This document shows positions 1-64,000 of a DNA stretch of 64,000 bases, in pieces (within the stretch, counting starts at the first letter, position 1; the number at the start of each line of letters is the position of its first letter). The stretch is taken from contig NZ_JAQNCY010000011.1 of assembly GCF_028368855.1 (NCBI RefSeq), positions 62,001 through 126,000 on the forward strand, written 5' to 3'. Below the pieces are notes generated by a model, which was not told the DNA's origin, searched no databases, and saw nothing but the letters and a program-made list of their open reading frames with translations. Both the position numbers and the translations under genes were made by a program. The stretch is from Leisingera sp. SS27 (GTDB lineage Bacteria; Pseudomonadota; Alphaproteobacteria; Rhodobacterales; Rhodobacteraceae).

Positions 1-731
1 GCTGCCACTGCCGCCACCAGCGGTTCGAACCAGCCGGCGCTTTCCAGCAGGGCAAAGGGCAGGAGCAGGCAGTAGAGGTAGGTCGTGCGCCAGACCAGCA
101 GGGAATAGACGAAGGGCAGGGGGGTGGTCAGCAGCCGCTCGTTCCCGGCCTGGGCTGCGGGGAAGGCGGCCAGCCGTTCAGCCAGGGCGCGCTGGCCGAA
201 GCCGTCGATGCGGCCGTCCTCTGCCATTTCTCGCAGCCGGGCAGCGATGTCGCGCAAGGCGGCGTTGGGGCTGTTTTCTGTTTGCATCAGCGCCTCTGCC
301 GCCTCTGCCCCGACCCAGTGCTCCACCGTCTCCCGCACCTCATCGCCGCGCAGCTGGGCGCGGTGCAGGTGGTGAAAGGCAAGGATGCGGGTCAGGATGA
401 AGTCCTCGTCCGGGCCGTGGCCCGCAAAGATCCTGAGTTCCTGCGCCAGGCTGCGCACGTCAGAGACCATGCGCCCCCAGATCTTGCGCGCCTCCCACCA
501 GCGTTCATAGGCGGCATTGTTGCGGAAGCTGAGGAACAGCGACAGCGACAGGCCGAAGACGCCCATGGCGCCGATGGAAATCTGCGGCATCGCGATGACA
601 TAGCGGTCCAGCAGCAGCAAGAGCAGCGCCCAAAGCGCGGTGGCTGCAATGTCGGGCAGGATGCGCGGCACCACCGATCCGTTCAGGATCAGGAAGGTCT
701 CCCACCGGCTGGGCGTATCACGGACAATCAT
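1..731 (-). CDS. Bestrophin-family (UPF0187) anion channel-like membrane protein, 3' end outside window
   Basis: About 243 codons are visible, reading in from the window edge with no stop. The start ATG overlaps the zapE stop by 4 bases (ATGA), so it is translationally coupled to zapE. The protein begins with an RW-type N-terminus (PSRWETFLILNGSVVPRI) followed by a hydrophobic segment (ALWALLLLLLDRYVIAM), a second helix (GVFGLSLSLFLSF) and the R-NN-AYERWWEARK-WG motif typical of the bacterial bestrophin/YneE family. Family members form pentameric ion channels in the inner membrane; the substrate here is unknown. The C-terminal part cannot be judged because the gene is cut by the window edge. 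Confidence 0.8.
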   Translation of the reverse strand, partial: MIVRDTPSRWETFLILNGSVVPRILPDIAATALWALLLLLLDRYVIAMPQISIGAMGVFGLSLSLFLSFRNNAAYERWWEARKIWGRMVSDVRSLAQELRIFAGHGPDEDFILTRILAFHHLHRAQLRGDEVRETVEHWVGAEAAEALMQTENSPNAALRDIAARLREMAEDGRIDGFGQRALAERLAAFPAAQAGNERLLTTPLPFVYSLLVWRTTYLYCLLLPFALLESAGWFEPLVAAVA

Positions 732-1804
732 GGCGTTTCGCTGCCCCAGTCCTTGTCCTGCATTTCGCGCAGGCGCGAGGCGGTGCGTTCGAATTCAAAC
801 GTGCCCTCGCCCTCGACATAGAGCATTTCGGGCTGCGCCGCGGCGGAGCAGATCAGCCGCACCCTGGCCTCGTACAAAGCGTCGATCAGGGTGACGAAGC
901 GCTTGGCCTCGTTGAAGTTGTTGCGGCTGAGGCGGGGGATGTCCTCCAGCACCAGCACCTTCACCTCTTCGGCGATGGCGAGGTAGTCGCCCGGCCCCAG
1001 CATCTTGCCGCACAGGTCATAGAAAGTGGCGCGCGCCACCCCGTTGCGGAAGGCGGGCAGGGTGACCTCGCGGCCCTTCACCTCCAGCGTCAGCGGTTGC
1101 GCCGCGCCGCCGCCCGACAGATCCTGCCAGATCGCGCGGATCTGCGCGCGGGCCTCGCCGTCCACGGGGGCGAAATAGACCTGCGCGCCGGTCAGCCGGT
1201 GCTGGCGGTAGTCGGTTTTGCTGACCATTTCATGCACCGCCATATGCTCCTTGATCAGGCCGATGAAGGGCAGGAACAGCTGGCGGTTGAGGCCGTTTTT
1301 GTAGAGATCATCCGGCACCCGGTTGGAAGTGGTGATCACGGTGACACCTGCGGCAAAGAGCGCCTCGAACAGGCGGCCCACGATCATCGCATCGGTGATG
1401 TCGGTGATCTGCATCTCGTCAAAGGCCAAGAGCCGCACCGACTCCGCCACCTCGGCCGCCGCCGGGGCCAGCGCGTCCTCGACGCCGTCCTGGCGGGCCT
1501 GATGCATCCTGGTGTGGATTTCCTGCATGAAGGCGTGGAAATGCACCCGGCGCGAGGGGATGCCGTCCAGGCTGTCTACAAAGAGGTCCATCAGCATCGA
1601 CTTGCCGCGCCCGACCCCGCCCCAGAGGTAGAGGCCCTGCACCGGTTCAAATTCCGCCTTGCGGAAGAAGCCGCGCTTCACCGGCGGTGCCATCAGCCCT
1701 GCGGCAATGCGGTCGAAATGGGGAAGCACGGCCTCCTGGGCCGGATCAGGCTTCAATTCGCCTGCGTCGATCTTCTGCCGGTACAGCGTGGTCAGATGGG
1801 TCAT
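728..1804 (-). CDS. zapE: Cell division protein ZapE / AFG1-like ATPase
   Basis: A protein of 358 residues, the usual size for the ZapE/AFG1 (LACE1) family. Walker A is GGVGRGKS at residues 62-69 and Walker B is LLAFDEMQITD near residue 130. In Escherichia coli ZapE is a peripheral ATPase that acts on the FtsZ ring during constriction and under low oxygen. The first gene of the visible pair, it overlaps the bestrophin-like gene by 4 bases. The upstream intergenic space is short and G-rich, and no clear promoter was seen. Confidence 0.9.
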   Translation of the reverse strand: MTHLTTLYRQKIDAGELKPDPAQEAVLPHFDRIAAGLMAPPVKRGFFRKAEFEPVQGLYLWGGVGRGKSMLMDLFVDSLDGIPSRRVHFHAFMQEIHTRMHQARQDGVEDALAPAAAEVAESVRLLAFDEMQITDITDAMIVGRLFEALFAAGVTVITTSNRVPDDLYKNGLNRQLFLPFIGLIKEHMAVHEMVSKTDYRQHRLTGAQVYFAPVDGEARAQIRAIWQDLSGGGAAQPLTLEVKGREVTLPAFRNGVARATFYDLCGKMLGPGDYLAIAEEVKVLVLEDIPRLSRNNFNEAKRFVTLIDALYEARVRLICSAAAQPEMLYVEGEGTFEFERTASRLREMQDKDWGSETP

Positions 1805-1870
1805 GGGGACAGGGATAGCGCGGGGCGCGGGGGATGGGAAGCACAGGATTGGGAGCGGCAGCCCGGCGGG

Positions 1871-2470
1871 TCAGCGGAACCTGTCCTGCGTCAAGGCGAT
1901 GAAATTTTCGACCGTCTTCAGCCCGCGGTCTTCCTGCTCCTGCAGCAGCCCGTTGACCAAATGGCGGGTGGCTGCTGCGTGCTCCAGCTCAGCTGCGCTG
2001 GTGCCATAGGCAATGCCGTAGCGCCCCAGTTCGTGGTTTCGGGTCCATTCCGCGCGGCTGGCGTAGACCCCGGGGATCACCACGCTCTGGCAGCCGCAGA
2101 TGGCGGCATACTGGGAATAGAAGGTGGCCTCGTCATAGGAATAGAAAGTGTCGCAGCGGTTGAAGATCTCCGCGATCTCCTCATGCGGAAGGCCGTCAAC
2201 CGGAATGGCGTTTTCCGTCTCGGGGATGCGGTCCTTGTGCGCGCCCTTGCGGACGATGCAGCAGGCCCCGCTGCGGCCGGCACGGTTCTGGTTCCGGTAG
2301 GCCGGGTTGCGGCGCCACAGGAACAGTTCCGGCGCGCCGCCGGTGATATCCGGGATGTCGGACATTTTGCCTGCGCAGAAGAACATCTCCCCTTCGGTGA
2401 ACTCAAAGGGGTCCTTGATGCCGGGCGTGTAAAGCAGCCAGCGGGAGGAAATGCCGTTGGTCACTGGCAA
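1871..2470 (-). pseudogene. 5'-truncated glycan-biosynthesis protein (C-terminal two thirds, WavQ/glycosyltransferase-like)
   Basis: An open frame of 199 codons whose only start is TTG. The reading frame carries residues that look homologous even upstream of that TTG (SADDLPVTNG) until a TGA. The motifs ISSRWLLYTPG, FYSYDEATFYSQYAA, CGCQSVVIPGV and YGIAYG resemble a family of proteins in lipopolysaccharide/capsule loci that normally has a longer N-terminal region. That region is missing here. The stop just upstream belongs to an aminotransferase remnant in the same frame, so this is best read as the tail of a decayed polysaccharide gene. A short functional protein starting at the TTG cannot be excluded. 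Family recognition is from memory of motifs and is moderate. Confidence 0.5.
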
Positions 2471-2485
2471 GTCATCCGCGCTGCG

Positions 2486-2580
2486 TCAGTAACGCAGGCC
2501 CGCGGGCGCCGAATACAGCGGCACATAGTGGAACGGGGTGATGATGCTTGCCTCGCTTTGGCAGGCGATGCGTGATCAGG
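2486..2580 (-). pseudogene. Remnant of the C-terminus of a WecE/RffA-type sugar aminotransferase
   Basis: The minus strand reads IITPFHYVPLYSAPAGLRY then TGA (2486-2545). This matches the conserved C-terminal FHYVPLHxSPAG signature of dTDP-4-amino-4,6-dideoxygalactose transaminases (DegT/DnrJ/EryC1 family). Immediately upstream the matching residues (RLITHRLPKRG) continue in another frame, and no further homology is visible, so only the last 20-30 codons survive. Together with the truncated neighbour it marks a deleted polysaccharide locus. Confidence 0.5.
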
Positions 2581-2703
2581 CGAGGCGTTGAGGACGGACA
2601 GCCAAGGCGATGAATAAGGCCGGGCAGCAGAGGCCCGGCCAGGAGTTTTCGCATTGCTTCGGCGATTGGCGGCGCTGGCAGAAAGCCCGAACCGCCGCGC
2701 CGG

Positions 2704-3267
2704 TTATTCGGCGGCCTGGGCGGGTTGCCATGCAAAGGGCTGGAACATCTTGTCCACCGGAGTGTGGGCCAGGTGATTGGTGTAGTTCGACATCACTTTC
2801 TGGGCATAGCCAAGAATGACCCCCAGCATGTTGCGGGTGCTGAAGCCGGCCGCGAGAAAGGCCTGCATATCCTGTTCAGAGACATGGCCGCGCTCCCGCA
2901 CCAGTGTCAGGGTAAAATCGCGCAGAGCCTCAAGACGTGCGGTAGGCAGCGGGGTCTGATCGCGCAGGGCTTTGCTGATGGCATCATCGACTTTCATGCT
3001 TTTGGCGAAGGCAGTGTGGGCCGGCACGCAGTAGCCGCAGCCGTTTTCAACGTTGATTGCCTGCCAGACAACGGTGAGCTCCTCGGCGGTAAAGCCTGAG
3101 TCCACGAATTGGGCATGAACCGCATGGTAGGATTTCAGAAGTTCCGGGGCCTCGGCCATGACGGCATAAAGGCCGGGAATGGCGCCATAGGCCTTCTTGG
3201 CATTTTCCAGAAGGTCCCGGCTGGCTTCGGGGGCGGTGGTTTCGTCGTGCATTGTGAAATTGGTCAT
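2704..3267 (-). CDS. Carboxymuconolactone decarboxylase / AhpD-like alkylhydroperoxidase family protein
   Basis: A protein of 187 residues from ATG 3267, preferred because AGGATCC lies just upstream. A longer frame to 3360 would run through the operator. The motif CGYCVPAHT gives the redox CxxCxxxH site of AhpD-like peroxidases, flanked by typical CMD helices (HAQFVDSGFTAEELTVVWQAINVENGCGYC). Such proteins use a thiol pair for hydroperoxide or related redox chemistry; the real substrate is unknown. It is divergent from a TetR gene, and a double palindrome lies between them, so it is probably repressed by that regulator. Confidence 0.85.
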   Translation of the reverse strand: MTNFTMHDETTAPEASRDLLENAKKAYGAIPGLYAVMAEAPELLKSYHAVHAQFVDSGFTAEELTVVWQAINVENGCGYCVPAHTAFAKSMKVDDAISKALRDQTPLPTARLEALRDFTLTLVRERGHVSEQDMQAFLAAGFSTRNMLGVILGYAQKVMSNYTNHLAHTPVDKMFQPFAWQPAQAAE

Positions 3268-3319
3268 CGTGGATCCTGTGGTTGGCAATGTTGCGTCTTG
3301 TCCGGGCAATATGGCGAGT

Positions 3320-3360
3320 TTGAGTGATTGCTCAATGGGGGAAGTTGAGCAATCACTCAA
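3320..3360. promoter_or_regulatory. Double palindromic operator for the divergent TetR regulator
   Basis: TTGAGTGATTGCTCAA (3320-3335) and TTGAGCAATCACTCAA (3345-3360) are exact reverse complements of each other, 25 bp apart start to start. Each is itself a TTGAG-N6-CTCAA dyad. The pair sits between the divergent carboxymuconolactone decarboxylase and TetR genes, the usual place for a TetR operator. The seen fact is the symmetry; binding by the neighbouring TetR protein is inference. Confidence 0.8.
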
Positions 3361-3425
3361 ATGTGATGCTCAGGGCATTCATTAGCGGCAAGACAAAACG
3401 GGAAATCTGGCGTATTCATCGGGCT

Positions 3426-4028
3426 ATGCCACGCGCGCAGCCATATGACCGTGATGCCGCATTGGACGCGGCGCTGACCCTTTTCTGGCGAAAAGGGTAT
3501 TACGCGACGTCGTTGAAAGACATCGAAGCAGCGCTGAACATGAAGCCGGGCAGCATCTATGCTGCTTTCAACAACAAGGAAACGCTGTTTGGCCTGACGC
3601 TGGAGCGGTACTTCCGCAAACAGCATGCGGATTTTGTATCGACGCTCAAGGCGGCGGCGTCACCGCTGCAGGGGCTGGCGGACTATCTGCGCCGCTTTGC
3701 CCGGCTGCCGCTGGATGATCCGCAGCGCAGCAGCTGCATGCTGGTCAAGACGCTTCTTGGCGCAACCGAGCAGGACGCCAAGCTGGGGGAGCTTGCAGGG
3801 CAGTACATCGATCAGATGATTGCCGAAATGGCTGCAGCGTTTGAGCTGGCAAAGCAGCTTGGGGAGTTGCCCGGGGAGGCTGATGCAGCTCATTTGGCGC
3901 GCCGCTATCAGGCTGATCTGACTGCTTTGGGGTTTGAGGCCTCCCGGCGGATCAGCCGCGAGGAGCTGGCGGTCTCAGCCGAGGAGCTGGCGCAGAAAAT
4001 CGAGGCTATGCGCGTGAGGCAGACCTAG
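3426..4028 (+). CDS. TetR/AcrR-family transcriptional regulator
   Basis: A protein of 200 residues starting MPRAQPYDRDAALDAALTLFWRKGYYATSLKDIEAALNM. The N-terminal helix-turn-helix with the signature GSIYAAFNNKETLF is typical of TetR repressors. The downstream ligand-binding half (LADYLRRFARLPLDDPQRSSCMLVKTLLG) resembles the TetR_C_16/YxaF-like group that often controls quinone- or electrophile-responsive redox genes. A frame open from 3324 would translate the operator, so ATG 3426 is the likely start. It probably represses itself and the divergent AhpD-like gene. Confidence 0.88.
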   Translation: MPRAQPYDRDAALDAALTLFWRKGYYATSLKDIEAALNMKPGSIYAAFNNKETLFGLTLERYFRKQHADFVSTLKAAASPLQGLADYLRRFARLPLDDPQRSSCMLVKTLLGATEQDAKLGELAGQYIDQMIAEMAAAFELAKQLGELPGEADAAHLARRYQADLTALGFEASRRISREELAVSAEELAQKIEAMRVRQT

Positions 4029-4157
4029 GCTTCGTGGTATCGTGCAGGCCGTTCGCGGCGCCTCACATCAAATATTCTTAATGATGCGCTCAAAATTCCT
4101 GATTTGACCGTTTGGCAGATTTCCCTGACAGTTCACCGGCTTATCAGGAGAAAGCCG

Positions 4158-5408
4158 ATGGACCGTTCCGCGCCACTGTTTACCCCCGTTCTGATCGTCG
4201 GCTGCATCATCATCATGGTGAGTTTTGCGGTGCGCGCCTCCTTTGGGGTCTTTCAGATCCCGATCGCCGAGGAGTTCGGCTGGCTGCGCTCGGAGTTCTC
4301 CTTGGCGATTGCCATCCAGAACCTGGCCTGGGGTATCGGGCAGCCAATCTTCGGCGCCATTGCCGAGAAGATCGGCGATCGCAAGGCGATCATCATGGGT
4401 GCCATCGTTTATGCCGCTGGTCTGGTGCTGAGCGCCTGGTCAACGACGCCGTTTGAGATGCAATCCTATGAATGGCTGGTGGGATTTGGCATTGCGGGCA
4501 CCGGGTTCGGCGTGGTGCTGGCGGTGGTCGGGCGGGCCAGTTCCGACGAGAACCGGTCCATGTCGCTGGCGATTGTGACCGCTGCGGGGTCTGCCGGGCA
4601 GATCTTCGGCGCGCCGACGGCGGAGTGGCTGCTGGGTTTCCTGCCCTGGCAGACGATTTTCCTGCTGTTTGCCGGCGTGGTGCTGGCGCTGGTTGCGCTG
4701 CTGCCGCTGATGCGCGCGCCGGAGGCGGCCAGCAAGATGGAACTGGAAGAGAGCATGGGCGCGATCCTGAAGAAGGCGTTCAAGGATCCGTCTTACACCC
4801 TGATCTTTCTCGGCTTCTTCAGCTGCGGCTATCAGCTGGCCTTTGTCACCGCGCATTTCCCGGCCTTTGTCACTGAGATGTGCGGGCCGATCCTGCCGGG
4901 CGGGGCGCTGCATTCCATTGGCATCACCACCACCTCGGCGCTGGGCGCGGCGGCGATTTCGCTGATCGGCGCGGCCAATGTGGGCGGCACGCTGCTGGCG
5001 GGCTATCTGGGCAAGCGCTATTCCAAGAAATACCTGCTGGCGGCGATCTATACCGGGCGGACCATTGCGGCTGCGGCCTTCATCCTGTTCCCGATCACGC
5101 CGCTGAGCGTCATCATCTTCTCCGTTGCGATGGGGTCGCTGTGGCTGGCGACGGTGCCGCTGACCTCTGGGCTGGTCGCGCATATCTACGGCCTGCGTTA
5201 TATGGGGACGCTCTATGGCATCGTGTTCTTCAGCCACCAGCTGGGCAGCTTCCTGGGCGTTTGGCTGGGCGGGCGGATGTATGATGCCTATGGCGACTAC
5301 ACCCTGGTCTGGTGGATCGGGGTCGGCGTCGGGGCGTTCAGCGCAATTGTGCACCTGCCGGTGAAGGAGCGGCCGCTGGCGCAGACGGCAGTCCCGGCGG
5401 CGGCGTAA
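4158..5408 (+). CDS. Major facilitator superfamily transporter (monocarboxylate/oxalate-formate antiporter-like)
   Basis: A protein of 416 residues with about 12 hydrophobic segments. The start ATG 4158 is preceded by AGGAG at good spacing, so the upstream in-frame start at 4104 is unlikely. The first half shows VRASFGVFQIPIAEEFGWLRSEFSLAIAIQNLAWGIGQPIFGAIAEKIGDR: the loop 2-3 motif and the pattern of MFS members in the oxalate/formate and monocarboxylate branch. The transported substrate is unknown. A GCCCGCC/GGCGGGC hairpin follows at 5417-5434. Confidence 0.85.
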   Translation: MDRSAPLFTPVLIVGCIIIMVSFAVRASFGVFQIPIAEEFGWLRSEFSLAIAIQNLAWGIGQPIFGAIAEKIGDRKAIIMGAIVYAAGLVLSAWSTTPFEMQSYEWLVGFGIAGTGFGVVLAVVGRASSDENRSMSLAIVTAAGSAGQIFGAPTAEWLLGFLPWQTIFLLFAGVVLALVALLPLMRAPEAASKMELEESMGAILKKAFKDPSYTLIFLGFFSCGYQLAFVTAHFPAFVTEMCGPILPGGALHSIGITTTSALGAAAISLIGAANVGGTLLAGYLGKRYSKKYLLAAIYTGRTIAAAAFILFPITPLSVIIFSVAMGSLWLATVPLTSGLVAHIYGLRYMGTLYGIVFFSHQLGSFLGVWLGGRMYDAYGDYTLVWWIGVGVGAFSAIVHLPVKERPLAQTAVPAAA

Positions 5409-5416
5409 CGCGGCTG

Positions 5417-5434
5417 GCCCGCCGGGAGGCGGGC
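5417..5434. terminator. Hairpin between convergent genes, possible terminator
   Basis: GCCCGCC, loop GGGA, GGCGGGC lies 9 bases after the MFS stop and before the convergent hydrolase stop. There is no T-run, so intrinsic termination is uncertain. Confidence 0.4.
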
Positions 5435-5492
5435 TGTGCGTTGCAGGTCGTATCGACCTGAAAGGCGCTGTCGCCGCGCCCTGCCACAGCTG

Positions 5493-6422
5493 TCAGAGCA
5501 ACCCGCGGCGGTGGTTTGCCGCGATGATCTCCAGCACGTCCTCGGTGTGGGTATAGGGCAGGCCGTGGCCGGCGCCGGGGACCTCCTCCTGGCGGACAGA
5601 GCGGGCGCGCTCGGCCAGGCGGCCGGCGGCGGTCTGCGGGATCACCGCGTCGTCCTGCCCCCAGATCGCCAGTGCGGGCACGCCTTTCTGGTGCAGGCCG
5701 CGCAGTTCCGCGGTGAAATCCTCGTTCAGGATGCCGCGCAGCGAGGCGAGCACGGCAGGGATGAAGCCGCGGTACCGCAATTCCTGCTGCTGCAGGTCGA
5801 CGATGCCGGGCACCGAGGAAGGGAGATTGCGCTCAGCCTCGGTGCCGCGGAGATGCAGGGACGGGTAGATCGCGTGGATCAGCCAGTCCCCGATCAGCGG
5901 AACATGGCGGATGATCTGCGTCACTCGGTCCGGGCTGCGCCCGAAACCGGCAGGTGCCAGCAGGATCAGCTCGCGCAGGCGTTCGGGATGGGCCGCGGCA
6001 AAGGCGGTGGCGATGGCGCCGCCCATGGAATAGCCGATCAGGGTAATATCATCGCCGGCCTCCTGATCCTCCAGCAGCTCCTCCAGCTGGCTGAGGAAGA
6101 AGGCGCGGTCCTGCAGGCCGGAGGGCCGGTCAGAGTAGCCGCGCCCGTAGAGGTCGTAGGTCAGCACCCGATAGCCCATGGCGCCCAGTCCCTTGGCGAT
6201 GCCGTTCCAGGCAAAGGACGGCGTGGTAAGCCCGTGCACGCAAACTGCGACGGGACCGCGATGCGGGCCGGTCCAGCGGTAGTGGGTGCAGCCGCCGGGC
6301 AGCTGCGCCAGCGCGCCGGGGGCGGTCTGCCGGGCCTGGGCAGTCATCGGCTTACGCAGGTGCTCGCGCAGGAAGGGGGCCAGGGCGATGGCAAGGACGG
6401 CAAGGAGCAGCAGCCAGATCAT
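5493..6422 (-). CDS. Alpha/beta-fold hydrolase
   Basis: A protein of 309 residues from ATG 6422, which overlaps the stop of the upstream cyclodeaminase gene as ATGA. An in-frame ATG at 6437 is less likely. It starts with a hydrophobic N-terminal anchor (MIWLLLLAVLAIALAPFL). It has the oxyanion HG motif (VHGLTTPSFAW), the nucleophile elbow GYSMGG, the acid in IWGQDDAVIP and the His in PGAGHGLPY. This is the serine hydrolase fold of esterases, lipases and C-C hydrolases. The anchor suggests that it sits on the membrane. The substrate is not inferable. Confidence 0.85.
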   Translation of the reverse strand: MIWLLLLAVLAIALAPFLREHLRKPMTAQARQTAPGALAQLPGGCTHYRWTGPHRGPVAVCVHGLTTPSFAWNGIAKGLGAMGYRVLTYDLYGRGYSDRPSGLQDRAFFLSQLEELLEDQEAGDDITLIGYSMGGAIATAFAAAHPERLRELILLAPAGFGRSPDRVTQIIRHVPLIGDWLIHAIYPSLHLRGTEAERNLPSSVPGIVDLQQQELRYRGFIPAVLASLRGILNEDFTAELRGLHQKGVPALAIWGQDDAVIPQTAAGRLAERARSVRQEEVPGAGHGLPYTHTEDVLEIIAANHRRGLL

Positions 6423-7336
6423 GTGCGGGCCTTCCACTTTTGCAGGATGTGGTGGCTGGTCATCAGGTCGAGATGGGCGCCGCCGCCGTTCTTGAACAAG
6501 GTGATTTGCCCGGGGTCATAGGCGGGGAACCGGCTGAGGCTGTAGAAATCCGCCAGCACATCGCTGCGCTGGATGGTGCCTTCGGCCAGCGGGATCTTGA
6601 ATTCGCCGATGTGGTCCAGCGTGGTGCCGAAGCTGTCGCAGTAGATCTGCGCGCGCTTCAGGGCAACGTCGTCGGCTTCGCGCATGTCGGGGCGGTAGGC
6701 GCCGATCAGGTTGAGGTGCTGGCCGGCGCGGAGCCATTCGCCCTTGATCACCGGATCCGAGGACATGGTGCAGGTGACGATGATGCCAGCGGCACGCACC
6801 GCCGGTTCCAGATCGGGGGCGTGCTTGGTGCCGGGGTACTGGGCACAGAGTTCCTGCGCCTTGGACGCGGTGCGGTTCCAGACCCGGATCTGCGCCTGCG
6901 GGAAACCGGCGGAGAAGGCCTCGATCAAGGAGCCGCCAACGGTGCCGGCGCCGACGATCAGCACTTCGCGGGCGTCCGGGTCGGCCAGCCGCAGCGCGCC
7001 CAGCAGGCTGTCGCCCGCGGTTTTCCACTTGGTCACCAGGTGGAAATCCACCAGCGCCTCCAGCGTGCCGTCGGCGTCGGAATAGAGGCACACCGAGCCG
7101 TTGATCATCGGCTTGTCGGCCTCCGGATTGCCGGGGAAGACATTGGCGGTTTTCACTGCCAGCCCCATGCCGTCGATCCAGGCGGATCGGCTGAGCAGCG
7201 TGTCGGATCCGCGGTAGAGGAAGGTGTCGCCGATCTCTGCCTCGGGCAGATCGTGGCTGGCGGCCAGCGCCTGTGTGAAGCTTTTCCAGCCGAGCAGTGC
7301 CTCGCCCTCGTCAAAGCCTATGATCGGGAAGGTCAT
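6419..7336 (-). CDS. Ornithine cyclodeaminase/mu-crystallin family dehydrogenase
   Basis: A protein of 305 residues with the family Rossmann motif VGAGTVGGSLIEAF, followed by IRVWNRTASKAQELC for NAD(P)H binding. The N-terminal substrate-binding region (GMGLAVKTANVFPGN) and the segment HLNLIGAYRPDMREADD also match the ornithine cyclodeaminase/alanine dehydrogenase/ketimine reductase family. The exact reaction (deaminating cyclisation, imine reduction) cannot be told from sequence. The stop overlaps the hydrolase start, so the two are co-translated. Confidence 0.85.
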   Translation of the reverse strand: MTFPIIGFDEGEALLGWKSFTQALAASHDLPEAEIGDTFLYRGSDTLLSRSAWIDGMGLAVKTANVFPGNPEADKPMINGSVCLYSDADGTLEALVDFHLVTKWKTAGDSLLGALRLADPDAREVLIVGAGTVGGSLIEAFSAGFPQAQIRVWNRTASKAQELCAQYPGTKHAPDLEPAVRAAGIIVTCTMSSDPVIKGEWLRAGQHLNLIGAYRPDMREADDVALKRAQIYCDSFGTTLDHIGEFKIPLAEGTIQRSDVLADFYSLSRFPAYDPGQITLFKNGGGAHLDLMTSHHILQKWKART

Positions 7337-7366
7337 GGGCGCCTTGTCCTCCTGTTGCGGGCCGTC

Positions 7367-7987
7367 TCAGGCGGCGTCTTGTCCGGATAGCAGGCCCGCC
7401 TGCACCAGCCGCGCCGCGAAAGGCGCGGGGGCGGTGAACAGATGGGTCTGCCAGCCGCGCGCATCGGCGGCGGCGATGTTTTCCGGGCGGTCGTCGGTGA
7501 ACAGCAGCCGGTCCGGCGCCACCCCGGTTTCGCGTTCGAGAATGGCATAGATTTCCGGGTCCGGCTTGATGCATTTCAGATGCGCAGAGACAAATGTGCG
7601 GTCAAAGCTGCACAGGAACGGGTAAGCGGCGCAGGCGGTTTCGAAGGTTTCCGCGCCGAAGTTGCTGAGGGCGAAAACCGGCGTGCCCTTGGCCTGCAGT
7701 GCCTGCATCAGGCGGACGGAATGGGGGATCTCTCGAGGGACCATCTGCAGCCAGGAATCGTGCCACCAGCGGATTTCCTCAGTCCACTCCGGGTGCTGGT
7801 CCGCCAGGGCGTAGACGCTGCCGCGGAAGGGGTGGCCGCGGTCGACGTTCAGGTTCATCTCGTGCAACGGCACCTGGTCGAACAGCTGCTGGCGGCGGGC
7901 GGCGCCGATGCGGCTGTCGTAAAAGCGTTCCGGCTCCCACTCGATCAGCACACGGCCAATGTCGAAGACGACGGCGTCAATAGGCAT
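7367..7987 (-). CDS. HAD-superfamily hydrolase (YihX-like phosphatase)
   Basis: A protein of 206 residues. Motif I is VVFDIGRVLIEW, with the nucleophilic Asp in the DIGRV form used by YihX-like sugar phosphatases rather than DxDx(T/V). Motif II is FALSNFG, motif III the Lys in HLKCIKPDPEIY, and motif IV LLFTDDRPENIAAA. It is likely a cytosolic phosphatase for a small phosphorylated metabolite. Six bases separate it from the DMT transporter upstream, and it lies 30 bases before the cyclodeaminase gene. Confidence 0.85.
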   Translation of the reverse strand: MPIDAVVFDIGRVLIEWEPERFYDSRIGAARRQQLFDQVPLHEMNLNVDRGHPFRGSVYALADQHPEWTEEIRWWHDSWLQMVPREIPHSVRLMQALQAKGTPVFALSNFGAETFETACAAYPFLCSFDRTFVSAHLKCIKPDPEIYAILERETGVAPDRLLFTDDRPENIAAADARGWQTHLFTAPAPFAARLVQAGLLSGQDAA

Positions 7988-7992
7988 CGCGT

Positions 7993-8955
7993 TCAGCCTT
8001 CTGCGCGCGGGCGGGGCCGCGGGGCGGGGCGGTTACGGCGGGTCTCGCGCCAGACGGAGACCAGGCCGGAGGCAATGATCAGGGCGCTGCCGGACCAGAC
8101 CTGCAGGTCGGGCCATTCGTTGAAGATCAGCACGCCCCAGAGGACCGACATCGGCATCGCGATGTATTCAAAGGGTGCCGCAAGCGCCGCCTCGTTCATG
8201 CGGTAGGCCTGGCTGACCAGATAGCCGCCGGCGGAGCCTGCGATGCCGACGCCGATCAGATAGGGCCAGTCCTGTGGCGCGGGCCAGATCCAGGCGCGCA
8301 GGATGAAATCGAAGGCGGGGCTGTCGCCGGTGGCAAAACGCCCGTCGCCAAAGATCAGCCCGGCCAGCGCGCTGAGAAGCAGAAAGCCCAGCATCGGGTA
8401 GAAGGCGAGCGTCGCCCCGGCCTCGGACCCGCCTGCGCGGCGGGTCAGCACATGCAGGGTGGCATAGCCGCAGGCGCCAAGGAGCGGCAGGATCGCGGCA
8501 GGCTGGAAGGTGTCCGCGCCCGGGCGCATGATGATCAGCACGCCCAGGAACCCGGCCACCACCGCGCCCCAGCGCCAGGGGCCGGGGCGCTCGCCCAGAA
8601 ACAGGGCTGACAGGGTGGTGACGATGAGGGGCGTGGCAAAGGCGATGGCCACCGCCTCGGCCAGCGGCAGCAGGGTGAGGCCGGTGAAGAAGCAGATGTT
8701 GGCAAAGAACACCACCAGGCAGCGCAACAGGTGCAGTTTCGGCTGGTGGGTGCGCAAGAGGTGATAGCCGCCCTCCAGCGGCATGATGATGGCGAGCATT
8801 ACGGCGACGGCGATTACAGAGCGGAACAGCACCATTTCATAGAGCGGATAGTCGCCCGACAGGAACTTGAAGATCATGTCGATGATGGAGAAAGCGATGC
8901 CAGCACCGGCGGCGGCAAACAGGCCGGGGACGCTGACCTTCATCTCTGCGCTCAT
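7993..8955 (-). CDS. DMT-superfamily EamA-type membrane transporter
   Basis: A protein of 320 residues with two EamA repeats (about 10 transmembrane segments). The chosen start MSAEMKVSVPGLFAAAGAGIAF has GGGAGG upstream; a longer start at 9036 would add an unlikely Pro-rich leader. The EamA signature is seen in LPLAEAVAIAFATPLIVTTLSALFLGE and again in ALAAPFEYIAMPMSVLWGVLIFNE. This family exports amino acids, nucleobases or other metabolites; the substrate is unknown. The C-terminal tail is Arg/Pro rich. Confidence 0.87.
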   Translation of the reverse strand: MSAEMKVSVPGLFAAAGAGIAFSIIDMIFKFLSGDYPLYEMVLFRSVIAVAVMLAIIMPLEGGYHLLRTHQPKLHLLRCLVVFFANICFFTGLTLLPLAEAVAIAFATPLIVTTLSALFLGERPGPWRWGAVVAGFLGVLIIMRPGADTFQPAAILPLLGACGYATLHVLTRRAGGSEAGATLAFYPMLGFLLLSALAGLIFGDGRFATGDSPAFDFILRAWIWPAPQDWPYLIGVGIAGSAGGYLVSQAYRMNEAALAAPFEYIAMPMSVLWGVLIFNEWPDLQVWSGSALIIASGLVSVWRETRRNRPAPRPRPRAEG

Positions 8956-9306
8956 GCCGTTGCCCTCCCGTCTCCTGCCCTTGATCAGTGGCGGATTTGA
9001 TCTGACCGGGCAATGGGCCGGGGCGGAAAAATGCAATTTTTCCGGGCAAAATTCCGGGCCGGAATTTTGGGCCGCGGAACGCTGGGGTTAGGTGATTGGG
9101 GAGGGGATGGATTTCCTGCTGAGAAGCGGTTCAGGTGCAGGCCTTCCCCTGAACGCGCCTGATCGAGTGTGGGGCGGCGCCTTGACCCGGGCGCAGGCCT
9201 GTGGGGGTGCACATTTGCGTTTGCGAACTGGGGGATCACGCAATGTCATTGGGCAAGGCGGGCGCGTGGCCCTAGGTTTGGCCGCGAACCAGCACATGAG
9301 GCGGCC
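8956..9306. other. Intergenic region of 351 bp with two adjacent palindromes
   Basis: This lies between two divergent genes. It holds GGAAAAA-N5-TTTTTCC (9025-9043) and, next to it, arms AAAATTCCGG/CCGGAATTTT around a single base (9048-9068). The second arm pair is identical to one at 19500-19522. Because the flanking genes are divergent these are not ordinary terminators. Downstream the strand reads CATTTGCGTTTGCGAACTG near 9211-9229. No gene was found. Confidence 0.5.
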
Positions 9307-9645
9307 ATGATCACCTGTTACATCACTTATGAAATTCACCCGGACAAGGTTGAGGCCTTTGAAATCTACTCCAAGGCCTGGATCCCGCTGGTGGAGCGGT
9401 TCGGGGGCACCCATCACGGCTATTTCCTGCCGCATGAAAGCGCCAATGATCTGGCGGTGGCGCTGTTTTCCTTCCCGTCTCTGGCGGCCTATGAGGAGTA
9501 TCGCGCCAAGAGCTTTGAGGATGCGGATTGCCTGGCGGCGTTCCAGTTCGCCCGGGAGAACGGCATTGTCCGGCGCTATGACCGGACCTTCCTGCGGCCT
9601 GTTCTGGAGGGCGATCTGGCGCCGCTGAAGGCTGCGATGGCTTAG
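9307..9645 (+). CDS. NIPSNAP family protein
   Basis: A protein of 112 residues beginning [28 protein letters not shown], a ferredoxin-like alpha/beta barrel typical of the NIPSNAP family (function unclear, often putative monooxygenase-like dimers). ATG 9307 is the natural start; longer frames begin in low-quality sequence. The motif [30 protein letters not shown] is characteristic of the family. Its stop overlaps the stop of the convergent yaiI gene (TAG against TAA on the other strand). Confidence 0.85.
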
Positions 9646-10100
9646 CGGCCTGCCTTGGCCGCGCGCAGTTCGCGCTCCAGCGCATCCAGGAAGCGGGAGC
9701 GGTCGGCCTTGGTGAAGCCCTTGCCGCCGCCCTGCATGCCCAGCGGGTTGGCGGCGCGCAGGTCGGCCATCAGGTCGCGCATCGCCAGCTGCTGGCCGAT
9801 GTTTCCTTCCGTAAACCGCTCGCCGTTGTGGCGCAGGACGCGGGCGCCGGCCTCGATGCATTTTGCAGCGAGCGGGATGTCGCCCGTCACCACCACATCG
9901 CCCGGCCCGCAGCGCTCTGCGATCCACATGTCGGCCACATCGGCGCCCTCGGCCACGATCACGGTTTCCACCAGCGGGTTCTGCGAGGGCCGCAGCCCGC
10001 CATTGGAGACCACGAACATGCGCAACCCGTGGCGGGTGGCGACCCGCTCGGCCTCCTGCTTCACAGGGCAGGCGTCGGCGTCGATGTAAAGCGCGGTCAC
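9642..10100 (-). CDS. UPF0178 (YaiI/YqxD) family protein
   Basis: A protein of 152 residues with the family start [19 protein letters not shown], the conserved DxDACPVK motif, followed by [20 protein letters not shown]. The family resembles PIN/NYN-type nucleases, with acidic residues around a metal site; its role is not known. The start overlaps the sthA stop as ATGA, so it is co-translated with sthA. Confidence 0.9.
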
Positions 10101-11593
10101 TCTGCCGCCTTCTTCTCTGGGGAAGGGGCTTTCTCTGCCTTGGTCTCGGGTTTGGCCTTGGCCTTGCGGGCGGGTTTCTTCACCTTGAACTCTTCCGGGA
10201 TCGGCATCCGGTTGAAGGCGTCGAGACCGGCGATCTTGTAGGCCTCGGCCAGGGTCGGGTAGTTGAAGGTGTTCTGCACGAAGTAGTCCACCGTGCCCTT
10301 GAGGTTCAGCACCGCCTGGGCAATGTGGATCAGTTCCGTCGCGCCTTCGCCGACGATCTGCACGCCCAGCACCCGGCGGGTTTTCAGCGAGAACAGCATT
10401 TTCAGCATGCCGTGCTCCAGCCCCATGATGTGGCCGCGGGAGGTTTCGCGGAAGCGGGCGACGCCGACCTCATAGGGAATACCGCGCTCTTTCAGCTCTT
10501 CCTCGGACATGCCGCAGGTGGACATTTCCGGTACCGAGTAGATGCCATAGGGGTACCAGGGGCTTTCCGGCAGGGTCGGGGTTTCCAGCGCGTGGCAGGC
10601 GGCAACGCGGCCCTGCTGCAGCGAGGTGGAGGCGAGCGACGGGTGGCCGATCACATCGCCGGCGGCATAGATATGCGGCACCGCGGTCTGGTAGGTCTTG
10701 CGGTCCACGCTGAGGCGGCCGCGGTGGTCGGTCTGGAGGCCGACGGCCTCGAGGTTCAGGGCGGAGGTGGCGCCCATCCGGCCGGCCGCAAACAGCAGCA
10801 TTTCAGAACGCACATGGCGGCCGTTTTCGAGGGTGACTTCGACATGCTCGCCTGCGTCCTCGATGCTTTCGACCGCGGAGCCGAGCCGCAGGTCTACGCC
10901 GTTTTCGCGGATCTGGTGGGTGAAGTCCTGGATCAGGGTCTTGTCGATGAAGTCGAGGAAGGTCTCGCGCGGCTCGATCAGGGTGACGCGCACGTCCAGG
11001 GCGGAGAACATAGTGGCGTATTCCACCCCGATCACACCGGCGCCGATCACGGTGAGGGAGCGCGGGATCTCGGCCATCTCCAGGAACTCGTCGCCGTCCA
11101 CAACGGTCCTGCCGTTGAAGGGCACATATTCCGGGCGGTAGGTCTTGGTGCCGGTGGAGATCAGGAATTTCTCTGCCGTCAGCCGGGTGGTCTCGCCTGC
11201 TTCGGTGGCGACCTCGACCTCATTCGAGCCGATGAATTTCGCCAGCCCCAGCAGGGTGTCCACATGGTTGCGGTTGAACTGGTGCTCCAGCACGTCGACC
11301 TCGTAATCGAGGGTCATGTGCAGGCGTGCCTTCAGGTCGTTGGCCTCGATCTGGTCCTTCACCCGGTAGGAGCGGCCGTAGAACGAGCGCTCGCGCCAGC
11401 CGGAGAGGTTCAGCACGGTTTCGCGCAGGGTCTTTGACGGGATGGTGCCGGTGTGCACCGACACGCCGCCCAGCCGGTCCTTGCGGTCGATCACCAGCAC
11501 CCGGCGGTGCAGTTTGCCCGCCTGGATGGCGGCGGCGCGGCCCGAGGGGCCGGAGCCGATGATGATCAGGTCATAATCAAAGTCTTCACTCAT
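10097..11593 (-). CDS. sthA: Soluble pyridine nucleotide transhydrogenase (Si-specific)
   Basis: A protein of 498 residues, slightly longer than usual because of a Lys/Ala/Glu-rich C-terminal tail ([18 protein letters not shown]). It binds FAD through [16 protein letters not shown] and NAD(P) through [15 protein letters not shown]. Where related disulfide reductases have CxxxxC, this one has [17 protein letters not shown] with no cysteine pair, as expected for SthA. It interconverts NADPH and NADH in the cytosol. Together with fghA it fits redox balance around formaldehyde oxidation, though this is inference. Confidence 0.92.
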
Positions 11594-11610
11594 GGCCGCG
11601 TCCTTTGGTC

Positions 11611-12444
11611 TTAGTTCTGGTACAGCGCGTCGGCGTGGAAGGAGACATGCTCCTCCATGAAGGTCGACACGAAGAAATAGCTGTGGTCATAGCCCGGCTG
11701 CATCCGCAGGGTGGCCTGCTGGCGGCGCTCGGCCACCGCATGGGCCAGCGCCTCGGGCTTCAGGAGGTCGATGAACTGGTCGGCGGTGCCGGTGTCGATC
11801 AGGACCGGGCCGTCGAAGCCCTTTTCGCGCATCATCAGGGTGGCGTCATGCTTGGCCCAGGCGGCTTCATCGTCGCCCAGATAGGCGCTCAGCTGCTTGC
11901 GGCCCCAGTCCGATGCGGTCGGGTTGGAGATCGGCGCAAAGGCGGAAACCGACTTGTAGCGGCCCGGCAGGTTCATCGCCAGCGTCAGCGCGCCGTGGCC
12001 GCCCATGGAATGGCCGGTGATCGCCTGGCGGTCCAGGTCGATGGCGAATTTCTCGCCCAAGAGCGCGGGCAGTTCCTCGGCGACATAGTCCCACATGCGG
12101 AAATGCGGCGCCCAGGGGTTTTGCGTGGCGTTCACGTAGAAGCCTGCGCCCTGGCCCAGGTCATAGGCGTCATCATCCGCCACGCCTTCGCCGCGGGGGC
12201 TGGTGTCGGGGAAGACGATGGCGATGCCCTGTTCGGCGCACCACGCCTGGGCACCCGCTTTGGTCATCGCGTTTTCATGGGTGCAGGTGAGGCCCGAGAG
12301 GTACCACAGCACCGGCACCGGGCCGTCCTTGGCTTCCTCCGGCAGGAACAGGCCAAAGGTCATGTCGCCGCCGGTGGCGGTGCTGGCGTGTTTGTAGACG
12401 CCCTGGGTGCCGCCAAAGGCGCGGTTCTCGGAAACGGTTTCCAT
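11611..12444 (-). CDS. fghA: S-formylglutathione hydrolase
   Basis: A protein of 277 residues, full length for the esterase D family. Catalytic Ser is in GHSMGGHGALT, and the start METVSENRAFGGTQGVYKH and the motif LSGLTCTHENAMTKAGAQ are family hallmarks. It hydrolyses S-formylglutathione to formate and glutathione, the last step of glutathione-dependent formaldehyde detoxification. It lies 17 bases upstream of sthA, probably in the same transcript. Formaldehyde would be made by the methylated-amine enzymes encoded about 30 kb away. Confidence 0.92.
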   Translation of the reverse strand: METVSENRAFGGTQGVYKHASTATGGDMTFGLFLPEEAKDGPVPVLWYLSGLTCTHENAMTKAGAQAWCAEQGIAIVFPDTSPRGEGVADDDAYDLGQGAGFYVNATQNPWAPHFRMWDYVAEELPALLGEKFAIDLDRQAITGHSMGGHGALTLAMNLPGRYKSVSAFAPISNPTASDWGRKQLSAYLGDDEAAWAKHDATLMMREKGFDGPVLIDTGTADQFIDLLKPEALAHAVAERRQQATLRMQPGYDHSYFFVSTFMEEHVSFHADALYQN

Positions 12445-12545
12445 GGGTGAGGCTCCTCAAAATCTGTTAGCCCTACCGCTACCTGCTGATGGCCTCAGGG
12501 TCCAGCGGATGGGCGGCAGCTATGCCGGTTTTTGCGGCACAAGGA

Positions 12546-12559
12546 TTGCGAATTCGCAA
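12546..12559. promoter_or_regulatory. Perfect palindrome TTGCGAATTCGCAA
   Basis: A 14-bp perfect dyad (TTGCGAA/TTCGCAA) lies between the divergent fghA and cupin genes, 100 bp upstream of fghA and 113 bp upstream of the cupin gene. A similar run, TTGCGTTTGCGAA, occurs at 9214-9226. It is a likely operator; the regulator is unknown. Confidence 0.5.
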
Positions 12560-12672
12560 ACATCCGGGGCTTTGGCCGCCGGGCGGGTGCCGCATTTGCG
12601 CAAGGGAGTGCTGGACAGCCAGTGCGAAACCCGGGACAGTCCGCAGCCAAGGCAAGAGGGAGGCACAGGGCC

Positions 12673-13020
12673 ATGAGCGATTTTCTGAGACTGACACCGG
12701 AGGCCGCGGACGCGGACGCGGAGGTGGAACGCCCGGCGGCGGAGAAGGTGCTGGCAGGGGATCCGGTCTTCACCACCTGGAACGCAGAGGAGCGGGACGG
12801 GCTTTACTGCGGCATCTGGCAGTCGACGCCGGGCAAGTGGCGGATTTCCTATGACGAGTGGGAATACTGCCGGATCCTGCAGGGGCGCTCGGTGATCACC
12901 AGCGACGACGGCAGTGAGTATGCGCTGGCAGCGGGCGACAGTTTCATCCTGCGGCCCGGCTTCAGCGGCACCTGGGAGGTGATTGAGACCACCCGCAAGG
13001 ATTATGTGATCCGGCTCTGA
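12673..13020 (+). CDS. Cupin domain-containing protein (DUF861-like)
   Basis: A protein of 115 residues: MSDFLRLTPEAADADAEVERPAAEKVL, then WESTPGKW-like sequence (WQSTPGKWRISYDEWEYCRILQGRSVITSDDG) and AAGDSFILRPGFSGTWEV. This matches the small cupins of the DUF861/EutQ-like group. GGGAGG lies about 10 bases before the ATG. Such proteins bind metal or small ligands; the role here is unknown. Confidence 0.85.
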   Translation: MSDFLRLTPEAADADAEVERPAAEKVLAGDPVFTTWNAEERDGLYCGIWQSTPGKWRISYDEWEYCRILQGRSVITSDDGSEYALAAGDSFILRPGFSGTWEVIETTRKDYVIRL

Positions 13021-13029
13021 TCCGGAGGG

Positions 13030-13965
13030 TCAGGAGACCCAGGCGATCACGGCCGGCACGGTGACGATTGACACCACGGTGGAGATGAAGATTGCGGCGG
13101 AGGCCCGGTGCGGGGCCACGCCGTAGTGCTGCGCCAGCATGTAGACATTGCCCGCCACCGGCAGCGATGCAGCAGCGATGGCAACGGCGGCAGAGAACGG
13201 CGCCGCCGGGATCAGCCACAGCACGGCGACGGCAACGCAGACCGGGTGCAGCACCAGTTTGGCAAAGCTGAGCCAGCCGGAGATATGCACCCGCTCCGCC
13301 GACTTGGAGGCCAGCGAGGCGCCGATGGCAAACAGCGCGCCCGGCGTGGCGGCGCCGCCGAGGATGGTGAGGAAATCATTTGCCGGGCCCGGAATCGGCA
13401 GGGTGGAAGCCGACCAGGCGAGGCCTGCGACAATGGACAGGATCATAGGGTTTTTCAGGAGGCCCAGACCGACCAGTTTCAGGGTTGCCGGCCCCAGGTT
13501 CGATCCTTGGCCCTGGCCGCGGCCTGCGTTGATCAGAATGACGATCAGCGAGGAGAACACCACCAGATCAACGCTGAGCACCACCATCATCGGCGCCACC
13601 GAGGCCGGACCGAAAAGGATCGCCATCATTGGCAGGCCCAGGAAACCCACATTGCCGATCGCCGCGCATTGCGCTTCCACCGCTGCGGTGGGCACGTCCA
13701 GGCCGCGGGCCATGGCGACGGCTGTCACCAGTAAATAGACCGCCAGCGTGCCGGCCAGGTAGCCAAAGATCAGCGTTGGGTCGAAGACCTCGGCAAAGGA
13801 CAGGTTGGCGGCAAAGCCGAAGATCATCGCCGACAGCGGGAAGTAGAAGACGAAGCGGGTGAGGTAGGCGGTGGCTTCCTCGGTGAAAAACCGGCTGCGC
13901 CCGGCCCAGTAGCCAAGGCCGATGATTGCGAAGAAGGGCAGGGTGCGGAAGAAGATCTCGGCCAT
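13030..13965 (-). CDS. AEC-family transporter (auxin efflux carrier-like)
   Basis: A protein of 311 residues from ATG 13965 (MAEIFFRTLPFFAIIGLGYWAGRSRFF); a TTG at 13998 would add 11 residues, and neither has a strong ribosome site. About ten hydrophobic helices carry the family pattern, including NVGFLGLPMMAILFG and the C-terminal LPVAGNVYMLAQHYGVAPHRASAAIFISTVVS. Family members export malonate, malate or related anions; the substrate is unknown. It converges on the cupin gene with a 9-base gap. Confidence 0.88.
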   Translation of the reverse strand: MAEIFFRTLPFFAIIGLGYWAGRSRFFTEEATAYLTRFVFYFPLSAMIFGFAANLSFAEVFDPTLIFGYLAGTLAVYLLVTAVAMARGLDVPTAAVEAQCAAIGNVGFLGLPMMAILFGPASVAPMMVVLSVDLVVFSSLIVILINAGRGQGQGSNLGPATLKLVGLGLLKNPMILSIVAGLAWSASTLPIPGPANDFLTILGGAATPGALFAIGASLASKSAERVHISGWLSFAKLVLHPVCVAVAVLWLIPAAPFSAAVAIAAASLPVAGNVYMLAQHYGVAPHRASAAIFISTVVSIVTVPAVIAWVS

Positions 13966-14037
13966 GGGGATTGGTAACAAGAGCTGACCAATTGGCAAAG
14001 GCTGTTTTTTTGGCAGGTTTTGAACGGGCAGGGGGCT

Positions 14038-14226
14038 GCTCCCGCCTGTTCATGGGCAGTCCAGGGACTGCCCTTCACAGTTGGGCGTGGCCCTGTGCTG
14101 CGCACAGGGCAGGGAGAGGATTCTGCTGAGAATTCCGGTTCCATGACGTGCACCCGCAGCGCGCCAGCGCTGCCGGGCCCAACCGGGAGGGCAGCCTTTG
14201 GCTGTTCCGGAGCGGGCGGGAGAGCC
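14038..14226 (+). repeat. Structured intergenic repeat, copy 1
   Basis: It opens with GCTCCCGCC (14038-14046) and closes with GGCGGGAGAGCC (14215-14226), which can pair. Inside are hairpin GGGCAGTCC/GGACTGCCC (14054-14073), the core AGTTGGGCGTGG (14079-14090), hairpin GCCCTGTGC/GCACAGGGC (14090-14110), hairpin GCAGCGC/GCGCTGC (14156-14173), GCCCAAC (14177-14183, complement of the core) and hairpin CAGCC/GGCTG (14192-14204). It lies just after the 3' end of mbfA. Copies 2 and 3 share the plan with different stem sequences. Confidence 0.75.
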
Positions 14227-14239
14227 TGCGCTGCGGAAC

Positions 14240-15214
14240 TCAGCCGCTGCCGATCAGCATACCTGCACCCAGCACCAGCGCGCCGCCCAGAACCACCTGC
14301 ATTGTGGCGCGCCAGAACGGGGTTTCCATGAACTTGTTCTGGATCCAGGCGATGGCCCAGAGCTCAACAAAGACGATCAGCAGTGCCAGCGTGGTTGCGG
14401 TCCAGAATTCCGGGATCAGATAGGGCAGGGCGTGGCCGAGGCCGCCGACTGTTGTCATGATGCCGGATGCGAGGCCGCGTTTGATCGGTGAGCCGCGGCC
14501 GGAAAGTTCGCCATCATCCGAGGCCGCTTCGGTGAAGCCCATCGAGATGCCGGCCCCGACCGAGGCCGCCATGCCGACCAGAAAAGTGGTCCAGGTGTCC
14601 TGGGTGGCAAAGGCGGTGGCGAAGATCGGCGCCAGGGTGGAGACAGAGCCGTCCATCAGCCCGGCCAGCCCCGGCTGCACCCAGGTCAGCACGAACTGGC
14701 GGTGGGCGGCGCGGTCCTCGTCTGCGCGGGTGCCGTCGTCCAGATGCGCCTCCTGCAACTCCCCGGCGCGGGTCTGGTGGCCCGCCTCGGCAGCGGCGAG
14801 GTCGCCCAGCAGTTTGCGCGTCGCGGCGTCCTGGGTGCGGGCGGCGGCGGCGGTGTAGAAATGCTCTGCGTCGCGCTCCATCGCGCTGGCCTCATCGCGG
14901 ATGCGGTCGAGGCTCAGGTTCTCCATCAGCCAGACCGGACGGCGGGCATAGTAGCCCGCCACGTGCTCGCGCCGGATCAGCGGGATCGCCGGGCCGAACC
15001 GCGCCTCGTGCAGGGCAATGAGCTGGGCGCGGTGACCGTCCTCCTCTGCCGCCATGCCGTCGAACATCGCGGCAGAGGCGGGGTATTCACCGCGCAGCCG
15101 TTCGCCGTAACCGCGGTAGATGCGCGCATCGTCCTCTTCCGAGGAGATCGCAAGGGCGAGAATTTCCTGTTCTGATAGCTCCACAAAGTGCTTGCGCTGG
15201 GTGAAAAAACGCAT
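14240..15214 (-). CDS. mbfA: Membrane-bound ferritin-like iron exporter MbfA (erythrin-VIT1 family)
   Basis: A protein of 324 residues. The N-terminal half is an erythrin/ferritin-like domain with di-iron acidic clusters (ISSEEDDARIYRGYGE, AAEEDGHRAQL, AEAGHQTRAGEL). The C-terminal half is a VIT1/CCC1-type membrane domain (FLVGMAASVGAGISMGFTEAASDDGELSGRGSP, then hydrophobic helices). In Bradyrhizobium and Agrobacterium MbfA exports iron and protects against iron and peroxide stress; it is repressed by Irr. An iron control element is present 15 bp upstream of the start, supporting the same control here. Confidence 0.9.
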   Translation of the reverse strand: MRFFTQRKHFVELSEQEILALAISSEEDDARIYRGYGERLRGEYPASAAMFDGMAAEEDGHRAQLIALHEARFGPAIPLIRREHVAGYYARRPVWLMENLSLDRIRDEASAMERDAEHFYTAAAARTQDAATRKLLGDLAAAEAGHQTRAGELQEAHLDDGTRADEDRAAHRQFVLTWVQPGLAGLMDGSVSTLAPIFATAFATQDTWTTFLVGMAASVGAGISMGFTEAASDDGELSGRGSPIKRGLASGIMTTVGGLGHALPYLIPEFWTATTLALLIVFVELWAIAWIQNKFMETPFWRATMQVVLGGALVLGAGMLIGSG

Positions 15215-15228
15215 CTGCCGCCCCTCAA

Positions 15229-15245
15229 TTTAGAATAATTCTAAA
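15229..15245. promoter_or_regulatory. Iron control element (Irr box) of mbfA
   Basis: TTTAGAATAATTCTAAA is a perfect 17-bp dyad around a central A, matching the rhizobial/rhodobacterial ICE motif bound by Irr. It ends 15 bp upstream of the mbfA start, a repressor position. It is also in front of the divergent TetR gene at a distance of about 107 bp, which is less likely to be affected. Confidence 0.85.
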
Positions 15246-15351
15246 CATAACGGTTCCGCGAGGGAGCGCAAGGCGGTGCGGGTTCTGCTGTTGCAATGGA
15301 GCGGCGCAGGCTACATTAGGCGCAGACCCCTACGCAGCCAACGGAGCCCGC

Positions 15352-15969
15352 ATGAACCAGCAAGCCAGCGTCCTGCGCACCGGCCGGAAATTCGATCAGG
15401 TCCTGGACGGCGCGCGCGAGGTGTTCCTGGCGGACGGGTTCGAGGGCGCCAGCGTCGACAAGATCGCCAAGGCGGCGGGGGTCTCCAAGGCGACGCTCTA
15501 CAGCTATTTTCCCGACAAGCGGGTCTTGTTCATGGAAGTGGTGCGCTCTGCCTGCGTGCAGCAGGCGGATGCATCGCTGGAGCTGACACCGGGCAGCTGC
15601 GGGCCGCGGGATGTGCTGCGGGCGGCGGCGGAGCGGGTGCACGGAGTGCTGCTGGGTGGCTTCAGCCTGCAGCTGTTCCGCATCTTCGTGGCAGAGGCCG
15701 ACCGGTTCCCGGAGCTGGGGCCGATGTTTTATGAAAGCGGCCCGATGGTGCTGCATGGCGAGATCCGCGATTATATCGAGGCCGCGGCGGCGCGCGGCGA
15801 GCTGAAGATCGCGGATGCCGATCTGGCCGCGGCGCAGTTCATCGAGCTGTGCAAGGCCGATGTGTTCCTGCGGTTCCTGTTCAAGATCGACACTGAATTC
15901 TCTGAGGCTGAGCGCGAGCGGGTGATCAGCGGCGCGATTGACACTTTCATGGCGCGGTTCGGGGCCTGA
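15352..15969 (+). CDS. TetR/AcrR-family transcriptional regulator
   Basis: A protein of 205 residues with a clear N-terminal TetR helix-turn-helix (FDQVLDGAREVFLADGFEGASVDKIAKAAGVSKATLYSYFPDKRVLF). The C-terminal domain (RAAAERVHGVLLGGFSLQLFRIFVAEADRFPELGPMFYESG) is of the AefR-like TetR_C type. No target is obvious: it is divergent from mbfA and convergent with the cytochrome c' gene. Confidence 0.88.
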   Translation: MNQQASVLRTGRKFDQVLDGAREVFLADGFEGASVDKIAKAAGVSKATLYSYFPDKRVLFMEVVRSACVQQADASLELTPGSCGPRDVLRAAAERVHGVLLGGFSLQLFRIFVAEADRFPELGPMFYESGPMVLHGEIRDYIEAAAARGELKIADADLAAAQFIELCKADVFLRFLFKIDTEFSEAERERVISGAIDTFMARFGA

Positions 15970-15984
15970 GCCGGTCTTTCCCGG

Positions 15985-16461
15985 TTAGTGCGTGGTGAAG
16001 CTGTTGGGGGTCCTGCGGTAGGTCTCGTGGCAGCTGAGGCAGCCCTGCATCAGCCCGGGCAGAGTGCGGCGCAGGGCGGGCAGGGAGCGGGCGCTGAGGG
16101 CTCTGGCCGCAATTTCGGCTGATTTGGCCCGGGCTTCGAAATCATCCCAGGATGTCCAGATCTGCGGCCGGGCGTGGCTGCGCGGGTCCATCCTGTGTTT
16201 GCGGAACTGCTTGCGGATGCTGCTGGTGGATTTGATCAGCTGCCGCCGGGCGATGCGCGCCTTGCCCTGATCGAAGACGGCGCGCCCGGCCATCATGGCA
16301 GTGAGCACATCCATTGCGGCCTTTTGCGTGGTCATCAGGGTGATGCGTCGGGTCACATGCTTGCTGGCGCCGTCACCGGCAGTGACCGGGGCAGAAGGCC
16401 CGGTGGCAAGGGCGGCGAGGAGCGCAAGGCAGGCAAGCGGTTTCAATAGGCGCAGGGTCAT
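15985..16461 (-). CDS. Cytochrome c' family periplasmic haem protein
   Basis: A protein of 158 residues with a signal peptide (MTLRLLKPLACLALLAALATGPSAPVTAG). One haem-c site lies near the C-terminus, CLSCH at residues 141-145, as in four-helix-bundle cytochromes c'. The family binds nitric oxide and other gases in the periplasm, or carries electrons. It is basic (many Arg and Lys). The gene is divergent from imuB, with which it shares the LexA-box interval. Confidence 0.82.
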   Translation of the reverse strand: MTLRLLKPLACLALLAALATGPSAPVTAGDGASKHVTRRITLMTTQKAAMDVLTAMMAGRAVFDQGKARIARRQLIKSTSSIRKQFRKHRMDPRSHARPQIWTSWDDFEARAKSAEIAARALSARSLPALRRTLPGLMQGCLSCHETYRRTPNSFTTH

Positions 16462-16500
16462 GCTGCGGCTCCGGACCGGATTGACCGAATCGAATGATTA

Positions 16501-16515
16501 GAACAAAATGGGAAC
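16501..16515. promoter_or_regulatory. LexA (SOS) box, GAAC-N7-GAAC direct repeat
   Basis: GAACAAAATGGGAAC reads GAAC-N7-GAAC, equal to GTTC-N7-GTTC on the other strand, the alphaproteobacterial LexA consensus. It lies 58 bp upstream of the imuB start. This fits SOS induction of imuB, which is known for this gene in related bacteria. Confidence 0.8.
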
Positions 16516-16573
16516 ATCTGCACTGAAACTCCTGTAACCTGCCGTCTGCCGGCCCCTGCTGCGTGATCTGCCC

Positions 16574-18247
16574 ATGCCCCATCGCCGCATTCTGTCGCTG
16601 TGGTTTCCGCGCCTTGGCGCCGAACGCATTCTGCGGGCGGAGCGCGGCGGCATTGCCGGGCCGCTGGCCGTTGCCGAGGAAGTGTCCAACACCCAGGTTA
16701 TTTCCGCGTTAAACCTTGCCGCCTCGGCAGAGGGGCTGCAGGCCGGCCAGCCGTTGCGCGATGCCCATGCGATGTGCGCGGGCCTGGTGGTGCGGCCGCG
16801 CAACCGGGCGGCGGAGGCGGCGTTTCTGGCGGCGCTGAGGCGCTGGGCGGGCAAGTTCAGCCCCTGGGTGGCGGAGGCCGGGGAGGACGGGCTGACCATC
16901 GACCTTACCGGTTGCGCGCATCTGTTCGGCAGCGAGGCGGCGCTGATGGAGACGGCGGGGCAGGACTGTGCGGAAATGGGCCTGAGCGTGCGGATGGGGC
17001 TGGCGGACACCCTGGGCGCGGCCTGGGCGCTGGCGCGCTATGCAGGCGAGGAGGCGGCGCCGGAGCGGTCAGGCGATGCCATCGACCAGGAGGCGCGCGC
17101 GACCCGTGCGCGGGCGCAGAAGCGCCAGAGCGTCAAGCGGCGCCACTGGACCCGGGGCGGCGCGGCGCCGCAGCTGCAGGCGGTGGTGCCGCAGCTGGGG
17201 CGGATTGCCGAAACCGGCCAGGCCTATGGCGCGCTCGCCCCCCTGCCGGTGGCGGCCTTGCGTCTGGACAGCGCCACGGTGGCGCAGCTGAACCGGCTGG
17301 GGCTCAGACGGATCGGCGACCTGCTGGGCCAGCCGCGGGCCAGCCTGGCGCGCCGGTTCGGGCAGGGGCTGGTGCTGCGGCTGGACCAGGCGATGGGCAG
17401 CGCGCCGGAGCCGGTTTCGCCCGCGCGCAGCCCGGACCATTTTGCGGTGCGGCTGACCCTGCCGGAGCCGATCGGGCTGATGGAGGATCTGCTGGCGGGC
17501 GTTGACCGGATGCTGCCGCGGCTCTGTGCCCGGCTGGAGGCGCGCGGCAAGGGCGCCCGCGTGCTGCGGCTGGAGGCGCACCGCTGCGATCAGGAGATGG
17601 AGGCGGTGACACTGGGCCTGGCCCGTGCCAGCCGCGATCCGGCCCGCATCCGGCCGCTCTTGGAGATGAAGCTGGAGCAGATCGATGCGGGCTACGGCAT
17701 CGACATGCTGCGGCTGGAGGTCCTGCAGGCCGAAGCCATTCACGCCCGCACCCCGGCGGGCCATCTGCAGGCAAGTGCCGCGGCGCGGGCGCGGCAGGAG
17801 GATGGCACCGCGCTGGAGGATCTGATCGGCCGGCTGGGCGCGCGGCTGGGGATGGAGGCCATCACCCGCTATCACCCGGCGGAGAGCCATATCCCGGAGA
17901 AAACCTTCACCGTGCAGGCGGCGGCCTGGTCAGAGCCTGCCGCCGGCGACTGGCCGCGGCCGCCGCGCCCGCGGCCGTTGCTGTTGTGGCGGCCGGAGCT
18001 GGTCCACGCGCCGGATGTGCCGCAGGTGCCGGAGCAGTTCCGCTGGCGCGGCCGTGACTGGGCACTGGCAGAAGCGGAGGGGCCGGAGCGGATCGCGCCG
18101 GAGTGGTGGCTGGAAGACCCGGAATGGCGCAGCGGGGTGCGCGATTACTGGGTGGTGGTGACGGATTGCGGCACGCGGCTGTGGCTGTTCTTTGCCCATG
18201 GCGGGGCGCTGTCGCCGGGCTGGTTCTGCCACGGCTCGTTTGCGTGA
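16574..18247 (+). CDS. imuB: DNA polymerase Y-family protein ImuB (mutagenesis cassette)
   Basis: A protein of 557 residues. The Y-family palm region begins RILSLWFPRLGAERI, where active DinB enzymes have the metal-binding DxDxF; the second acidic motif is replaced by EDGLTIDLTGCAHLFG. Loss of catalytic residues is the mark of ImuB, an accessory factor that links ImuA and DnaE2 to the beta clamp in error-prone lesion bypass. A helix-hairpin-helix region (LNRLGLRRIGDLLGQPRASLARRFG) and a little-finger domain follow. Unusually, no imuA precedes it and no dnaE2 follows; only a LexA box and a cytochrome gene lie upstream. Confidence 0.88.
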   Translation: MPHRRILSLWFPRLGAERILRAERGGIAGPLAVAEEVSNTQVISALNLAASAEGLQAGQPLRDAHAMCAGLVVRPRNRAAEAAFLAALRRWAGKFSPWVAEAGEDGLTIDLTGCAHLFGSEAALMETAGQDCAEMGLSVRMGLADTLGAAWALARYAGEEAAPERSGDAIDQEARATRARAQKRQSVKRRHWTRGGAAPQLQAVVPQLGRIAETGQAYGALAPLPVAALRLDSATVAQLNRLGLRRIGDLLGQPRASLARRFGQGLVLRLDQAMGSAPEPVSPARSPDHFAVRLTLPEPIGLMEDLLAGVDRMLPRLCARLEARGKGARVLRLEAHRCDQEMEAVTLGLARASRDPARIRPLLEMKLEQIDAGYGIDMLRLEVLQAEAIHARTPAGHLQASAAARARQEDGTALEDLIGRLGARLGMEAITRYHPAESHIPEKTFTVQAAAWSEPAAGDWPRPPRPRPLLLWRPELVHAPDVPQVPEQFRWRGRDWALAEAEGPERIAPEWWLEDPEWRSGVRDYWVVVTDCGTRLWLFFAHGGALSPGWFCHGSFA

Positions 18248-18324
18248 CCGGGCGCGCGGACAGTTCGGCGCGGGGCGAAGGGTTTTGCTTGGGTGTCCCT
18301 GCGCAAACCGCATAGAGTAGGGAT

Positions 18325-19014
18325 ATGATCACACCGCGTTTCGACATTCTTGGCCAGGCCATCAGCGACGCCAGCCGCACGCAGATGCTGTGCGAGCTGA
18401 TGGAGGGCCGCGCCTATACCAACAAGGAGCTGGCGGCTGCTGCTGGGGTGACGCCGCAAACCGCCTCGGCGCATTTGCGCCTGCTGCAGGACGCAGGCTT
18501 GGTGGTGGCGGAAAAACGCGGCCGCTGCGTCTATCACCGGCTGGCCGGGGCAGAGGTGGCGCACGCGCTGGAGCAGCTGGCGGCGATTGCGCCTGCGGAC
18601 AGCCTGCACCGGGCCCAGCAGCGCAAAGCCGGCGGACTGGCACAGCTGCGCAGCTGTTACGACCACCTGGCAGGCCCGCTGGCGGTCGCGATGACCCGCG
18701 CCTTCCTGGACCGCGGCATGCTGGTGGAAGAGCAGGGCGCGTTTCGCGCGGAGCCTGCCGGGGAATGGCTGAAACTGGGGGTGGTTTTGCCGGAGCGGCC
18801 GGGCCGCCAGCCCTTTGCCCGGCCCTGTCTGGACTGGACCGAGCGCAAGCTGCATGTGGCCGGGCCGATGGGACGGCAGATCCTGGATCACGCCCTGGGC
18901 AGCGGCTGGGTCAAGCGGCACCGGCACAAGCGCGGGCTGCTGCTGACCGCCCCCGGGCGGGTGGCGCTGGAGCAGATCCTGGGGGTGCAGTGCGGGGAGC
19001 TGGCGGCAGCCTGA
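18325..19014 (+). CDS. ArsR-family winged-helix transcriptional regulator
   Basis: A protein of 229 residues with the ArsR-type winged helix at the N-terminus (SDASRTQMLCELMEGRAYTNKELAAAAGVTPQTASAHLRLLQDAGLVVAEKRGRCVYHRLA). No metal-binding Cys cluster of ArsR/SmtB type is visible, so it is probably a non-metal sensor. The long C-terminal part (LARPCLDWTERKLHVAGPMGRQILDHALGSGWVKRH) is shared by a subgroup of ArsR-like proteins in proteobacteria. The target is unknown. Confidence 0.82.
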   Translation: MITPRFDILGQAISDASRTQMLCELMEGRAYTNKELAAAAGVTPQTASAHLRLLQDAGLVVAEKRGRCVYHRLAGAEVAHALEQLAAIAPADSLHRAQQRKAGGLAQLRSCYDHLAGPLAVAMTRAFLDRGMLVEEQGAFRAEPAGEWLKLGVVLPERPGRQPFARPCLDWTERKLHVAGPMGRQILDHALGSGWVKRHRHKRGLLLTAPGRVALEQILGVQCGELAAA

Positions 19015-19129
19015 GCGGCGGGAAAGCCGGGCGGAACAGGGCATTTGCACCTGTGCGTATCCTGCACCACACGAAAATTCGAAGGGGATAAACCTTGATT
19101 TGCCGGGGAAATGACGCAACCTGTTATCT

Positions 19130-19474
19130 ATGAGCTTTGATCAGGTGCAGCCTTTTCCCGGATCTCCCATACCTCAGCAAGTCGCCTTTGACCGCCGGGA
19201 ACTGTCGGTCATCATGACGTTGTACGGCCGCATGGTCGCGGCGGGAGAATGGCGTGATTACGGGATTTCCTCCTTGCGTGACCTGGCAGTTTTCTCCGTT
19301 TTCCGGCGCACGGCAGAGCATCCGCTTTACCGGATCGAGAAGCGCCCCAAGCTGCGGCAGCGGCAGGGGCAGTATTCGGTCGTCGGCATGGATGGGCATA
19401 TCCTGAAGCGCGGGGCGGATCTTAAGACCGTGCTGAGGGTGCTGGAGCGTAAGCTGATCCGCTCCGTGGAGTAG
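19130..19474 (+). CDS. DUF2794 domain-containing protein
   Basis: A protein of 114 residues matching the alphaproteobacterial DUF2794 family: VAFDRRELSVIMTLYGRMVAAGEWRDYGI, SVFRRTAEHPLYRIEKRPKL and YSVVGMDGHILKRGADL. The function is unknown. It is convergent with the NlpC/P60 gene, and two palindromes lie between their stops. Confidence 0.88.
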   Translation: MSFDQVQPFPGSPIPQQVAFDRRELSVIMTLYGRMVAAGEWRDYGISSLRDLAVFSVFRRTAEHPLYRIEKRPKLRQRQGQYSVVGMDGHILKRGADLKTVLRVLERKLIRSVE

Positions 19475-19499
19475 CCGCAGGGCCTGCGGCGGAGCGGGA

Positions 19500-19545
19500 C
19501 CGGAATTTTCACAAAATTCCGGCCAAAAATCTTTGTAAGATTTTT
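19500..19545. terminator. Tandem palindromes between convergent genes (bidirectional terminator)
   Basis: CCGGAATTTT-CAC-AAAATTCCGG (19500-19522) is followed directly by AAAAATCTT-TGT-AAGATTTTT (19525-19545). Both have A/T tracts on both strands, so each can act as an intrinsic terminator in either direction for the DUF2794 and NlpC/P60 genes. Confidence 0.75.
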
Positions 19546-19569
19546 GCCGCCTGTGGCAGGCGCCGGGGT

Positions 19570-20394
19570 CTACGCCAGCCGTTTGTGTGCGGTGACCGGG
19601 CCATCGCCCTGGGCTGCGATCCGTTCGATTGCCGCGGCGATGGGCTCAATGGCAACTGCCATATCGTGGGCGTTGGCGTGGATCAGGGTTTCTGCGTCCC
19701 GCACCAGTGCAACATGGCCCTTCCAAAACAGAAGATCGCCGCGCTGGTAGTCTCCGGCGGGGGCGGGGTTGCCCAGCTCTGCCTCCTGCATATCGCTGTC
19801 GCCGGGACAAGCTGTGCCGCAGGACAGCAGGGCCGCCTGCACAAGGCCGGAGCAGTCAATGCCAAAGCGGCTGTTGCCGCCCCAAAGGTAGGGGGTGCCG
19901 AGGAACAGCTCTGCCACCTCCGCCGGATCGTCGGCATGGGCTCCCAATGGTGACAGATGGCGGGCCGGGATATAGCCGAGGTTGGTGTCCGCGAACCGGC
20001 CTTCACCGCCAAGGACCTGCACCCGGCTGCCGTGGCTGAGCGCAAGGGTCTCCGGTGATTTGAAATCATCTGCGGAATAGGCATGGGTGGCGGGGGCGCT
20101 GACCCAATGCGTGGCCTCGAACGGCGCGGCCAGGGCGGCACTGGGGACATAGCCCACATAGGAATCCTTGGCGGCCTGCAAAAACGCCCAGCCGTCGCGG
20201 TGGTCATAGACCGTGACCGGCTCGCCGTAGACCAGCTGGCGGTCGCGGGCGCCGTCAGGCGCGCGCAAGAGGTCCGCGACAGGGACGCCGATGCGGGCAG
20301 CGGTGTCCTCCACCCGTTCCAGCCCGCCGGGCGCGTCCTGCAGGTGCGCGGCAGCGATGCGGTCATTCATGGGCAAGCGGCGGGGGTCAGCCAT
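19570..20394 (-). CDS. NlpC/P60 family cell-wall peptidase with SH3-like domains
   Basis: A protein of 274 residues from ATG 20394. Two SH3b-like segments (GEPVTVYDHRDGWAFLQAAKDSYVGYVP and LSHGSRVQVLGG) precede an NlpC/P60 domain. The catalytic Cys is in GGNSRFGIDCSGLVQAALL and the His in FWKGHVALV. Such enzymes cleave gamma-D-Glu-diaminopimelate bonds in peptidoglycan peptides. There is no signal peptide, so it may act on recycled muropeptides in the cytoplasm, which fits its neighbour leucyl aminopeptidase four bases upstream. The two form an operon. Confidence 0.87.
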   Translation of the reverse strand: MADPRRLPMNDRIAAAHLQDAPGGLERVEDTAARIGVPVADLLRAPDGARDRQLVYGEPVTVYDHRDGWAFLQAAKDSYVGYVPSAALAAPFEATHWVSAPATHAYSADDFKSPETLALSHGSRVQVLGGEGRFADTNLGYIPARHLSPLGAHADDPAEVAELFLGTPYLWGGNSRFGIDCSGLVQAALLSCGTACPGDSDMQEAELGNPAPAGDYQRGDLLFWKGHVALVRDAETLIHANAHDMAVAIEPIAAAIERIAAQGDGPVTAHKRLA

Positions 20395-20398
20395 AAGA

Positions 20399-21781
20399 TC
20401 AGAGCTCCAGCATCTCTGGCAGCGCGGCAAACAGCGCGCGGGCGCCTTGCAGGGCGCCGCCCTTGGGCCGGGCGGGGGACGCGTTGGGGGTCCAGCCGTA
20501 GATGTCGAAATGCATGTAGCGGGTATCGCCGGCGAAGCGGCGCAGGAACAGGGCGGCGGTGATCGAGCCTGCGAACCCGCCCGAAGGCGCATTGTCCAGA
20601 TCGGCGATGCCGGGTTCGATCATGCTCTCGTAAGGCTCGTGGAAGGGCATCCGCCAGACCGGGTCGGCGGTGCGCGCTGCGCTGACGGCAAGCGCTGCGG
20701 CGTCGCCCTCGTGACCGGTATAGAAAGGCGACAGGTCCGGGCCGACGGCAACGCGCGCCGCGCCGGTGAGAGTGGCCATGGAGACCAGCAGGTCCGGCGC
20801 GTCCTCTGCCGCCAAGGCCAGCGCGTCGGCCAGCACCAGCCGGCCCTCGGCGTCGGTGTTGTTGTTTTCAACCGTCAGCCCCTTGCGCGACATCAGCACA
20901 TCACCGGGACGGAAGGCGGAGCCGGAGACGGCATTTTCCACCGCGGGAATCAGCACCCTGAGCTGCAGGTTCAGTCCGGCATCCATGATCATGCGGGCAA
21001 GGCCCAGCACGTTGGCAGCGCCGCCCATGTCCTTTTTCATCAGCGCCATGCTGTTTCCGGGCTTCAAGTTCAGCCCACCGGTGTCGAAACAGACGCCTTT
21101 GCCCACCAGGGTCAGCTTGGGGCCGGTGCTGCCCCAGCGCAGATCGATCAGCCGCGGTGCGCGGTCCGAGGCGCGGCCGACGGTGTGGATCAGCGGGAAG
21201 TTCTGTTCCAGCAGATCCTCGCCCAGGATAACGGAGGTTTTGGCGCCGAACTCCTGCGCAAGGGATTCGGCCGCGGTTTGCAGCTCTGCCGGGCCCATGT
21301 CGGAAGCTGGGGTGTTGATCAGGTCGCGGGTCAGGCATTCGGCAGCGGCCAGCGATTCCACGGCGGCGGCATCCAGGGCTTCGGGCGCCTGCAGGGCGGC
21401 GGTTTCGCCTTTGGCGTCCTTGTAGCGCCCGAAGCGGTAGGCGGTCAGCAGCCAGCCGAGGGCTTCGCTGGCGCCGTCCTCTGCCGGCAGGCCAGAGGCG
21501 ATACGGTAGGTGCCTGCGGGCAATTTCTGCGCCGCTTCGGCCAGCACAAAGCGGCGGCGCGCGCGCTGGGCGGCGCTGCCGTAGCCCGCCAGGGCCATTT
21601 CAATCCGGCCTTCGGCATCCGGCACCGTCAGCGCCTGGCCGCAGGCGCCGGTGAAGCCCTGCGCCGATGCCCAGGCCTTAACGCGCTGCGGCTGGCCAGA
21701 GAGCCAGCTGTCGAGGGCATCGCTTGCAATAACATGCACAGGGCAGGCGTCAGGGCCGGGTGCGGCAAAGACTGGCGGCAT
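20399..21781 (-). CDS. Leucyl aminopeptidase family (M17) metallopeptidase
   Basis: A protein of 460 residues from ATG 21781. M17 metal and catalytic motifs are intact: LVGKGVCFDTGGLNLKPG, MKKDMGGAANVLG and the signature NTDAEGRLVLADALALA. M17 enzymes remove N-terminal residues from peptides with two Zn or Mn ions, and are hexameric. The N-terminal domain is short and unlike PepA of Escherichia coli, as in the alphaproteobacterial subgroup. It is followed by an NlpC/P60 enzyme, which suggests peptide recycling. Confidence 0.87.
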   Translation of the reverse strand: MPPVFAAPGPDACPVHVIASDALDSWLSGQPQRVKAWASAQGFTGACGQALTVPDAEGRIEMALAGYGSAAQRARRRFVLAEAAQKLPAGTYRIASGLPAEDGASEALGWLLTAYRFGRYKDAKGETAALQAPEALDAAAVESLAAAECLTRDLINTPASDMGPAELQTAAESLAQEFGAKTSVILGEDLLEQNFPLIHTVGRASDRAPRLIDLRWGSTGPKLTLVGKGVCFDTGGLNLKPGNSMALMKKDMGGAANVLGLARMIMDAGLNLQLRVLIPAVENAVSGSAFRPGDVLMSRKGLTVENNNTDAEGRLVLADALALAAEDAPDLLVSMATLTGAARVAVGPDLSPFYTGHEGDAAALAVSAARTADPVWRMPFHEPYESMIEPGIADLDNAPSGGFAGSITAALFLRRFAGDTRYMHFDIYGWTPNASPARPKGGALQGARALFAALPEMLEL

Positions 21782-21865
21782 CGAAAAACTCCGGTTGCAA
21801 TCACTTCTGATGCGCCAGAGTAGCCGCCGCGGCGCGGCCTGCAAGCCCTGCGGGCTGCACAAATG

Positions 21866-22225
21866 TCAGATCGACATGTCCTGCTGGTCCCAGACCGCCG
21901 TCAGCGAGCGTTCACCCACCCGCATCAGCCGGAACAGGATGGCGGCGACGGCCGGCGCGTCCTCAGCATCAATTGCCACTGTCACGTCGCTGGCGATGCG
22001 GGCCAGTGCGGTCATGCCGATCTGTTCGGCCATGGCAATCAGCGACCGGGCGCTCTTGCGCAGGTTCATCATATCGTTCTGCCGCCACAGACGCTCGCAA
22101 TGCGTCAGGCGGACTGCCATTTCTTCAATCGCGCGGCATACGACGTCTTCAGCGCCGGCTTCGCCGAGCTGTTCGTAAAGTTCGGAAAGTTTGTCAGGAT
22201 CCAAGCGCACAGTCTCGGAGTGCAT
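21866..22225 (-). CDS. Small helical protein, Hpt-like without the phospho-histidine
   Basis: A protein of 119 residues if it starts at ATG 22225 (MHSETVRLDPDKLSELYEQLG); in-frame starts further upstream at 22267 and 22354 exist and cannot be ruled out. It is nearly all helical. The stretch NLRKSARSLIAMAEQIGM resembles the Hpt phosphotransfer helix (AHxLKGSA), but the His is replaced, so it would not carry phosphate. The function is not known. It may be a degenerate histidine phosphotransfer fold acting as a binding partner. It is divergent from the carbonic anhydrase gene. Confidence 0.55.
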   Translation of the reverse strand: MHSETVRLDPDKLSELYEQLGEAGAEDVVCRAIEEMAVRLTHCERLWRQNDMMNLRKSARSLIAMAEQIGMTALARIASDVTVAIDAEDAPAVAAILFRLMRVGERSLTAVWDQQDMSI

Positions 22226-22401
22226 CACTGTCAGTATATTGGCCACCACATTCACCCAATTCTTCATGCCCCCACGGCACATCTGCCAATTTGGGTTCCA
22301 TAAGTTTTCAAAAGGTTTCCGCGGGCAGATCAAATCCCTCGAATTTTGAGACAATGCAGGCTAATACGGCCGGCAACGCGAAATGAACCGAGGATTCGAC
22401 A

Positions 22402-23052
22402 ATGGATTTTGCCAAGCCTCTCCCGAGCTATTTGGTAACCCGATATCACGGCTGGAAGGCCACGTCATACGAGGAAAATCAGGGCTGGTACCGCCGCCTG
22501 GCGACCGAGGGCCAGCGCCCGCGGGCGATGGTGATTTCCTGCTGCGACAGCCGGGTGCATGTGACGTCGATCTTCGGCGCTGACCAGGGTGAGTTTTTCA
22601 TTCACCGCAATATCGCCAACCTGGTGCCACCTTTTGCGCCTGACGGCGACCACCACGGCACCTCGGCGGCGGTGGAATATGCGGTCACTGCGCTGAAGGT
22701 CTCGCATCTGATCGTGCTGGGCCATTCGCAGTGCGGCGGCGTGCAGGGCTGCATCGATATGTGCAAGGGCCATGCGCCGCAACTGGAGGAAAAGACCAGC
22801 TTTGTCGGGCGCTGGATGGACATCCTGAAACCCAAGTTCAGCGGTGTTGAGGATATCGAGGACCCGGTTGAGCAGGCGCGCCAGTTCGAGCGCCAGGCGG
22901 TTGTCGCCTCGCTGGAGAACCTGATGACTTTCCCGTTCATCGACTCGGCGGTGAAGGCAGGCGAACTGAGCCTGCACGGGCTGTGGACCGACATCGGTGA
23001 GGGCGGTCTGGAATGCTATGACCCCAAGGCGGGCACCTTCGCGCCGGTCTGA
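22402..23052 (+). CDS. can: Beta-class carbonic anhydrase
   Basis: A protein of 216 residues. Zinc ligands are seen in ISCCDSRVH (Cys47-x-Asp49-Ser-Arg51) and GHSQCGGVQG (His and Cys near residue 110). It interconverts carbon dioxide and bicarbonate in the cytosol and supplies carboxylases. The C-terminus (GLWTDIGEGGLECYDPKAGTFAPV) is typical. It converges with the DUF3095 gene with two bases between the stops. Confidence 0.9.
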   Translation: MDFAKPLPSYLVTRYHGWKATSYEENQGWYRRLATEGQRPRAMVISCCDSRVHVTSIFGADQGEFFIHRNIANLVPPFAPDGDHHGTSAAVEYAVTALKVSHLIVLGHSQCGGVQGCIDMCKGHAPQLEEKTSFVGRWMDILKPKFSGVEDIEDPVEQARQFERQAVVASLENLMTFPFIDSAVKAGELSLHGLWTDIGEGGLECYDPKAGTFAPV

Positions 23053-23054
23053 GA

Positions 23055-24218
23055 TCAGGCCGTTTCTTTGCGGATCCCGAATGCAGCCGCCAGATTGGCG
23101 GCTGCTTGCGTATAGCCCCCCGCGGCGCCGTCGACAAAGTGGATGTGATCCTCCTCCACCGGCGAAGGCACAATGCAGGTGACCATGGCGGCGTCCTGTT
23201 CGTGCAGGCCGAAATGAACAAGGCCCGCACCGGCCGCCTGTTGCAGATGCTGTCGGATGCGGTTGCGGATTTCGGGCGTGCAGTCCAGCGTCATCTTGAG
23301 CCCGTCATCGAATTTGCGGAAATCCGAATGCGCCCGCAGCATTGACAGGTAGTGCACAGGGTCGAAGCCGCCCACAGGGCGCCGGGTCAGAAAGATCAGC
23401 CCGGCCAGAGCGCTGTGAATAAACAGATGCAACTGCCGCAGAAGGACCGGCATCCGCCCGTGCGAAGCCTTTGCCTCAAGCGTCAGCCCGGCGGGCGGAA
23501 ATTGCAGCTTGGGGCCGGTTTCGGGAACCGGGTGACCGTTGTCCTCAAGCTCTGCCGCCAGATCCAGCACTTCGGCGGCGAAGCGGGCAAAATCCTGCGG
23601 ACTGGCGCCGGGGGCAGGCTGGGCGACCACCGAAAGGATGATGCCGTGGCGGGCGGGCGTGTTGCTCCAGCGGCAGGAAAGGCCTGCGAGGTCAGGCGGG
23701 TCTGCCTGCGGGTCAGGGGCAACCGCAAAGGCGCCGGCCTTCATCTGCGCCTCCGCCCAGGCCAGGCCGCCGCCGTTGAACATGGCGAAATCAGCGTGGT
23801 CCGACACCGCGTAGCGGGCAACCTGCACCTCCAGCCCCTCGGCCCGGATTGCAGAGACCGGCAGAACGGCGGCGCGCAGGGAGATGCCGTATTCATCCTC
23901 CGTCCAGCTGCGCAAGGCACCCAGCACGCGCTGTGCCGTCGCCTGATGGCGGGGCGGTACCGCAAAGGAGGCGCCGTCACCGCCGAAGACATAGGGAAAG
24001 GCCTCGCCCCCGAGCGCGTTGCGCATGGCGGCGATCACTGCGGCGCCGACCATGTTCACGGTCTTGTAGCGGCCCGCCTTCACCAGCCCGGTGGAATTCA
24101 CGATATCGGTGCAGCAGAGCAGCCAGCCGCCGGGCAGCGGTGCAAAGACCGACGGGTCGGAGAGATTACTGAATTCGCGGACCCTGGGGAGGCTGGCGTA
24201 GAACGAATCCGGTGTCAT
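23055..24218 (-). CDS. DUF3095 domain-containing protein
   Basis: A protein of 387 residues from ATG 24218 (MTPDSFYASLPRVREFSNLSDPSVFAPLPGGWLLCCTDIVNSTGLVKAGRYKTVNMVGAA, shortened). DIVNST and YVFGGDGASFAVPP recall the metal-binding and substrate loops of nucleotide cyclase domains, and the family has been linked to adenylate/guanylate cyclase-like folds. The function remains unassigned. It is possibly a nucleotide-related enzyme or sensor; it is convergent with can. Confidence 0.75.
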   Translation of the reverse strand: MTPDSFYASLPRVREFSNLSDPSVFAPLPGGWLLCCTDIVNSTGLVKAGRYKTVNMVGAAVIAAMRNALGGEAFPYVFGGDGASFAVPPRHQATAQRVLGALRSWTEDEYGISLRAAVLPVSAIRAEGLEVQVARYAVSDHADFAMFNGGGLAWAEAQMKAGAFAVAPDPQADPPDLAGLSCRWSNTPARHGIILSVVAQPAPGASPQDFARFAAEVLDLAAELEDNGHPVPETGPKLQFPPAGLTLEAKASHGRMPVLLRQLHLFIHSALAGLIFLTRRPVGGFDPVHYLSMLRAHSDFRKFDDGLKMTLDCTPEIRNRIRQHLQQAAGAGLVHFGLHEQDAAMVTCIVPSPVEEDHIHFVDGAAGGYTQAAANLAAAFGIRKETA

Positions 24219-24332
24219 GTCTTTCAGCTCCCTGACGCGCTCCCGCGGCCTGCCGTCTCCTTCTAAACAAATTGTGCGGCGGCGCCAAACATGCAAGCTG
24301 TGCGCTAGTAACAATAATGCAGGGGGCAGAAC

Positions 24333-25505
24333 ATGCAGGCAGGGTTGATCTTATTGTGCCTGGCATATGTGCTGAGCCAGTTCTTCCGCGCCTTTCTGGC
24401 GGTTCTTTCCGGGGTGCTGGGGCAGGATATCGGCGCGGCACCGGATGATCTGGCCTTTGCCTCCAGCCTTTGGTTTCTGTCCTTTGCCGCCATGCAGCTG
24501 CCGGTGGGCTGGGCGCTGGACCACGTAGGGCCCCGCAAGACGGCGTCGCTGCTGCTGCTCTTGGGCGGCGGCGGCGGTGCGGCGCTGTTTGCGGCGGCCA
24601 CTGTTCCATGGCACGTGGGCGCGGCGATGTTCCTGATCGGCATCGGCTGTTCGCCGGTGCTGATGGCGTCCTACTACATCTTTGCACGCCAGTATTCGCC
24701 CGCACGGTTCGCAACGCTGGCGGCGGTAATGCTGGGGGTCGGGTCCGCGGGCAATCTGGTGGCCTCCTACCCGACGGCGCTGGCGGTGGATCTGTTCGGC
24801 TGGCGCGGCACGCTGGCCGGGCTGGCGGCGGTGTCGGTTGCGGTAGCGGCGGGGATTTTCCTGACCGTGAGCGATCCGGACAAGCCGGAAGGGGAACACA
24901 AGGGATCGGTGCTGGACCTGCTGAAGATGCCGGTGATGTGGGCAATCTTTCCATTGATGCTGGTGGCCTATGCGCCGTCCGGCGCGCTCAGGGGGCTGTG
25001 GATCGGGCCGTACCTGAGCGATGTTTACGGGCTCAGCACCCAGGCCGTCGGTCTGGCGACCCTGGTGATGGGGGCGGCGATGATTGCGGGCACCTTTGCC
25101 TACGGGCCGCTGGACCGGGTGCTGGGCACCCGCAAATGGCTGATCCTGGGCGGCAACCTGCTGGGGTGCGCGGCCCTGGGCGGGCTGATCCTGGCCACCG
25201 GCGCGCCGGTCTGGATGCCGGTTGCGATGATGGCCGCGGTGGGTTTCTTCGGCGCGTCCTTCCCGGTGATCATGGCGCATGGCCGTGCCTTTGTGCCGCC
25301 GCACTTGGCCGGGCGGGGGGTGACGCTGCTCAATCTCTATGGCATCGGCGGGGTGGGAATCATGCAGTTTGCCACTGGCCGCATTCACGCGGAAATGGCC
25401 GGTGCGGACCTTTCCTTGCCCTACATCGGCATTTTCAGCTTCTTTTTGGTGCTTCTGGGGCTCGGCTGCGCAATTTATCTGTTCAGCCGCGACAGCATGG
25501 ACTGA
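24333..25505 (+). CDS. Major facilitator superfamily transporter
   Basis: A protein of 390 residues with about 12 transmembrane helices: MQAGLILLCLAYVLSQFFRAFLAVL, then WALDHVGPRKT (the MFS loop motif), and a second half with GPLDRVLGTRKWLILGG. The pattern matches the NNP/ACS-type branch. The substrate is unknown. There is a 27-base gap from the DUF3095 promoter region and no obvious operon partner. Confidence 0.83.
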   Translation: MQAGLILLCLAYVLSQFFRAFLAVLSGVLGQDIGAAPDDLAFASSLWFLSFAAMQLPVGWALDHVGPRKTASLLLLLGGGGGAALFAAATVPWHVGAAMFLIGIGCSPVLMASYYIFARQYSPARFATLAAVMLGVGSAGNLVASYPTALAVDLFGWRGTLAGLAAVSVAVAAGIFLTVSDPDKPEGEHKGSVLDLLKMPVMWAIFPLMLVAYAPSGALRGLWIGPYLSDVYGLSTQAVGLATLVMGAAMIAGTFAYGPLDRVLGTRKWLILGGNLLGCAALGGLILATGAPVWMPVAMMAAVGFFGASFPVIMAHGRAFVPPHLAGRGVTLLNLYGIGGVGIMQFATGRIHAEMAGADLSLPYIGIFSFFLVLLGLGCAIYLFSRDSMD

Positions 25506-25587
25506 TCTGGGACTTTAAACTTGGTCGCGGAACCATTATCACTCCCGCGCCGGCCATGGGGCCGGGCAATACTGGAGAAACAGACAA

Positions 25588-26610
25588 ATGGGTTACCGCA
25601 TCGTCGTCGTTGGCGCCACTGGCAACGTGGGCCGCGAAATGCTGAACATCCTGGCCGAGCGCCAGTTTCCTGTGGATGAGATCGCTGCGCTGGCAAGCCG
25701 CCGGTCTCTCGGCACTGAAGTCAGCTTTGGCGATAAGACACTCACTACCAAGGATCTGGACACCTTTGATTTCACCGGCTGGGACATGGCGCTGTTTGCC
25801 GTGGGTTCCGAGGCGACCAAAGTCTACGCCCCCAAGGCTGCAGCCGCGGGCTGTGTGGTGATCGATAACTCCTCGCTCTACCGCTATGACCCGGAGATTC
25901 CGCTGATCGTGCCGGAGTGCAACCCGGAAGCGATCCACGGCTACAAGAACAAGAAAATCATCGCCAACCCCAACTGCTCCACCGCACAGATGGTGGTGGC
26001 GCTGAAGCCGCTGCATGACCGCGCCAGGATCAAGCGTGTTGTTGTCTCGACCTATCAGTCGGTGTCCGGTGCGGGCAAAGACGGCATGGATGAGCTGTGG
26101 GAGCAGACCAAGGCGGTTTACAACCCCACCACCGATGTGCCGCCGAACAAGTTCCAGAAGCAGATCGCCTTCAACGTGATTCCGCAGATCGACGTCTTCA
26201 TGGAAGACGGCTCGACCAAGGAAGAGTGGAAGATGGTTGTCGAGACCAAGAAGATCGTCGACCCGTCGATCAAGGTCACCGCGACCTGCGTCCGCGTGCC
26301 GGTGTTCGTCGGCCACTCCGAAGCCGTGAACATCGAGTTCGAGGAGTTCCTGGACGAGGACGAGGCCCGCGACATCCTGCGCGAGGCACCGGGCATCATG
26401 GTAATCGACAAGCGTGAGCCGGGCGGCTACGTCTCGCCGGTGGAATGCGCAGGCGATTTTGCGACCTTCATCAGCCGCATCCGCCAGGATTCGACCATCG
26501 AGAACGGCCTGAACCTGTGGTGTGTCAGCGACAACCTGCGCAAGGGCGCGGCGCTGAACGCAGTGCAGATCGCCGAACTGCTGGGCCGCGAGGTCCTGAA
26601 GAAGGGCTGA
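25588..26610 (+). CDS. asd: Aspartate-semialdehyde dehydrogenase
   Basis: A protein of 340 residues. NADP is bound by VVVGATGNVGREML, and the catalytic Cys is in IANPNCSTAQMVVAL. The active-site His lies in the region around VFVGHSEAVNIEF. It reduces aspartyl phosphate to aspartate semialdehyde in the lysine, threonine and methionine pathways and for diaminopimelate in the cell wall. GGAGA precedes the ATG, and a strong intrinsic terminator follows. Confidence 0.95.
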   Translation: MGYRIVVVGATGNVGREMLNILAERQFPVDEIAALASRRSLGTEVSFGDKTLTTKDLDTFDFTGWDMALFAVGSEATKVYAPKAAAAGCVVIDNSSLYRYDPEIPLIVPECNPEAIHGYKNKKIIANPNCSTAQMVVALKPLHDRARIKRVVVSTYQSVSGAGKDGMDELWEQTKAVYNPTTDVPPNKFQKQIAFNVIPQIDVFMEDGSTKEEWKMVVETKKIVDPSIKVTATCVRVPVFVGHSEAVNIEFEEFLDEDEARDILREAPGIMVIDKREPGGYVSPVECAGDFATFISRIRQDSTIENGLNLWCVSDNLRKGAALNAVQIAELLGREVLKKG

Positions 26611-26633
26611 GGTTTTTCGACCTTATGAGCAGG

Positions 26634-26666
26634 GGGCCGCTTCGCAAGAAGCGGCCCTTTTCTTTT
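26634..26666 (+). terminator. Intrinsic terminator of asd
   Basis: GGGCCGCTTC, loop GCAA, GAAGCGGCCC (26634-26657) followed by TTTTCTTTT, 24 bases after the asd stop. Confidence 0.9.
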
Positions 26667-26743
26667 GCGTGGCCTTGGGGCAGAGGCGCGGCTAGGCTTG
26701 GCATTGGGCGGGCAGATTTGCCCCGCGGATACTTTTTCGAGAG

Positions 26744-28402
26744 ATGCCAATGCGATTTTCCTTGATGGCTTTTGCCTTTTCTTCATTTGCTGCAGCGGCG
26801 GCTGCGGACACCATCCCCGTCAGCAGCACGGTGTCGGAGGTAACCCTCTATTCCGGTCTGGCGGAAGTCACCCGCAGCGCCGCGCTGACGCTGCCGCAAG
26901 GCCGCCACCGGCTGATCCTTCAGAACGTGCCGAAAACCGCGCTGCTGGAAACGCTGCAGGTGGAGATCGCCGGCGCCCGCCGCGTCGCCACCCTGCTGCG
27001 CGAGAATTACGTGCCGCCGCGCGATGCGGATGACCCCGAGGTGGAAGCTGCCGAAGCCCGCGTGCGCGAGGTTGAGGCGCGGATTGCCGCGGTCCGGGAC
27101 GAGGCCGCGCGGGCGCGGTCCGGGGTGCGGGCGGCGGAGGCCTCAATCGGGTTCCTGCAGCAGCTGGGTGCGAATGAGGGCTTGGCACAGGCGGATGCAA
27201 CTGCGCTGAGTGAAATTGCCCGGATGATCTCCGCGGAAGCGGCGGGCGCCAGTCAGGCAGCAGTAGCGGCAGAGGCTGAGGCGCGCCGGATCGAACTGCA
27301 GCTGGAAGATCTGGAGGAGGAGCTGGCAGCAGCGCAGGCAGCGCTGGCGGCACTGACGCTGGAGGATGATGACCGGCTGTACATCGCGGTGGATATCGAG
27401 GCGGAGCAGGCGGGCGAAGGTGCCGTCAAGGTGAGCTATTACACCACGGGCGCGGGCAATATCGGCTGGCAGCCGTCTTATGAAATGCACCTGAATACCG
27501 TGACGGAGCAGCAGGTGATCCTGAAACGCGCGGTGATACTGGTGCAGGACACCGGCGAGAACTGGCAGGATGTGGCGCTGACCCTGTCAACGGCGGTGCC
27601 CGGTGAGCAAGGCAGCCCGTCTGTGCTGCACCCCTGGCTGCGCCGGATCGAGGAACCGCAGCCGCCGCGGGCGCTGAAGTCCTATAGCCAGGATGTGGCG
27701 GAAATGTCTGCGCTGGCAGAGCCGGTGGTCGAGGTACCTTTCATGATTGAAGAAGCACAGGGCGGCTGGGGTTCGGATCTGGGTGGTGCCGTAGCGACCT
27801 ATCGCTTCGGGTTGCCAGTGTCGATTGCCTCTGGCGCCGATCTGCTGCGGCTGGAGATGGACAGCCTGACGGCGGAGGCAGATGTGCAGGCGGTGGCGGT
27901 GCCGTCGCGGGATGAGACCGCGTACCGGGTGGCCACTTTCACCAACAGCTTCGGCGAGCAGCTGCTGGCCTCGGACGAAGTGCCGCGGTTTGTTGATGGC
28001 AAGCTGGTGACGGTGGAGCCTTTCGCCGCGCTGGCGCCGGGAGCGGAAATGGACGCAGGGTTCGGTCCCATAGAGGGCCTGCAGCTGCGCCGCGATGTGC
28101 TGGGGCAGAGCGAAGGGGAGCAGGGACTGATTTCGCGCAGCAACGCGCAGGTTCAGAAGGTGGAGATCACGGTGGAGAACCTGACTGCGCAGGACTGGAA
28201 CGTGCGGGTTCTGGACCAGGTGCCTTATTCCCAGCAGGACGATCTTGAAATCGAGTGGAGCGCAAAGCCCCAGCCCGCAGAGGAAAACGTTGAGAAACAG
28301 CGCGGCATTCTGGCTTGGGACCTGGAGCTGGATGCTGGCAGGAGCGAGACCATTCAGCTGGACACCACGCTCAGCTGGCCGGAGGGCATGGTGCTGCGCT
28401 GA
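26744..28402 (+). CDS. DUF4139 (mucoidy-inhibitor MuiA-like) family exported protein
   Basis: A protein of 552 residues with a signal peptide (MPMRFSLMAFAFSSFAAAAAADTIP). After it, VSSTVSEVTLYSGLAEVTRSAALTLPQGRHRLILQNVPK is the DUF4140-type N-terminal domain. Residues about 90-205 form a long coiled coil (ARVREVEARIAAVRDEAARARSGVRAAE). The rest (VKVSYYTTGAGNIGWQPSYEMHLNT to LSTAVPGEQG) is the DUF4139 beta-rich domain. The family is exported and its role is uncertain. A start at ATG 26750 is an alternative. Confidence 0.82.
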   Translation: MPMRFSLMAFAFSSFAAAAAADTIPVSSTVSEVTLYSGLAEVTRSAALTLPQGRHRLILQNVPKTALLETLQVEIAGARRVATLLRENYVPPRDADDPEVEAAEARVREVEARIAAVRDEAARARSGVRAAEASIGFLQQLGANEGLAQADATALSEIARMISAEAAGASQAAVAAEAEARRIELQLEDLEEELAAAQAALAALTLEDDDRLYIAVDIEAEQAGEGAVKVSYYTTGAGNIGWQPSYEMHLNTVTEQQVILKRAVILVQDTGENWQDVALTLSTAVPGEQGSPSVLHPWLRRIEEPQPPRALKSYSQDVAEMSALAEPVVEVPFMIEEAQGGWGSDLGGAVATYRFGLPVSIASGADLLRLEMDSLTAEADVQAVAVPSRDETAYRVATFTNSFGEQLLASDEVPRFVDGKLVTVEPFAALAPGAEMDAGFGPIEGLQLRRDVLGQSEGEQGLISRSNAQVQKVEITVENLTAQDWNVRVLDQVPYSQQDDLEIEWSAKPQPAEENVEKQRGILAWDLELDAGRSETIQLDTTLSWPEGMVLR

Positions 28403-28441
28403 CGCTGGTTAGAACCTGGTGCGGTACTGGCGGCAGGGGGA

Positions 28442-28574
28442 GCTCCCGCCCGTCGTCAGGTATTGAAAATACCTTCCTCCCGTTGGGCGTGGCACCGCGC
28501 CATGCGCGGTGCCACGCCTAAGGCTGCTGCCGTTGCTCTGGCTTTGCCAGGGCGGCGGGCAGGCGCGGGAGGGC
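28442..28574 (+). repeat. Structured intergenic repeat, copy 2
   Basis: It opens with GCTCCCGCC (28442-28450). Hairpin AGGTATT/AATACCT (28458-28474), the core CGTTGGGCGTGG (28481-28492) and a long hairpin CGTGGCACCGCGC/GCGCGGTGCCACG with loop CAT (28488-28516) follow, and it ends GCGGGAGGGC (28565-28574). It is shorter than copies 1 and 3, lacking the distal GCCCAAC strand. It sits between convergent genes, 39 bases after the DUF4139 stop. Confidence 0.7.
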
Positions 28575-28598
28575 TTCCTTTGTGAGTGGAAAGGCTGG

Positions 28599-29369
28599 CT
28601 ATTCAGCCTTCCACTTGGCGGCCAGGTCGCGGGCATTGCGGGCCAGCATCATGACGTCGATGCCAACCGCCAGGAACTGCGCGCCCATGTCTGCGTAGGC
28701 CTGGGTGGCCTCATCCGTGGTGCCGAGGATGCCGGGGGCGATGCCTGCCGCCTTGATGCGGGTGATGGCATCACCAATGGCTGCGCGCACCTCCGGATGG
28801 GCGGAGTTGCCCTGGTGGCCCATGTCGGTGGAGAGATCCGCGGGGCCTATGAAAACGCCGTCGATGCCTTCGACCTGCAGGATCTCATCGAGCGCGTCCA
28901 TACCGGCGCGGTTTTCCACCTGCACCAGCAGGCAGACCTCCTGATCGGCGGTCTGGATGTATTCAGTGACTGTGCCGAACATGGTGGCGCGCGCCGCCGT
29001 GGCGCCGACCCCACGCACGCCTTTGGGCGGGTAGTGGCAGGCGCGGACCAGTTCGCGGGCCTGATCGGCGCTTTCGACAATCGGCACCAGCACGGTCTGT
29101 GCGCCCGCATCCAGCACCTGCTTGATCATCCAGGTTTCCCCTACTGGCACCCGCACCACCGGGTGGCTGGGTGAGGCCGCCAGCGCGATCAGCTGGTCGC
29201 GGATCGAGCGGATATCGTTGGGCGCGTGCTCGCCGTCGATTACCAGCCAGTCGAAACCGCAGGTGCCCATGATCTCGGCAATCTGGCCGTCGGCAAAGCT
29301 CATCCAGCAGCCGATCTGGCGTTTGCCTTGTGACAGAGCCTGTTTGAAGGGGTTCTTAGGCGCGGGCAT
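28599..29369 (-). CDS. hpaI: 4-hydroxy-2-oxoheptanedioate aldolase
   Basis: A protein of 256 residues of the class II metal-dependent HpcH/HpaI aldolase family: IGCWMSFADGQIAEIMGTCGFDWLVIDGEHAPND, VQVENRAGMDALDEIL and the metal-site residues in GVFIGPADLSTDMGH. It splits 4-hydroxy-2-oxoheptane-1,7-dioate into pyruvate and succinic semialdehyde, the last step of homoprotocatechuate breakdown. It is the last gene of the hpa operon, 15 bases after hpaH. Confidence 0.92.
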   Translation of the reverse strand: MPAPKNPFKQALSQGKRQIGCWMSFADGQIAEIMGTCGFDWLVIDGEHAPNDIRSIRDQLIALAASPSHPVVRVPVGETWMIKQVLDAGAQTVLVPIVESADQARELVRACHYPPKGVRGVGATAARATMFGTVTEYIQTADQEVCLLVQVENRAGMDALDEILQVEGIDGVFIGPADLSTDMGHQGNSAHPEVRAAIGDAITRIKAAGIAPGILGTTDEATQAYADMGAQFLAVGIDVMMLARNARDLAAKWKAE

Positions 29370-29384
29370 GGGCGGGGTCTCCTG

Positions 29385-30185
29385 TCAGGCGAAATTGATG
29401 GACACACAACCGAAGTCGCCGAAATCTGCGGTGATTTCCGTGCCCGGCGGGCATTCGATGGGGCGGATGAAAGAGCCTGAGAGCACGATATCCCCGGCCT
29501 CGATCTGTTGTCCATATTCGGCCATCCGCCGGGCCAGCCACAGGACCGAAGTGACGGGATCGTTCAAGACGCCTGCGCCGAAGCCGGTTTCCTCCACCGT
29601 GCCGCCCCGGGCCACGATAGCGCCGGTCCAACGAAGGTCGTGTGCGTCAACAGCGTGGCGCTCTGCTCCCAGCACCAGGCCGGCATTGGCGGCGTTGTCG
29701 CTGATGGTGTCGGTGATTATGCGGGCCTGGCCGGTTGCCGGGTCTGCGCGCAGGATGCGGGTGTCGAGGATTTCCAGCGAGGGCGCCACATAGTCCGTGG
29801 CAGCCAGCACATCTTCGCGGGTGCACTCGGCGCCCGCGAGGGGGGATTTCATGATGAACGCAATCTCCGCCTCCACCCGCGGCTGGATGAAGCGGCCAGC
29901 GGGGACGGTGGCGCCGTTCTCAAATGCCATGTCGTCCAAGAGCACGCCGCTGTCGGGGGTGGTGATGTTCAGCGCCTGCTGCATGGCGCGGCTGGTGAGG
30001 CCGATCTTCCAGCCGATCTTCTTGCGGCCAGAGGCCAGTTTTTGCCTTATCAGAGCCTGTTGCACCGCATAGGCATCGTCCAGCGTCATGCCGGCATAGG
30101 CCAAGGAGAGCAGGCCGCATTGCTGGCCGGTTTGCTCGGCCTTGAACAGCCGGTCAGCGGCCTCCTGGTGCTGCTCCGGGGTCAT
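29385..30185 (-). CDS. hpaH: 2-oxo-hept-4-ene-1,7-dioate hydratase
   Basis: A protein of 266 residues matching the MhpD/HpaH hydratase family: PEQHQEAADRLFKAEQTGQQCGLLSL, GWKIGLTSRAMQQAL, EAEIAFIM and FIRPIECPPGTEITADFGDFGCVSINF. It adds water to the dienoate before the aldolase HpaI. ATGA overlap joins it to hpaG. Confidence 0.92.
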   Translation of the reverse strand: MTPEQHQEAADRLFKAEQTGQQCGLLSLAYAGMTLDDAYAVQQALIRQKLASGRKKIGWKIGLTSRAMQQALNITTPDSGVLLDDMAFENGATVPAGRFIQPRVEAEIAFIMKSPLAGAECTREDVLAATDYVAPSLEILDTRILRADPATGQARIITDTISDNAANAGLVLGAERHAVDAHDLRWTGAIVARGGTVEETGFGAGVLNDPVTSVLWLARRMAEYGQQIEAGDIVLSGSFIRPIECPPGTEITADFGDFGCVSINFA

Positions 30186-31051
30186 GCCTCTCCCCCGCTG
30201 AACTCATCCTCAACCGTGTTGCGCAGGGTGCCGATGCCCTCCACCTCAACCTCGACCACATCACCGGGGACCAGATATTTCGGCGGGTCGAAGCGGGCGC
30301 CGGCGCCTGTGGGGGTGCCGGTGATGATCACGTCACCCGGCTGCAGGGTGGTGAAGGTGGAAATATAGGCGATCTCCTCGCGGATCGGGAACATCATCCG
30401 GTTGAGAGTGTCATCCTGGCGGATCTCTCCGTTCACGCGCGTGACAATACGGGCGCCGTCCAGCTGGGCAGCGTTGGTAAAAGGCACCAGCCAGGGGCCG
30501 ATGGAACCTGAATTCTCCCAGTTCTTGCCTTGGGTCACGTTGAACTTCGCGTGGCGGACCCAGTCGCGGATGGTGCCCTCATTCGCCAGTGTTAGAGCCG
30601 CGATGTGATCGTAGGCGTCCTCCGGCTTGATGCGGCGGCCCGGCTTGCCGATCACCACTGCAACCTCGCCTTCGTAATCCAGCGTGTGGTTTTCCGGCGG
30701 GCGGATCAGCGGGCGCCCGGCGCCGGTGAAGGAGCGCGGGAAGCGGGGGAACAGGGACATGTGTTTGGGCTGCGCGGAGCCATCCTTGTATTCCGCGTTG
30801 CGGTCCGGAAAGTTGACGCCGACGCAGAGGATCTTTTCCGGATTGGGGATGGGGATGTCATAGGTGAAATCCGTGTGGGTGACGGATTTGCCTGCGGCGG
30901 CCTGAGCCAGTGCAGGCAGGCCATCCGCCGCGATCACGTCGCGCAGGGTGGGCCACTCAGGGAACTGCGGCGACAGGGCGATCATGCCGGTATCTGTCGC
31001 CGCGCCATAGAAAGTCTCTCCATTGGCGGAGTAGGTGGCAAAGCGCGTCAT
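30182..31051 (-). CDS. hpaG: Fumarylacetoacetate hydrolase-family isomerase/decarboxylase (HpaG-like)
   Basis: A protein of 289 residues of the FAH family: ILCVGVNFPDRNAEYKDG, the acidic metal site of LDYEGEVAVVIGKPGR and ITGTPTGAGARF. In homoprotocatechuate degradation HpaG handles the decarboxylation of 5-oxo-pent-3-ene-1,2,5-tricarboxylate and the following isomerisation. Here it has a single FAH domain of half the length of the two-domain Escherichia coli enzyme, so it may carry one activity or act as a homodimer. ATGA overlaps link it to both neighbours. Confidence 0.82.
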   Translation of the reverse strand: MTRFATYSANGETFYGAATDTGMIALSPQFPEWPTLRDVIAADGLPALAQAAAGKSVTHTDFTYDIPIPNPEKILCVGVNFPDRNAEYKDGSAQPKHMSLFPRFPRSFTGAGRPLIRPPENHTLDYEGEVAVVIGKPGRRIKPEDAYDHIAALTLANEGTIRDWVRHAKFNVTQGKNWENSGSIGPWLVPFTNAAQLDGARIVTRVNGEIRQDDTLNRMMFPIREEIAYISTFTTLQPGDVIITGTPTGAGARFDPPKYLVPGDVVEVEVEGIGTLRNTVEDEFSGGEA

Positions 31052-32460
31052 TGCAGGCTCCTTGAGATTTCGGTGATGACATCGAAGGCCATCATCACGT
31101 CGGCTTCGGTGGTCTCGAACTGGCCCGCCTGAAAGCGGATCACCAGCTGGCCGTCGACGCGGGTCTGGGTCAGATAGATGCGGCCGTCGTCGTTGATGGC
31201 ATTCACGAGCGCGAGGTTCAGGTCGTCCAGATCCGTGGCGCCTTCGGGGGCGTAGCGGAAGGACCACAGCGACCACATCGGCGGGGTCACGATTTCAAAA
31301 TCAGGCTCTGACTTCAGCTTTTCGTGCAACTGAGTGGACCAGTTTACGTGGTTCCGCAGGCGCTGGCGCAGGCCTTCGAGGCCATAGGTGCGGATCAGGA
31401 ACCAGATTTTCAGCGCACGGAAGCGGCGGCCCAGGGGGACTGACCATTCGGAATAGTTGATGATGCCGTCATGACCGTGGGTCTTGAGGTATTCCGGGCT
31501 GATCGCGAGGGTCTGCACCAGATCATCCGGGTTCTTCAGGAAATGGGCGGAGCAGTCAAATTGCACGCCCAGCCACTTGTGCGGGTTGAAGACGATGCTG
31601 TCGGCGCGCTCCACCCCCGGCCAGTAGTGGCGGTATTCGGGGCAGATCATGGCGGAGCCGGCCCAGGCGGCATCCACATGGGTGTAAAGGCTGTATTTTT
31701 TGGCGACGTCCAGCACGCGGTCCACAGGGTCGGTGGCGCCAACGCCGGTGCCGCCAACGCAGAGGATCACACCCGCAGGCTGGTGGCCTGCGGCCAGGTC
31801 GGCCTGGATGGCGGCCTCCAGCGCGCCGGGGTCCATGCCGCGCCAATCGCCCTTGATCGGCACACGGATCAGGTTCTGCTGGCCGATGCCCGCGACCCAG
31901 ATGGCGCGGTCGATGGAGGTGTGGACCTCTGAAGAACAGTAAATCCGGAGCGCCTTTTGCCCGAACAGCCCCTGCTGGTTGCCCTGCCAGTTCAGTGCTT
32001 TCTCCCGCATTGTCAGAACTGCGGCGAGGGTGGCCGAAGAGGCGCTGTCCTGAATGACGCCCTGGAACTGGCCCGGCAAGTCCAGCGCCTGGCGCAGCCA
32101 GTCCATCATCCGGGTTTCCATTTCGGTCGCTGCGGGCGAGGTCTGCCACAGCATGCACTGCGGCGCGATGGCGGCGGTCAGGAATTCGGCCAGCACCGAA
32201 GGCGCGGCGGCGTTGGAAGTGAAATAGGCAAAGAAACGCGGGTGCTGCCAATGGGTGATGCCGGGCATCACGATGTCTTCGAAATCGCGGAAGATGGTCT
32301 CCATCCCCTCGCCGTCTTCGGGCGGCGTTTGGGGCAGGGCATTCAGCACCGCACCGGGTTCGGTTTTGGCCCGCACCGGGCGGTCGCCGACGGTCAGGTG
32401 GTAATCCTGCGTCCAGTCCGCGACCCGGCGGCCCCATTCGGAGAAGTCATCCCACTGCAT
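31048..32460 (-). CDS. Pyridoxal-phosphate-dependent aromatic amino acid decarboxylase
   Basis: A protein of 470 residues from ATG 32460. The group II decarboxylase fold is complete: TSNAAAPSVLAEFL, GVIQDSASSATLAAVLTMRE, the PLP-phosphate and His region (YTHVDAAWAGSAM) and the Schiff-base Lys in NPHKWLGVQFDCSA. Similar enzymes decarboxylate DOPA, tyrosine, phenylalanine or tryptophan. It overlaps hpaG by ATGA and is preceded by a dioxygenase, so it belongs to the hpa operon. A natural role would be to turn DOPA or tyrosine into an amine that feeds the pathway; that is inference. Confidence 0.87.
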   Translation of the reverse strand: MQWDDFSEWGRRVADWTQDYHLTVGDRPVRAKTEPGAVLNALPQTPPEDGEGMETIFRDFEDIVMPGITHWQHPRFFAYFTSNAAAPSVLAEFLTAAIAPQCMLWQTSPAATEMETRMMDWLRQALDLPGQFQGVIQDSASSATLAAVLTMREKALNWQGNQQGLFGQKALRIYCSSEVHTSIDRAIWVAGIGQQNLIRVPIKGDWRGMDPGALEAAIQADLAAGHQPAGVILCVGGTGVGATDPVDRVLDVAKKYSLYTHVDAAWAGSAMICPEYRHYWPGVERADSIVFNPHKWLGVQFDCSAHFLKNPDDLVQTLAISPEYLKTHGHDGIINYSEWSVPLGRRFRALKIWFLIRTYGLEGLRQRLRNHVNWSTQLHEKLKSEPDFEIVTPPMWSLWSFRYAPEGATDLDDLNLALVNAINDDGRIYLTQTRVDGQLVIRFQAGQFETTEADVMMAFDVITEISRSLQ

Positions 32461-32520
32461 TTTACTACCTTGTTCCTGCGGGATTGCGCCCGGCCGGGGG
32501 GGCGGGCGCAATCCTGAACA

Positions 32521-33501
32521 TCAGGGTGCAATAATCGGCTGCGCTTTCAAAGCGCTTGGTTTCGCAGCAGCACCTTCGAAGGCCGATCCTTCCTCAAACC
32601 AGCTGCGCGGCGCCGGGGCGCCCCAGAGGGTCTGGCGCTGCGGATCGGTGAGCGACCATTTGATCGGCTCCAGATCCGGGTCGACGGTCTGGTAGTCGGA
32701 GCAGTAGATCTCGATCCGGTGGCCGTCGGGGTCGCGCACATAGAGGAAGAAGGCGTTTGAGATGCCGTGGCGGCCGGGGCCGCGTTCGATGTTTTCGACA
32801 TAGCCGGTGGTGGACATCAGGTCCAGGAGGTCGATGATGTTCAGCGGTGTCGGCACCCAGAAAGCGGTGTGGTGCAGCCGGGGGCCGAGGCCGTTGGTGA
32901 AGGCCACGTCATGAACCCCGCCCTTGCGGTGCATCCAGGCGGCCCAGACCTTGCCGCTGTCGTCATCCTCGGTGAACTCGGTAACGCGGAAGCCCATCTC
33001 GCCATAGAAGGCGACGGCACCGTCCACATCGGCGCTGAACATGTTGAAATGGTCGATGCGGAGCGGTTTTACCCCGTTATAGAGACTGTATTTCTGGTGA
33101 ATGGGCGCCAGCCGGTCCATCTTGACGTAGAACTCCAGCGGGATGCCCCAGGGGTCGCGGGTGCGCAGTGTGCGGCCCATGCGGGGGCGCTCCACCCATT
33201 CCACCGGCAGGTCCTTGGAGGCGAAGAACTCGGCTGCCTTGTCCAGGTCGGGCTCATCATAGAGCTTGAAGCCCAGGACGCCGACCGAGGCCTCATCCGC
33301 CTGAACCAGCACGATGCAGTGGTGGCCGCGTTCCTCCATTGCGCGCAAGTAAATGCGCTCGGGGTCTTCATGCGTCACCTGCAGGCCGAGGGTGTCCACA
33401 TAGAAGGCGCGGGAGGCGGCGAGGTCGGTCACGGCGTATTCGACGTGGCTTAGCCGCACGATGTTGAAAGGCGGATAGAGGTCCGGGGCGGGGACGGGCA
33501 T
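32521..33501 (-). CDS. Type I (VOC-fold) homoprotocatechuate 2,3-dioxygenase
   Basis: A protein of 326 residues from ATG 33501, which follows TAGGAGA. Two vicinal-oxygen-chelate modules: first VRLSHVEYAVTDLAASRAFYVDTLGLQ, then IDHFNMFSADVDGAVAFYGEMGF. Iron ligands appear as His in RIDHFN, His in LHHTAFW and Glu in GHRIEIY. The tail IERGPGRHGISNAFFLYVRDPDGHRIEIY closely follows the Brevibacterium/Arthrobacter homoprotocatechuate dioxygenase. It performs extradiol ring opening of 3,4-dihydroxyphenylacetate. A LigB-type enzyme for the same step lies directly upstream. Confidence 0.87.
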   Translation of the reverse strand: MPVPAPDLYPPFNIVRLSHVEYAVTDLAASRAFYVDTLGLQVTHEDPERIYLRAMEERGHHCIVLVQADEASVGVLGFKLYDEPDLDKAAEFFASKDLPVEWVERPRMGRTLRTRDPWGIPLEFYVKMDRLAPIHQKYSLYNGVKPLRIDHFNMFSADVDGAVAFYGEMGFRVTEFTEDDDSGKVWAAWMHRKGGVHDVAFTNGLGPRLHHTAFWVPTPLNIIDLLDLMSTTGYVENIERGPGRHGISNAFFLYVRDPDGHRIEIYCSDYQTVDPDLEPIKWSLTDPQRQTLWGAPAPRSWFEEGSAFEGAAAKPSALKAQPIIAP

Positions 33502-33515
33502 TGGGGGGTCTCCTA

Positions 33516-33563
33516 TTACTGAACCGGGAAGATCACGTTTTACTGAACCGGGAAGATCACGTT
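33516..33563. repeat. Exact 24-bp tandem duplication at the end of hpaD
   Basis: The sequence at 33516-33539 equals 33540-33563 base for base. The second unit (33540-33563) encodes the last seven codons of the LigB-type hpaD (NVIFPVQ) and its TAA. The other unit lies just past that stop, so the protein is unaffected. Confidence 0.95.
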
Positions 33564-34394
33564 GGTCTGGCCGGTGCCGGAACTGGGGAAATACTCGGTG
33601 ATCACTTCGCATGGGGCGGTGTAGCTGTCCCAGCCAAGTGCGCCGTAGAGCATGGCGGTGTCGTGCATGGAACCTTCGCCGCAGCAGAACTCTGCGTATT
33701 CGCCCAGCATTTTGAGGAAGGTGGCGTGGTCGCCCTTCAGCCATAGCTCCAGCACCCGCAGGTCCATCTGGCGGTTGAACTCGGAACTGATGGTGAAGGT
33801 GCCATTGTTGGCGGCATAATCCTTGTTCGCCCAGATTTTGTGGCTGAGCGAGCCGGAGGCGACCAGCAGGACCTTGCTGTCCGAGGCCTCGACCGCCGCG
33901 CGGATGGCTTCACCGATCACCCGGCTTTCGCCGTGGTCATGAACAGTGCACCAGGCGGCGATGGAGACCACCTTGAAATCGCCCTCGCGGCTCATGAAGC
34001 GCATCGGGACCAGGGTGCCGTACTCCAGTTCCAGCGAGTCGAGCTGGTGCGACAGGGTATAGACGCCCTTGTCCGAGGCCTTGGCGGCGATGGCATCGCC
34101 GAGGGCCGGGTTGCCTTCGTACTCATAAGGCAGGTTCTGGATGAACTGCGGGAATTCGTTGGAGGTGAACAACCCCTTGAACCGGCGGTTGGCGTTGATG
34201 TGGAAACCTGCGTTGATCACCCAATGGGTGTCGCAGATCACGATGGTGTCGGCGCCGAGCGCCTTGGCGCGGCGGGCGATTTCCCGGTGGCCGTCGATTG
34301 CGGGTTTGCGGGCGCCCTCCAGCCGGCCGGGCTGTTCCGACATCAGCATGGTGGGCACATGGGTGCATTTGGCGGCGAGAACGATTTCTCCCAT
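33540..34394 (-). CDS. hpaD: Type II (LigB-fold) 3,4-dihydroxyphenylacetate 2,3-dioxygenase
   Basis: A protein of 284 residues of the LigB/HpaD class III extradiol dioxygenase family: MGEIVLAAKCTHVPTM, ADTIVICDTHWVINAGFHINANRRFKG, VASGSLSHKIW and YGALGWDSYTAPCEVITEYFPSSGTGQ. These carry the metal-binding His and Glu residues of the Escherichia coli HpaD type. It opens the homoprotocatechuate ring to 5-carboxymethyl-2-hydroxymuconate semialdehyde. It follows hpaE and precedes a second, unrelated dioxygenase. Confidence 0.92.
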   Translation of the reverse strand: MGEIVLAAKCTHVPTMLMSEQPGRLEGARKPAIDGHREIARRAKALGADTIVICDTHWVINAGFHINANRRFKGLFTSNEFPQFIQNLPYEYEGNPALGDAIAAKASDKGVYTLSHQLDSLELEYGTLVPMRFMSREGDFKVVSIAAWCTVHDHGESRVIGEAIRAAVEASDSKVLLVASGSLSHKIWANKDYAANNGTFTISSEFNRQMDLRVLELWLKGDHATFLKMLGEYAEFCCGEGSMHDTAMLYGALGWDSYTAPCEVITEYFPSSGTGQTNVIFPVQ

Positions 34395-34433
34395 GGTCTT
34401 CTCCTCAAAGACGGGTTGCGCGTTTCCTTGAGG

Positions 34434-35941
<1,508 letters not shown>

Positions 35942-35945
<4 letters not shown>

Positions 35946-36337
35946 GACGGGTCCGCCTTTTGTATGTGGTCGCGGATGGTGCCGCATTTCGGGGAAAGCT
36001 CGGGGTCGATGTCGCGCATCTCCAGCGAGAGCGCGATGGAGTGCTGCTGCAGTGCCGGTTCAAGGAAGGTTTGCGCCGCGTCGAACACAGCCTGGGCGGC
36101 GCGTTTGCGGGTGTCCATGTCACGGCCCGCGCGCAGCCGGATGGAGATGTCGAGGTAGCCGTGCTGTTCATCGCCATCGGCAATGGAGGCGTGATTGGCC
36201 GCAAAGGCGCGCACCCGGATGCCCGCCAGGGGAAAGGTGCCGGTCGCCGCTGCGGCCTGCCGCAGGTGGCGGCACAGCGCTGCGATGTCGGTGCGGCCTT
36301 CCATGTTGGCTGAGTAGTCCAGCGTGATGTGCGGCAT
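35942..36337 (-). CDS. hpaF: 5-carboxymethyl-2-hydroxymuconate delta-isomerase
   Basis: A protein of 131 residues of the HpaF/CHMI tautomerase family. After the start Met is the catalytic Pro (MPHITLDYSANMEGRTDI), and the rest (IRVRAFAANHASIADGDEQHGYLDISIRLRAGRD) matches the family. It moves the double bond of the muconate product. It is the first gene of the operon; GGAG lies before the ATG. A longer frame to 36382 would run into the promoter. Confidence 0.9.
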
Positions 36338-36362
36338 CTGCGGTACCTCTCCTGAATTACTT

Positions 36363-36421
36363 AACATGTTTAGCAATTGCACTGCTGCGAGTCAAGCAGA
36401 AGAAACCCAAGCGGCAATTGC
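36363..36421. promoter_or_regulatory. Candidate HpaR operators in the hpaF-hpaR divergent interval
   Basis: The palindrome AACATGTT (36363-36370) and two copies of the 8-bp palindrome GCAATTGC at 36373-36380 and 36414-36421 (41 bp apart) lie in the 114-bp divergent interval. TTTAG adjoins both GCAATTGC copies, in opposite order. MarR-type HpaR proteins bind palindromes in this position, so these are the likely sites. Confidence 0.55.
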
Positions 36422-36451
36422 GTTTAGCCGGAAGCAGGGTGATAATCACAT

Positions 36452-36892
36452 ATGACCAGGATGATGCCCTCCACCGACCGTTCGCTGCCGATTGCCCTTT
36501 TGCGGGCGCGGGAGCGTGTGATGGGGCCGATCCGGGCGCTGCTGAGCGGTGCAGGATTGACCGAACAGCAATGGCGCGTCCTGCGGGTGGTGCAGGAGAG
36601 CGGGCCGATTGATCCGACGCAGATTGCGGATAAGGCCTGTTTGCTGCTGCCCAGCCTGACACGCATTCTGCAGAAGCTGGAGGAGAAGCAGCTGATCAGC
36701 CGGGAGCGCGACACAGAAGACCGCCGCCGTCAGGTTGTGCAGATTGCGCCTGCAGGGGAGAAGATCATAGCTGACAATCTGGAGGCCAGCCTGGAATTGA
36801 TGGAGCAGACACGCCTGAAAATGGGGGTTGAGCGCTATGAGGCTCTGCTGGATCTGCTGAACGAGCTGGATCGGATCGACCTGCCGGAGTGA
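36452..36892 (+). CDS. hpaR: Homoprotocatechuate degradation repressor HpaR (MarR family)
   Basis: A protein of 146 residues. The MarR winged helix is seen in LTEQQWRVLRVVQESGPIDPTQIADKACLLLPSLTRILQKLEEKQLISRERD, and the beta wing in DTEDRRRQVVQIAPAGEKI. The short N-terminal arm (RSLPIALLRARERVMGPIRALLSGAGL) is characteristic of HpaR. It lies divergent from hpaFED and probably represses that operon until 4-hydroxyphenylacetate or homoprotocatechuate appears. Confidence 0.88.
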   Translation: MTRMMPSTDRSLPIALLRARERVMGPIRALLSGAGLTEQQWRVLRVVQESGPIDPTQIADKACLLLPSLTRILQKLEEKQLISRERDTEDRRRQVVQIAPAGEKIIADNLEASLELMEQTRLKMGVERYEALLDLLNELDRIDLPE

Positions 36893-36929
36893 GTCGGTTT
36901 TGCCGCATTTGGCGCGGATGGCCGGGTGC

Positions 36930-37128
36930 GTGACGCAAATGGGTCTGATCACACGCTTTGGCGAAATGCTGGGTGTGTGAATTGCTTTGTGTTTAAAATC
37001 AATATTTTGGCTTCTAAATCTGTCCGCTGGGTTGTGAAGGTCAATGCTGCGTCTGCATTGGTGATTTCCTGTATGTGACGCAAATGGCGCGACTGACGTC
37101 CGAAATCCCCCTGTGAAATGACGCATTT
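36930..37128 (+). promoter_or_regulatory. Repeated TGACGCAAAT elements upstream of mgdABCD
   Basis: GTGACGCAAATGG occurs at 36930-36942 and 37075-37087. A third related element, AAATGACGCATTT (37116-37128), is a dyad with a 3-base centre. The start of mgdA follows at 37166. Direct repeats in this position suit an activator of AraC/GlxA type; no binding evidence exists. Confidence 0.5.
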
Positions 37129-37165
37129 CTCAACAATTCTGCCGGAGACAGTTGATGAGGACATC

Positions 37166-38416
37166 ATGCGGTACTCCGGCCTGAAAGTGATCAAGGAGGC
37201 CCTGACGGGCCACAAGGGATGGCGCCCCACCTGGCGTGATCCGGAACCCAAGAAAAGCTACGATGTGGTGATCATCGGCGGCGGCGGGCATGGGCTGGCA
37301 ACAGCCTATTACCTGGCCAAGAACCATGGCATCACCAATGTCGCGGTGATCGAGAAGGGCTGGATCGGCGGCGGCAACGTGGGCCGCAACACAACTATCA
37401 TCCGCTCCAACTATCTGCTGGACGGCAACGAGCCGTTCTATGAGCTGTCGCTGAAGCTGTGGGAAGGGCTGGAGCAGGACTTCAACTACAACGCCATGGT
37501 CAGCCAGCGCGGCATTCTGAATCTGGTGCACACCGACGCGCAGCGCGATGCAGCGCGGCGCCGGGGCAACGCGATGATCCTGAACGGCTCGGACGCGGAG
37601 CTTCTGGACACCGACGGCGTCCGCGCAATGTATCCGTTCCTGAACTTCAACAATGCGCGTTTCCCGATCAAGGGCGGGCTGCTGCACCGCCGCGGCGGCA
37701 CCGTACGCCACGATGCGGTGGCCTGGGGCTATGCCCGCGGCGCCGACCTTCGCGGCGTGGACATTATTCAGAATTGCGAAGTCACCGGCTTCAAGATCGA
37801 GAACGGCAAATGCCTGGGTGTGGAAACCACCAAGGGCTTCATCGGCGCCAACAAGGTGGCGAGCTGCGTTGCCGGGTCGTCGAGCCGGGTGATGGAAAAG
37901 GCGGGCATGCGCCTGCCGATCGAAAGCCATGTGCTGCAGGCCTTTGTCTCTGAAGGGCTGAAGCCGGTTCTGGACGGGGTGATCACCTTTGGCGCAGGCC
38001 ACTTCTATTGCAGCCAGTCGGACAAGGGCGGGCTGGTCTTTGGCGGCGACTTGGACATGTACAACTCCTATGCGCAGCGCGGCAATCTGCCGGTGGTCGA
38101 GGACGTGATGGAAGGCGGCATGGCGTTGATCCCGGCGCTGGGCCGGGTGCGGATGCTGCGCAGCTGGGGCGGCATCATGGACATGTCGATGGACGGCTCC
38201 CCCTTCATCGACAAGACCCATGTGGACGGACTCTATTTCAACGGCGGCTGGTGCTACGGCGGGTTCAAGGCAACCCCGGCGTCAGGCTGGTGTTATGCGC
38301 ATCTGCTGGCGACCGATACCCCGCACAAGGTGGCAACGGCCTACCGGCTCGACCGGTTCCGCCGCGGCTGCATGATCGACGAAAAGGGCCAGGGCGCCCA
38401 GCCGAACCTGCACTGA
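37166..38416 (+). CDS. mgdA: N-methylglutamate dehydrogenase subunit A (sarcosine oxidase beta-like)
   Basis: A protein of 416 residues, homologous to SoxB. FAD binds via VVIIGGGGHGLATAYYLAK; the motif GWIGGGNVGRNTTIIRSNYLL is the SoxB-type site for covalent FMN and FAD chemistry. GAGG lies before the ATG 37166; an alternative start at 37118 has no support. The order mgdA, B, C, D with tmm, dmm, gmaS and mgs in the same cluster argues for N-methylglutamate rather than sarcosine as the substrate. The product would be glutamate plus methylene-tetrahydrofolate. Confidence 0.78.
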   Translation: MRYSGLKVIKEALTGHKGWRPTWRDPEPKKSYDVVIIGGGGHGLATAYYLAKNHGITNVAVIEKGWIGGGNVGRNTTIIRSNYLLDGNEPFYELSLKLWEGLEQDFNYNAMVSQRGILNLVHTDAQRDAARRRGNAMILNGSDAELLDTDGVRAMYPFLNFNNARFPIKGGLLHRRGGTVRHDAVAWGYARGADLRGVDIIQNCEVTGFKIENGKCLGVETTKGFIGANKVASCVAGSSSRVMEKAGMRLPIESHVLQAFVSEGLKPVLDGVITFGAGHFYCSQSDKGGLVFGGDLDMYNSYAQRGNLPVVEDVMEGGMALIPALGRVRMLRSWGGIMDMSMDGSPFIDKTHVDGLYFNGGWCYGGFKATPASGWCYAHLLATDTPHKVATAYRLDRFRRGCMIDEKGQGAQPNLH

Positions 38417-38431
38417 GGAAGGACAGCAGCG

Positions 38432-38719
38432 ATGATTATCAACCATCCGATCCTCGGGCCGCGGGACAGCCAGGAGTTCACCTATCTGGGGGACGCCAGC
38501 CTGATCGACCGGCCGGACTGGCAGGCCGACAATGCAGCGGATCAGTTCTGCGACTACCTGTATCTGCGCGACAACCCGGCGGGCGCGCACCGCGAGCTGT
38601 GGTTCCATGAGCAGGGCGACCGGTCCTGGCTGGTGGTGACCCGCAACACCGTGACCCATGAAATCCTGAATGTCGAACTGGCCCGAGATGTGGCCCGGGC
38701 AAGGGGACGCAGCAAATGA
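38432..38719 (+). CDS. mgdB: N-methylglutamate dehydrogenase subunit B (sarcosine oxidase delta-like)
   Basis: A protein of 95 residues (MIINHPILGPRDSQEFTYLGDASLI). In the heterotetrameric sarcosine oxidases the delta subunit binds zinc through C-P-x-C near the N-terminus plus a His and a Cys. Here CPxC is HPIL, the His near residue 59 remains, and the last Cys is Asp63. So the zinc site is absent or altered. The start of mgdC overlaps its stop as ATGA. The lost cysteines separate it from canonical SoxD. Confidence 0.78.
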   Translation: MIINHPILGPRDSQEFTYLGDASLIDRPDWQADNAADQFCDYLYLRDNPAGAHRELWFHEQGDRSWLVVTRNTVTHEILNVELARDVARARGRSK

Positions 38720-41700
38720 GCGATGTAATGGTAAATGCCGGTTCGGTTGCCTTTCAGGCTGACGGCAGCACCGGTGCCCGCAAGGGCGTTCAGGTCAACC
38801 GACTGGACGGCGGGCTAATCAAGGGCGGCAAGCCTCTGTCCTTCACCTTTGACGGCAAACGCTTCAAGGGGTTCGAGGGCGACACGCTGGCCTCGGCCCT
38901 GCTGGCAAACGGCGTGCGGCTGATGGGCCGGTCGTTCAAATACCACCGTCCGCGCGGGCCGCTGACCTCCGGCTCGGAAGAGCCGAACGCGCTGGTCGAG
39001 CTGCGCAGCGGCGGGCGGCAGGAGCCGAATACCCGTGCCACCGTGGCAGAGCTGTATGATGGGCTGGAAGCAAACTCGCAGAACTGCTGGCCGTCTTTGC
39101 AGCACGATTTCATGGCGATCAATGACCGGTTCTCGAACTTCCTGACAGCCGGTTTCTACTACAAGACCTTCATGTGGCCTGCGGCGTTCTGGGAGAAGCT
39201 GTACGAACCCATTATCCGCAAGGCAGCAGGTCTGGGCAGCATCAGTTTCGCGGCGGACCCGGATGCCTATGACAAGGGCTTCCTGCATTGCGACCTGCTG
39301 GTCATCGGGGCCGGTCCGACCGGCCTGATGGCGGCACTGACGGCTGGCCGGGCCGGGGCGCAGGTGATCATTGCCGACGAAGACTTCCTGCTGGGCGGGC
39401 GCCTGAATGCGGAAACCTTCGGAATCGGCGATCTGACTGGTGCGGCTTGGGTTGAACAGGCGCAGGCCGAGCTGGCGTCGATGCCGAACGTGCGGGTGAT
39501 GCCGCGCACCACCATCATCGGCGCCTTTGACCACGGTATCTATGGTGCGGTGGAGCGCACTGCCGACCATGTTCTGGCGCCGGAGGCGGGCAAGCCGCGG
39601 CAGATCCTGTGGCGGATCTATTCCAAGCGGGCGATGCTGGCGGCGGGTGCAACGGAACGGCCCATCGCCTTTGAAAACAACGACCGTCCCGGCGTGATGC
39701 TGGCCGGTGCCGTGCGTGCCTATGCCAACCGCTGGGCGGTGACACCGGATCAGACGGTTGCGGTCTTTACCAACAATGACGACGGCCATCGCACCGCGGC
39801 GGACCTGATTGCCAAGGGGGTGAAGGTGACCGCGGTAATCGACACCCGCGCCGATGCGCCTGCGGTCGAAGGGGCAGAACTGTTTGCCGGTGCGCAGGTG
39901 ATCGACACCAGGGGCCGTCTGGGTCTGGAATCCGTCCGCCTGCGTCTGGCCAGCGGTATCACCCGCGATGTGCCTTGCGGTGCGCTGGCGGTGTCCGGCG
40001 GCTGGAACCCGAACGTGCATCTGACCTGCCACCAGCGCGGCCGCCCCGCCTGGCGCGAAGACATCGCTGCCTTTGTGCCCGCGGGCGAGCTGCCGCAGAA
40101 CATGGCCGTGGCCGGTGCCGCCAATGGCGATTTCTCCACCGCTGCCGCATTGCGCGCAGGTGCCGACGGGGCCGTGGCCGCTCTGTCCGAGCTGGGCATT
40201 GAAGCTAAAGCTGGTGAGCTGCCTGAGGCCGAAGACGCGCCCATCAACGTGACCCCCTTCTGGTATGTGAAGGAAGGTAAGGGCCGCGCCTGGCTGGACC
40301 AGCAGAACGACGTTACCGTCAAGGACGTGAAACTGGCGCACCAGGAGAACTTCCGCTCGGTCGAGCACCTGAAGCGCTACACCACCCTTGGCATGGCGAC
40401 CGATCAGGGCAAGACCTCCAACATGGGCGGTCTGGCGATCATGGCCGAACTGGCGGGCAAGCAGATCCCCGAGGTCGGCACCACCATGTTCCGCCCGCCC
40501 TACACGCCGGTGTCCTTCGGTGTGATGGCAGGCCGCTCGGTGGGCGAGGAATTCCGCCCCACCCGTAAAACTCCCAGCCACAAATGGGCCGAGGAGCAGG
40601 GTGCGGTGTTTGTCGAAGTGGGCCAGTGGCTGCGGGCGCAGTGGTTCCCCAAGGCTGGCGAAACCCATTGGCGCCAGTCGGTGGACCGCGAGGTGCTTCA
40701 GACCCGCAACTCCGTTGGCATCTGCGACGTGACCACGCTGGGCAAGATCGATGTGCAGGGCAAGGATGCAGCCGAGTTCCTGAACAAGATGTATGCCAAT
40801 GCCTTTGCCAAGCTGCCGGTGGGCAAGGTCCGCTATGGCCTGATGCTGCGCGAGGATGGCATTGCCTATGACGACGGTACCGCGGCGCGGTTTGCCGAGG
40901 ATCATTTTGTGGTGACCACCACCACCGCCAACGCAGTTCTGGTTTACCGCAACATGGAGTTTGCGCGCCAGTGCCTGTTCCCTGACATGGATGTGCAGCT
41001 GATCTCGACCACCGAGGCCTGGGCGCAGTTCGCGGTGGCGGGTCCCAATGCCCGCAAGCTGCTGCAAAAGGTCGTGGACCCTGAGTTCGACATCTCGAAC
41101 GAGGCGTTCCCGTTCATGGGCTGCGGTGAGATTACCGTGGCGGGCGGCTGCCGGGCGCGGCTGTTCCGGATCTCCTTCTCGGGCGAACTGGCCTATGAGA
41201 TCGCGGTGCCGACCCGCTATGGCGATGCGATGATCCGCAAGCTGATGGAAGCGGGCGAGGAGTTCGGCGCGGTGCCTTACGGCACCGAGGCGCTGGGTGT
41301 CATGCGGATCGAGAAGGGCCATGCGGCGGGTAATGAGCTGAACGGCACCACCTCGGCGCTGAACCTTGGCATGGGCCGGATGGTCAGCAAGAAGAAGGAT
41401 TGCATCGGCAATACCTTGAGCGAACGCGAAGGCATGAACCAGGAAGACGCGCTGAAGCTGGTTGGTTTCAAACCGGTAAATGCCGCCGATCCGGTACAGG
41501 CCGGGGCGCATCTGATGAACGCCAATGGCGAGGTCAGCGCGGCTACCGATCAGGGCTATATCACCTCCGCCGCCTATTCGCCGGTTCTGGGCTGCTCAAT
41601 CGGGATTGGTTTCCTGAAGCGCGGCGACAGCCGCAAGGGGGAAGTGATCCGCGCGGTCAACCCGCTGGAGGGCAAGGAAATCCAGGTCGAAGTTGTCAGC

Positions 41701-41742
41701 GCGCATTTTGTGGATCCGGAAGGGGAGCGTCTCCGTGGGTAA
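38716..41742 (+). CDS. mgdC: N-methylglutamate dehydrogenase subunit C (sarcosine oxidase alpha-like)
   Basis: A protein of 1008 residues, the size of SoxA. An N-terminal 2Fe-2S-like fold lacks cysteine ligands ([20 protein letters not shown]); the NAD-binding domain has [41 protein letters not shown]. The C-terminal part is a GcvT-like tetrahydrofolate-binding domain ([41 protein letters not shown], slightly shortened), where the methyl group is passed to tetrahydrofolate. The next gene overlaps the stop. Confidence 0.78.
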   Translation: [1008 protein letters not shown]

Positions 41743-42316
41743 GTTTGATAATCATGGGCTCAAAGCCATCTCTCCGCTGGGCGGGCATGAGCCGCGCGAA
41801 GATGCCTTTGCCGGGCTGCTGATCCGGGAAGTCACCGACCGGGCGCTTGCTTCATTGGCAGCGCGCCAGGGGCGGCTGGAGGCGGTTCATTCCGCAGCTG
41901 AAAGTTTCCTTGGCGGGGCCTTGCCGGAGCCCGTACGCTGGAGAGCGGCCGGGGAGTTTGCGGCCTGGTGGATGGGGCCTGATCTGTGGATGGTCTCTGC
42001 CCCGCATGACAGTCATGAGCTGTTGGCGGGCGAGCTGAAACAGGCGCTGGGCGAGGCGGGCTCCGTGGTGGAGCAAACCGATGGCTGGTGCTGTTTCGGC
42101 ATGGAAGGCGCACGCTGTTTTGACGTGCTGGAACGGTTGTGCAATGCAAATGTCCGTGCGGGCAAAGCGGGTGATGCCACCCGTACGTCAATGGAGCATC
42201 TGGGTGTGTTTCTGCTCTGCCATGAGCCGGGGCAGAGGTACTCGGTCATCGGCCCGCGGTCTTCCGCCGGGTCACTGCATCACGCGCTGGTTTCGGCGGC
42301 GAAGTCGGTGATCTGA
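41735..42316 (+). CDS. mgdD: N-methylglutamate dehydrogenase subunit D (sarcosine oxidase gamma-like)
   Basis: A protein of 193 residues from GTG 41735, overlapping the mgdC stop by eight bases. GGGGAGCG lies before the GTG; a start at 41693 inside mgdC is unlikely. SoxG-like features: LAARQGRLEAVHSAAESFLGGALPEPVRWRAAGEFAAWWMGPDLW and TRTSMEHLGVFLLCHEPGQRYSVIGPRSSA. The subunit caps the folate-binding domain of the alpha subunit. A terminator follows. Confidence 0.75.
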   Translation: MGKFDNHGLKAISPLGGHEPREDAFAGLLIREVTDRALASLAARQGRLEAVHSAAESFLGGALPEPVRWRAAGEFAAWWMGPDLWMVSAPHDSHELLAGELKQALGEAGSVVEQTDGWCCFGMEGARCFDVLERLCNANVRAGKAGDATRTSMEHLGVFLLCHEPGQRYSVIGPRSSAGSLHHALVSAAKSVI

Positions 42317-42335
42317 TCTTTCCAAGGAAGATGGC

Positions 42336-42365
42336 ACGCCGCGCATAATCAGCGCGGCGTTTTCC
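42336..42365 (+). terminator. Intrinsic terminator of mgdABCD
   Basis: ACGCCGCGC, loop ATAATCA, GCGCGGCGT followed by TTTT (42336-42364), 20 bases after the mgdD stop. It also faces the convergent gene at 42365, whose stop lies in the T tract. Confidence 0.85.
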
Positions 42366-42895
42366 TATTGGTTTGCGGAGAGGCGCCGCATAACGGACAG
42401 ATCGCAGGCTGTTGCATGGCCCATGGCGCGTTTGATGCCTGGCAGCATCGCTGCCCCGTTCATGGCAAATGACAGCTCAATCAGACCGGCATCACCGTAA
42501 AGGCCGGTAACAACGCTTCGGGCTTCAACGTCGTCTTCGCGCCGCGAGGTGACCGCGTCGGCCAGCCGGACAACGGGGGCCAATTCTGTCGGCAAGGCCT
42601 GGGAATCTGCCTGTAGAATCGCGTTGATCAGTTGCTCACCCAAGCCGCTGGCCCGCGCCAGATTGATCTCTGCCTCAACGCAGATGCCGCAATCGGCGGC
42701 CAGTGCCCCGCGCAGGCGGGCAGCGTGGTAGGCGGCTGCCGGCACCTGGCGGTTAGGGTCCAGAAAGCCGAAAATCTTGTTGTAACGCGACAGCAGGGAG
42801 AGCTCCGTCCGCGCGATGTAGCGGACGTAATCCAGGCTAACGCCAATCCGCCGTTCTGCGCGGCGGATGAAAAATGTGGCAACTGCAGTCAGCAT
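42365..42895 (-). CDS. Carboxymuconolactone decarboxylase-like protein
   Basis: A protein of 176 residues. A CxxC pair occurs as DCGICVEAEINLA, the position of the AhpD/CMD redox site, but the His of CxxCxxxH is Glu here, so peroxidase chemistry may be altered. Helices around ISLDYVRYIARTELSLL and AGLIELSFAMNGAAMLPGIKRAMG-like sequence fit the all-helical CMD fold. The function is unknown. It is next to the GlxA-like regulator, convergent with the mgd operon. Confidence 0.72.
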   Translation of the reverse strand: MLTAVATFFIRRAERRIGVSLDYVRYIARTELSLLSRYNKIFGFLDPNRQVPAAAYHAARLRGALAADCGICVEAEINLARASGLGEQLINAILQADSQALPTELAPVVRLADAVTSRREDDVEARSVVTGLYGDAGLIELSFAMNGAAMLPGIKRAMGHATACDLSVMRRLSANQ

Positions 42896-42993
42896 CGCCG
42901 TGTCCTCTCAAAACAGGTTGCACCCATAGGGAGAGTTTAGCAGCCGTCAGCGGCCGTGGTACGGGGACTTGCGGCGAAACTGCCCCGAATGCG

Positions 42994-43998
42994 TCAGGCG
43001 GAAGGGATCGGCCGGTTGTCCTGAACCCGGAACAGGTTCACCTTACGGCGTTCCTCCTGCGGGGTTACGCCGAAGCTTTCCCGGTAGTGCTGCGATAGGG
43101 TGGAGGAGGTGGCGTAGCCCACCGCATTCGCGATCGAGGTGATCGAGTCGCGGGAGTACATCACCAGCTGGCGGGCGGCGTTCATCCGCAAAGTGCGGTA
43201 ATAGATCGCCGGGCTTTGGCCGGTGGCGGATTTGAAGCTGCGTTCCAGCTGGCGCGGCGAGACGCCGATTTCGCTGGCCGCGTCGCGGATCGAAACCGGA
43301 TGCTCCAGGTTGTCGGCAAACAGTTCAACCGCCTTGGCGACCGGTGGCGGCAGGCTGTCGGCGGTGCTGTCGGTCTTGAAGGCGGGGATTTTCTGGCGGA
43401 CGCCTTCAGCCCGGACCATCGGGTGCTGGAACCAGCAGGCGACCTCTGTCATCACGGCGTCGCCCATGGCGCGCTCGATCAGTTTGAGCGACAGGTCGAA
43501 CATCGCGGCGGCGCCGCTGGCGGTGAACCGGCGGCGGTCCAGCACGATCACGTCATCGACGGTGGCGAGGGACGGAAATTCGGCGGTGAAGGCTGCTTTG
43601 TAGCACCAGTGGACCGAGCAGCTGTGGCCGTCGAGCAGGCCGGAGCGGGCCAGCGGGAACACCCCGCCAGAGACCGCGCCCATGGTGGTGCCGTGACGGG
43701 CCAGATGGCGCAGCTTGCCGTTGGAGGCCTTTGGGTCCTCAAACTTGCCTTGCGGGCTGGACAGGAGAAACAGGGTGTCGACGCTGTCGGCCTCGTCCAG
43801 GGCACAGTCGGGCTGGAACGCCACATTGGCGGAGGCGTTCACGCTGCTGCCGGTTTCGGACACCAGTTTCCATCGGAAAGTCTCAGAGCCGGCAATTTCA
43901 TTTGCCGCGCGCAGGGGTTCGATGGCCGAGGTCAGGCAGGCCATTGGAAAGCCGGGAAAAATCAGAAAGCCGAGTGTCATGGTGTTATCGCGCTGCAT
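42994..43998 (-). CDS. GlxA-family (DJ-1/PfpI plus AraC) transcriptional regulator
   Basis: A protein of 334 residues. The N-terminal DJ-1/PfpI-like half (TLGFLIFPGFPMACLTSAIEPLRAANEIAG) lacks a clear catalytic Cys and serves as a ligand sensor. The C-terminal AraC-type HTH carries HPVSIRDAASEIGVSPRQLERSFKSATG and SITSIANAVGYATSSTLSQHYRESFGV. The layout matches GbdR-type regulators of glycine betaine and methylated-amine catabolism. It lies between mgdABCD and tmm and may control one or both. ATG 43980 is an alternative start. Confidence 0.85.
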   Translation of the reverse strand: MQRDNTMTLGFLIFPGFPMACLTSAIEPLRAANEIAGSETFRWKLVSETGSSVNASANVAFQPDCALDEADSVDTLFLLSSPQGKFEDPKASNGKLRHLARHGTTMGAVSGGVFPLARSGLLDGHSCSVHWCYKAAFTAEFPSLATVDDVIVLDRRRFTASGAAAMFDLSLKLIERAMGDAVMTEVACWFQHPMVRAEGVRQKIPAFKTDSTADSLPPPVAKAVELFADNLEHPVSIRDAASEIGVSPRQLERSFKSATGQSPAIYYRTLRMNAARQLVMYSRDSITSIANAVGYATSSTLSQHYRESFGVTPQEERRKVNLFRVQDNRPIPSA

Positions 43999-44091
43999 GA
44001 GGTGGATTATAGCTTGCGAAGTAAGATTCGCACAGCGGCGAAGAGGTGCCTGCGCCGTACAGGAAGGGGAAAACGGCGCAGGCGTATCTGC

Positions 44092-45438
44092 CTAGTTCTG
44101 CAGATATGCGTCCAGCGAGTCGTCCAGGGCGTCCTTCCACGGAGTGTGGTGCACGGGGGCCATGGTGCCGGTGATCACTGATTTGTAGGAGTTGTTGCGG
44201 AAGGCCATGATGTCCTGGGCCTTGTGCCCTTTCCATTCATAGAAGGCCTGGCAGGCGCCAGCCACGTCGAAGGTCGGGTAGTCCGTCTCCTCGATCAGTT
44301 CCAGCACATAGTCGCCCTGGTATTTGATCGCATATTTGACGTCGTCCGAAGCTTCCTCGCGCGCTTCCCGCTCTTTCACGTCGGCCAGCAGGGTTGCCTT
44401 GTCCGAAGGGATTTCGATCTTGCCCATGATCGCGTCGCGGACCCACCAGGCCTGGGCGTCGAACATGTTGAAGGTGAACCACTGATCCTGCATGCCCAGA
44501 TAGAACATCTTGGGATTATGAGCATAGACCACGCCCTTATACAGGTCGGCGGTGGCCAGGCGGTTGGCGGTTTTCAGGCGCAGATCGTCCGGCAGGAAGT
44601 TGAAGAAGTGCTTGTAGCCGGTGCAGAGGATGATCGCGTCGACCTCTTTCTGGGTGCCGTCAGCGAAGGTGGCAGTGTTGCCGGAAACAGATTCCAGCGC
44701 CGGAACCTCGTCCCAGTTGTCCGGCCATTTGAAGCCCATCGGTGCCGAGCGGTAGGAGGTGGTGATCGACTTGGCGCCGTATTTCCAGCATTGGGAGCCG
44801 ATGTCTTCGGCGGAGTAGGAGGCGCCGAGGATCAGGATGTCCTTGCCTGCGAATTCGCGGGCATCGCGGAAGTCATGGGCGTGCAGCACGCGGCCGTTGA
44901 AGGTGTCGAAACCGGGGTAGAACGGCACGTTCGGGGTCGAGAAGTGGCCCGAGGCGCAGATCACGTGGTCGAAGTCTTCCTTGTAGGTGCTGTCTTTTCT
45001 GTGGTCATGCACCGTGACAGTGAAGCTGCCCTTGTCCTCGTTGTATTCAACCCAGCGGATCGGGGAGCTGAAGCGGATCCACTTGCGTACGTCCGCCTTC
45101 TTCACCCGGCCCTCGATATAGTCGAACAGAACGGCGCGTGGCGGGTAGGAGGCGATCTGCTTGCCGAAGTGTTCCTCGAACGAATAGTCGGCAAATTCCA
45201 GACCTTCTTTTGGACCGTTCGACCACAGGTAGCGGTACATCGAGCAGTGCACCGGTTCGCCGTTCTCGTCCAGGCCGGTGCGCCAAGTGTAGTTCCACAG
45301 GCCGCCCCAGTCGTCCTGCTTTTCAAAGCAGACAATTTCCGGGATTTCCTCGCCCTTTTGGGCTGCGGACTGGAAGGCGCGCAGCTGGGCCAGGCCTGAT
45401 GGGCCGGCGCCGATGATGGCAATACGTTTCTTGGTCAT
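44092..45438 (-). CDS. tmm: Trimethylamine monooxygenase
   Basis: A protein of 448 residues, very close to the characterised Roseobacter Tmm along its whole length: [22 protein letters not shown] (FAD), [60 protein letters not shown] (NADPH) and the FMO motif [13 protein letters not shown]. It oxidises trimethylamine to the N-oxide with NADPH and oxygen. The next steps (TMAO demethylase) are not in the window. GGGAGAAC lies before the ATG, and a bipartite operator sits right upstream. Confidence 0.95.
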
Positions 45439-45450
45439 CTGGTTCTCCCG

Positions 45451-45496
45451 TTGGTTCGGACCAATATTCTAATTTGGATCATTTGGTCTGGTCCAA
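45451..45496. promoter_or_regulatory. Bipartite operator upstream of tmm (A and B sites)
   Basis: Site A is TTGGTTCGGACCAA (45451-45464), a dyad TTGGT-N4-ACCAA starting 12 bp upstream of the tmm ATG. Site B is TTGGTCTGGTCCAA (45483-45496), 32 bp further on. The same two-site arrangement occurs in front of dmmD. It is a FadR/PdhR-like GntR motif, so the GntR gene at 46909-47637 is a likely partner. Confidence 0.75.
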
Positions 45497-45523
45497 TTAG
45501 GTCCAAACTTGCACCAATAAGTC

Positions 45524-45539
45524 AACATTTTTTCACATG
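45524..45539 (+). promoter_or_regulatory. AACATTTTTTCACATG motif upstream of the receptor gene
   Basis: This 16-mer matches AACAATTTTTCACATG at 53474-53489, upstream of the Amt gene, at 15 of 16 positions. It lies 61 bases before the ATG at 45601. It could be a shared activator site or promoter element for plus-strand genes of the cluster. Confidence 0.35.
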
Positions 45540-45600
45540 CGGAATGTTTTTGGGCGCAATTGGACTGGAAACACGTTGTTTTATTGGTAGGATTTCAAAC

Positions 45601-46902
45601 ATGACGACGAATAGTTTTGTGCACCAGCTGACCGCCCGCGCGGCCCTGCCGCGGCTGTCTGTGGGGATGGCAGAATCAGTGAATATTGGTTTCCTTGGTC
45701 CGCTTTCGGGGCCGGTGGAGAGCTGGGGTCTGCCTGGATTGAACGGCTGCCGAATCTGGGAGGACGGCCTTAATAAGGCTGGCGGGGTGCTGATTGGAGG
45801 GCGCCGGTATCCGATCCGGATCCACTCCTACGATTGCGGCTACGATCCCGAACGCGCGCTGGAAGGTGCGGTAGAACTGGTCCAGAGTCACAACGTCAAG
45901 CTGATGCTGATGCTGGGCGGTGACACCTTCGCGCCGGTGCGCGATTTCCTGATGCGCAACAAGGTGCTGACCTCCACCCTGCTGCCCAGCGATCTGTCAC
46001 CCGACACGCCATATCTGATTGCGCCAAGCGAGGCGCATCCGATCCAGAACGTGACCGGCGTGGCATGGCTCGCGGAGAACAGGCCGGAGCTGAAGACGGT
46101 TGCGCTGTGCAGTCAGGCCGATCTGCTGGGGCTGCCGGCGCAGGCGGTCTACCGGGCGGCGTTCAAGGCCGAAGGCCTGCAGATCCTGCGGGAGATACAG
46201 TATGATCCCAGCGCCAGTGATCCGGTGCCTGTGGTGGATCCGATGCTGGAGAGCGGCGCTGATATCCTGTGCTGGTGCTCATCTTATGCGCCGATGGTGC
46301 ATGCGATGACCGAATATGCCCATGCCAAGGGATTCAGGGGGCAGATCATCAGCTGCACCATGGATGGCTATGACCGGCTGGTGGCGCGGACATCGCCGGA
46401 CTTCATGGAAGGTGTGGTGTTCCAGTTCCCGGATTTCGACGACCCGATGCTGCGGGAGAAGGCGTTTTTCTTCAACCGGCCGCATGTGTTCTATGAGGAA
46501 TACAACCGGCGTTTCCCGGGCAGCTGGTCTGCGGTGAGCTGGGAATATGTGGCGATCCTGGATATCTGGCACAGCGCGGTGGAGAAGGCGGGATCGGTCG
46601 CGCCGCCATCTGTGCTGGCGGCAATGAAGCAGTTGGGTCATGTCACCCATGCCTTTGGTCATGCGGAATGGTGGGGTGAAGAAATATTTGGTATTTCCAA
46701 CGCCTTGGTGGGCGATTGGCCGGTGGTGACAATCCAGGAGGGTAAGGCGCGGATTGCAGATTTCAAGTCGATCCCCGCCTGGCTGTCGCAGCATTCCACC
46801 CTGCTGAAAGCGGAGATGGAGAGGCTGGGGCAGCTGTGGCATCAGCGGCTGGAAAGCGATGCGCCGGGCAGCGAAGTCAGCTCGCGCGCGGTCGAGACTT
46901 AA
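45601..46902 (+). CDS. Cytoplasmic type I periplasmic-binding-fold receptor (AmiC/urea-binding-like)
   Basis: A protein of 433 residues from ATG 45601. It has the Leu/Ile/Val-binding (ABC-transporter substrate-binding) fold: VNIGFLGPLSGPVESWGLPGLNGCRIWEDGLNKAGGVLIGGRRYPIRIHSYDCGYDPERALEGA, shown in parts, and SAVSWEYVAILDIWHSAVEKAG. There is no signal peptide, unlike transport binding proteins, and the context holds no permease genes. Proteins of this layout, such as AmiC, are ligand sensors for regulators. It is divergent from tmm and next to a GntR gene, so it may sense an amine. The ligand is unknown. Confidence 0.7.
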   Translation: MTTNSFVHQLTARAALPRLSVGMAESVNIGFLGPLSGPVESWGLPGLNGCRIWEDGLNKAGGVLIGGRRYPIRIHSYDCGYDPERALEGAVELVQSHNVKLMLMLGGDTFAPVRDFLMRNKVLTSTLLPSDLSPDTPYLIAPSEAHPIQNVTGVAWLAENRPELKTVALCSQADLLGLPAQAVYRAAFKAEGLQILREIQYDPSASDPVPVVDPMLESGADILCWCSSYAPMVHAMTEYAHAKGFRGQIISCTMDGYDRLVARTSPDFMEGVVFQFPDFDDPMLREKAFFFNRPHVFYEEYNRRFPGSWSAVSWEYVAILDIWHSAVEKAGSVAPPSVLAAMKQLGHVTHAFGHAEWWGEEIFGISNALVGDWPVVTIQEGKARIADFKSIPAWLSQHSTLLKAEMERLGQLWHQRLESDAPGSEVSSRAVET

Positions 46903-46908
46903 GCGGGT

Positions 46909-47637
46909 TCAGGCCTCCTGCAGCAGCAGCTTCTGCTCGTCGATCAGGTGCAGCTTGATGAACTCCACCGCCGATTCCACATCGCGTGAGGCGATGGCAT
47001 TGAAAAGCGTGTTGTAGCGTTTCTGATAGTCCTGAATCCGCTGCGGCGTCAGGTGGCGGCGGCGCAGTGCGGTGCGGTAGGACAAGCGGCAGGCCTCGAT
47101 CGTCAGCTCATAACAGGAATGCAGCAGCGGGTTGCCGGTGCCCTCAGCGATCTTGCGGTAGAGATCCTCCTCCGCATCGATGAATTCTCCGGGATCGGTG
47201 CGCACGGCCTCAACCCGGGACAGGATCTGATCCAGCTCCTCGATCTGGCGCGGGGTCATGTTGATCACAGCAAGGCGCACCATCTCCGGTTCCAGAATGC
47301 CGCGCACCACCAGGTGGTCGAGCGGTGAGACTTCGTTTGCCAGAGAGCTGTAGGAAGTCGCTTCGGGCTTGGGGTCGGAGCGGAATTTCACAAAACTGCC
47401 GGAACCTGCACGGCGGTGGATGACGTTCTGGGTGGCCAGAACGTCCAAAGCCTCTCGCACGGTATTGCGGGCGACGCCCAGTTCGGACGCAAGCGTGCGT
47501 TCCGACGGCAGCCGCGTATCCACCGGGTAGGTGCCGGATTTGATCCGGGCAAACAGCGTGTCGATCACCACCTGCACGGTGGCGCCAACGGAGTGGGTGG
47601 TCAGGATCTGCGAGGTGGTGTCTTCCGCTGAGCTCAT
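46909..47637 (-). CDS. GntR-family regulator, FadR subfamily (FCD domain)
   Basis: A protein of 242 residues from ATG 47637 (MSSAEDTTSQILTTHSVGATVQVVIDTLFARIK). The N-terminal winged helix is typical: SGTYPVDTRLPSERTLASELGVARNTVREALDVLATQNVIHRRAGSGSFVKF. The FCD domain follows (VRGILEPEMVRLAVINMTPRQIEELDQILSRVE and DAEEDLYRKIAEGTGNPLLHSCYELTIEACR). It lies seven bases beyond the convergent receptor gene. Members bind TTGGT-Nx-ACCAA-type dyads, which occur before tmm and dmmD. Confidence 0.87.
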   Translation of the reverse strand: MSSAEDTTSQILTTHSVGATVQVVIDTLFARIKSGTYPVDTRLPSERTLASELGVARNTVREALDVLATQNVIHRRAGSGSFVKFRSDPKPEATSYSSLANEVSPLDHLVVRGILEPEMVRLAVINMTPRQIEELDQILSRVEAVRTDPGEFIDAEEDLYRKIAEGTGNPLLHSCYELTIEACRLSYRTALRRRHLTPQRIQDYQKRYNTLFNAIASRDVESAVEFIKLHLIDEQKLLLQEA

Positions 47638-48224
47638 GATGTGTCTTTGTTCCGGGCTGTCTGAGCGGGAATCCCTGCTCCTGAGTGCTGTGCACACGCT
47701 GCGTATGCCGGAGCGGGTGGCGGTTTTGCAGGTGTTTTTCACAGCGGTGATTGGTGTTCAGATTAGCGGTTCCAATGCAGGTCAGCAAGGATGCTCAGGC
47801 GAATTGGTTCTGTGCTGCGGTGTTGTCACGGGTTGTCAAAAGGAGTCTTAGCTTGCTGTTTTTACGCCATTTTGGATTCTCATGCCGGTGCATTGCGTTG
47901 GTAAGCCGCAGAATTGGTGCCTTTTTGGTTCACGAGCCGCAACGACCAGCCAGGGCGGGGTTCCCTTGGGGGTGGCGATGTGTGCCTGCCCGTCTGAGTT
48001 GCGCAGAATTCCGGCGCGGGAAATGGGCCGCTATACGGGGCGCTGGACTTCAGATGGCAGACGCAGCGCAGCGGCAACAATTTTCTTTCCTGTGGCGGTA
48101 GGGGGTTGGGAAAAATGAGTAACCGCAGTAAAATAATTTTCGCAGCATTCCTTGCGCTGGGGAAAGTTTTTACATATCGGCTGCTGCGCGCTTGTCAGAC
48201 GCCATCCATAAGGAAGATAACACA
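47638..48224. other. Intergenic region of about 590 bp with no gene
   Basis: No convincing ORF. It contains three TTGGT half-sites (TTGGTAAG, TTGGTGCC, TTGGTTCA at about 47899-47936) and the X-type palindrome near 48130. It lies between the divergent GntR gene and the XRE-cupin gene and must hold both promoters. Confidence 0.5.
48128..48142. promoter_or_regulatory. Palindrome GTAAAATAATTTTCG upstream of the XRE-cupin gene
   Basis: Its core AAAATAATTTT (48130-48140) is a dyad. It resembles GGAAAATAATTTTCC before amt (53528-53542) and GGAAAATAAGTTTCA before mgsA (55243-55257). It starts 97 bp upstream of the GTG of the XRE-cupin gene, a position for autoregulation. Confidence 0.5.
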
Positions 48225-48881
48225 GTGGCTAAACTCAAAGACGATAGTGACGCAGTGGCAAATAACCTTTCCCAAGATCCGCACCGGGTCCGCGATGGTG
48301 CAGAAAAAGTTCTGGAAGTGGCAATCGGCCGCGAAGTTCGGTCGTTCCGGCGGCAGCAGGGGATTACGGTGGCGGAGCTGGCCAACCTGACCGGGCTGTC
48401 GATCGGGATGCTGTCGAAGATCGAAAACGGCAATACCTCGCCGTCGCTGACCACTTTGCAGCTGCTGGCCAACGCGCTGAGCGTGCCGATCACGTCATTT
48501 TTCCGGCGTTTCGAGGAGAGCCGCGAGGCGGTGCACACCAAATCCGGTGAAGGCGCGGAGACCGAGCGCGCAGGCACACGGGCGGGCCACCAGTACCAGC
48601 TGCTTGGTCATCTGGGCGCCAATGCCTCTGGCGTGATGGTGGAGCCTTACATGATCACCCTGACCGAGGAGTCGGATGTGTTCCCGACCTTCCAGCATGA
48701 CGGAGTGGAAATGCTCTATATGCTGGAGGGTGAGGTGGATTACCGGCACGGCGACAAGGTGTTTCCGCTGAAGCCTGGGGACACGCTGTTCTTTGACGCG
48801 GATGCGCCGCACGGGCCCGAGGAGCTGGTCAAGCTGCCGGCGCGCTATCTGTCGATCATTTCCTACCCGCAATCGAGCTGA
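48225..48881 (+). CDS. XRE-family regulator with C-terminal cupin domain
   Basis: A protein of 218 residues from GTG 48225, preceded by AAGGAAG; TTG 48192 lacks a ribosome site. The XRE-type HTH is REVRSFRRQQGITVAELANLTGLSIGMLSKIENGNTSPSLTTLQLLANALSVPITSFF. The cupin half has FQHDGVEMLYMLEGEVDYRHGDKVFPLKPGDTLFFDADAPHGPEEL with metal-binding-like His and Glu. PuuR-like regulators of this type respond to amines. A palindrome shared with amt and mgs promoters suggests it controls methylamine assimilation. Confidence 0.85.
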   Translation: MAKLKDDSDAVANNLSQDPHRVRDGAEKVLEVAIGREVRSFRRQQGITVAELANLTGLSIGMLSKIENGNTSPSLTTLQLLANALSVPITSFFRRFEESREAVHTKSGEGAETERAGTRAGHQYQLLGHLGANASGVMVEPYMITLTEESDVFPTFQHDGVEMLYMLEGEVDYRHGDKVFPLKPGDTLFFDADAPHGPEELVKLPARYLSIISYPQSS

Positions 48882-48895
48882 CGCACGGCGGCGGT

Positions 48896-49085
48896 GCTCC
48901 CGCCGGTTCCGCGGCATCAGAAGATGCCCCTCACCGTTGGGCGTGGCGCCGCGCGATGCGCGGCGCGGTTGCGTTCTGCGGCTGCCTTGCCGGCTGCCGC
49001 CTGCAGCGCGCCTTGCGCGCTGCCCGGCCCAACGCCGCGCGGGCGGCAGGCGCAGCCTGCGGCCTGATGCTAGGGCGGGAGAGCC
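48896..49085 (+). repeat. Structured intergenic repeat, copy 3
   Basis: It opens with GCTCCCGCC (48896-48904) and closes with GGCGGGAGAGCC (49074-49085). Inside: hairpin GGCATC/GATGCC (48913-48928), the core CCGTTGGGCGTGG (48934-48946), hairpin GCGCCGCGC/GCGCGGCGC with loop GAT (48946-48966), hairpin GCAGCGCGC/GCGCGCTGC (49003-49023), GCCCAAC (49027-49033) and hairpin GCAGGC/GCCTGC (49046-49060). It lies between the convergent XRE-cupin and dmmC genes. Confidence 0.78.
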
Positions 49086-49189
49086 TGTTTCAGTTCGGCA
49101 AAAAGAAACTGCCGGAGCCAGAGGCAACGGCAGTCAGTATAGCGGGCCTAAGTGACAGGGGTAGGGACGGCCCGCAAGTCCGCTCGGGA

Positions 49190-50236
49190 TCAGTCGTCGT
49201 CGGGCCAGATGCCGTCCGAGGTCGGGCTGCCGTCGTCAAACTGCGACAGGTACTCGACCATCAGCGGCCGATTGTCGATGAAGCCCTTGTAGGTTGCCAG
49301 CTCCTCCGGCAGGTCGCGGATCACCCGGTGCAGGCGGCGCGCCCATTTCGGAACCGTTACAAGATCTTCAAACCGGATCAGGTAGCAGCGGATAGGGAAC
49401 ACCAGCGCGTTTGAGCGCGGCAGGCGGAAGAAGGTCTGCAACTCGACCCGCAGGTGCTGCTTCTCGCCGATGTTTTCCATCGTCAGCCCCTGCTTCATCA
49501 CGCCCCACTTGTGGTAGTTCTCGGGGCTGGTGTCCAGGAGCGGGTTCACCGTCATTGTCCAGTTCAGGCGGCGGGCGGGCTGGCCCTGCTGGATGTTCAG
49601 AAGGAACTTCAGCGCCCGCACGAAGATGCCCATCTCATGCGCCTTGGGCACTGGAGCGTGCCATTCGAAGAAGTTCATGCCGATGTCGAAATCCAGCGAC
49701 CAATCGGCCTGGGTGGTGACCATGCCGGCATCCATCCACAGGTTGTCGTCGCGCTGGTCAAGCACCGCAAAGTCGCCCTGGGTCTGGCGGGTGATGTATT
49801 CCATCGGGCCGTAGGGCAGGGTGCTTTCATCGAGGAAGGTGAAGGTGTCGTCGATGCCCAGCGGCTTGTTGATCCAGCGCCAGCGGTTGCCGTCCTTGTG
49901 CAGTTCGAACAGGTCCGGATACTCGCGCGCCTTGGCTTCCATGATCAGCTCGACCAGGTCCCAGCCCGCGAGGGTCATATGCGGCAGCGACTGGCAGCGC
50001 AGCGGGTCGTTTGCCAGCACCCGGGCGCGGTCCTTCATTTCGGAGACATAGTGCTCATCCACGTCGAAGGTGCGTTCAAACACCGAGCCGGGCCGGTAGG
50101 AGGTGTGCGGCTCCATGTTCACCGAATACATGTAGCTGTCTTCGTGGAACGGGAAGGGGAAGCGTTTGATCGCCCAGTCCGAGTTCTTGAAGGTGAAGTC
50201 GCCGTGGAAGGTTTCGTCGTTGAATTGAATGGTCAT
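49190..50236 (-). CDS. dmmC: Dimethylamine monooxygenase subunit C (DUF3445, haem-dependent N-demethylase)
   Basis: A protein of 348 residues of the HDOD/DUF3445 family: FKNSDWAIKRFPFPFHEDSYMYSVNMEPHTSYRPG, SLPHMTLAGWDLVELIMEAKAREYPDLF, FFEWHAPVPKAHEMGIFVRALKFLLNIQQGQPARRLNWTMTVNPLLDTSPENYHKWG (parts) and RVELQTFFRLPRSNALVFPIRCYLI. It is the oxygen-activating haem subunit, which demethylates dimethylamine to methylamine and formaldehyde. The gene order dmmD-A-B-C in one operon matches the described marine cluster. The acidic C-terminus ends PTSDGIWPDDD. Confidence 0.87.
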   Translation of the reverse strand: MTIQFNDETFHGDFTFKNSDWAIKRFPFPFHEDSYMYSVNMEPHTSYRPGSVFERTFDVDEHYVSEMKDRARVLANDPLRCQSLPHMTLAGWDLVELIMEAKAREYPDLFELHKDGNRWRWINKPLGIDDTFTFLDESTLPYGPMEYITRQTQGDFAVLDQRDDNLWMDAGMVTTQADWSLDFDIGMNFFEWHAPVPKAHEMGIFVRALKFLLNIQQGQPARRLNWTMTVNPLLDTSPENYHKWGVMKQGLTMENIGEKQHLRVELQTFFRLPRSNALVFPIRCYLIRFEDLVTVPKWARRLHRVIRDLPEELATYKGFIDNRPLMVEYLSQFDDGSPTSDGIWPDDD

Positions 50237-50247
50237 ATCTGTCTCCC

Positions 50248-51213
50248 TCAGCGGTCCAGGACCAGGGTTTTGCCTTCAAAGCGTGAAACGCAGGGCATGA
50301 TGTGTTTGCCGCCTGCCTTTTGCTCGTCGGTCAGCCAATGGTCATAGTGCAGGAACTTGCCGTCGTAGCCGATGACATTGGTTTCGCACTGGCCGCAGGC
50401 GCCGCCGCGGCAGAGGTAGGGGGCGTCGATGCCGGCCGCTTCCAGCGCTTCGAGCAGCGATTGATGCTCGCCGACCTGAACGATCTTGTTGGAGACCGCG
50501 CATTTGACCTCGAACGGTTTGCCTGAGGCAGGTGCCAGGAATTCCTCGGAATGCACCGCCTCGCGCGGCCAGCCCATCTCCCCGGCGGTGGAATGAACCC
50601 AGTTGATCATGCCCTTGGGGCCGCAGACGTAGACATGGGTGCCCAGCGGCTGGTTGGCGAGCAGGGTCTTGAGGTCGATCGCCTCTTTCTGGTCGTCATG
50701 GTAGATGTGCACCTTGCCCGGGTAGCGCTCTGCCAGCTCCTTGGCGTAGGTGCCGAGAGAGGCTGTGCGGACCGAATAGTGCAGCTCGAAATTGCCGCCC
50801 ATCATCGACAGCTGGTGCATCTGCGCCATGAAGGGGGTGATGCCGATGCCGCCGGCCAGCATCAGGTGTTTCTTCGCGCGCAGATCCAGCGAAAACAGGT
50901 TCACCGGGTTGGAGATCACCATCTCCATGCCCTCTTTGACCTTGTTGTGCATGAACTTGGAGCCGCCGCGGCCCTGATCGTCGCGCCGCACTGAGATCGT
51001 ATAGGCGCCGCGGTCGGCCGGGTTGGACATCAGCGAATAGGCGTTCAGGCGGGTGATGTCGCCGTCCTGCATTTCCACCACGGTATGCGCCCCGCCCGAG
51101 AAGGTGGGCAGGTCGCCGCCGCCGGTGCGGACGAATTTGAAACGGGTGACAAGGTCATTGATTGGTTTGACCTCGGCCACGGTGACATTCAGTTTTGCGG
51201 TGCCAGCACTCAT
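50248..51213 (-). CDS. dmmB: Dimethylamine monooxygenase reductase subunit B
   Basis: A protein of 321 residues from ATG 51213, overlapping the dmmA stop as ATGA. The order is a flavin-binding barrel (RLNAYSLMSNPADRGAYTISVRRDDQGRGGSKFMH), an NAD-binding domain (MLAGGIGITPFMAQMHQL, then YVCGPKGMINWV) and a C-terminal plant-type 2Fe-2S domain with CRGGACGQCETN and a later MPC. It passes electrons from NADH to the haem subunit DmmC. The family is the phthalate-dioxygenase reductase type. Confidence 0.88.
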   Translation of the reverse strand: MSAGTAKLNVTVAEVKPINDLVTRFKFVRTGGGDLPTFSGGAHTVVEMQDGDITRLNAYSLMSNPADRGAYTISVRRDDQGRGGSKFMHNKVKEGMEMVISNPVNLFSLDLRAKKHLMLAGGIGITPFMAQMHQLSMMGGNFELHYSVRTASLGTYAKELAERYPGKVHIYHDDQKEAIDLKTLLANQPLGTHVYVCGPKGMINWVHSTAGEMGWPREAVHSEEFLAPASGKPFEVKCAVSNKIVQVGEHQSLLEALEAAGIDAPYLCRGGACGQCETNVIGYDGKFLHYDHWLTDEQKAGGKHIMPCVSRFEGKTLVLDR

Positions 51214-51821
51214 TTGAACAGCTCCACTTTCTCGGGAATGTTGCCCGGATCCTCGGCATCCACCCGCACGCCCTGAAAGGCGGCGAGGCGGCGCGAATAG
51301 TGATCGCGCACAAACAGGCTGAGGCCGCAGTGGCTGCATTCGAAGGGGTCGGTGGTGACGTCTTCGGTGATGCCTTTGCAGTGCACGCATTGCATACGCC
51401 GCGCGGTGGAGCCGCGGTGCTCGGTCTGGATCGCGGTGTGCGGGATGCCGGCAGCTGTGGCCTCGGCCATGGCCTGGCCCATCAGGCTTTCGGTGCCGCT
51501 CAGATATACCTGGGTGCCCATGTGGCAATCCTGCAGGGCACGGCGGATGCGGCTTTGCGCGGCTTCATAAGAGGGGCCTGCATAGTATTGGCCCGCACCC
51601 AGTTCTTCGAGCTGACTGCTGTATTTGGTGCCGGTTTTCTTGGGGATGTAGATGACATGGGCCTTGGCCCAGAAATCCTTGTCCGCAGATTCGGCCAGAT
51701 CGAGGATTGCCTCGGCGCCTTCGGCGTCGGCGATCATCAGGTGGCCGCTGCCGGAGCGGGCCTCAAGCTCACCGTAAACCGGGCGGCTGGTGATTGAAGG
51801 GGGGAATTCGGTCTTAGACAT
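51210..51821 (-). CDS. dmmA: Dimethylamine monooxygenase subunit A (zinc-ribbon protein)
   Basis: A protein of 203 residues from ATG 51821 (MSKTEFPPSITSRPVYGELEARSGSGHL). Two CxxC pairs near the C-terminus (QCVHCKGITED and ECSHCGLSLFVRDHYSRR) form a rubredoxin- or zinc-ribbon-like site. The middle part (GTQVYLSGTESLMGQAMAEATAAGIPHTAIQTEHRGSTARRMQ) is typical of the DmmA family. Its exact part in the enzyme is not known from sequence. The gene lies between dmmD and dmmB. Confidence 0.83.
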   Translation of the reverse strand: MSKTEFPPSITSRPVYGELEARSGSGHLMIADAEGAEAILDLAESADKDFWAKAHVIYIPKKTGTKYSSQLEELGAGQYYAGPSYEAAQSRIRRALQDCHMGTQVYLSGTESLMGQAMAEATAAGIPHTAIQTEHRGSTARRMQCVHCKGITEDVTTDPFECSHCGLSLFVRDHYSRRLAAFQGVRVDAEDPGNIPEKVELFK

Positions 51822-51892
51822 GTGGGTCGCTTTTCCTGCAGTCCAGGTGAACGAAAGCGGGCGCCCCCGAACGGGAGCGCCCGGGATCCGGA

Positions 51893-53038
51893 TCAGCCCT
51901 TTGCGGTGCGGATCGATTTGTCCTTGTCGTAGAAGGGCATCTCTTCGGCGGTGGCGGGGATCTCGGTGCCGTCGCTGTTGCGGACGGTCAACTCGGTGCC
52001 GGGCTTGGCGCAAGCCACCGGCATCCGGGCGATGCCCACGTTGTGCTTGTTCACGTCGGAGTACATTCCATAGGTGACCACGCCGACCTTTTCGCCGTTT
52101 TGCAGCAGGTCTGCGCCTTCATCTGCCGGTGTGGTGCCTTCCAGCATGACGCCGTAGATCTTGAAGCGTTCCTTGCCTTCGGCGGCATAGTGGTTCTCCG
52201 CGCCGATGAATCCGGTCTTGCCCGGAGAGACGGTGAACTCGAGGCCCAGTTCCCACAGGGTGTCGCCGCAGGGCTCATCGTCGAACGGGTAGGTCTCGGA
52301 GTTGTCGCCCGGATAGAACAGCAGGTAGCTTTCGGTGCGCAGCAGGTCGAGGGTGGAGAACTGCACTGGAACGATGCCCAGCCCCGCGCCCTTGTCCAGG
52401 ATGCTGTCCCAGAGGTGCACCGCATCCTTCGCCTGGCAGAAGATTTCATAGCCGCGCTCGCCGGTGTAGCCGGTGCGCGAGATCATCACCGGGCAGCCGA
52501 ACAGCTTGGTCTGGATGATGCCGAAATAAGCCAGGTCACGGATGCCGGGCACAAATTCGGCCAGGAAATCCACGGCGACGGGGCCTTGCAGCGACATGTC
52601 GTGCAGGTTGTCGTCGAACACAACCGAGCAGTTCTTGCCGGCGGCGACGGTGCTGAGCTGCTCCATGCCGGTGCCGGTACCGTGGACTACCATCCAGCTG
52701 TTCACCGACAGGCGGTAGATGATGCAGTCATCCACGAACTTGCCCTGCTCATTCAGGATCGAGGCGTAGGTGGAGCGACCTGGCATGATCTTTTCGACGT
52801 TGCGGGTGGTGACTCGGTCGATGACCTGGGCGGCGTGCTCGCCCACGACGTGGACTTTCTTGAGGCCGGACACGTCCATGAGGCCTGCCTTGGTGCGCAC
52901 CGCCTCATAGTCGGCCTTGGCGCGCTCGGGGGTGTGGTCATAGAACCAGGCGGTTCCCATGCCGTTCCAATCTTCCAGCTCGCCGCCGATTTCCTTGTGG
53001 CGCTGCGCCAGTGCTGAAGTCCGCCAGATGATGGCCAT
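51893..53038 (-). CDS. dmmD: Dimethylamine monooxygenase-associated GcvT-like protein DmmD
   Basis: A protein of 381 residues from ATG 53038. It has the GcvT/aminomethyltransferase fold: [60 protein letters not shown] (parts), [21 protein letters not shown] and the C-terminal barrel [18 protein letters not shown]. GcvT-like proteins bind tetrahydrofolate, so it could trap the formaldehyde released by DmmC as methylene-tetrahydrofolate. It is the first gene of the operon and sits right behind a bipartite operator. Confidence 0.87.
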
Positions 53039-53054
53039 TGTTTGCGTCTCCCTA

Positions 53055-53101
53055 TTGGTGCGGACCAAAACTCTTGATTTGGTTCCTTTGGTCCGGTCCA
53101 G
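53055..53101. promoter_or_regulatory. Bipartite operator upstream of dmmDABC (A and B sites)
   Basis: Site A is TTGGTGCGGACCAA (53055-53068), starting 16 bp upstream of the dmmD ATG. Site B is TTGGTCCGGTCCAG (53088-53101). A is 13/14 identical to the tmm A site and B is 12/14 identical to the tmm B site, and the spacing is 33 bp against 32. tmm and dmmDABC are therefore probably under one repressor. Confidence 0.78.
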
Positions 53102-53588
53102 TTAGCCAAGGGAGGAGGGCTCATGTCAACGATTATTCCTATCAGGAAAAAGATTTCTCTTAAAAGGCGGTTTTTGAACGTGTTTGCGGCATGAATTGGC
53201 CTGAAACGGTCTTCTTGGTCTTCGGCTTGGAGGTGCGATGGGCCTCAGGCAGCCCGTCGGGAGTGAGAATCGTTGCGCAGATGTGCCGGAGATTCGCGAC
53301 TTTCCGTCGCAAATTGGCACTGCTCCCGTGGGTCGGGTGGCTCTTCCTTCCCCGCTCTCCTGCCTGAAACTGTTGCGCTGCGGCAGGTGTTTAGCCCTTC
53401 AAAGTCCGAGGCTTAGAGGTCGCATCGGGAGTGGCAGGCGCCGTTTTCGGGCTGCTGCAATTTCCCTAAAGGTAACAATTTTTCACATGATTATTGACAG
53501 CTCACCCCCCTGAGACCCAATAATATAGGAAAATAATTTTCCCAAGAGGCAAAAATGCCCGGGATTATGCCAACAGGAGGGCAAAACA
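53102..53588. other. Intergenic region upstream of amt, no gene found
   Basis: About 490 bp. It has GCGAC-TTTCC-GTCGC (53296-53310), AACAATTTTTCACATG (53474-53489), TTGACA at 53494-53499 and the palindrome at 53528-53542. It must hold the amt promoter; no small gene or RNA family is recognised. Confidence 0.45.
53528..53542. promoter_or_regulatory. Palindrome GGAAAATAATTTTCC upstream of amt
   Basis: A perfect 15-bp dyad around one A, about 47 bp upstream of the amt start. It shares the core AAAATAATTTT with the XRE-cupin upstream site and resembles the mgsA upstream site. Confidence 0.55.
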
Positions 53589-54962
53589 TTGGATGGAAAT
53601 CTGAATGCGTTAACGACGGTGTTCACCGAGTTCTATTACTGGGTGACCGTTGTCTTCATGTTCCTCATTCACGTGGGGTTCTGCATGTATGAGGTCGGCG
53701 CCAGCCGTCACCGCAACCACATGCATACACTGATGAAGAACATCATGATCATTCCGCTAGTCACGGTGACCTTCTTCTTCTTCGGCTGGTGGATCTACTG
53801 GTCGTTCCCGAACTTCCCGTTCTTTGGCGGGCTGAATCATGATGCGGGCGCTGCGAACCTGCCGTGGTCGGAAAATATGGGCACCAACCTGTCGGACCGG
53901 ATCACAGGTGTGTTCTGGGCGGCGTTCCTGCTGTTTTCCTGGACCGCGGCCTCGATCGTGTCCGGTGCGGTCATTGAACGGATCCGCTCCTCCGCGCTGT
54001 GGGTGCATGCGGTCATGATCGGCTCGGTGTTCTGGATCATCGACGCGGCCTGGGGCTGGCATGCCGAGGGCTGGATGGTCAAATACCTTGGCTATCACGA
54101 TGCCTATGCATCCGGCGTCATCCACGCGATTGCCGGCGGTTATGCGCTGGGCGTCATCATGGTGCTGGGCCCGCGCTTGGGTAAGTTCGCTGCTGACGGC
54201 ACGCCGCGGGATATCCCGCCGCATAATCCATGGATGCTGACCATCGGGATTTTCCTGATCTACTCCGGCTTCTGGGGGTTCTACGCAGCCTGCAACATCC
54301 CGGCGATTTCGCCCGAAGGAATCGGCGGTTTGCTGACCGGCGAAACATGGACGGCGACTAACATCTATCTGGCGCCGACCTCGCTGTCTGCGATCACCTT
54401 CAACTTCCTGATGTCGCTGTCCGGCGGTCTGATGGCAGCCTATGTGGTGTCCAAGGGCGATGCGTTCTGGACCTTCTCAGGCGGTCTGGCGGGGATCATC
54501 ACCGCCTCTGCTGGCAACGACCTGTACCACCCGATCCAGGCGATGCTGGTCGGCGCGGTTGGTGTCGTGATCGTCTACAAGCTGCACTACTGGGTCGAGC
54601 GGACCTTCAAGATCGACGATGCGGTCGGTGCGGTTGCTGTGCACGGTTATTCCGGCATCGTGGGCCTGATCATCGCAGGCTTCCTGCTGTGGGGCGCGCC
54701 GAGTTCGCCTTATGAGGGCTATGCCACCGTCAACCCGGTTGGCCAGACCATTGGCGCTGTGATCATGTTCTTCGTGCTCGGTTTCCTGCCGGCCTTTGTG
54801 ATCTCCAAGATGCAGGCCGCGGCCGGCGTGCTGCGGATCCCGCTGGAGGTCGAGCTGCAAGGTCTCGATTACGCCGAACACCATGCCTACGAAGACGCCA
54901 AGGCCGAAATCATCGCTGCCGACAAGGCTGCGCTGAATGGCGGCACTGTGCCAGCTGAATAA
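53589..54962 (+). CDS. Divergent Amt-family ammonium/methylammonium transporter
   Basis: A protein of 457 residues from TTG 53589, supported by an AACAGGAGG ribosome site seven bases ahead; the first in-frame Met lies 23 codons in. It has about 11 helices. The conserved Asp and twin-His pore residues are present: HDAYASGVIHAIAG (Asp eight residues before His) and AVAVHGYSGIVGLI. The rest is divergent from AmtB (MLKN-type motif is HMHTLMKNIMIIPLV). It lies between dmm and mgs operons, so import of methylamine or recapture of ammonium is likely. No glnK gene is adjacent. Confidence 0.85.
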   Translation: MDGNLNALTTVFTEFYYWVTVVFMFLIHVGFCMYEVGASRHRNHMHTLMKNIMIIPLVTVTFFFFGWWIYWSFPNFPFFGGLNHDAGAANLPWSENMGTNLSDRITGVFWAAFLLFSWTAASIVSGAVIERIRSSALWVHAVMIGSVFWIIDAAWGWHAEGWMVKYLGYHDAYASGVIHAIAGGYALGVIMVLGPRLGKFAADGTPRDIPPHNPWMLTIGIFLIYSGFWGFYAACNIPAISPEGIGGLLTGETWTATNIYLAPTSLSAITFNFLMSLSGGLMAAYVVSKGDAFWTFSGGLAGIITASAGNDLYHPIQAMLVGAVGVVIVYKLHYWVERTFKIDDAVGAVAVHGYSGIVGLIIAGFLLWGAPSSPYEGYATVNPVGQTIGAVIMFFVLGFLPAFVISKMQAAAGVLRIPLEVELQGLDYAEHHAYEDAKAEIIAADKAALNGGTVPAE

Positions 54963-54973
54963 GGAGAATTGAA

Positions 54974-55189
54974 ATGTCGACGATTGGATATGACAGCTGG
55001 GCCGTGGACCTGGCAGAGGTAGGGGCGGTCTACCCGTTCCAGGGATCCGAAGGCTTGATGGTGGTCCTGGGGGTGGCCTTCTGGATCGGCTGGCACAGGA
55101 TTCAGTTTGTCCGGGAGGGCGCCCATCTCGATAAGGCTAAAGAGATGGGTGACAAGGAGAAAATAAGCGCTCTGCTGGAAAAATACTGA
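54974..55189 (+). CDS. Small single-pass membrane protein following amt
   Basis: A protein of 71 residues, 11 bases after the amt stop: MSTIGYDSWAVDLAEVGAVY, then one hydrophobic helix (LMVVLGVAFWIGWHRIQFV) and a charged tail (REGAHLDKAKEMGDKEKISALLEKY). AAGGAGAATTGAA gives a good ribosome site. Not recognised. The tight coupling and single transmembrane helix suggest an Amt partner or a small regulator. A strong terminator follows. Confidence 0.75.
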   Translation: MSTIGYDSWAVDLAEVGAVYPFQGSEGLMVVLGVAFWIGWHRIQFVREGAHLDKAKEMGDKEKISALLEKY

Positions 55190-55204
55190 TGTAGAGACCT
55201 GCAG

Positions 55205-55234
55205 GGGCGCGCCAGACCGGCGCGCCCTTTGTTT
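55205..55234 (+). terminator. Intrinsic terminator after amt and the small gene
   Basis: GGGCGCGCC, loop AGACC, GGCGCGCCC (55205-55227) then TTTGTTT. It lies 15 bases after the stop. Confidence 0.85.
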
Positions 55235-55242
55235 CCTTAAGG

Positions 55243-55257
55243 GGAAAATAAGTTTCA
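55243..55257. promoter_or_regulatory. Palindrome-like GGAAAATAAGTTTCA upstream of mgsA
   Basis: It matches the amt site GGAAAATAATTTTCC at 13 of 15 positions and lies 66 bp upstream of the mgsA start. It fits the candidate XRE-cupin site family. Confidence 0.45.
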
Positions 55258-55323
55258 TTAGAGTTGAACGGGTGAGCGCAAACTGCTAGCGTTGATTCGA
55301 GATGAAAAGCAGGAGGCACACCC

Positions 55324-56220
55324 ATGTGCGGGATTGTCGGTCTTTTTCTGAAAGACAAAACACTAGAGCCAAAACTGGGCGATATGCTCACCGATATGCT
55401 CATCACCATGACGGACCGCGGTCCTGACAGTGCGGGCATTGCAATCTACGGATCCGAGGCGGAAGGGCGGACCAAGCTCACCGTTCAGTCGGATGCGCCG
55501 GACGCGGCCTTTGACGGGCTGGACGGGGCGCTGGCCGAGGCGCTGAGCACCGATGTGTCGATCCGGGTGATCGATACCCATGCGGTGCTTGATGTGCCTG
55601 CGGGCAAGAGCGAAGAGGCCCGCGCTGCGCTGGCGGAGCTGCGCCCCGGCATGCGCGTCATGAGCGCGGGTGATACCATTGAGATCTACAAGGAAGTGGG
55701 CCTGCCCGAGAAGGTTGCCGAGCGCTTCGACGTGCGCGGCATGAGCGGCACCCATGGCATCGGCCATACCCGCATGGCTACCGAATCCGCCGTGACCACC
55801 GAGGGCGCGCATCCGTTCTCCACCGGGTCGGACCAGTGCCTGGTGCACAACGGTTCGCTGTCGAACCACAACTCGCTGCGCCGCAAGCTGCAGCGCGACG
55901 GTGTGCGGATCGAAAGCCAGAACGACACAGAGGTGGGCGCGGCCTATCTGACCTGGAAGATGCAGCACGGCGCCACTCTGGGTGAAGCGCTGGAGGGCAC
56001 GCTGGAGGATCTGGACGGGTTCTTCAACTTCGTCGTCGGCACCAAGGACGGCTTTGGCGTGGTCCGCGATCCGATCGCGTGCAAGCCGGCTGTGATGGCG
56101 GAGACAGACCAGTATGTGGCTTTCGGCAGCGAATACCGCGCGCTGGTGAACCTGCCGGGCATCGAAGACGCCCGCGTCTGGGAGCCCGAACCCGCAACCG
56201 TTTACTTCTGGAACCACTAA
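55324..56220 (+). CDS. mgsA: N-methylglutamate synthase subunit A (glutamine amidotransferase domain)
   Basis: A protein of 298 residues starting MCGIVGLFLKD: the Cys at position 2 is the class II (GltB/PurF-type) amidotransferase nucleophile. Further parts are GIGHTRMATESAVTTEGAHPF and LVHNGSLSNHNSLRRKLQRDGVRIESQNDTE. In N-methylglutamate synthase it takes the methylamide (methylamine) group from gamma-glutamylmethylamide. GGAGG lies before the start. Confidence 0.92.
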   Translation: MCGIVGLFLKDKTLEPKLGDMLTDMLITMTDRGPDSAGIAIYGSEAEGRTKLTVQSDAPDAAFDGLDGALAEALSTDVSIRVIDTHAVLDVPAGKSEEARAALAELRPGMRVMSAGDTIEIYKEVGLPEKVAERFDVRGMSGTHGIGHTRMATESAVTTEGAHPFSTGSDQCLVHNGSLSNHNSLRRKLQRDGVRIESQNDTEVGAAYLTWKMQHGATLGEALEGTLEDLDGFFNFVVGTKDGFGVVRDPIACKPAVMAETDQYVAFGSEYRALVNLPGIEDARVWEPEPATVYFWNH

Positions 56221-56221
56221 G

Positions 56222-56905
56222 ATGCAGACATATGATCTTGAAGCAAATGGCCTGCGCGGTCTGAACTCCGCCCTGCAGGAACTGAACGGCAGTTCCAACA
56301 AGACTGCCTGGGAAATCGTCAACCCGAAGGGCAGCCATGCGATTGCCGTTGGTCTGAACTCACCCGTTGAGGTGACCGTCAAGGGCTCCACCGGGTACTA
56401 CTGCGCCGGCATGAACCAGCAGGCGACGGTCCGCGTCGAGGGCTCGGTTGGTCCCGGTGTGGCGGAAAACATGATGTCGGGCACCGTGATCGTCGAGGGC
56501 GACGCCAGCCAGTATGCCGGGGCCACCGGCCATGGCGGCCTTCTGGTGATCAAGGGCAATGCCTCGTCGCGCTGCGGTATCTCGATGAAAGGCATCGACA
56601 TCGTCGTGCACGGCAACATCGGCCATATGTGCGCCTTCATGGGGCAGGCCGGCAACCTGGTGGTGCTGGGCGATGCCGGCGATGCGCTGGGCGACAGCTG
56701 CTACGAGGCGCGTTTCTTTGTGCGCGGCTCGGTCAAGAGCCTGGGTGCGGACTGCATCGAGAAGGAAATGCGCCCCGAGCACATCGAGATCCTGAAGGAT
56801 CTGCTGGCCCGCGCTGGCGCCGATGCGAAGCCGGAAGAGTTCAAGCGCTATGGCTCTGCCCGCCAGCTCTACAACTTCGACGTCGACAACGCGCAAGCGT
56901 ACTAA
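56222..56905 (+). CDS. mgsB: N-methylglutamate synthase subunit B (GXGXG domain)
   Basis: A protein of 227 residues of the GXGXG/glutamate synthase C-terminal beta-helix family: AIAVGLNSPVEVTVKGSTGYYCAGMNQQATVRVEG, GTVIVEGDASQYAGATGHGGLLVIKGNASSRCGISMKGIDIVVHGNIG (in parts). It is the structural subunit that links the amidotransferase and synthase subunits. It starts directly after the mgsA stop, and its own stop precedes mgsC. Confidence 0.92.
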   Translation: MQTYDLEANGLRGLNSALQELNGSSNKTAWEIVNPKGSHAIAVGLNSPVEVTVKGSTGYYCAGMNQQATVRVEGSVGPGVAENMMSGTVIVEGDASQYAGATGHGGLLVIKGNASSRCGISMKGIDIVVHGNIGHMCAFMGQAGNLVVLGDAGDALGDSCYEARFFVRGSVKSLGADCIEKEMRPEHIEILKDLLARAGADAKPEEFKRYGSARQLYNFDVDNAQAY

Positions 56906-56924
56906 GGACAGGGATCAAAAAGAC

Positions 56925-58256
56925 ATGGATAGCAATAACATCCCCCGTACAGTCCCGATCCAGTCGGCGACATTTTCCAACCCCATCAACGCGGAAATCC
57001 GCCGTGCGGCGGCCACCGGGATCTATGACATCCGAGGCGGCGGCGCCAAACGGAAGGTGCCGCATTTCGACGACCTGCTGTTCCTGGGCGCCTCGATCTC
57101 GCGCTACCCGCTGGAAGGCTACCGGGAGAAATGCGAGACCAAGGTGACACTGGGCACCCGCTTCGCCAAGAAGCCGATTGAGCTGGATATCCCGATCACC
57201 ATTGCCGGCATGAGCTTTGGCGCGCTGTCCGGCCCTGCCAAGGAGGCCCTGGGCCGCGGCGCATCCGCTGCAGGCACCTCGACCACCACCGGCGACGGCG
57301 GCATGACCCCGGAAGAGCGCGGCCATTCCACCAAGCTGGTCTACCAGTATCTGCCGTCCCGCTATGGCATGAACCCCGATGACCTGCGCAAGGCGGACGC
57401 GATTGAGGTCGTGGTCGGCCAGGGCGCCAAGCCCGGCGGCGGCGGCATGCTGCTGGGCCAGAAGATCTCTGACCGCGTTGCGGAAATGCGCACCCTGCCG
57501 AAAGGCATCGACCAGCGCTCCGCCTGCCGCCACCCGGACTGGACCGGACCCGATGATCTGGAAATCAAGATCCTGGAGCTGCGCGAGATCACCGATTGGC
57601 AGGTGCCGATCTACATCAAGGTCGGCGGCACACGCCCCTACTATGACACCGCGCTGGCGGTGAAGGCCGGTGCGGACGTTGTGGTGCTGGACGGCATGCA
57701 GGGCGGCACCGCTGCCACCCAGGATGTGTTTATCGAACACGTCGGCCTGCCGACCCTGGCCTGTATCCGCCCCGCCGTGCAGGCGCTGCAGGATCTGGGC
57801 GTGCACCGCGAGGTGCAGCTGGTTGTCTCCGGAGGCATCCGCACCGGGGCTGATGTGGCCAAGGCGATGGCGCTGGGCGCCGACGCCGTTGCCATCGGCA
57901 CCGCGGCATTGGTTGCGCTGGGCGACAACGACCCGAAATGGGAAAGCGAATACCAGAAGCTGGGCACCACCACCGGCGCCTATGACGACTGGCATGAGGG
58001 CAAGGACCCGGCCGGCATCACCACCCAGGATGCTGAGCTGATGAAGCGCCTGGATCCGGTCGATGCGGGCCGCCGCCTGCGCAATTATCTCAAGGTGATG
58101 ACGCTGGAGGCCCAGACCATCGCCCGCGCCTGCGGCCACAACCACCTGCACAACCTCGAGCCCGAGGATCTTTGCGCCCTGACCATGGAGGCCGCCGCCA
58201 TGGCGCGGGTGCCGCTGGCCGGCACCGACTGGTACCCGGGCAAAGCAGGGTTCTGA
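56925..58256 (+). CDS. mgsC: N-methylglutamate synthase subunit C (FMN-binding synthase domain)
   Basis: A protein of 443 residues from ATG 56925. It matches the FMN-binding central domain of glutamate synthase: ITIAGMSFGALSGPAKEALGRGASAAGTSTTTGDGGMTPEER, VVVGQGAKPGGGGMLLGQKI and VSGGIRTGADVAKAMALGADAVAIGTAAL. It adds the methylamine-derived amino group to 2-oxoglutarate to form N-methylglutamate. Earlier in-frame starts inside mgsB are unlikely. Confidence 0.92.
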   Translation: MDSNNIPRTVPIQSATFSNPINAEIRRAAATGIYDIRGGGAKRKVPHFDDLLFLGASISRYPLEGYREKCETKVTLGTRFAKKPIELDIPITIAGMSFGALSGPAKEALGRGASAAGTSTTTGDGGMTPEERGHSTKLVYQYLPSRYGMNPDDLRKADAIEVVVGQGAKPGGGGMLLGQKISDRVAEMRTLPKGIDQRSACRHPDWTGPDDLEIKILELREITDWQVPIYIKVGGTRPYYDTALAVKAGADVVVLDGMQGGTAATQDVFIEHVGLPTLACIRPAVQALQDLGVHREVQLVVSGGIRTGADVAKAMALGADAVAIGTAALVALGDNDPKWESEYQKLGTTTGAYDDWHEGKDPAGITTQDAELMKRLDPVDAGRRLRNYLKVMTLEAQTIARACGHNHLHNLEPEDLCALTMEAAAMARVPLAGTDWYPGKAGF

Positions 58257-58332
58257 TGATTGGCGGGGCGCGGCTGGCAACGGTTCGCGCCCCATTTTCG
58301 AAATACGTTCAACAGGGAAAGGAAGTAAGACC

Positions 58333-59664
58333 ATGACAACAGATCTGGCTGCTTTCGCAAAAGAAAAAGGCGTCAAATACTTCATGATCTCCTTCACCGA
58401 CTTGTTCGGCGGGCAGCGCGCCAAACTGGTGCCGGCAGAGGCGATCGCGGACATGCAGGAAGACGGTGCCGGCTTTGCCGGGTTTGCCACCTGGCTTGAC
58501 CTGACGCCTGCACATCCGGACATGCTGGCGGTCCCGGATCCGTCTTCGGTGATCCAGCTGCCATGGAAACCGGAGGTCGCCTGGGTGGCGGCGGATTGCG
58601 TTATGGAGGGCGAAGACGTGGCCCAGGCGCCGCGCAACGTGCTGCGCCGCCTGATCAAGGAGGCCGCGGACGAAGGCTTGCATGTGAAGACCGGCATCGA
58701 GGCCGAGTTCTTCCTGCTGTCGCCGGACGGGGAGCAGATCTCCGACCCCTTCGATACGGCGGAGAAGCCCTGCTATGACCAGCAGGCGGTGATGCGCCGC
58801 TATGACGTGGTGCGCGAAATCTGCGACTACATGCTGGAACTGGGCTGGGGCCCGTACCAGAACGACCACGAGGACGCCAACGGCCAGTTCGAGATGAACT
58901 GGGAGTTCGACGACGCGCTGTCGACCGCCGACAAGCACAGCTTCTTCAAGTTCATGACCAAGTCTGTGGCAGAGAAGCACGGCTACCGGGCAACTTTCAT
59001 GCCCAAGCCTGTTGAGGGCCTCACCGGCAACGGCTGCCACGCCCATATCTCGGTCTGGGACGCTCCGGGCAAGGATTCCCGCACCAACGTTTTTGCCGGG
59101 GAAAAGGGCACTGGTCAGATTGCCGAGCTCGGTCTGTCGGAGCAGGGCGGCTGGTTCCTGGGCGGCATCATGAAGCACGCCTCGGCGCTGGCGGCGATCA
59201 CCAACCCGACGGTGAACTCCTACAAGCGCATCAACGCGCCGCGCACCATGTCGGGCGCGACCTGGGCGCCGAACACCGTGACCTGGACCGGCAATAACCG
59301 CACCCACATGGTGCGCGTCCCCGGTCCCGGCCGGTTCGAGTTGCGCCTGCCGGACGGGGCGGTGAACCCCTACCTGCTGCAGGCGGTGATCATCGCCGCG
59401 GGCCTTTCGGGTATCCGCTCAAAGGCCGATCCCGGCCCGCGCCATGACATCGACATGTATGCCGAAGGCCACACCATCACCGATGCGCCGAAGCTGCCGC
59501 TCAACATGCTGGATGCTTTGCGCTTCTACGACAAGGATGACGGGCTGAAGGCGATGATGGGCGAGGAGTTCTCCGCCGCCTATCTGAAGATGAAGCAGCA
59601 GGAGTGGAATTCCTTCGTTAACCATTTCTCCCGCTGGGAGAAGGACAACACGCTGGATATCTAG
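58333..59664 (+). CDS. gmaS: Gamma-glutamylmethylamide synthetase
   Basis: A protein of 443 residues of the glutamine synthetase III-like group (type of GlnA with GmaS activity): FTDLFGGQRAKLVPAEAIAD, the ATP/metal residues of GIEAEFFLLSPDGEQ, NDHEDANGQFEMNWEFDDAL, and the ATP-binding NGCHAHISVWDA and RVPGPGRFELRLPDGAVNPYL motifs. It ligates methylamine to glutamate with ATP. It follows mgsABC with a 76-base gap and precedes a terminator. Confidence 0.93.
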   Translation: MTTDLAAFAKEKGVKYFMISFTDLFGGQRAKLVPAEAIADMQEDGAGFAGFATWLDLTPAHPDMLAVPDPSSVIQLPWKPEVAWVAADCVMEGEDVAQAPRNVLRRLIKEAADEGLHVKTGIEAEFFLLSPDGEQISDPFDTAEKPCYDQQAVMRRYDVVREICDYMLELGWGPYQNDHEDANGQFEMNWEFDDALSTADKHSFFKFMTKSVAEKHGYRATFMPKPVEGLTGNGCHAHISVWDAPGKDSRTNVFAGEKGTGQIAELGLSEQGGWFLGGIMKHASALAAITNPTVNSYKRINAPRTMSGATWAPNTVTWTGNNRTHMVRVPGPGRFELRLPDGAVNPYLLQAVIIAAGLSGIRSKADPGPRHDIDMYAEGHTITDAPKLPLNMLDALRFYDKDDGLKAMMGEEFSAAYLKMKQQEWNSFVNHFSRWEKDNTLDI

Positions 59665-59705
59665 GCACTGATTCCCCTGTTCGGCCTTCGGGTTGAACCT
59701 TGCGC

Positions 59706-59732
59706 GGCCCGGGTCATGCCCGGGCCCTTTTT
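59706..59732 (+). terminator. Intrinsic terminator of the mgs-gmaS operon
   Basis: GGCCCGGG, loop TCATG, CCCGGGCC followed by CTTTTT, 41 bases after the gmaS stop. Confidence 0.85.
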
Positions 59733-59855
59733 GTTTGCGGCGGCCTCTGCCGCATATGCGCCGTTTTCACCCTGGGTGAAAAACCGCCTGTTTCCTATCG
59801 GCGGCGAAAAAGGGGAAAACGCCAGCTTTTGCACGGAAAACCGGGCAGGAGGGTG

Positions 59856-59886
59856 TTGACGGTAAGGAAAAAAAATTGAGTAATAG
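59856..59886 (+). promoter_or_regulatory. Candidate promoter of fhs
   Basis: TTGACG (59856-59861) resembles a -35 element. A TAATAG (59881-59886) or AGTAAT (59879-59884) box lies 17-19 bases downstream, in an unusually A/T-rich stretch after the upstream terminator. Confidence 0.35.
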
Positions 59887-59953
59887 GAATATATCTTGCC
59901 TCGCACTAAACTTGTGCTGCGGGGAGTGAACCGGAACGGATGGCAGCAGGGAG

Positions 59954-61636
59954 ATGGCCATGAGCTACAAGAGTGACATCGAGATTGCGCGTGAGGCGCA
60001 GAAGAAGCCGATCCAGGAGATTGGCGCGAAGATCGGGATTTCCAGCGATGACCTGCTGCCCTACGGCCATGACAAGGCGAAGGTGAGCCAGGGGTTCATC
60101 AATTCTGTGCAGTCGAAGGAAGACGGCAAGCTGATCCTGGTCACTGCGATCAACCCGACGCCCGCGGGCGAAGGCAAGACCACCACCACCGTGGGCCTGG
60201 GCGACGGGCTGAACCGGATCGGCAAGAACGCGATGATCTGTATCCGCGAGGCTTCGCTGGGCCCGAACTTCGGCATGAAGGGCGGCGCTGCAGGCGGCGG
60301 CTATGCCCAGGTTGTGCCGATGGAGGAGATGAACCTCCACTTCACCGGCGACTTCCACGCCATCACCTCGGCCCACTCGCTGCTGTCGGCGATGATCGAC
60401 AACCACATCTACTGGGGCAACGAGTGCGACATCGACACCCGCCGCGTCGCCTGGCGCCGTGTGGTCGACATGAACGACCGCGCGCTGCGCACCATCACCG
60501 CGTCCCTGGGCGGCGTGTCCAACGGCTTCCCGCGTGAAGCAGGCTTTGACATCACCGTGGCCTCGGAAGTGATGGCGATCCTGTGCCTGGCGAACGACCT
60601 GAAGGATCTGGAAAAGCGCCTGGGCGACATCATCGTGGCCTACCGCCGCGACAAGACCCCGGTCTACTGCCGCGACATCAAGGCCGAAGGCGCAATGACC
60701 GTTCTCTTGAAGGACGCGATGCAGCCGAACCTGGTGCAGACCCTGGAAAACAACCCGGCCTTCGTGCACGGCGGCCCCTTCGCCAACATCGCACACGGCT
60801 GCAACTCCGTGATTGCCACCAAGACCGCGCTGAAAGTTGCCGACTATGTGGTGACCGAGGCAGGCTTCGGCGCTGACCTCGGCGCCGAGAAGTTCATGAA
60901 CATCAAGTGCCGCAAGGCAGGCATCGCACCGTCCGCGGTTGTGCTGGTTGCCACCGTGCGCGCGATGAAGATGAACGGCGGCGTTGCCAAGGCGGACCTG
61001 GGTGCTGAGAACGTCGACGCGGTGAACTCCGGCTGTGCCAACCTCGGCCGCCACATCGAGAACGTCAAATCCTTCGGCGTGCCGGTTGTGGTTGCGATCA
61101 ACCACTTCGTCACCGACACCGACGCCGAAGTGGACGCGGTCAAGGCCTACTGCGCCACCCACGGCGTTGAAGCCGTGCTGTCGCGCCACTGGGAGCTGGG
61201 CTCCGAGGGCTCCGCGCCGCTGGCCGAGAAGGTTGTCGAGATCGTCGACGCCGGTTCCGCCAACTTCTCGCCGATCTACCCGGACGACATGCCGCTGTTC
61301 GAGAAGATCGAGACCATCGCCAAGCGCATCTACCGCGCCGACGAGGTGCTGGCGGACAACAAGATCCGCAACCAGCTGAAGGAATGGGAAGACGCGGGCT
61401 ACGGCAACCTGCCGGTCTGCATGGCGAAGACCCAGTACTCCTTCTCGACCGACCCGTCCCTGCGCGGTGCGCCGGTGGGCCACTCGGTGCCGGTGCGCGA
61501 AGTGCGCCTCAGCGCCGGTGCGGGCTTCATCGTTGCGGTCTGCGGCGAGATCATGACCATGCCGGGCCTGCCGCGCAAACCGGCGGCGGAAACCATCCGC
61601 CTGAACGAGGACGGCCAGATCGAAGGCTTGTTCTAA
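59954..61636 (+). CDS. fhs: Formate-tetrahydrofolate ligase
   Basis: A protein of 560 residues. The P-loop [22 protein letters not shown], and [21 protein letters not shown] with other Fhs signatures ([29 protein letters not shown] in parts), identify it. It interconverts formate and 10-formyl-tetrahydrofolate with ATP. In methylamine users it runs toward formate and ATP, following Fol[13 protein letters not shown] starts at 59954; a start two codons later is possible. Confidence 0.95.
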
Positions 61637-61654
61637 GACAAGATATGCGACATT

Positions 61655-61690
61655 CAGCGGCCCGGGACATCCCGGGCCGCTGGAGTTTTA
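61655..61690 (+). terminator. Long hairpin between fhs and the chorismate mutase-like gene
   Basis: CAGCGGCCCGGG, loop ACAT, CCCGGGCCGCTG, then GAGTTTTA. The stem has 12 pairs but the T tract is short, so partial termination is likely. Confidence 0.65.
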
Positions 61691-61694
61691 AGAC

Positions 61695-62000
61695 ATGAGC
61701 ACAGAGACACCGCCGCAGGACTGCCAGTCGATGGCAGAGGTGCGGGCCCAGATTGACAGGCTGGACATTGAGCTGGTGCAACTTCTGGCCGCCCGGGCGG
61801 GCTATATCGACCGGGCGATCCAGCTGAAGCAACAGAACGGCTGGCCGGCGCGGATCCCGGAACGGGTTGAGGAAGTGGTCATGAATGCCCGCGCCGCGGC
61901 GGAGGCTCAGGGGCTGGACCCCGATCTGATCGAGCATCTGTGGCGGCAGCTGGTGGACTGGTCGATTGCCCGCGAGGCGCGGGTGATCCGGGAAGAGTAA
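61695..62000 (+). CDS. Chorismate mutase / isochorismate-pyruvate lyase-like (AroQ-type, PchB-like)
   Basis: A protein of 101 residues. The segments DCQSMAEVRAQIDRLDIELVQLLAARAGYIDRAIQLK, IPERVEEVV and GLDPDLIEHLWRQLVDWSIAREARV follow the small PchB/AroQ-gamma fold, including the N-terminal P-x-DC motif of PchB. The enzyme could be a chorismate mutase or an isochorismate-pyruvate lyase. No partner of aromatic or salicylate synthesis is nearby. It lies between fhs and folD, which is odd for a C1 operon. Confidence 0.83.
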   Translation: MSTETPPQDCQSMAEVRAQIDRLDIELVQLLAARAGYIDRAIQLKQQNGWPARIPERVEEVVMNARAAAEAQGLDPDLIEHLWRQLVDWSIAREARVIREE

Positions 62001-62036
62001 GGCGGGCCGGATGCCTGCACAAAAAGGAAGAGAGCA

Positions 62037-62927
62037 ATGGCAGCAACTCTGATTGACGGCAAGGCCTTTGCGGCCAAGGTGCGCGGCCAGGTGGCCGAAC
62101 ATGTGGCGCGGCTGAAAGAGCAAAACGGCATCACCCCGGGCCTGGCGGTGGTGCTGGTGGGCGAGGACCCGGCCTCCCAGGTCTATGTGCGCTCCAAGGG
62201 CAAGCAGACCGTCGAGGTCGGCATGAACTCCTATGAGCACAAGCTGGAGGCGGACACCTCCGAGGCCGATCTGCTGGCGCTGATCGACCAGCTGAACAAC
62301 GACGCATCCGTGCATGGCATCCTGGTGCAGCTGCCGCTGCCGAAACACCTGGACGAGGATCTGGTGATCAACTCGATCGCGCCGGAGAAGGACGTGGACG
62401 GCTTCCACATCTCCAACGTGGGCCTGTTGGGCACCGGCCAGAAATCGATGGTGCCCTGCACGCCCTTGGGCTGCCTGATGATGCTGCGCGACCACCACGG
62501 CAGCCTCTCGGGCATGGACGCGGTTGTCATTGGCCGCTCCAACATCGTCGGCAAGCCGATGGCGCAGCTGCTGCTGGGCGACAGCTGCACCGTGACCATC
62601 GCGCATTCGCGCACCAAGGACCTGCCCGACGTGGTGCGCCGCGCTGACATCGTGGTTGCCGCCGTGGGCCGCCCGGAAATGGTGCCGGGCGACTGGATCA
62701 AGGAAGGCGCAACCGTGATCGACGTGGGCATCAACCGGATCGAGCGCGGCGGCAAGAACGTGCTGGTCGGCGACGTCGACTTCGCCTCCGCCGCGGAACG
62801 CGCCGGCGCCATCACCCCTGTCCCCGGCGGCGTCGGCCCGATGACCATCGCGTGCCTGCTCGCGAACACCGTCACCGCCTGCTGCCGCGCCAACAACCTC
62901 GCAGAGCCAGAAGGCCTCACAGCCTGA
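62037..62927 (+). CDS. folD: Bifunctional methylene-THF dehydrogenase / methenyl-THF cyclohydrolase
   Basis: A protein of 296 residues: [23 protein letters not shown] (Lys in the active site), [40 protein letters not shown] and [26 protein letters not shown]. It oxidises methylene-tetrahydrofolate to formyl-tetrahydrofolate with NADP. Together with Fhs it oxidises C1 units from methylamine demethylation. A terminator follows. Confidence 0.95.
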
Positions 62928-62964
62928 AGCGCAGCGCAGAACAGCAACGGCTGAAAATGACACT

Positions 62965-62995
62965 CCCGCCGGATCGCCTCCGGCGGGTGTTTTTT
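62965..62995 (+). terminator. Intrinsic terminator of folD
   Basis: CCCGCCGG, loop ATCGCCT, CCGGCGGG (62965-62987) followed by TGTTTTTT. It lies 37 bases after the folD stop and also precedes the convergent DMT gene stop. Confidence 0.9.
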
Positions 62996-63014
62996 CGGAA
63001 AGATGAAATGAGCG

Positions 63015-63857
63015 TCAGAAACCTAGGTAGGCGATGCCGCCGAAGGTGACGGCAACGCTGATCCATTGCGCGCGGGTCATGCTTTCGCGCAGAACCAGCC
63101 AGGCCAGAACCACGGTGACAAGTCCGAAAAGCGAGGCACTGACGGAGGCGAACTCAGGCCGGTGAAGTGTGCCGGAGTAGATCACCAGGCCAAGCGCCGC
63201 GGCGTCCAGCGCGCCCATCACGCAAAGGAGCGGCAGGACTTGGCGGGGTGGGAGCTGCAGCGCACGCAAGAGGATTGCGAGGGCTGCCGCAAGCAGGATT
63301 GCAGCCGCGCGGGTCAGGATCAGCACCGGCAGCTCGGCGCCGGCCTGGGCTGCGGCCTGGCCGGTTGCAAAGGTCAGCGCAAAGCCGATTGCCGCCATCA
63401 GGCCCCATCCTGCGGTCCGCGGGTTGAAGGCGCCTCCGTCGTCGTCGGCTGAGAACACCGCGATGCAGCCCACGCCGCCAACCACGGCGGCAACCGCCAG
63501 CCAGTGACCGGGACCAACCGGCTGCCCCTGCATCATGGCCAAGCCAAGCGACAGCACCGGATAGGCACCGATCAGCGGTGCCGCCAGCCGGACCGGCCCC
63601 AGCGCAAAGGCGCGGTACAGCGCGTAGGACGCAAGAGCGTATATGGCGCCGGAGAGCCCGGCGAGCTTGGCTACGGGCAGGGTCATTGCCGGCCAGTCCG
63701 CCAAGGCAAGGCCTGCTGCAGCCATTAGAATCGCACCCGTTGCAAACACCGTCAGCATGGCTGGCAGAATGCCGGTTTTCTTGGAGACAACCCGCACGCA
63801 GAGGTCATGTATGCCCCAGGCAAGCGCTGCAATCAGTCCCAGTACGAGCGAGTGCAT
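63015..63857 (-). CDS. DMT-superfamily EamA-type membrane transporter
   Basis: A protein of 280 residues from ATG 63857 (MHSLVLGLIAALAWGIHDLCVRVVSKKTGILPAMLTVFATGAIL). Two EamA repeats with about ten helices; the second half includes PEFASVSASLFGLVTVVLAWLVLRESM. The substrate is unknown. A longer frame to 63983 would run through two palindromic operators, so ATG 63857 is the preferred start. It converges with folD. Confidence 0.85.
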   Translation of the reverse strand: MHSLVLGLIAALAWGIHDLCVRVVSKKTGILPAMLTVFATGAILMAAAGLALADWPAMTLPVAKLAGLSGAIYALASYALYRAFALGPVRLAAPLIGAYPVLSLGLAMMQGQPVGPGHWLAVAAVVGGVGCIAVFSADDDGGAFNPRTAGWGLMAAIGFALTFATGQAAAQAGAELPVLILTRAAAILLAAALAILLRALQLPPRQVLPLLCVMGALDAAALGLVIYSGTLHRPEFASVSASLFGLVTVVLAWLVLRESMTRAQWISVAVTFGGIAYLGF

Positions 63858-63934
63858 GGCGGTTATCCTTTTGTTTGCGGCATTCACCCCCAGGAAAATG
63901 CCGCATCCCGGGCAATCGCCATTTTTCCGCAGAA

Positions 63935-63954
63935 AATCAACATGTTTGTTGATT
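63935..63954. promoter_or_regulatory. Palindromic operator upstream of the EamA transporter
   Basis: AATCAACATGTTTGTTGATT is a dyad with 8-bp arms (AATCAACA/TGTTGATT) around TGTT. It lies 77 bp upstream of the ATG. The regulator is outside the window or unlinked. Confidence 0.6.
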
Positions 63955-63965
63955 AGAGTGCCGTA

Positions 63966-63999
63966 TCGGAATATTCTTTTCAATAAATAAATATTCCGA
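63966..63999. promoter_or_regulatory. 10-bp inverted repeat at the window edge
   Basis: TCGGAATATT (63966-63975) and AATATTCCGA (63990-63999) are exact inverse arms 14 bp apart in an A/T-rich stretch. They may be an operator or part of a terminator; the context continues outside the window. Confidence 0.4.
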
Positions 64000-64000
64000 C

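Follow-up and report, generated by a model that had tools for sequence, protein, structure and literature searches.

What kind of element is an intergenic repeat whose stem letters vary from copy to copy and still pair, and is it selected as RNA or as DNA, and on which strand? The question is raised by a window of 64,000 nucleotides of Leisingera sp. SS27 (the whole stretch of DNA that was analysed), in which a preliminary description had placed three copies sharing an opening, a core and a closing strand. We found all three copies there with each of these parts, and the distant complement of the core, GCCCAAC, is present in copies 1 and 3; copy 2 has GCCTAA. Each copy had been drawn as one element, but the basic unit proved to be half of that, about 80 nt, with two units face to face in each copy (Table 1). 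Against 200 shuffled sequences the folds of copies 1, 2 and 3 gave z values of -8.6, -6.9 and -2.4, with 0, 0 and 1 shuffles folding equally well; copy 3 thus folds only modestly better than shuffled sequence.

Table 1. Units of the three window copies, with matches to models R1 and R2 (positions are those of the window)
Unit	Position	Strand	Strand F	R1 match	R2 match	Parts
Copy 1 unit A	14039..14110	+	minus	72.7 bits (+)	14039-14086, minus, 40.7 bits	CTCCCGC 14039-14045; hairpin 1 14046-14080; TTGGGC 14081-14086; hairpin 2 14090-14110
Copy 1 unit B, facing unit A	14156..14222	-	plus	39.9 bits (minus)	14177-14222, plus, 37.2 bits	hairpin 2 about 14156-14173; GCCCAA 14177-14182; hairpin 1; GCGGGAG 14216-14222
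Copy 2 unit A	28443..28514	+		79.7 bits	28443-28488, minus, 45.8 bits	CTCCCGC 28443-28449; hairpin 1; TTGGGC 28483-28488; hairpin 2 common to units A and B
Copy 2 unit B	28489..28571	-		36 bits (minus)	only 12.8 bits, plus, E 0.62	shared hairpin 2; GCCTAA; longer hairpin 1; GCGGGAG ending 28571
Copy 3 unit A	48897..48969	+		73.4 bits	48897-48942, minus, 34.9 bits	CTCCCGC 48897-48903; hairpin 1; TTGGGC 48937-48942; hairpin 2
Copy 3 unit B	49003..49081	-		weak: 48991-49089, minus, 17.7 bits, E 0.018	no match	hairpin 2; GCCCAA 49027-49032; long hairpin 1 (42 nt); GCGGGAG 49075-49081

A unit reads CTCCCGC-hairpin 1-TTGGGC-hairpin 2, and its other strand, which we call strand F, reads 5'-hairpin 2-GCCCAA-hairpin 1-GCGGGAG-3'. 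In full, the order on F is a G+C-rich hairpin 2, CCNNGCCCAA, hairpin 1, GCGGGAG, NN and a C-rich tail. Hairpin 1 on this strand comprises CCC/GGG, an AA/GC loop, a foot of 3-4 bp (mostly C-G then G-C), often a tandem G.A/A.G step, and an upper stem of free sequence closed by a loop of 3-4 nt (of 155 loops, 87 have 3 nt and 54 have 4 nt). The stem has up to 16 positions, and its letters vary within a narrow, near-fixed length: hairpin 1 measures 33-36 nt in 68 of the 94 units that scored 21 bits or more and had a recognisable core (three lacking one were set aside). Under a pattern criterion, 38 of the 88 own units of at least 25 bits are paired with a facing unit; the space between two facing units is free sequence.

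The preliminary description had staked its reading on there being further copies in the genome. A search with models indicated a family of about 90 units, the three window copies included, with 101 matches at E<=1 and, using a second model, 94 at E<=0.1. The family is present in all 21 Leisingera genomes searched and in at least 17 of 149 sampled Rhodobacteraceae genera, filters in the 61- and 149-genome searches being stricter than in the own-genome search. Genome-wide, the near-constant letters are CTCCCGC and TTGGGC; the GTGG that had been placed after the core is one version among CCGG, CGGG, ATGG and others. In ortholog pairs between this genome and genome G006, CTCCCGC is identical in 49 of 53 and TTGGGC in 43 of 53, constancy that is partly circular because the R1 model rewards both motifs. 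Some of the core 'differences' in these pairs are detection errors.

Two lines of evidence speak for selection on structure: covariation, and substitutions between orthologs that fall where they preserve the fold. In an alignment of 41 of 44 distinct unit sequences (three near-duplicates were left out), the covariation score was 0.387, against 0.147 +/- 0.013 in 500 shuffles, none of which scored as high, and 0.09-0.14 with slid partners; 16 of 19 pairs covary. The stems thus covary as had been proposed, and covariation above both shuffled and slid controls is what is generally asked of a structured RNA. Run unguided on the same alignment, RNAalifold returned only 9 pairs. Across 22 pairs, ortholog substitutions preserve the F fold (combined p 6e-10) better than that of the plus strand (5e-6). 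The comparison with G006, where at least two of 80 matches were left out, comprised 53 pairs, of which 26 were of equal length. Plain pair counts in these 26 were modest (206 same, 9 compensated, 37 broken), and on the plus strand they included 16 changes to A.C and 7 to G.U. Paralogs and orthologs are related, and unit counts are therefore counts of non-independent events. The earlier view that structure rather than sequence is selected holds for structure, but sequence is conserved too, in two short stretches, and the structure itself needs revision in that one strand determines the shape of hairpin 1.

This strand polarity of hairpin 1 is a new observation, and it recurs in other genera. 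The imperfect pairs of hairpin 1 are mostly G.U and G.A when read on F, and A.C and C.T on the other strand. Wobbles on F number 30 G.U to 2 A.C in the 88 own units and 31 to 6 in 82 units from 11 genomes of other genera, a count in which two G027 units were entered twice (L264/L273). Taken genome by genome on the plus strand, A.C exceeded G.U in seven of these 11, neither occurred in three, and the reverse held in G035 (0 : 1). Strand F folds better than the other strand in 78 of 88 own units and in 74 of 82 from other genera. Tandem G.A/A.G steps occur on F in 28 of 88 own units and 53 of 80 from other genera, and in none on the other strand; in the other genera the excess over a dealt-partner control (mean 40, maximum 46) is only moderate. 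Orthologs of copy 1 unit A showed no bias (wobbles 1 : 1 in 20), whereas those of the five other window units did; one row of this ortholog table (L240) is spurious. Polarity is independent of the orientation of neighbouring genes and as strong where no called gene runs along F (15 of 16 (+,+) units). Hairpin 2 is without polarity (10 G.T and 5 A.C on the plus strand, which is slightly the more stable). Because hairpin 2 is unpolarised and neighbouring-gene orientation is irrelevant, a mutational bias is an unlikely source of the polarity.

The elements lie close to gene ends. In a set of 81 (leaving out matches below 21.1 bits, the contig-edge match C9:305 and the false-looking match C29:94090), the nearest stop codon is a median of 22 nt away, at least one gene 3' end adjoins 78, and convergent genes flank 51; the baseline for convergence is 11 of about 61 neighbouring pairs, hand-counted in the window from our own gene calls with gap lengths unmatched. 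The statement that all window copies lie beyond gene 3' ends fits copies 2 and 3, which have convergent genes on both sides; copy 1 is 3' of the gene at 14240-15214 (minus) but also 5' of that at 13030-13965 (minus). Protein coding was rejected, since overlaps between the 81 elements and called genes never exceed 15 nt; in L404, an R2 match obtained later shares 25 nt with a gene call.

We favor, tentatively, the possibility that the family is an RNA-level transcript-end or antisense-barrier module, old and mostly vertically inherited, with the transcript of strand F as its active form. An RNA element is likely, and from where it lies and how it folds it may mark or generate the ends of RNAs. 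In such a scheme F would be transcribed by polymerase heading toward the end of the neighbouring gene, and the two-hairpin RNA would halt it; alternatively, Rho-type termination may occur further on, the two hairpins then blocking 3' exonucleases. RNAs would end at the units and would therefore not continue antisense into the adjoining gene. Two facing units would act in the same way in both directions, where a unit stands alone its hairpin 2 may cover the opposite direction, and some factor may read CTCCCGC/TTGGGC. Covariation, F-strand polarity, ortholog changes that keep the F fold and location at gene ends all speak for this explanation. So does the T content of the 10 nt that follow hairpin 2 on the plus strand, which is higher in single units (2.52) than in paired ones (1.03), as does L253 at the copy 3 site, where the second unit and the core are lost and TTTTTT directly follows hairpin 2. 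Against it, the F tail after hairpin 1 is C-rich without a T-tract, the window copies lack a terminator-like site, just 6 of the 50 single own units have five or more T among the 10 nt following hairpin 2, part of the motif conservation is built into the search, and polarity is seen without a gene along F, for which a DNA-strand role is the simpler explanation. A more specific version is doubtful in our estimation: a clade-specific, strand-polar module (a GCCCAA-hairpin with tandem G.A-GCGGGAG) guarding about 90 gene 3' ends per genome against antisense through a non-intrinsic signal and a putative reader factor.

The chief rival, which we consider unlikely though worth weighing, is an old REP-like repeat whose F strand folds as single-stranded DNA, spread by a now-lost enzyme and persisting since; that enzyme, or an ongoing role of the DNA strand, would have fixed the motifs and the length of the hairpin. 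The roughly 90 dispersed copies with shared sub-sequences and facing pairs would fit, as would the patchy spread over genera and a polarity that ignores neighbouring genes; G.T and tandem G.A stabilise hairpins of single-stranded DNA too. Yet Y1_Tnp (PF01797), positive in 5 of 14 controls, gave no match in the own genome and is absent from 21 of 30 other carriers (present in nine), which led us to reject a RAYT-mobilised REP. Moreover, the fold is still maintained, upkeep that a dead repeat would not need, and unit orientation tracks the replication fork only weakly (46 of 69 in G006 by hand count, p 0.008), an excess that gene orientation may explain. Most sites are also common to a diverged species: for 43 of the 81 elements both flanks, and for a further 8 a single flank, are found there at a locus that carries a unit. 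The sequence comparisons show an old family; the earlier suggestion of a mobile repeat finds no support as regards present mobility.

An ordinary bidirectional intrinsic terminator with unusual hairpins, also suggested earlier, is quite improbable. Enrichment between convergent genes is also reported for such terminators in another alphaproteobacterium, where the convergent share is 34% among matching ends and 15% among intergenic regions (PMC7566282), and compensatory change through G.U has a precedent in Bacillus terminators (PMC5381666, in excerpt); a T-tract does follow hairpin 2 in a few single units. However, neither strand of any window copy showed a terminator-like site, that is a hairpin with a T-tract, F runs into C rather than T, and a terminator requires neither a pair of fixed motifs nor a hairpin of nearly constant length. 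Still less probable is a DNA site for a nucleoid or topology protein binding CTCCCGC and TTGGGC, the hairpin being a by-product of palindrome-copying mutation. The two motifs are indeed the most constant part of the unit, but copying mutations act alike on both strands and so would not yield the G.U/A.C and G.A/C.T polarity, nor would the length of hairpin 1 be expected to stay narrow while its letters vary. A family of trans-acting small RNAs, to which conserved motifs beside stable one-strand hairpins might point, is very improbable given that the roughly 90 copies adjoin unrelated genes and that no Rfam family was matched in the window or at 20 further unit loci. A sigma-70-type scan of the window copies gave no site, an expected outcome with little bearing on whether promoters exist there.

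Known systems share some of these features. CGTC-tagged REPs, as described in the excerpted text of Di Nocera et al. 2013 (PMC3733652), are mostly alphaproteobacterial, short palindromic units without a dedicated transposase, many in facing dimers, lying downstream of genes and where two genes converge; they have stems of 8-9 bp starting with complementary A/T, a loop of 4-5 nt, a CCA-type tail and, at one end, a tag reading CGTC (or TGTC, CCTC), and the abstract regards many transposase-less REPs as plausible RNA elements, leaving their action open. Our family resembles them in being extragenic, near gene 3' ends, in facing dimers and without a dedicated transposase. Unlike them it has two hairpins per unit, CTCCCGC with TTGGGC and a longer hairpin 1 with another foot, and a CGTC-type tag stands at the matching place in only 21 of 88 own units. 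GTAG REPs and BIMEs with RAYT transposases are likewise dispersed extragenic palindromes with inverted pairs, but our consensus lacks the GTAG tag. Paired uptake-sequence terminators of Neisseria and Pasteurellaceae (PMC1852404, in excerpt) are also enriched as pairs facing each other where genes converge; their stems form between a single short sequence and an inverted copy of it, whereas here stem letters are free and the window copies have no T-tract. CTCCCGC/GCGGGAG could be read as the inverted ends of a MITE, but the sequence between units is free. Integron attC sites carry constant boxes, RYYYAAC ... GTTRRRY in that order. GTTGGGC/GCCCAAC fit these patterns, and in both systems a single strand folds while its stem letters are free to vary. 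We rejected an attC site since the order is inverted here and the box ends vary, the outer G/C being the foot of hairpin 1 and inconstant (copies with CTTGGGC and TTTTGGGC).

Because this large family covaries clearly, carries a fixed pair of motifs, keeps its hairpin length nearly constant and has a defined strand, it makes 'RNA or DNA, and which strand' a testable question. Were the RNA reading true, it would be a new sort of gene-end signal, with a putative reader, in a marine bacterial group. The G.U/A.C polarity test needs sequence alone and is applicable to any other repeat family. No description of a CTCCCGC/TTGGGC family was found in Rfam or the literature library searched. Rfam 15 gave no match at or above the gathering score in the window or at 20 further unit loci and only sub-threshold matches at unit loci; RF03089 (cold-seep-1), which spans copy 2, was rejected at 15.7 bits against a cut-off of 125.8. 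A single copy 2 query matched no phage; two Parasedimentitalea plasmids carry partial matches to it.

The preliminary description of three structured repeats in the window held on direct inspection and folding, and its sequences are all present, but each copy proved to be two facing units and not one basic unit. The unit reads CTCCCGC, hairpin 1, TTGGGC, NNGG and a G+C-rich hairpin 2 on what we call the + strand; its reverse strand, F, reads 5'-hairpin 2-GCCCAA-hairpin 1-GCGGGAG-3'. CTCCCGC and TTGGGC are each found in 85 of the 88 units scoring at least 25 bits, a constancy that is partly an effect of the search, while hairpin 1 is free in its letters and, in 68 of the 94 units with a recognisable core, has a length of 33-36 nt. 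Where units face each other (38/88 by a pattern criterion; the other 50 have no partner), pairing of CTCCCGC to GCGGGAG and of TTGGGC to GCCCAA gives a symmetrical four-armed fold. We take half of a window copy as the unit because at the copy-1 site units are lost singly and the sequence between them varies: 17 of 21 genomes have both, three (L218, L231, L232) lack the second, and L225 has a broken first unit. The intervening sequence differs in many genomes; in L230 and L233 it includes a shared insert of about 900 bp that looks coding by eye.

The search for further copies that had been suggested was productive. The 11-nt core has 22 exact matches in the 4.8-Mb genome, whose contig C3 contains the window at 62001-126000. 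Of these matches, 18 lie inside 17 elements (single units or merged facing pairs), since one palindromic element was matched on both strands, and four outside the family. Searching with R1, a covariance model built on the 5' module, yielded 101 matches at E<=1. Dropping two, merging facing pairs and keeping scores of 21.1 bits or more left 81 elements. A second model, R2, covering hairpin 1 on the opposite strand, gave 94 matches at E<=0.1, including eight that R1 did not find; seven of these look canonical and adjoin a gene end, and the eighth (L402) is degenerate and lies away from one.

The proposed covariation of the stems was also upheld. In 41 gapless 48-nt sequences, taken both from our genome and from those of other genera, the covariation score was 0.387 versus 0.147 +/- 0.013 in shuffles (0/500 as high) and 0.09-0.14 with slid partners. 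Pairing cells amounted to 74.1% versus 58.0% in shuffles and cells changed on both sides to 154 versus 69.9; 16 of 19 pairs covary, the CCC/GGG pairs being invariant.

Hairpin 1 is also polar. With a pairing routine that scored G.T and A.C alike and counted wobbles only between Watson-Crick pairs, hairpin 1 had 30 A.C and 2 G.T on the + strand, and F therefore has 30 G.U and 2 A.C; hairpin 2 had 10 G.T and 5 A.C (Fisher p 3e-5 between hairpins). F is the better fold in 78/88 units, by a mean of 3.2 kcal/mol, and carries a tandem G.A/A.G step in 28/88 (the dealt-partner control averaged 12.3, with a maximum of 21); no unit has this step on the other strand. Among 82 units from 11 genomes representing as many other genera, F had 31 G.U and 6 A.C wobbles, 79 purine-purine and 7 pyrimidine-pyrimidine mismatches, and the better fold in 74. 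Orthologs of five window units gave + strand A.C:G.U ratios of 10:0, 4:0, 12:0, 10:1 and 11:1, unlike those of copy-1 unit A (1:1).

Every one of the 21 genomes in a genus search was positive, with 46 to at least 71 matches each at E<=0.1, and a family survey of one genome per genus found a match at E<=0.001 in 17/149, our own included. In another species, G006 (identity about 80-83% at two of the window sites), both flanks of an element fell at a unit-bearing locus for 43/81 elements, one flank for 8 and neither for 30. In 9 of the 11 named Leisingera loci copy 2 is complete, with its position and orientation unchanged; of the other two, L088 has an internal deletion and L083 is truncated by the end of its contig. 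Inspection by eye of 13 loci from Phaeobacter, Ruegeria and their relatives showed no unit there. A compensated change pair is present in the core stem of L124 (GTTGGGCACGG with CCGTGCCCAA), and of 20 loci recovered for the copy-3 site, two (L253 and L254) retain a decayed first unit, the second being absent. Over 22 ortholog pairs, the F fold is better preserved by the substitutions that actually occurred than by those substitutions at random positions (combined p 6e-10; 12 pairs below 0.05), the + strand giving 5e-6 and 6 pairs. Units are unevenly spread on G006 chromosome C1: the stretch from 3.03 to 3.62 Mb, for example, contains none at E<=0.01.

The genes flanking the 81 elements are convergent in 51 cases, co-directional in 14 and 13, and divergent in 3; in the window, 11 of about 61 gene pairs are convergent. 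At least one gene ends at the element in 78/81, its nearest stop codon lying at a median of 22 nt and within 40 nt in 66. The CTCCCGC-side gene ends there in 65/81, and F therefore points antisense into it.

We favor the possibility that the unit acts at the RNA level: an F transcript would fold, with G.U and G.A pairs, to mark a transcript end or block antisense RNA. Our reasoning is that (i) the fold, with its G.U and G.A pairs, belongs to one strand; (ii) elements lie near stop codons; (iii) convergent pairs are enriched and (iv) L253, having lost the partner unit and core, has a T-tract 3' of hairpin 2. Counting against this role, a terminator scan of both strands found no T-tract at the three window copies, for which reason we rejected an intrinsic terminator at these copies, nor is there a T-tract 3' of hairpin 1 on F, where two unconstrained bases separate GCGGGAG from a run of seven positions, each 37-72% C and 1-6% A. 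A further point against it is that polarity persists at full strength where the other neighbouring gene is not oriented along F and no gene feeds it (F the better fold in 15/16 (+,+) units).

The main rival to a role in RNA is a REP-like repeat working, at present or formerly, as single-stranded DNA. The absence of Y1_Tnp from this genome, on which a RAYT-REP assignment was rejected, and from 21 of 30 other carriers, together with the ongoing upkeep of the fold, argues against a mere fossil of this kind; neither observation counts against a function of the DNA strand. Closest in kind are the transposase-less CGTC REPs of alphaproteobacteria, which share location, facing dimers and the lack of an enzyme with our family (PMC3733652); however, their tag is present in only 21/88 units and the unit departs from their stem definition. 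Identity with attC and membership of a known Rfam family were likewise rejected.

Window copies and neighbouring sequences
Feature	Place	Basis
Copy 1	window 14038-14226	direct inspection, folding
Copy 2	window 28442-28574	direct inspection, folding
Copy 3	window 48896-49085	direct inspection, folding
Second repeat	own genome (G000) C1:996820, C7:59944, C23:326334, C26:209079 and six more places	exact matches
Second repeat	L176, L039, L048	by eye
Third stretch	L194, L201, L184, L050	by eye
TTGACCAATTGGCAAA-type palindrome	window 13985-14001	
Mem_trans gene (auxin-efflux type)	window 13030-13965(-)	
ACTGCCG...CGGCAGT stem	window ~49103-49136(-)	by eye
Gene before this stem	window 49190-50236(-)	

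Often just past a unit is a second repeat, in which TTTGCTGAGANGC precedes a hairpin of the CTTAAGGGCAGG type; it has 10 exact matches in this genome, and a reversed control pattern has 0. A third recurring stretch, TTCACCTTTGnnAAAATACTCCGGGGGTGAGGC...GAGGGGGCAGCGCCCCCTG, lies 3' of several single units. The ACTGCCG...CGGCAGT stem closes a loop of 13 nt, has a T-rich tail and sits directly past a gene; by eye it is kept in many orthologs. It is missing from the terminator scan because its loop exceeds 8 nt. The palindrome upstream of the Mem_trans gene, nearly invariant across 21 genomes (L213-L233), is operator-like.
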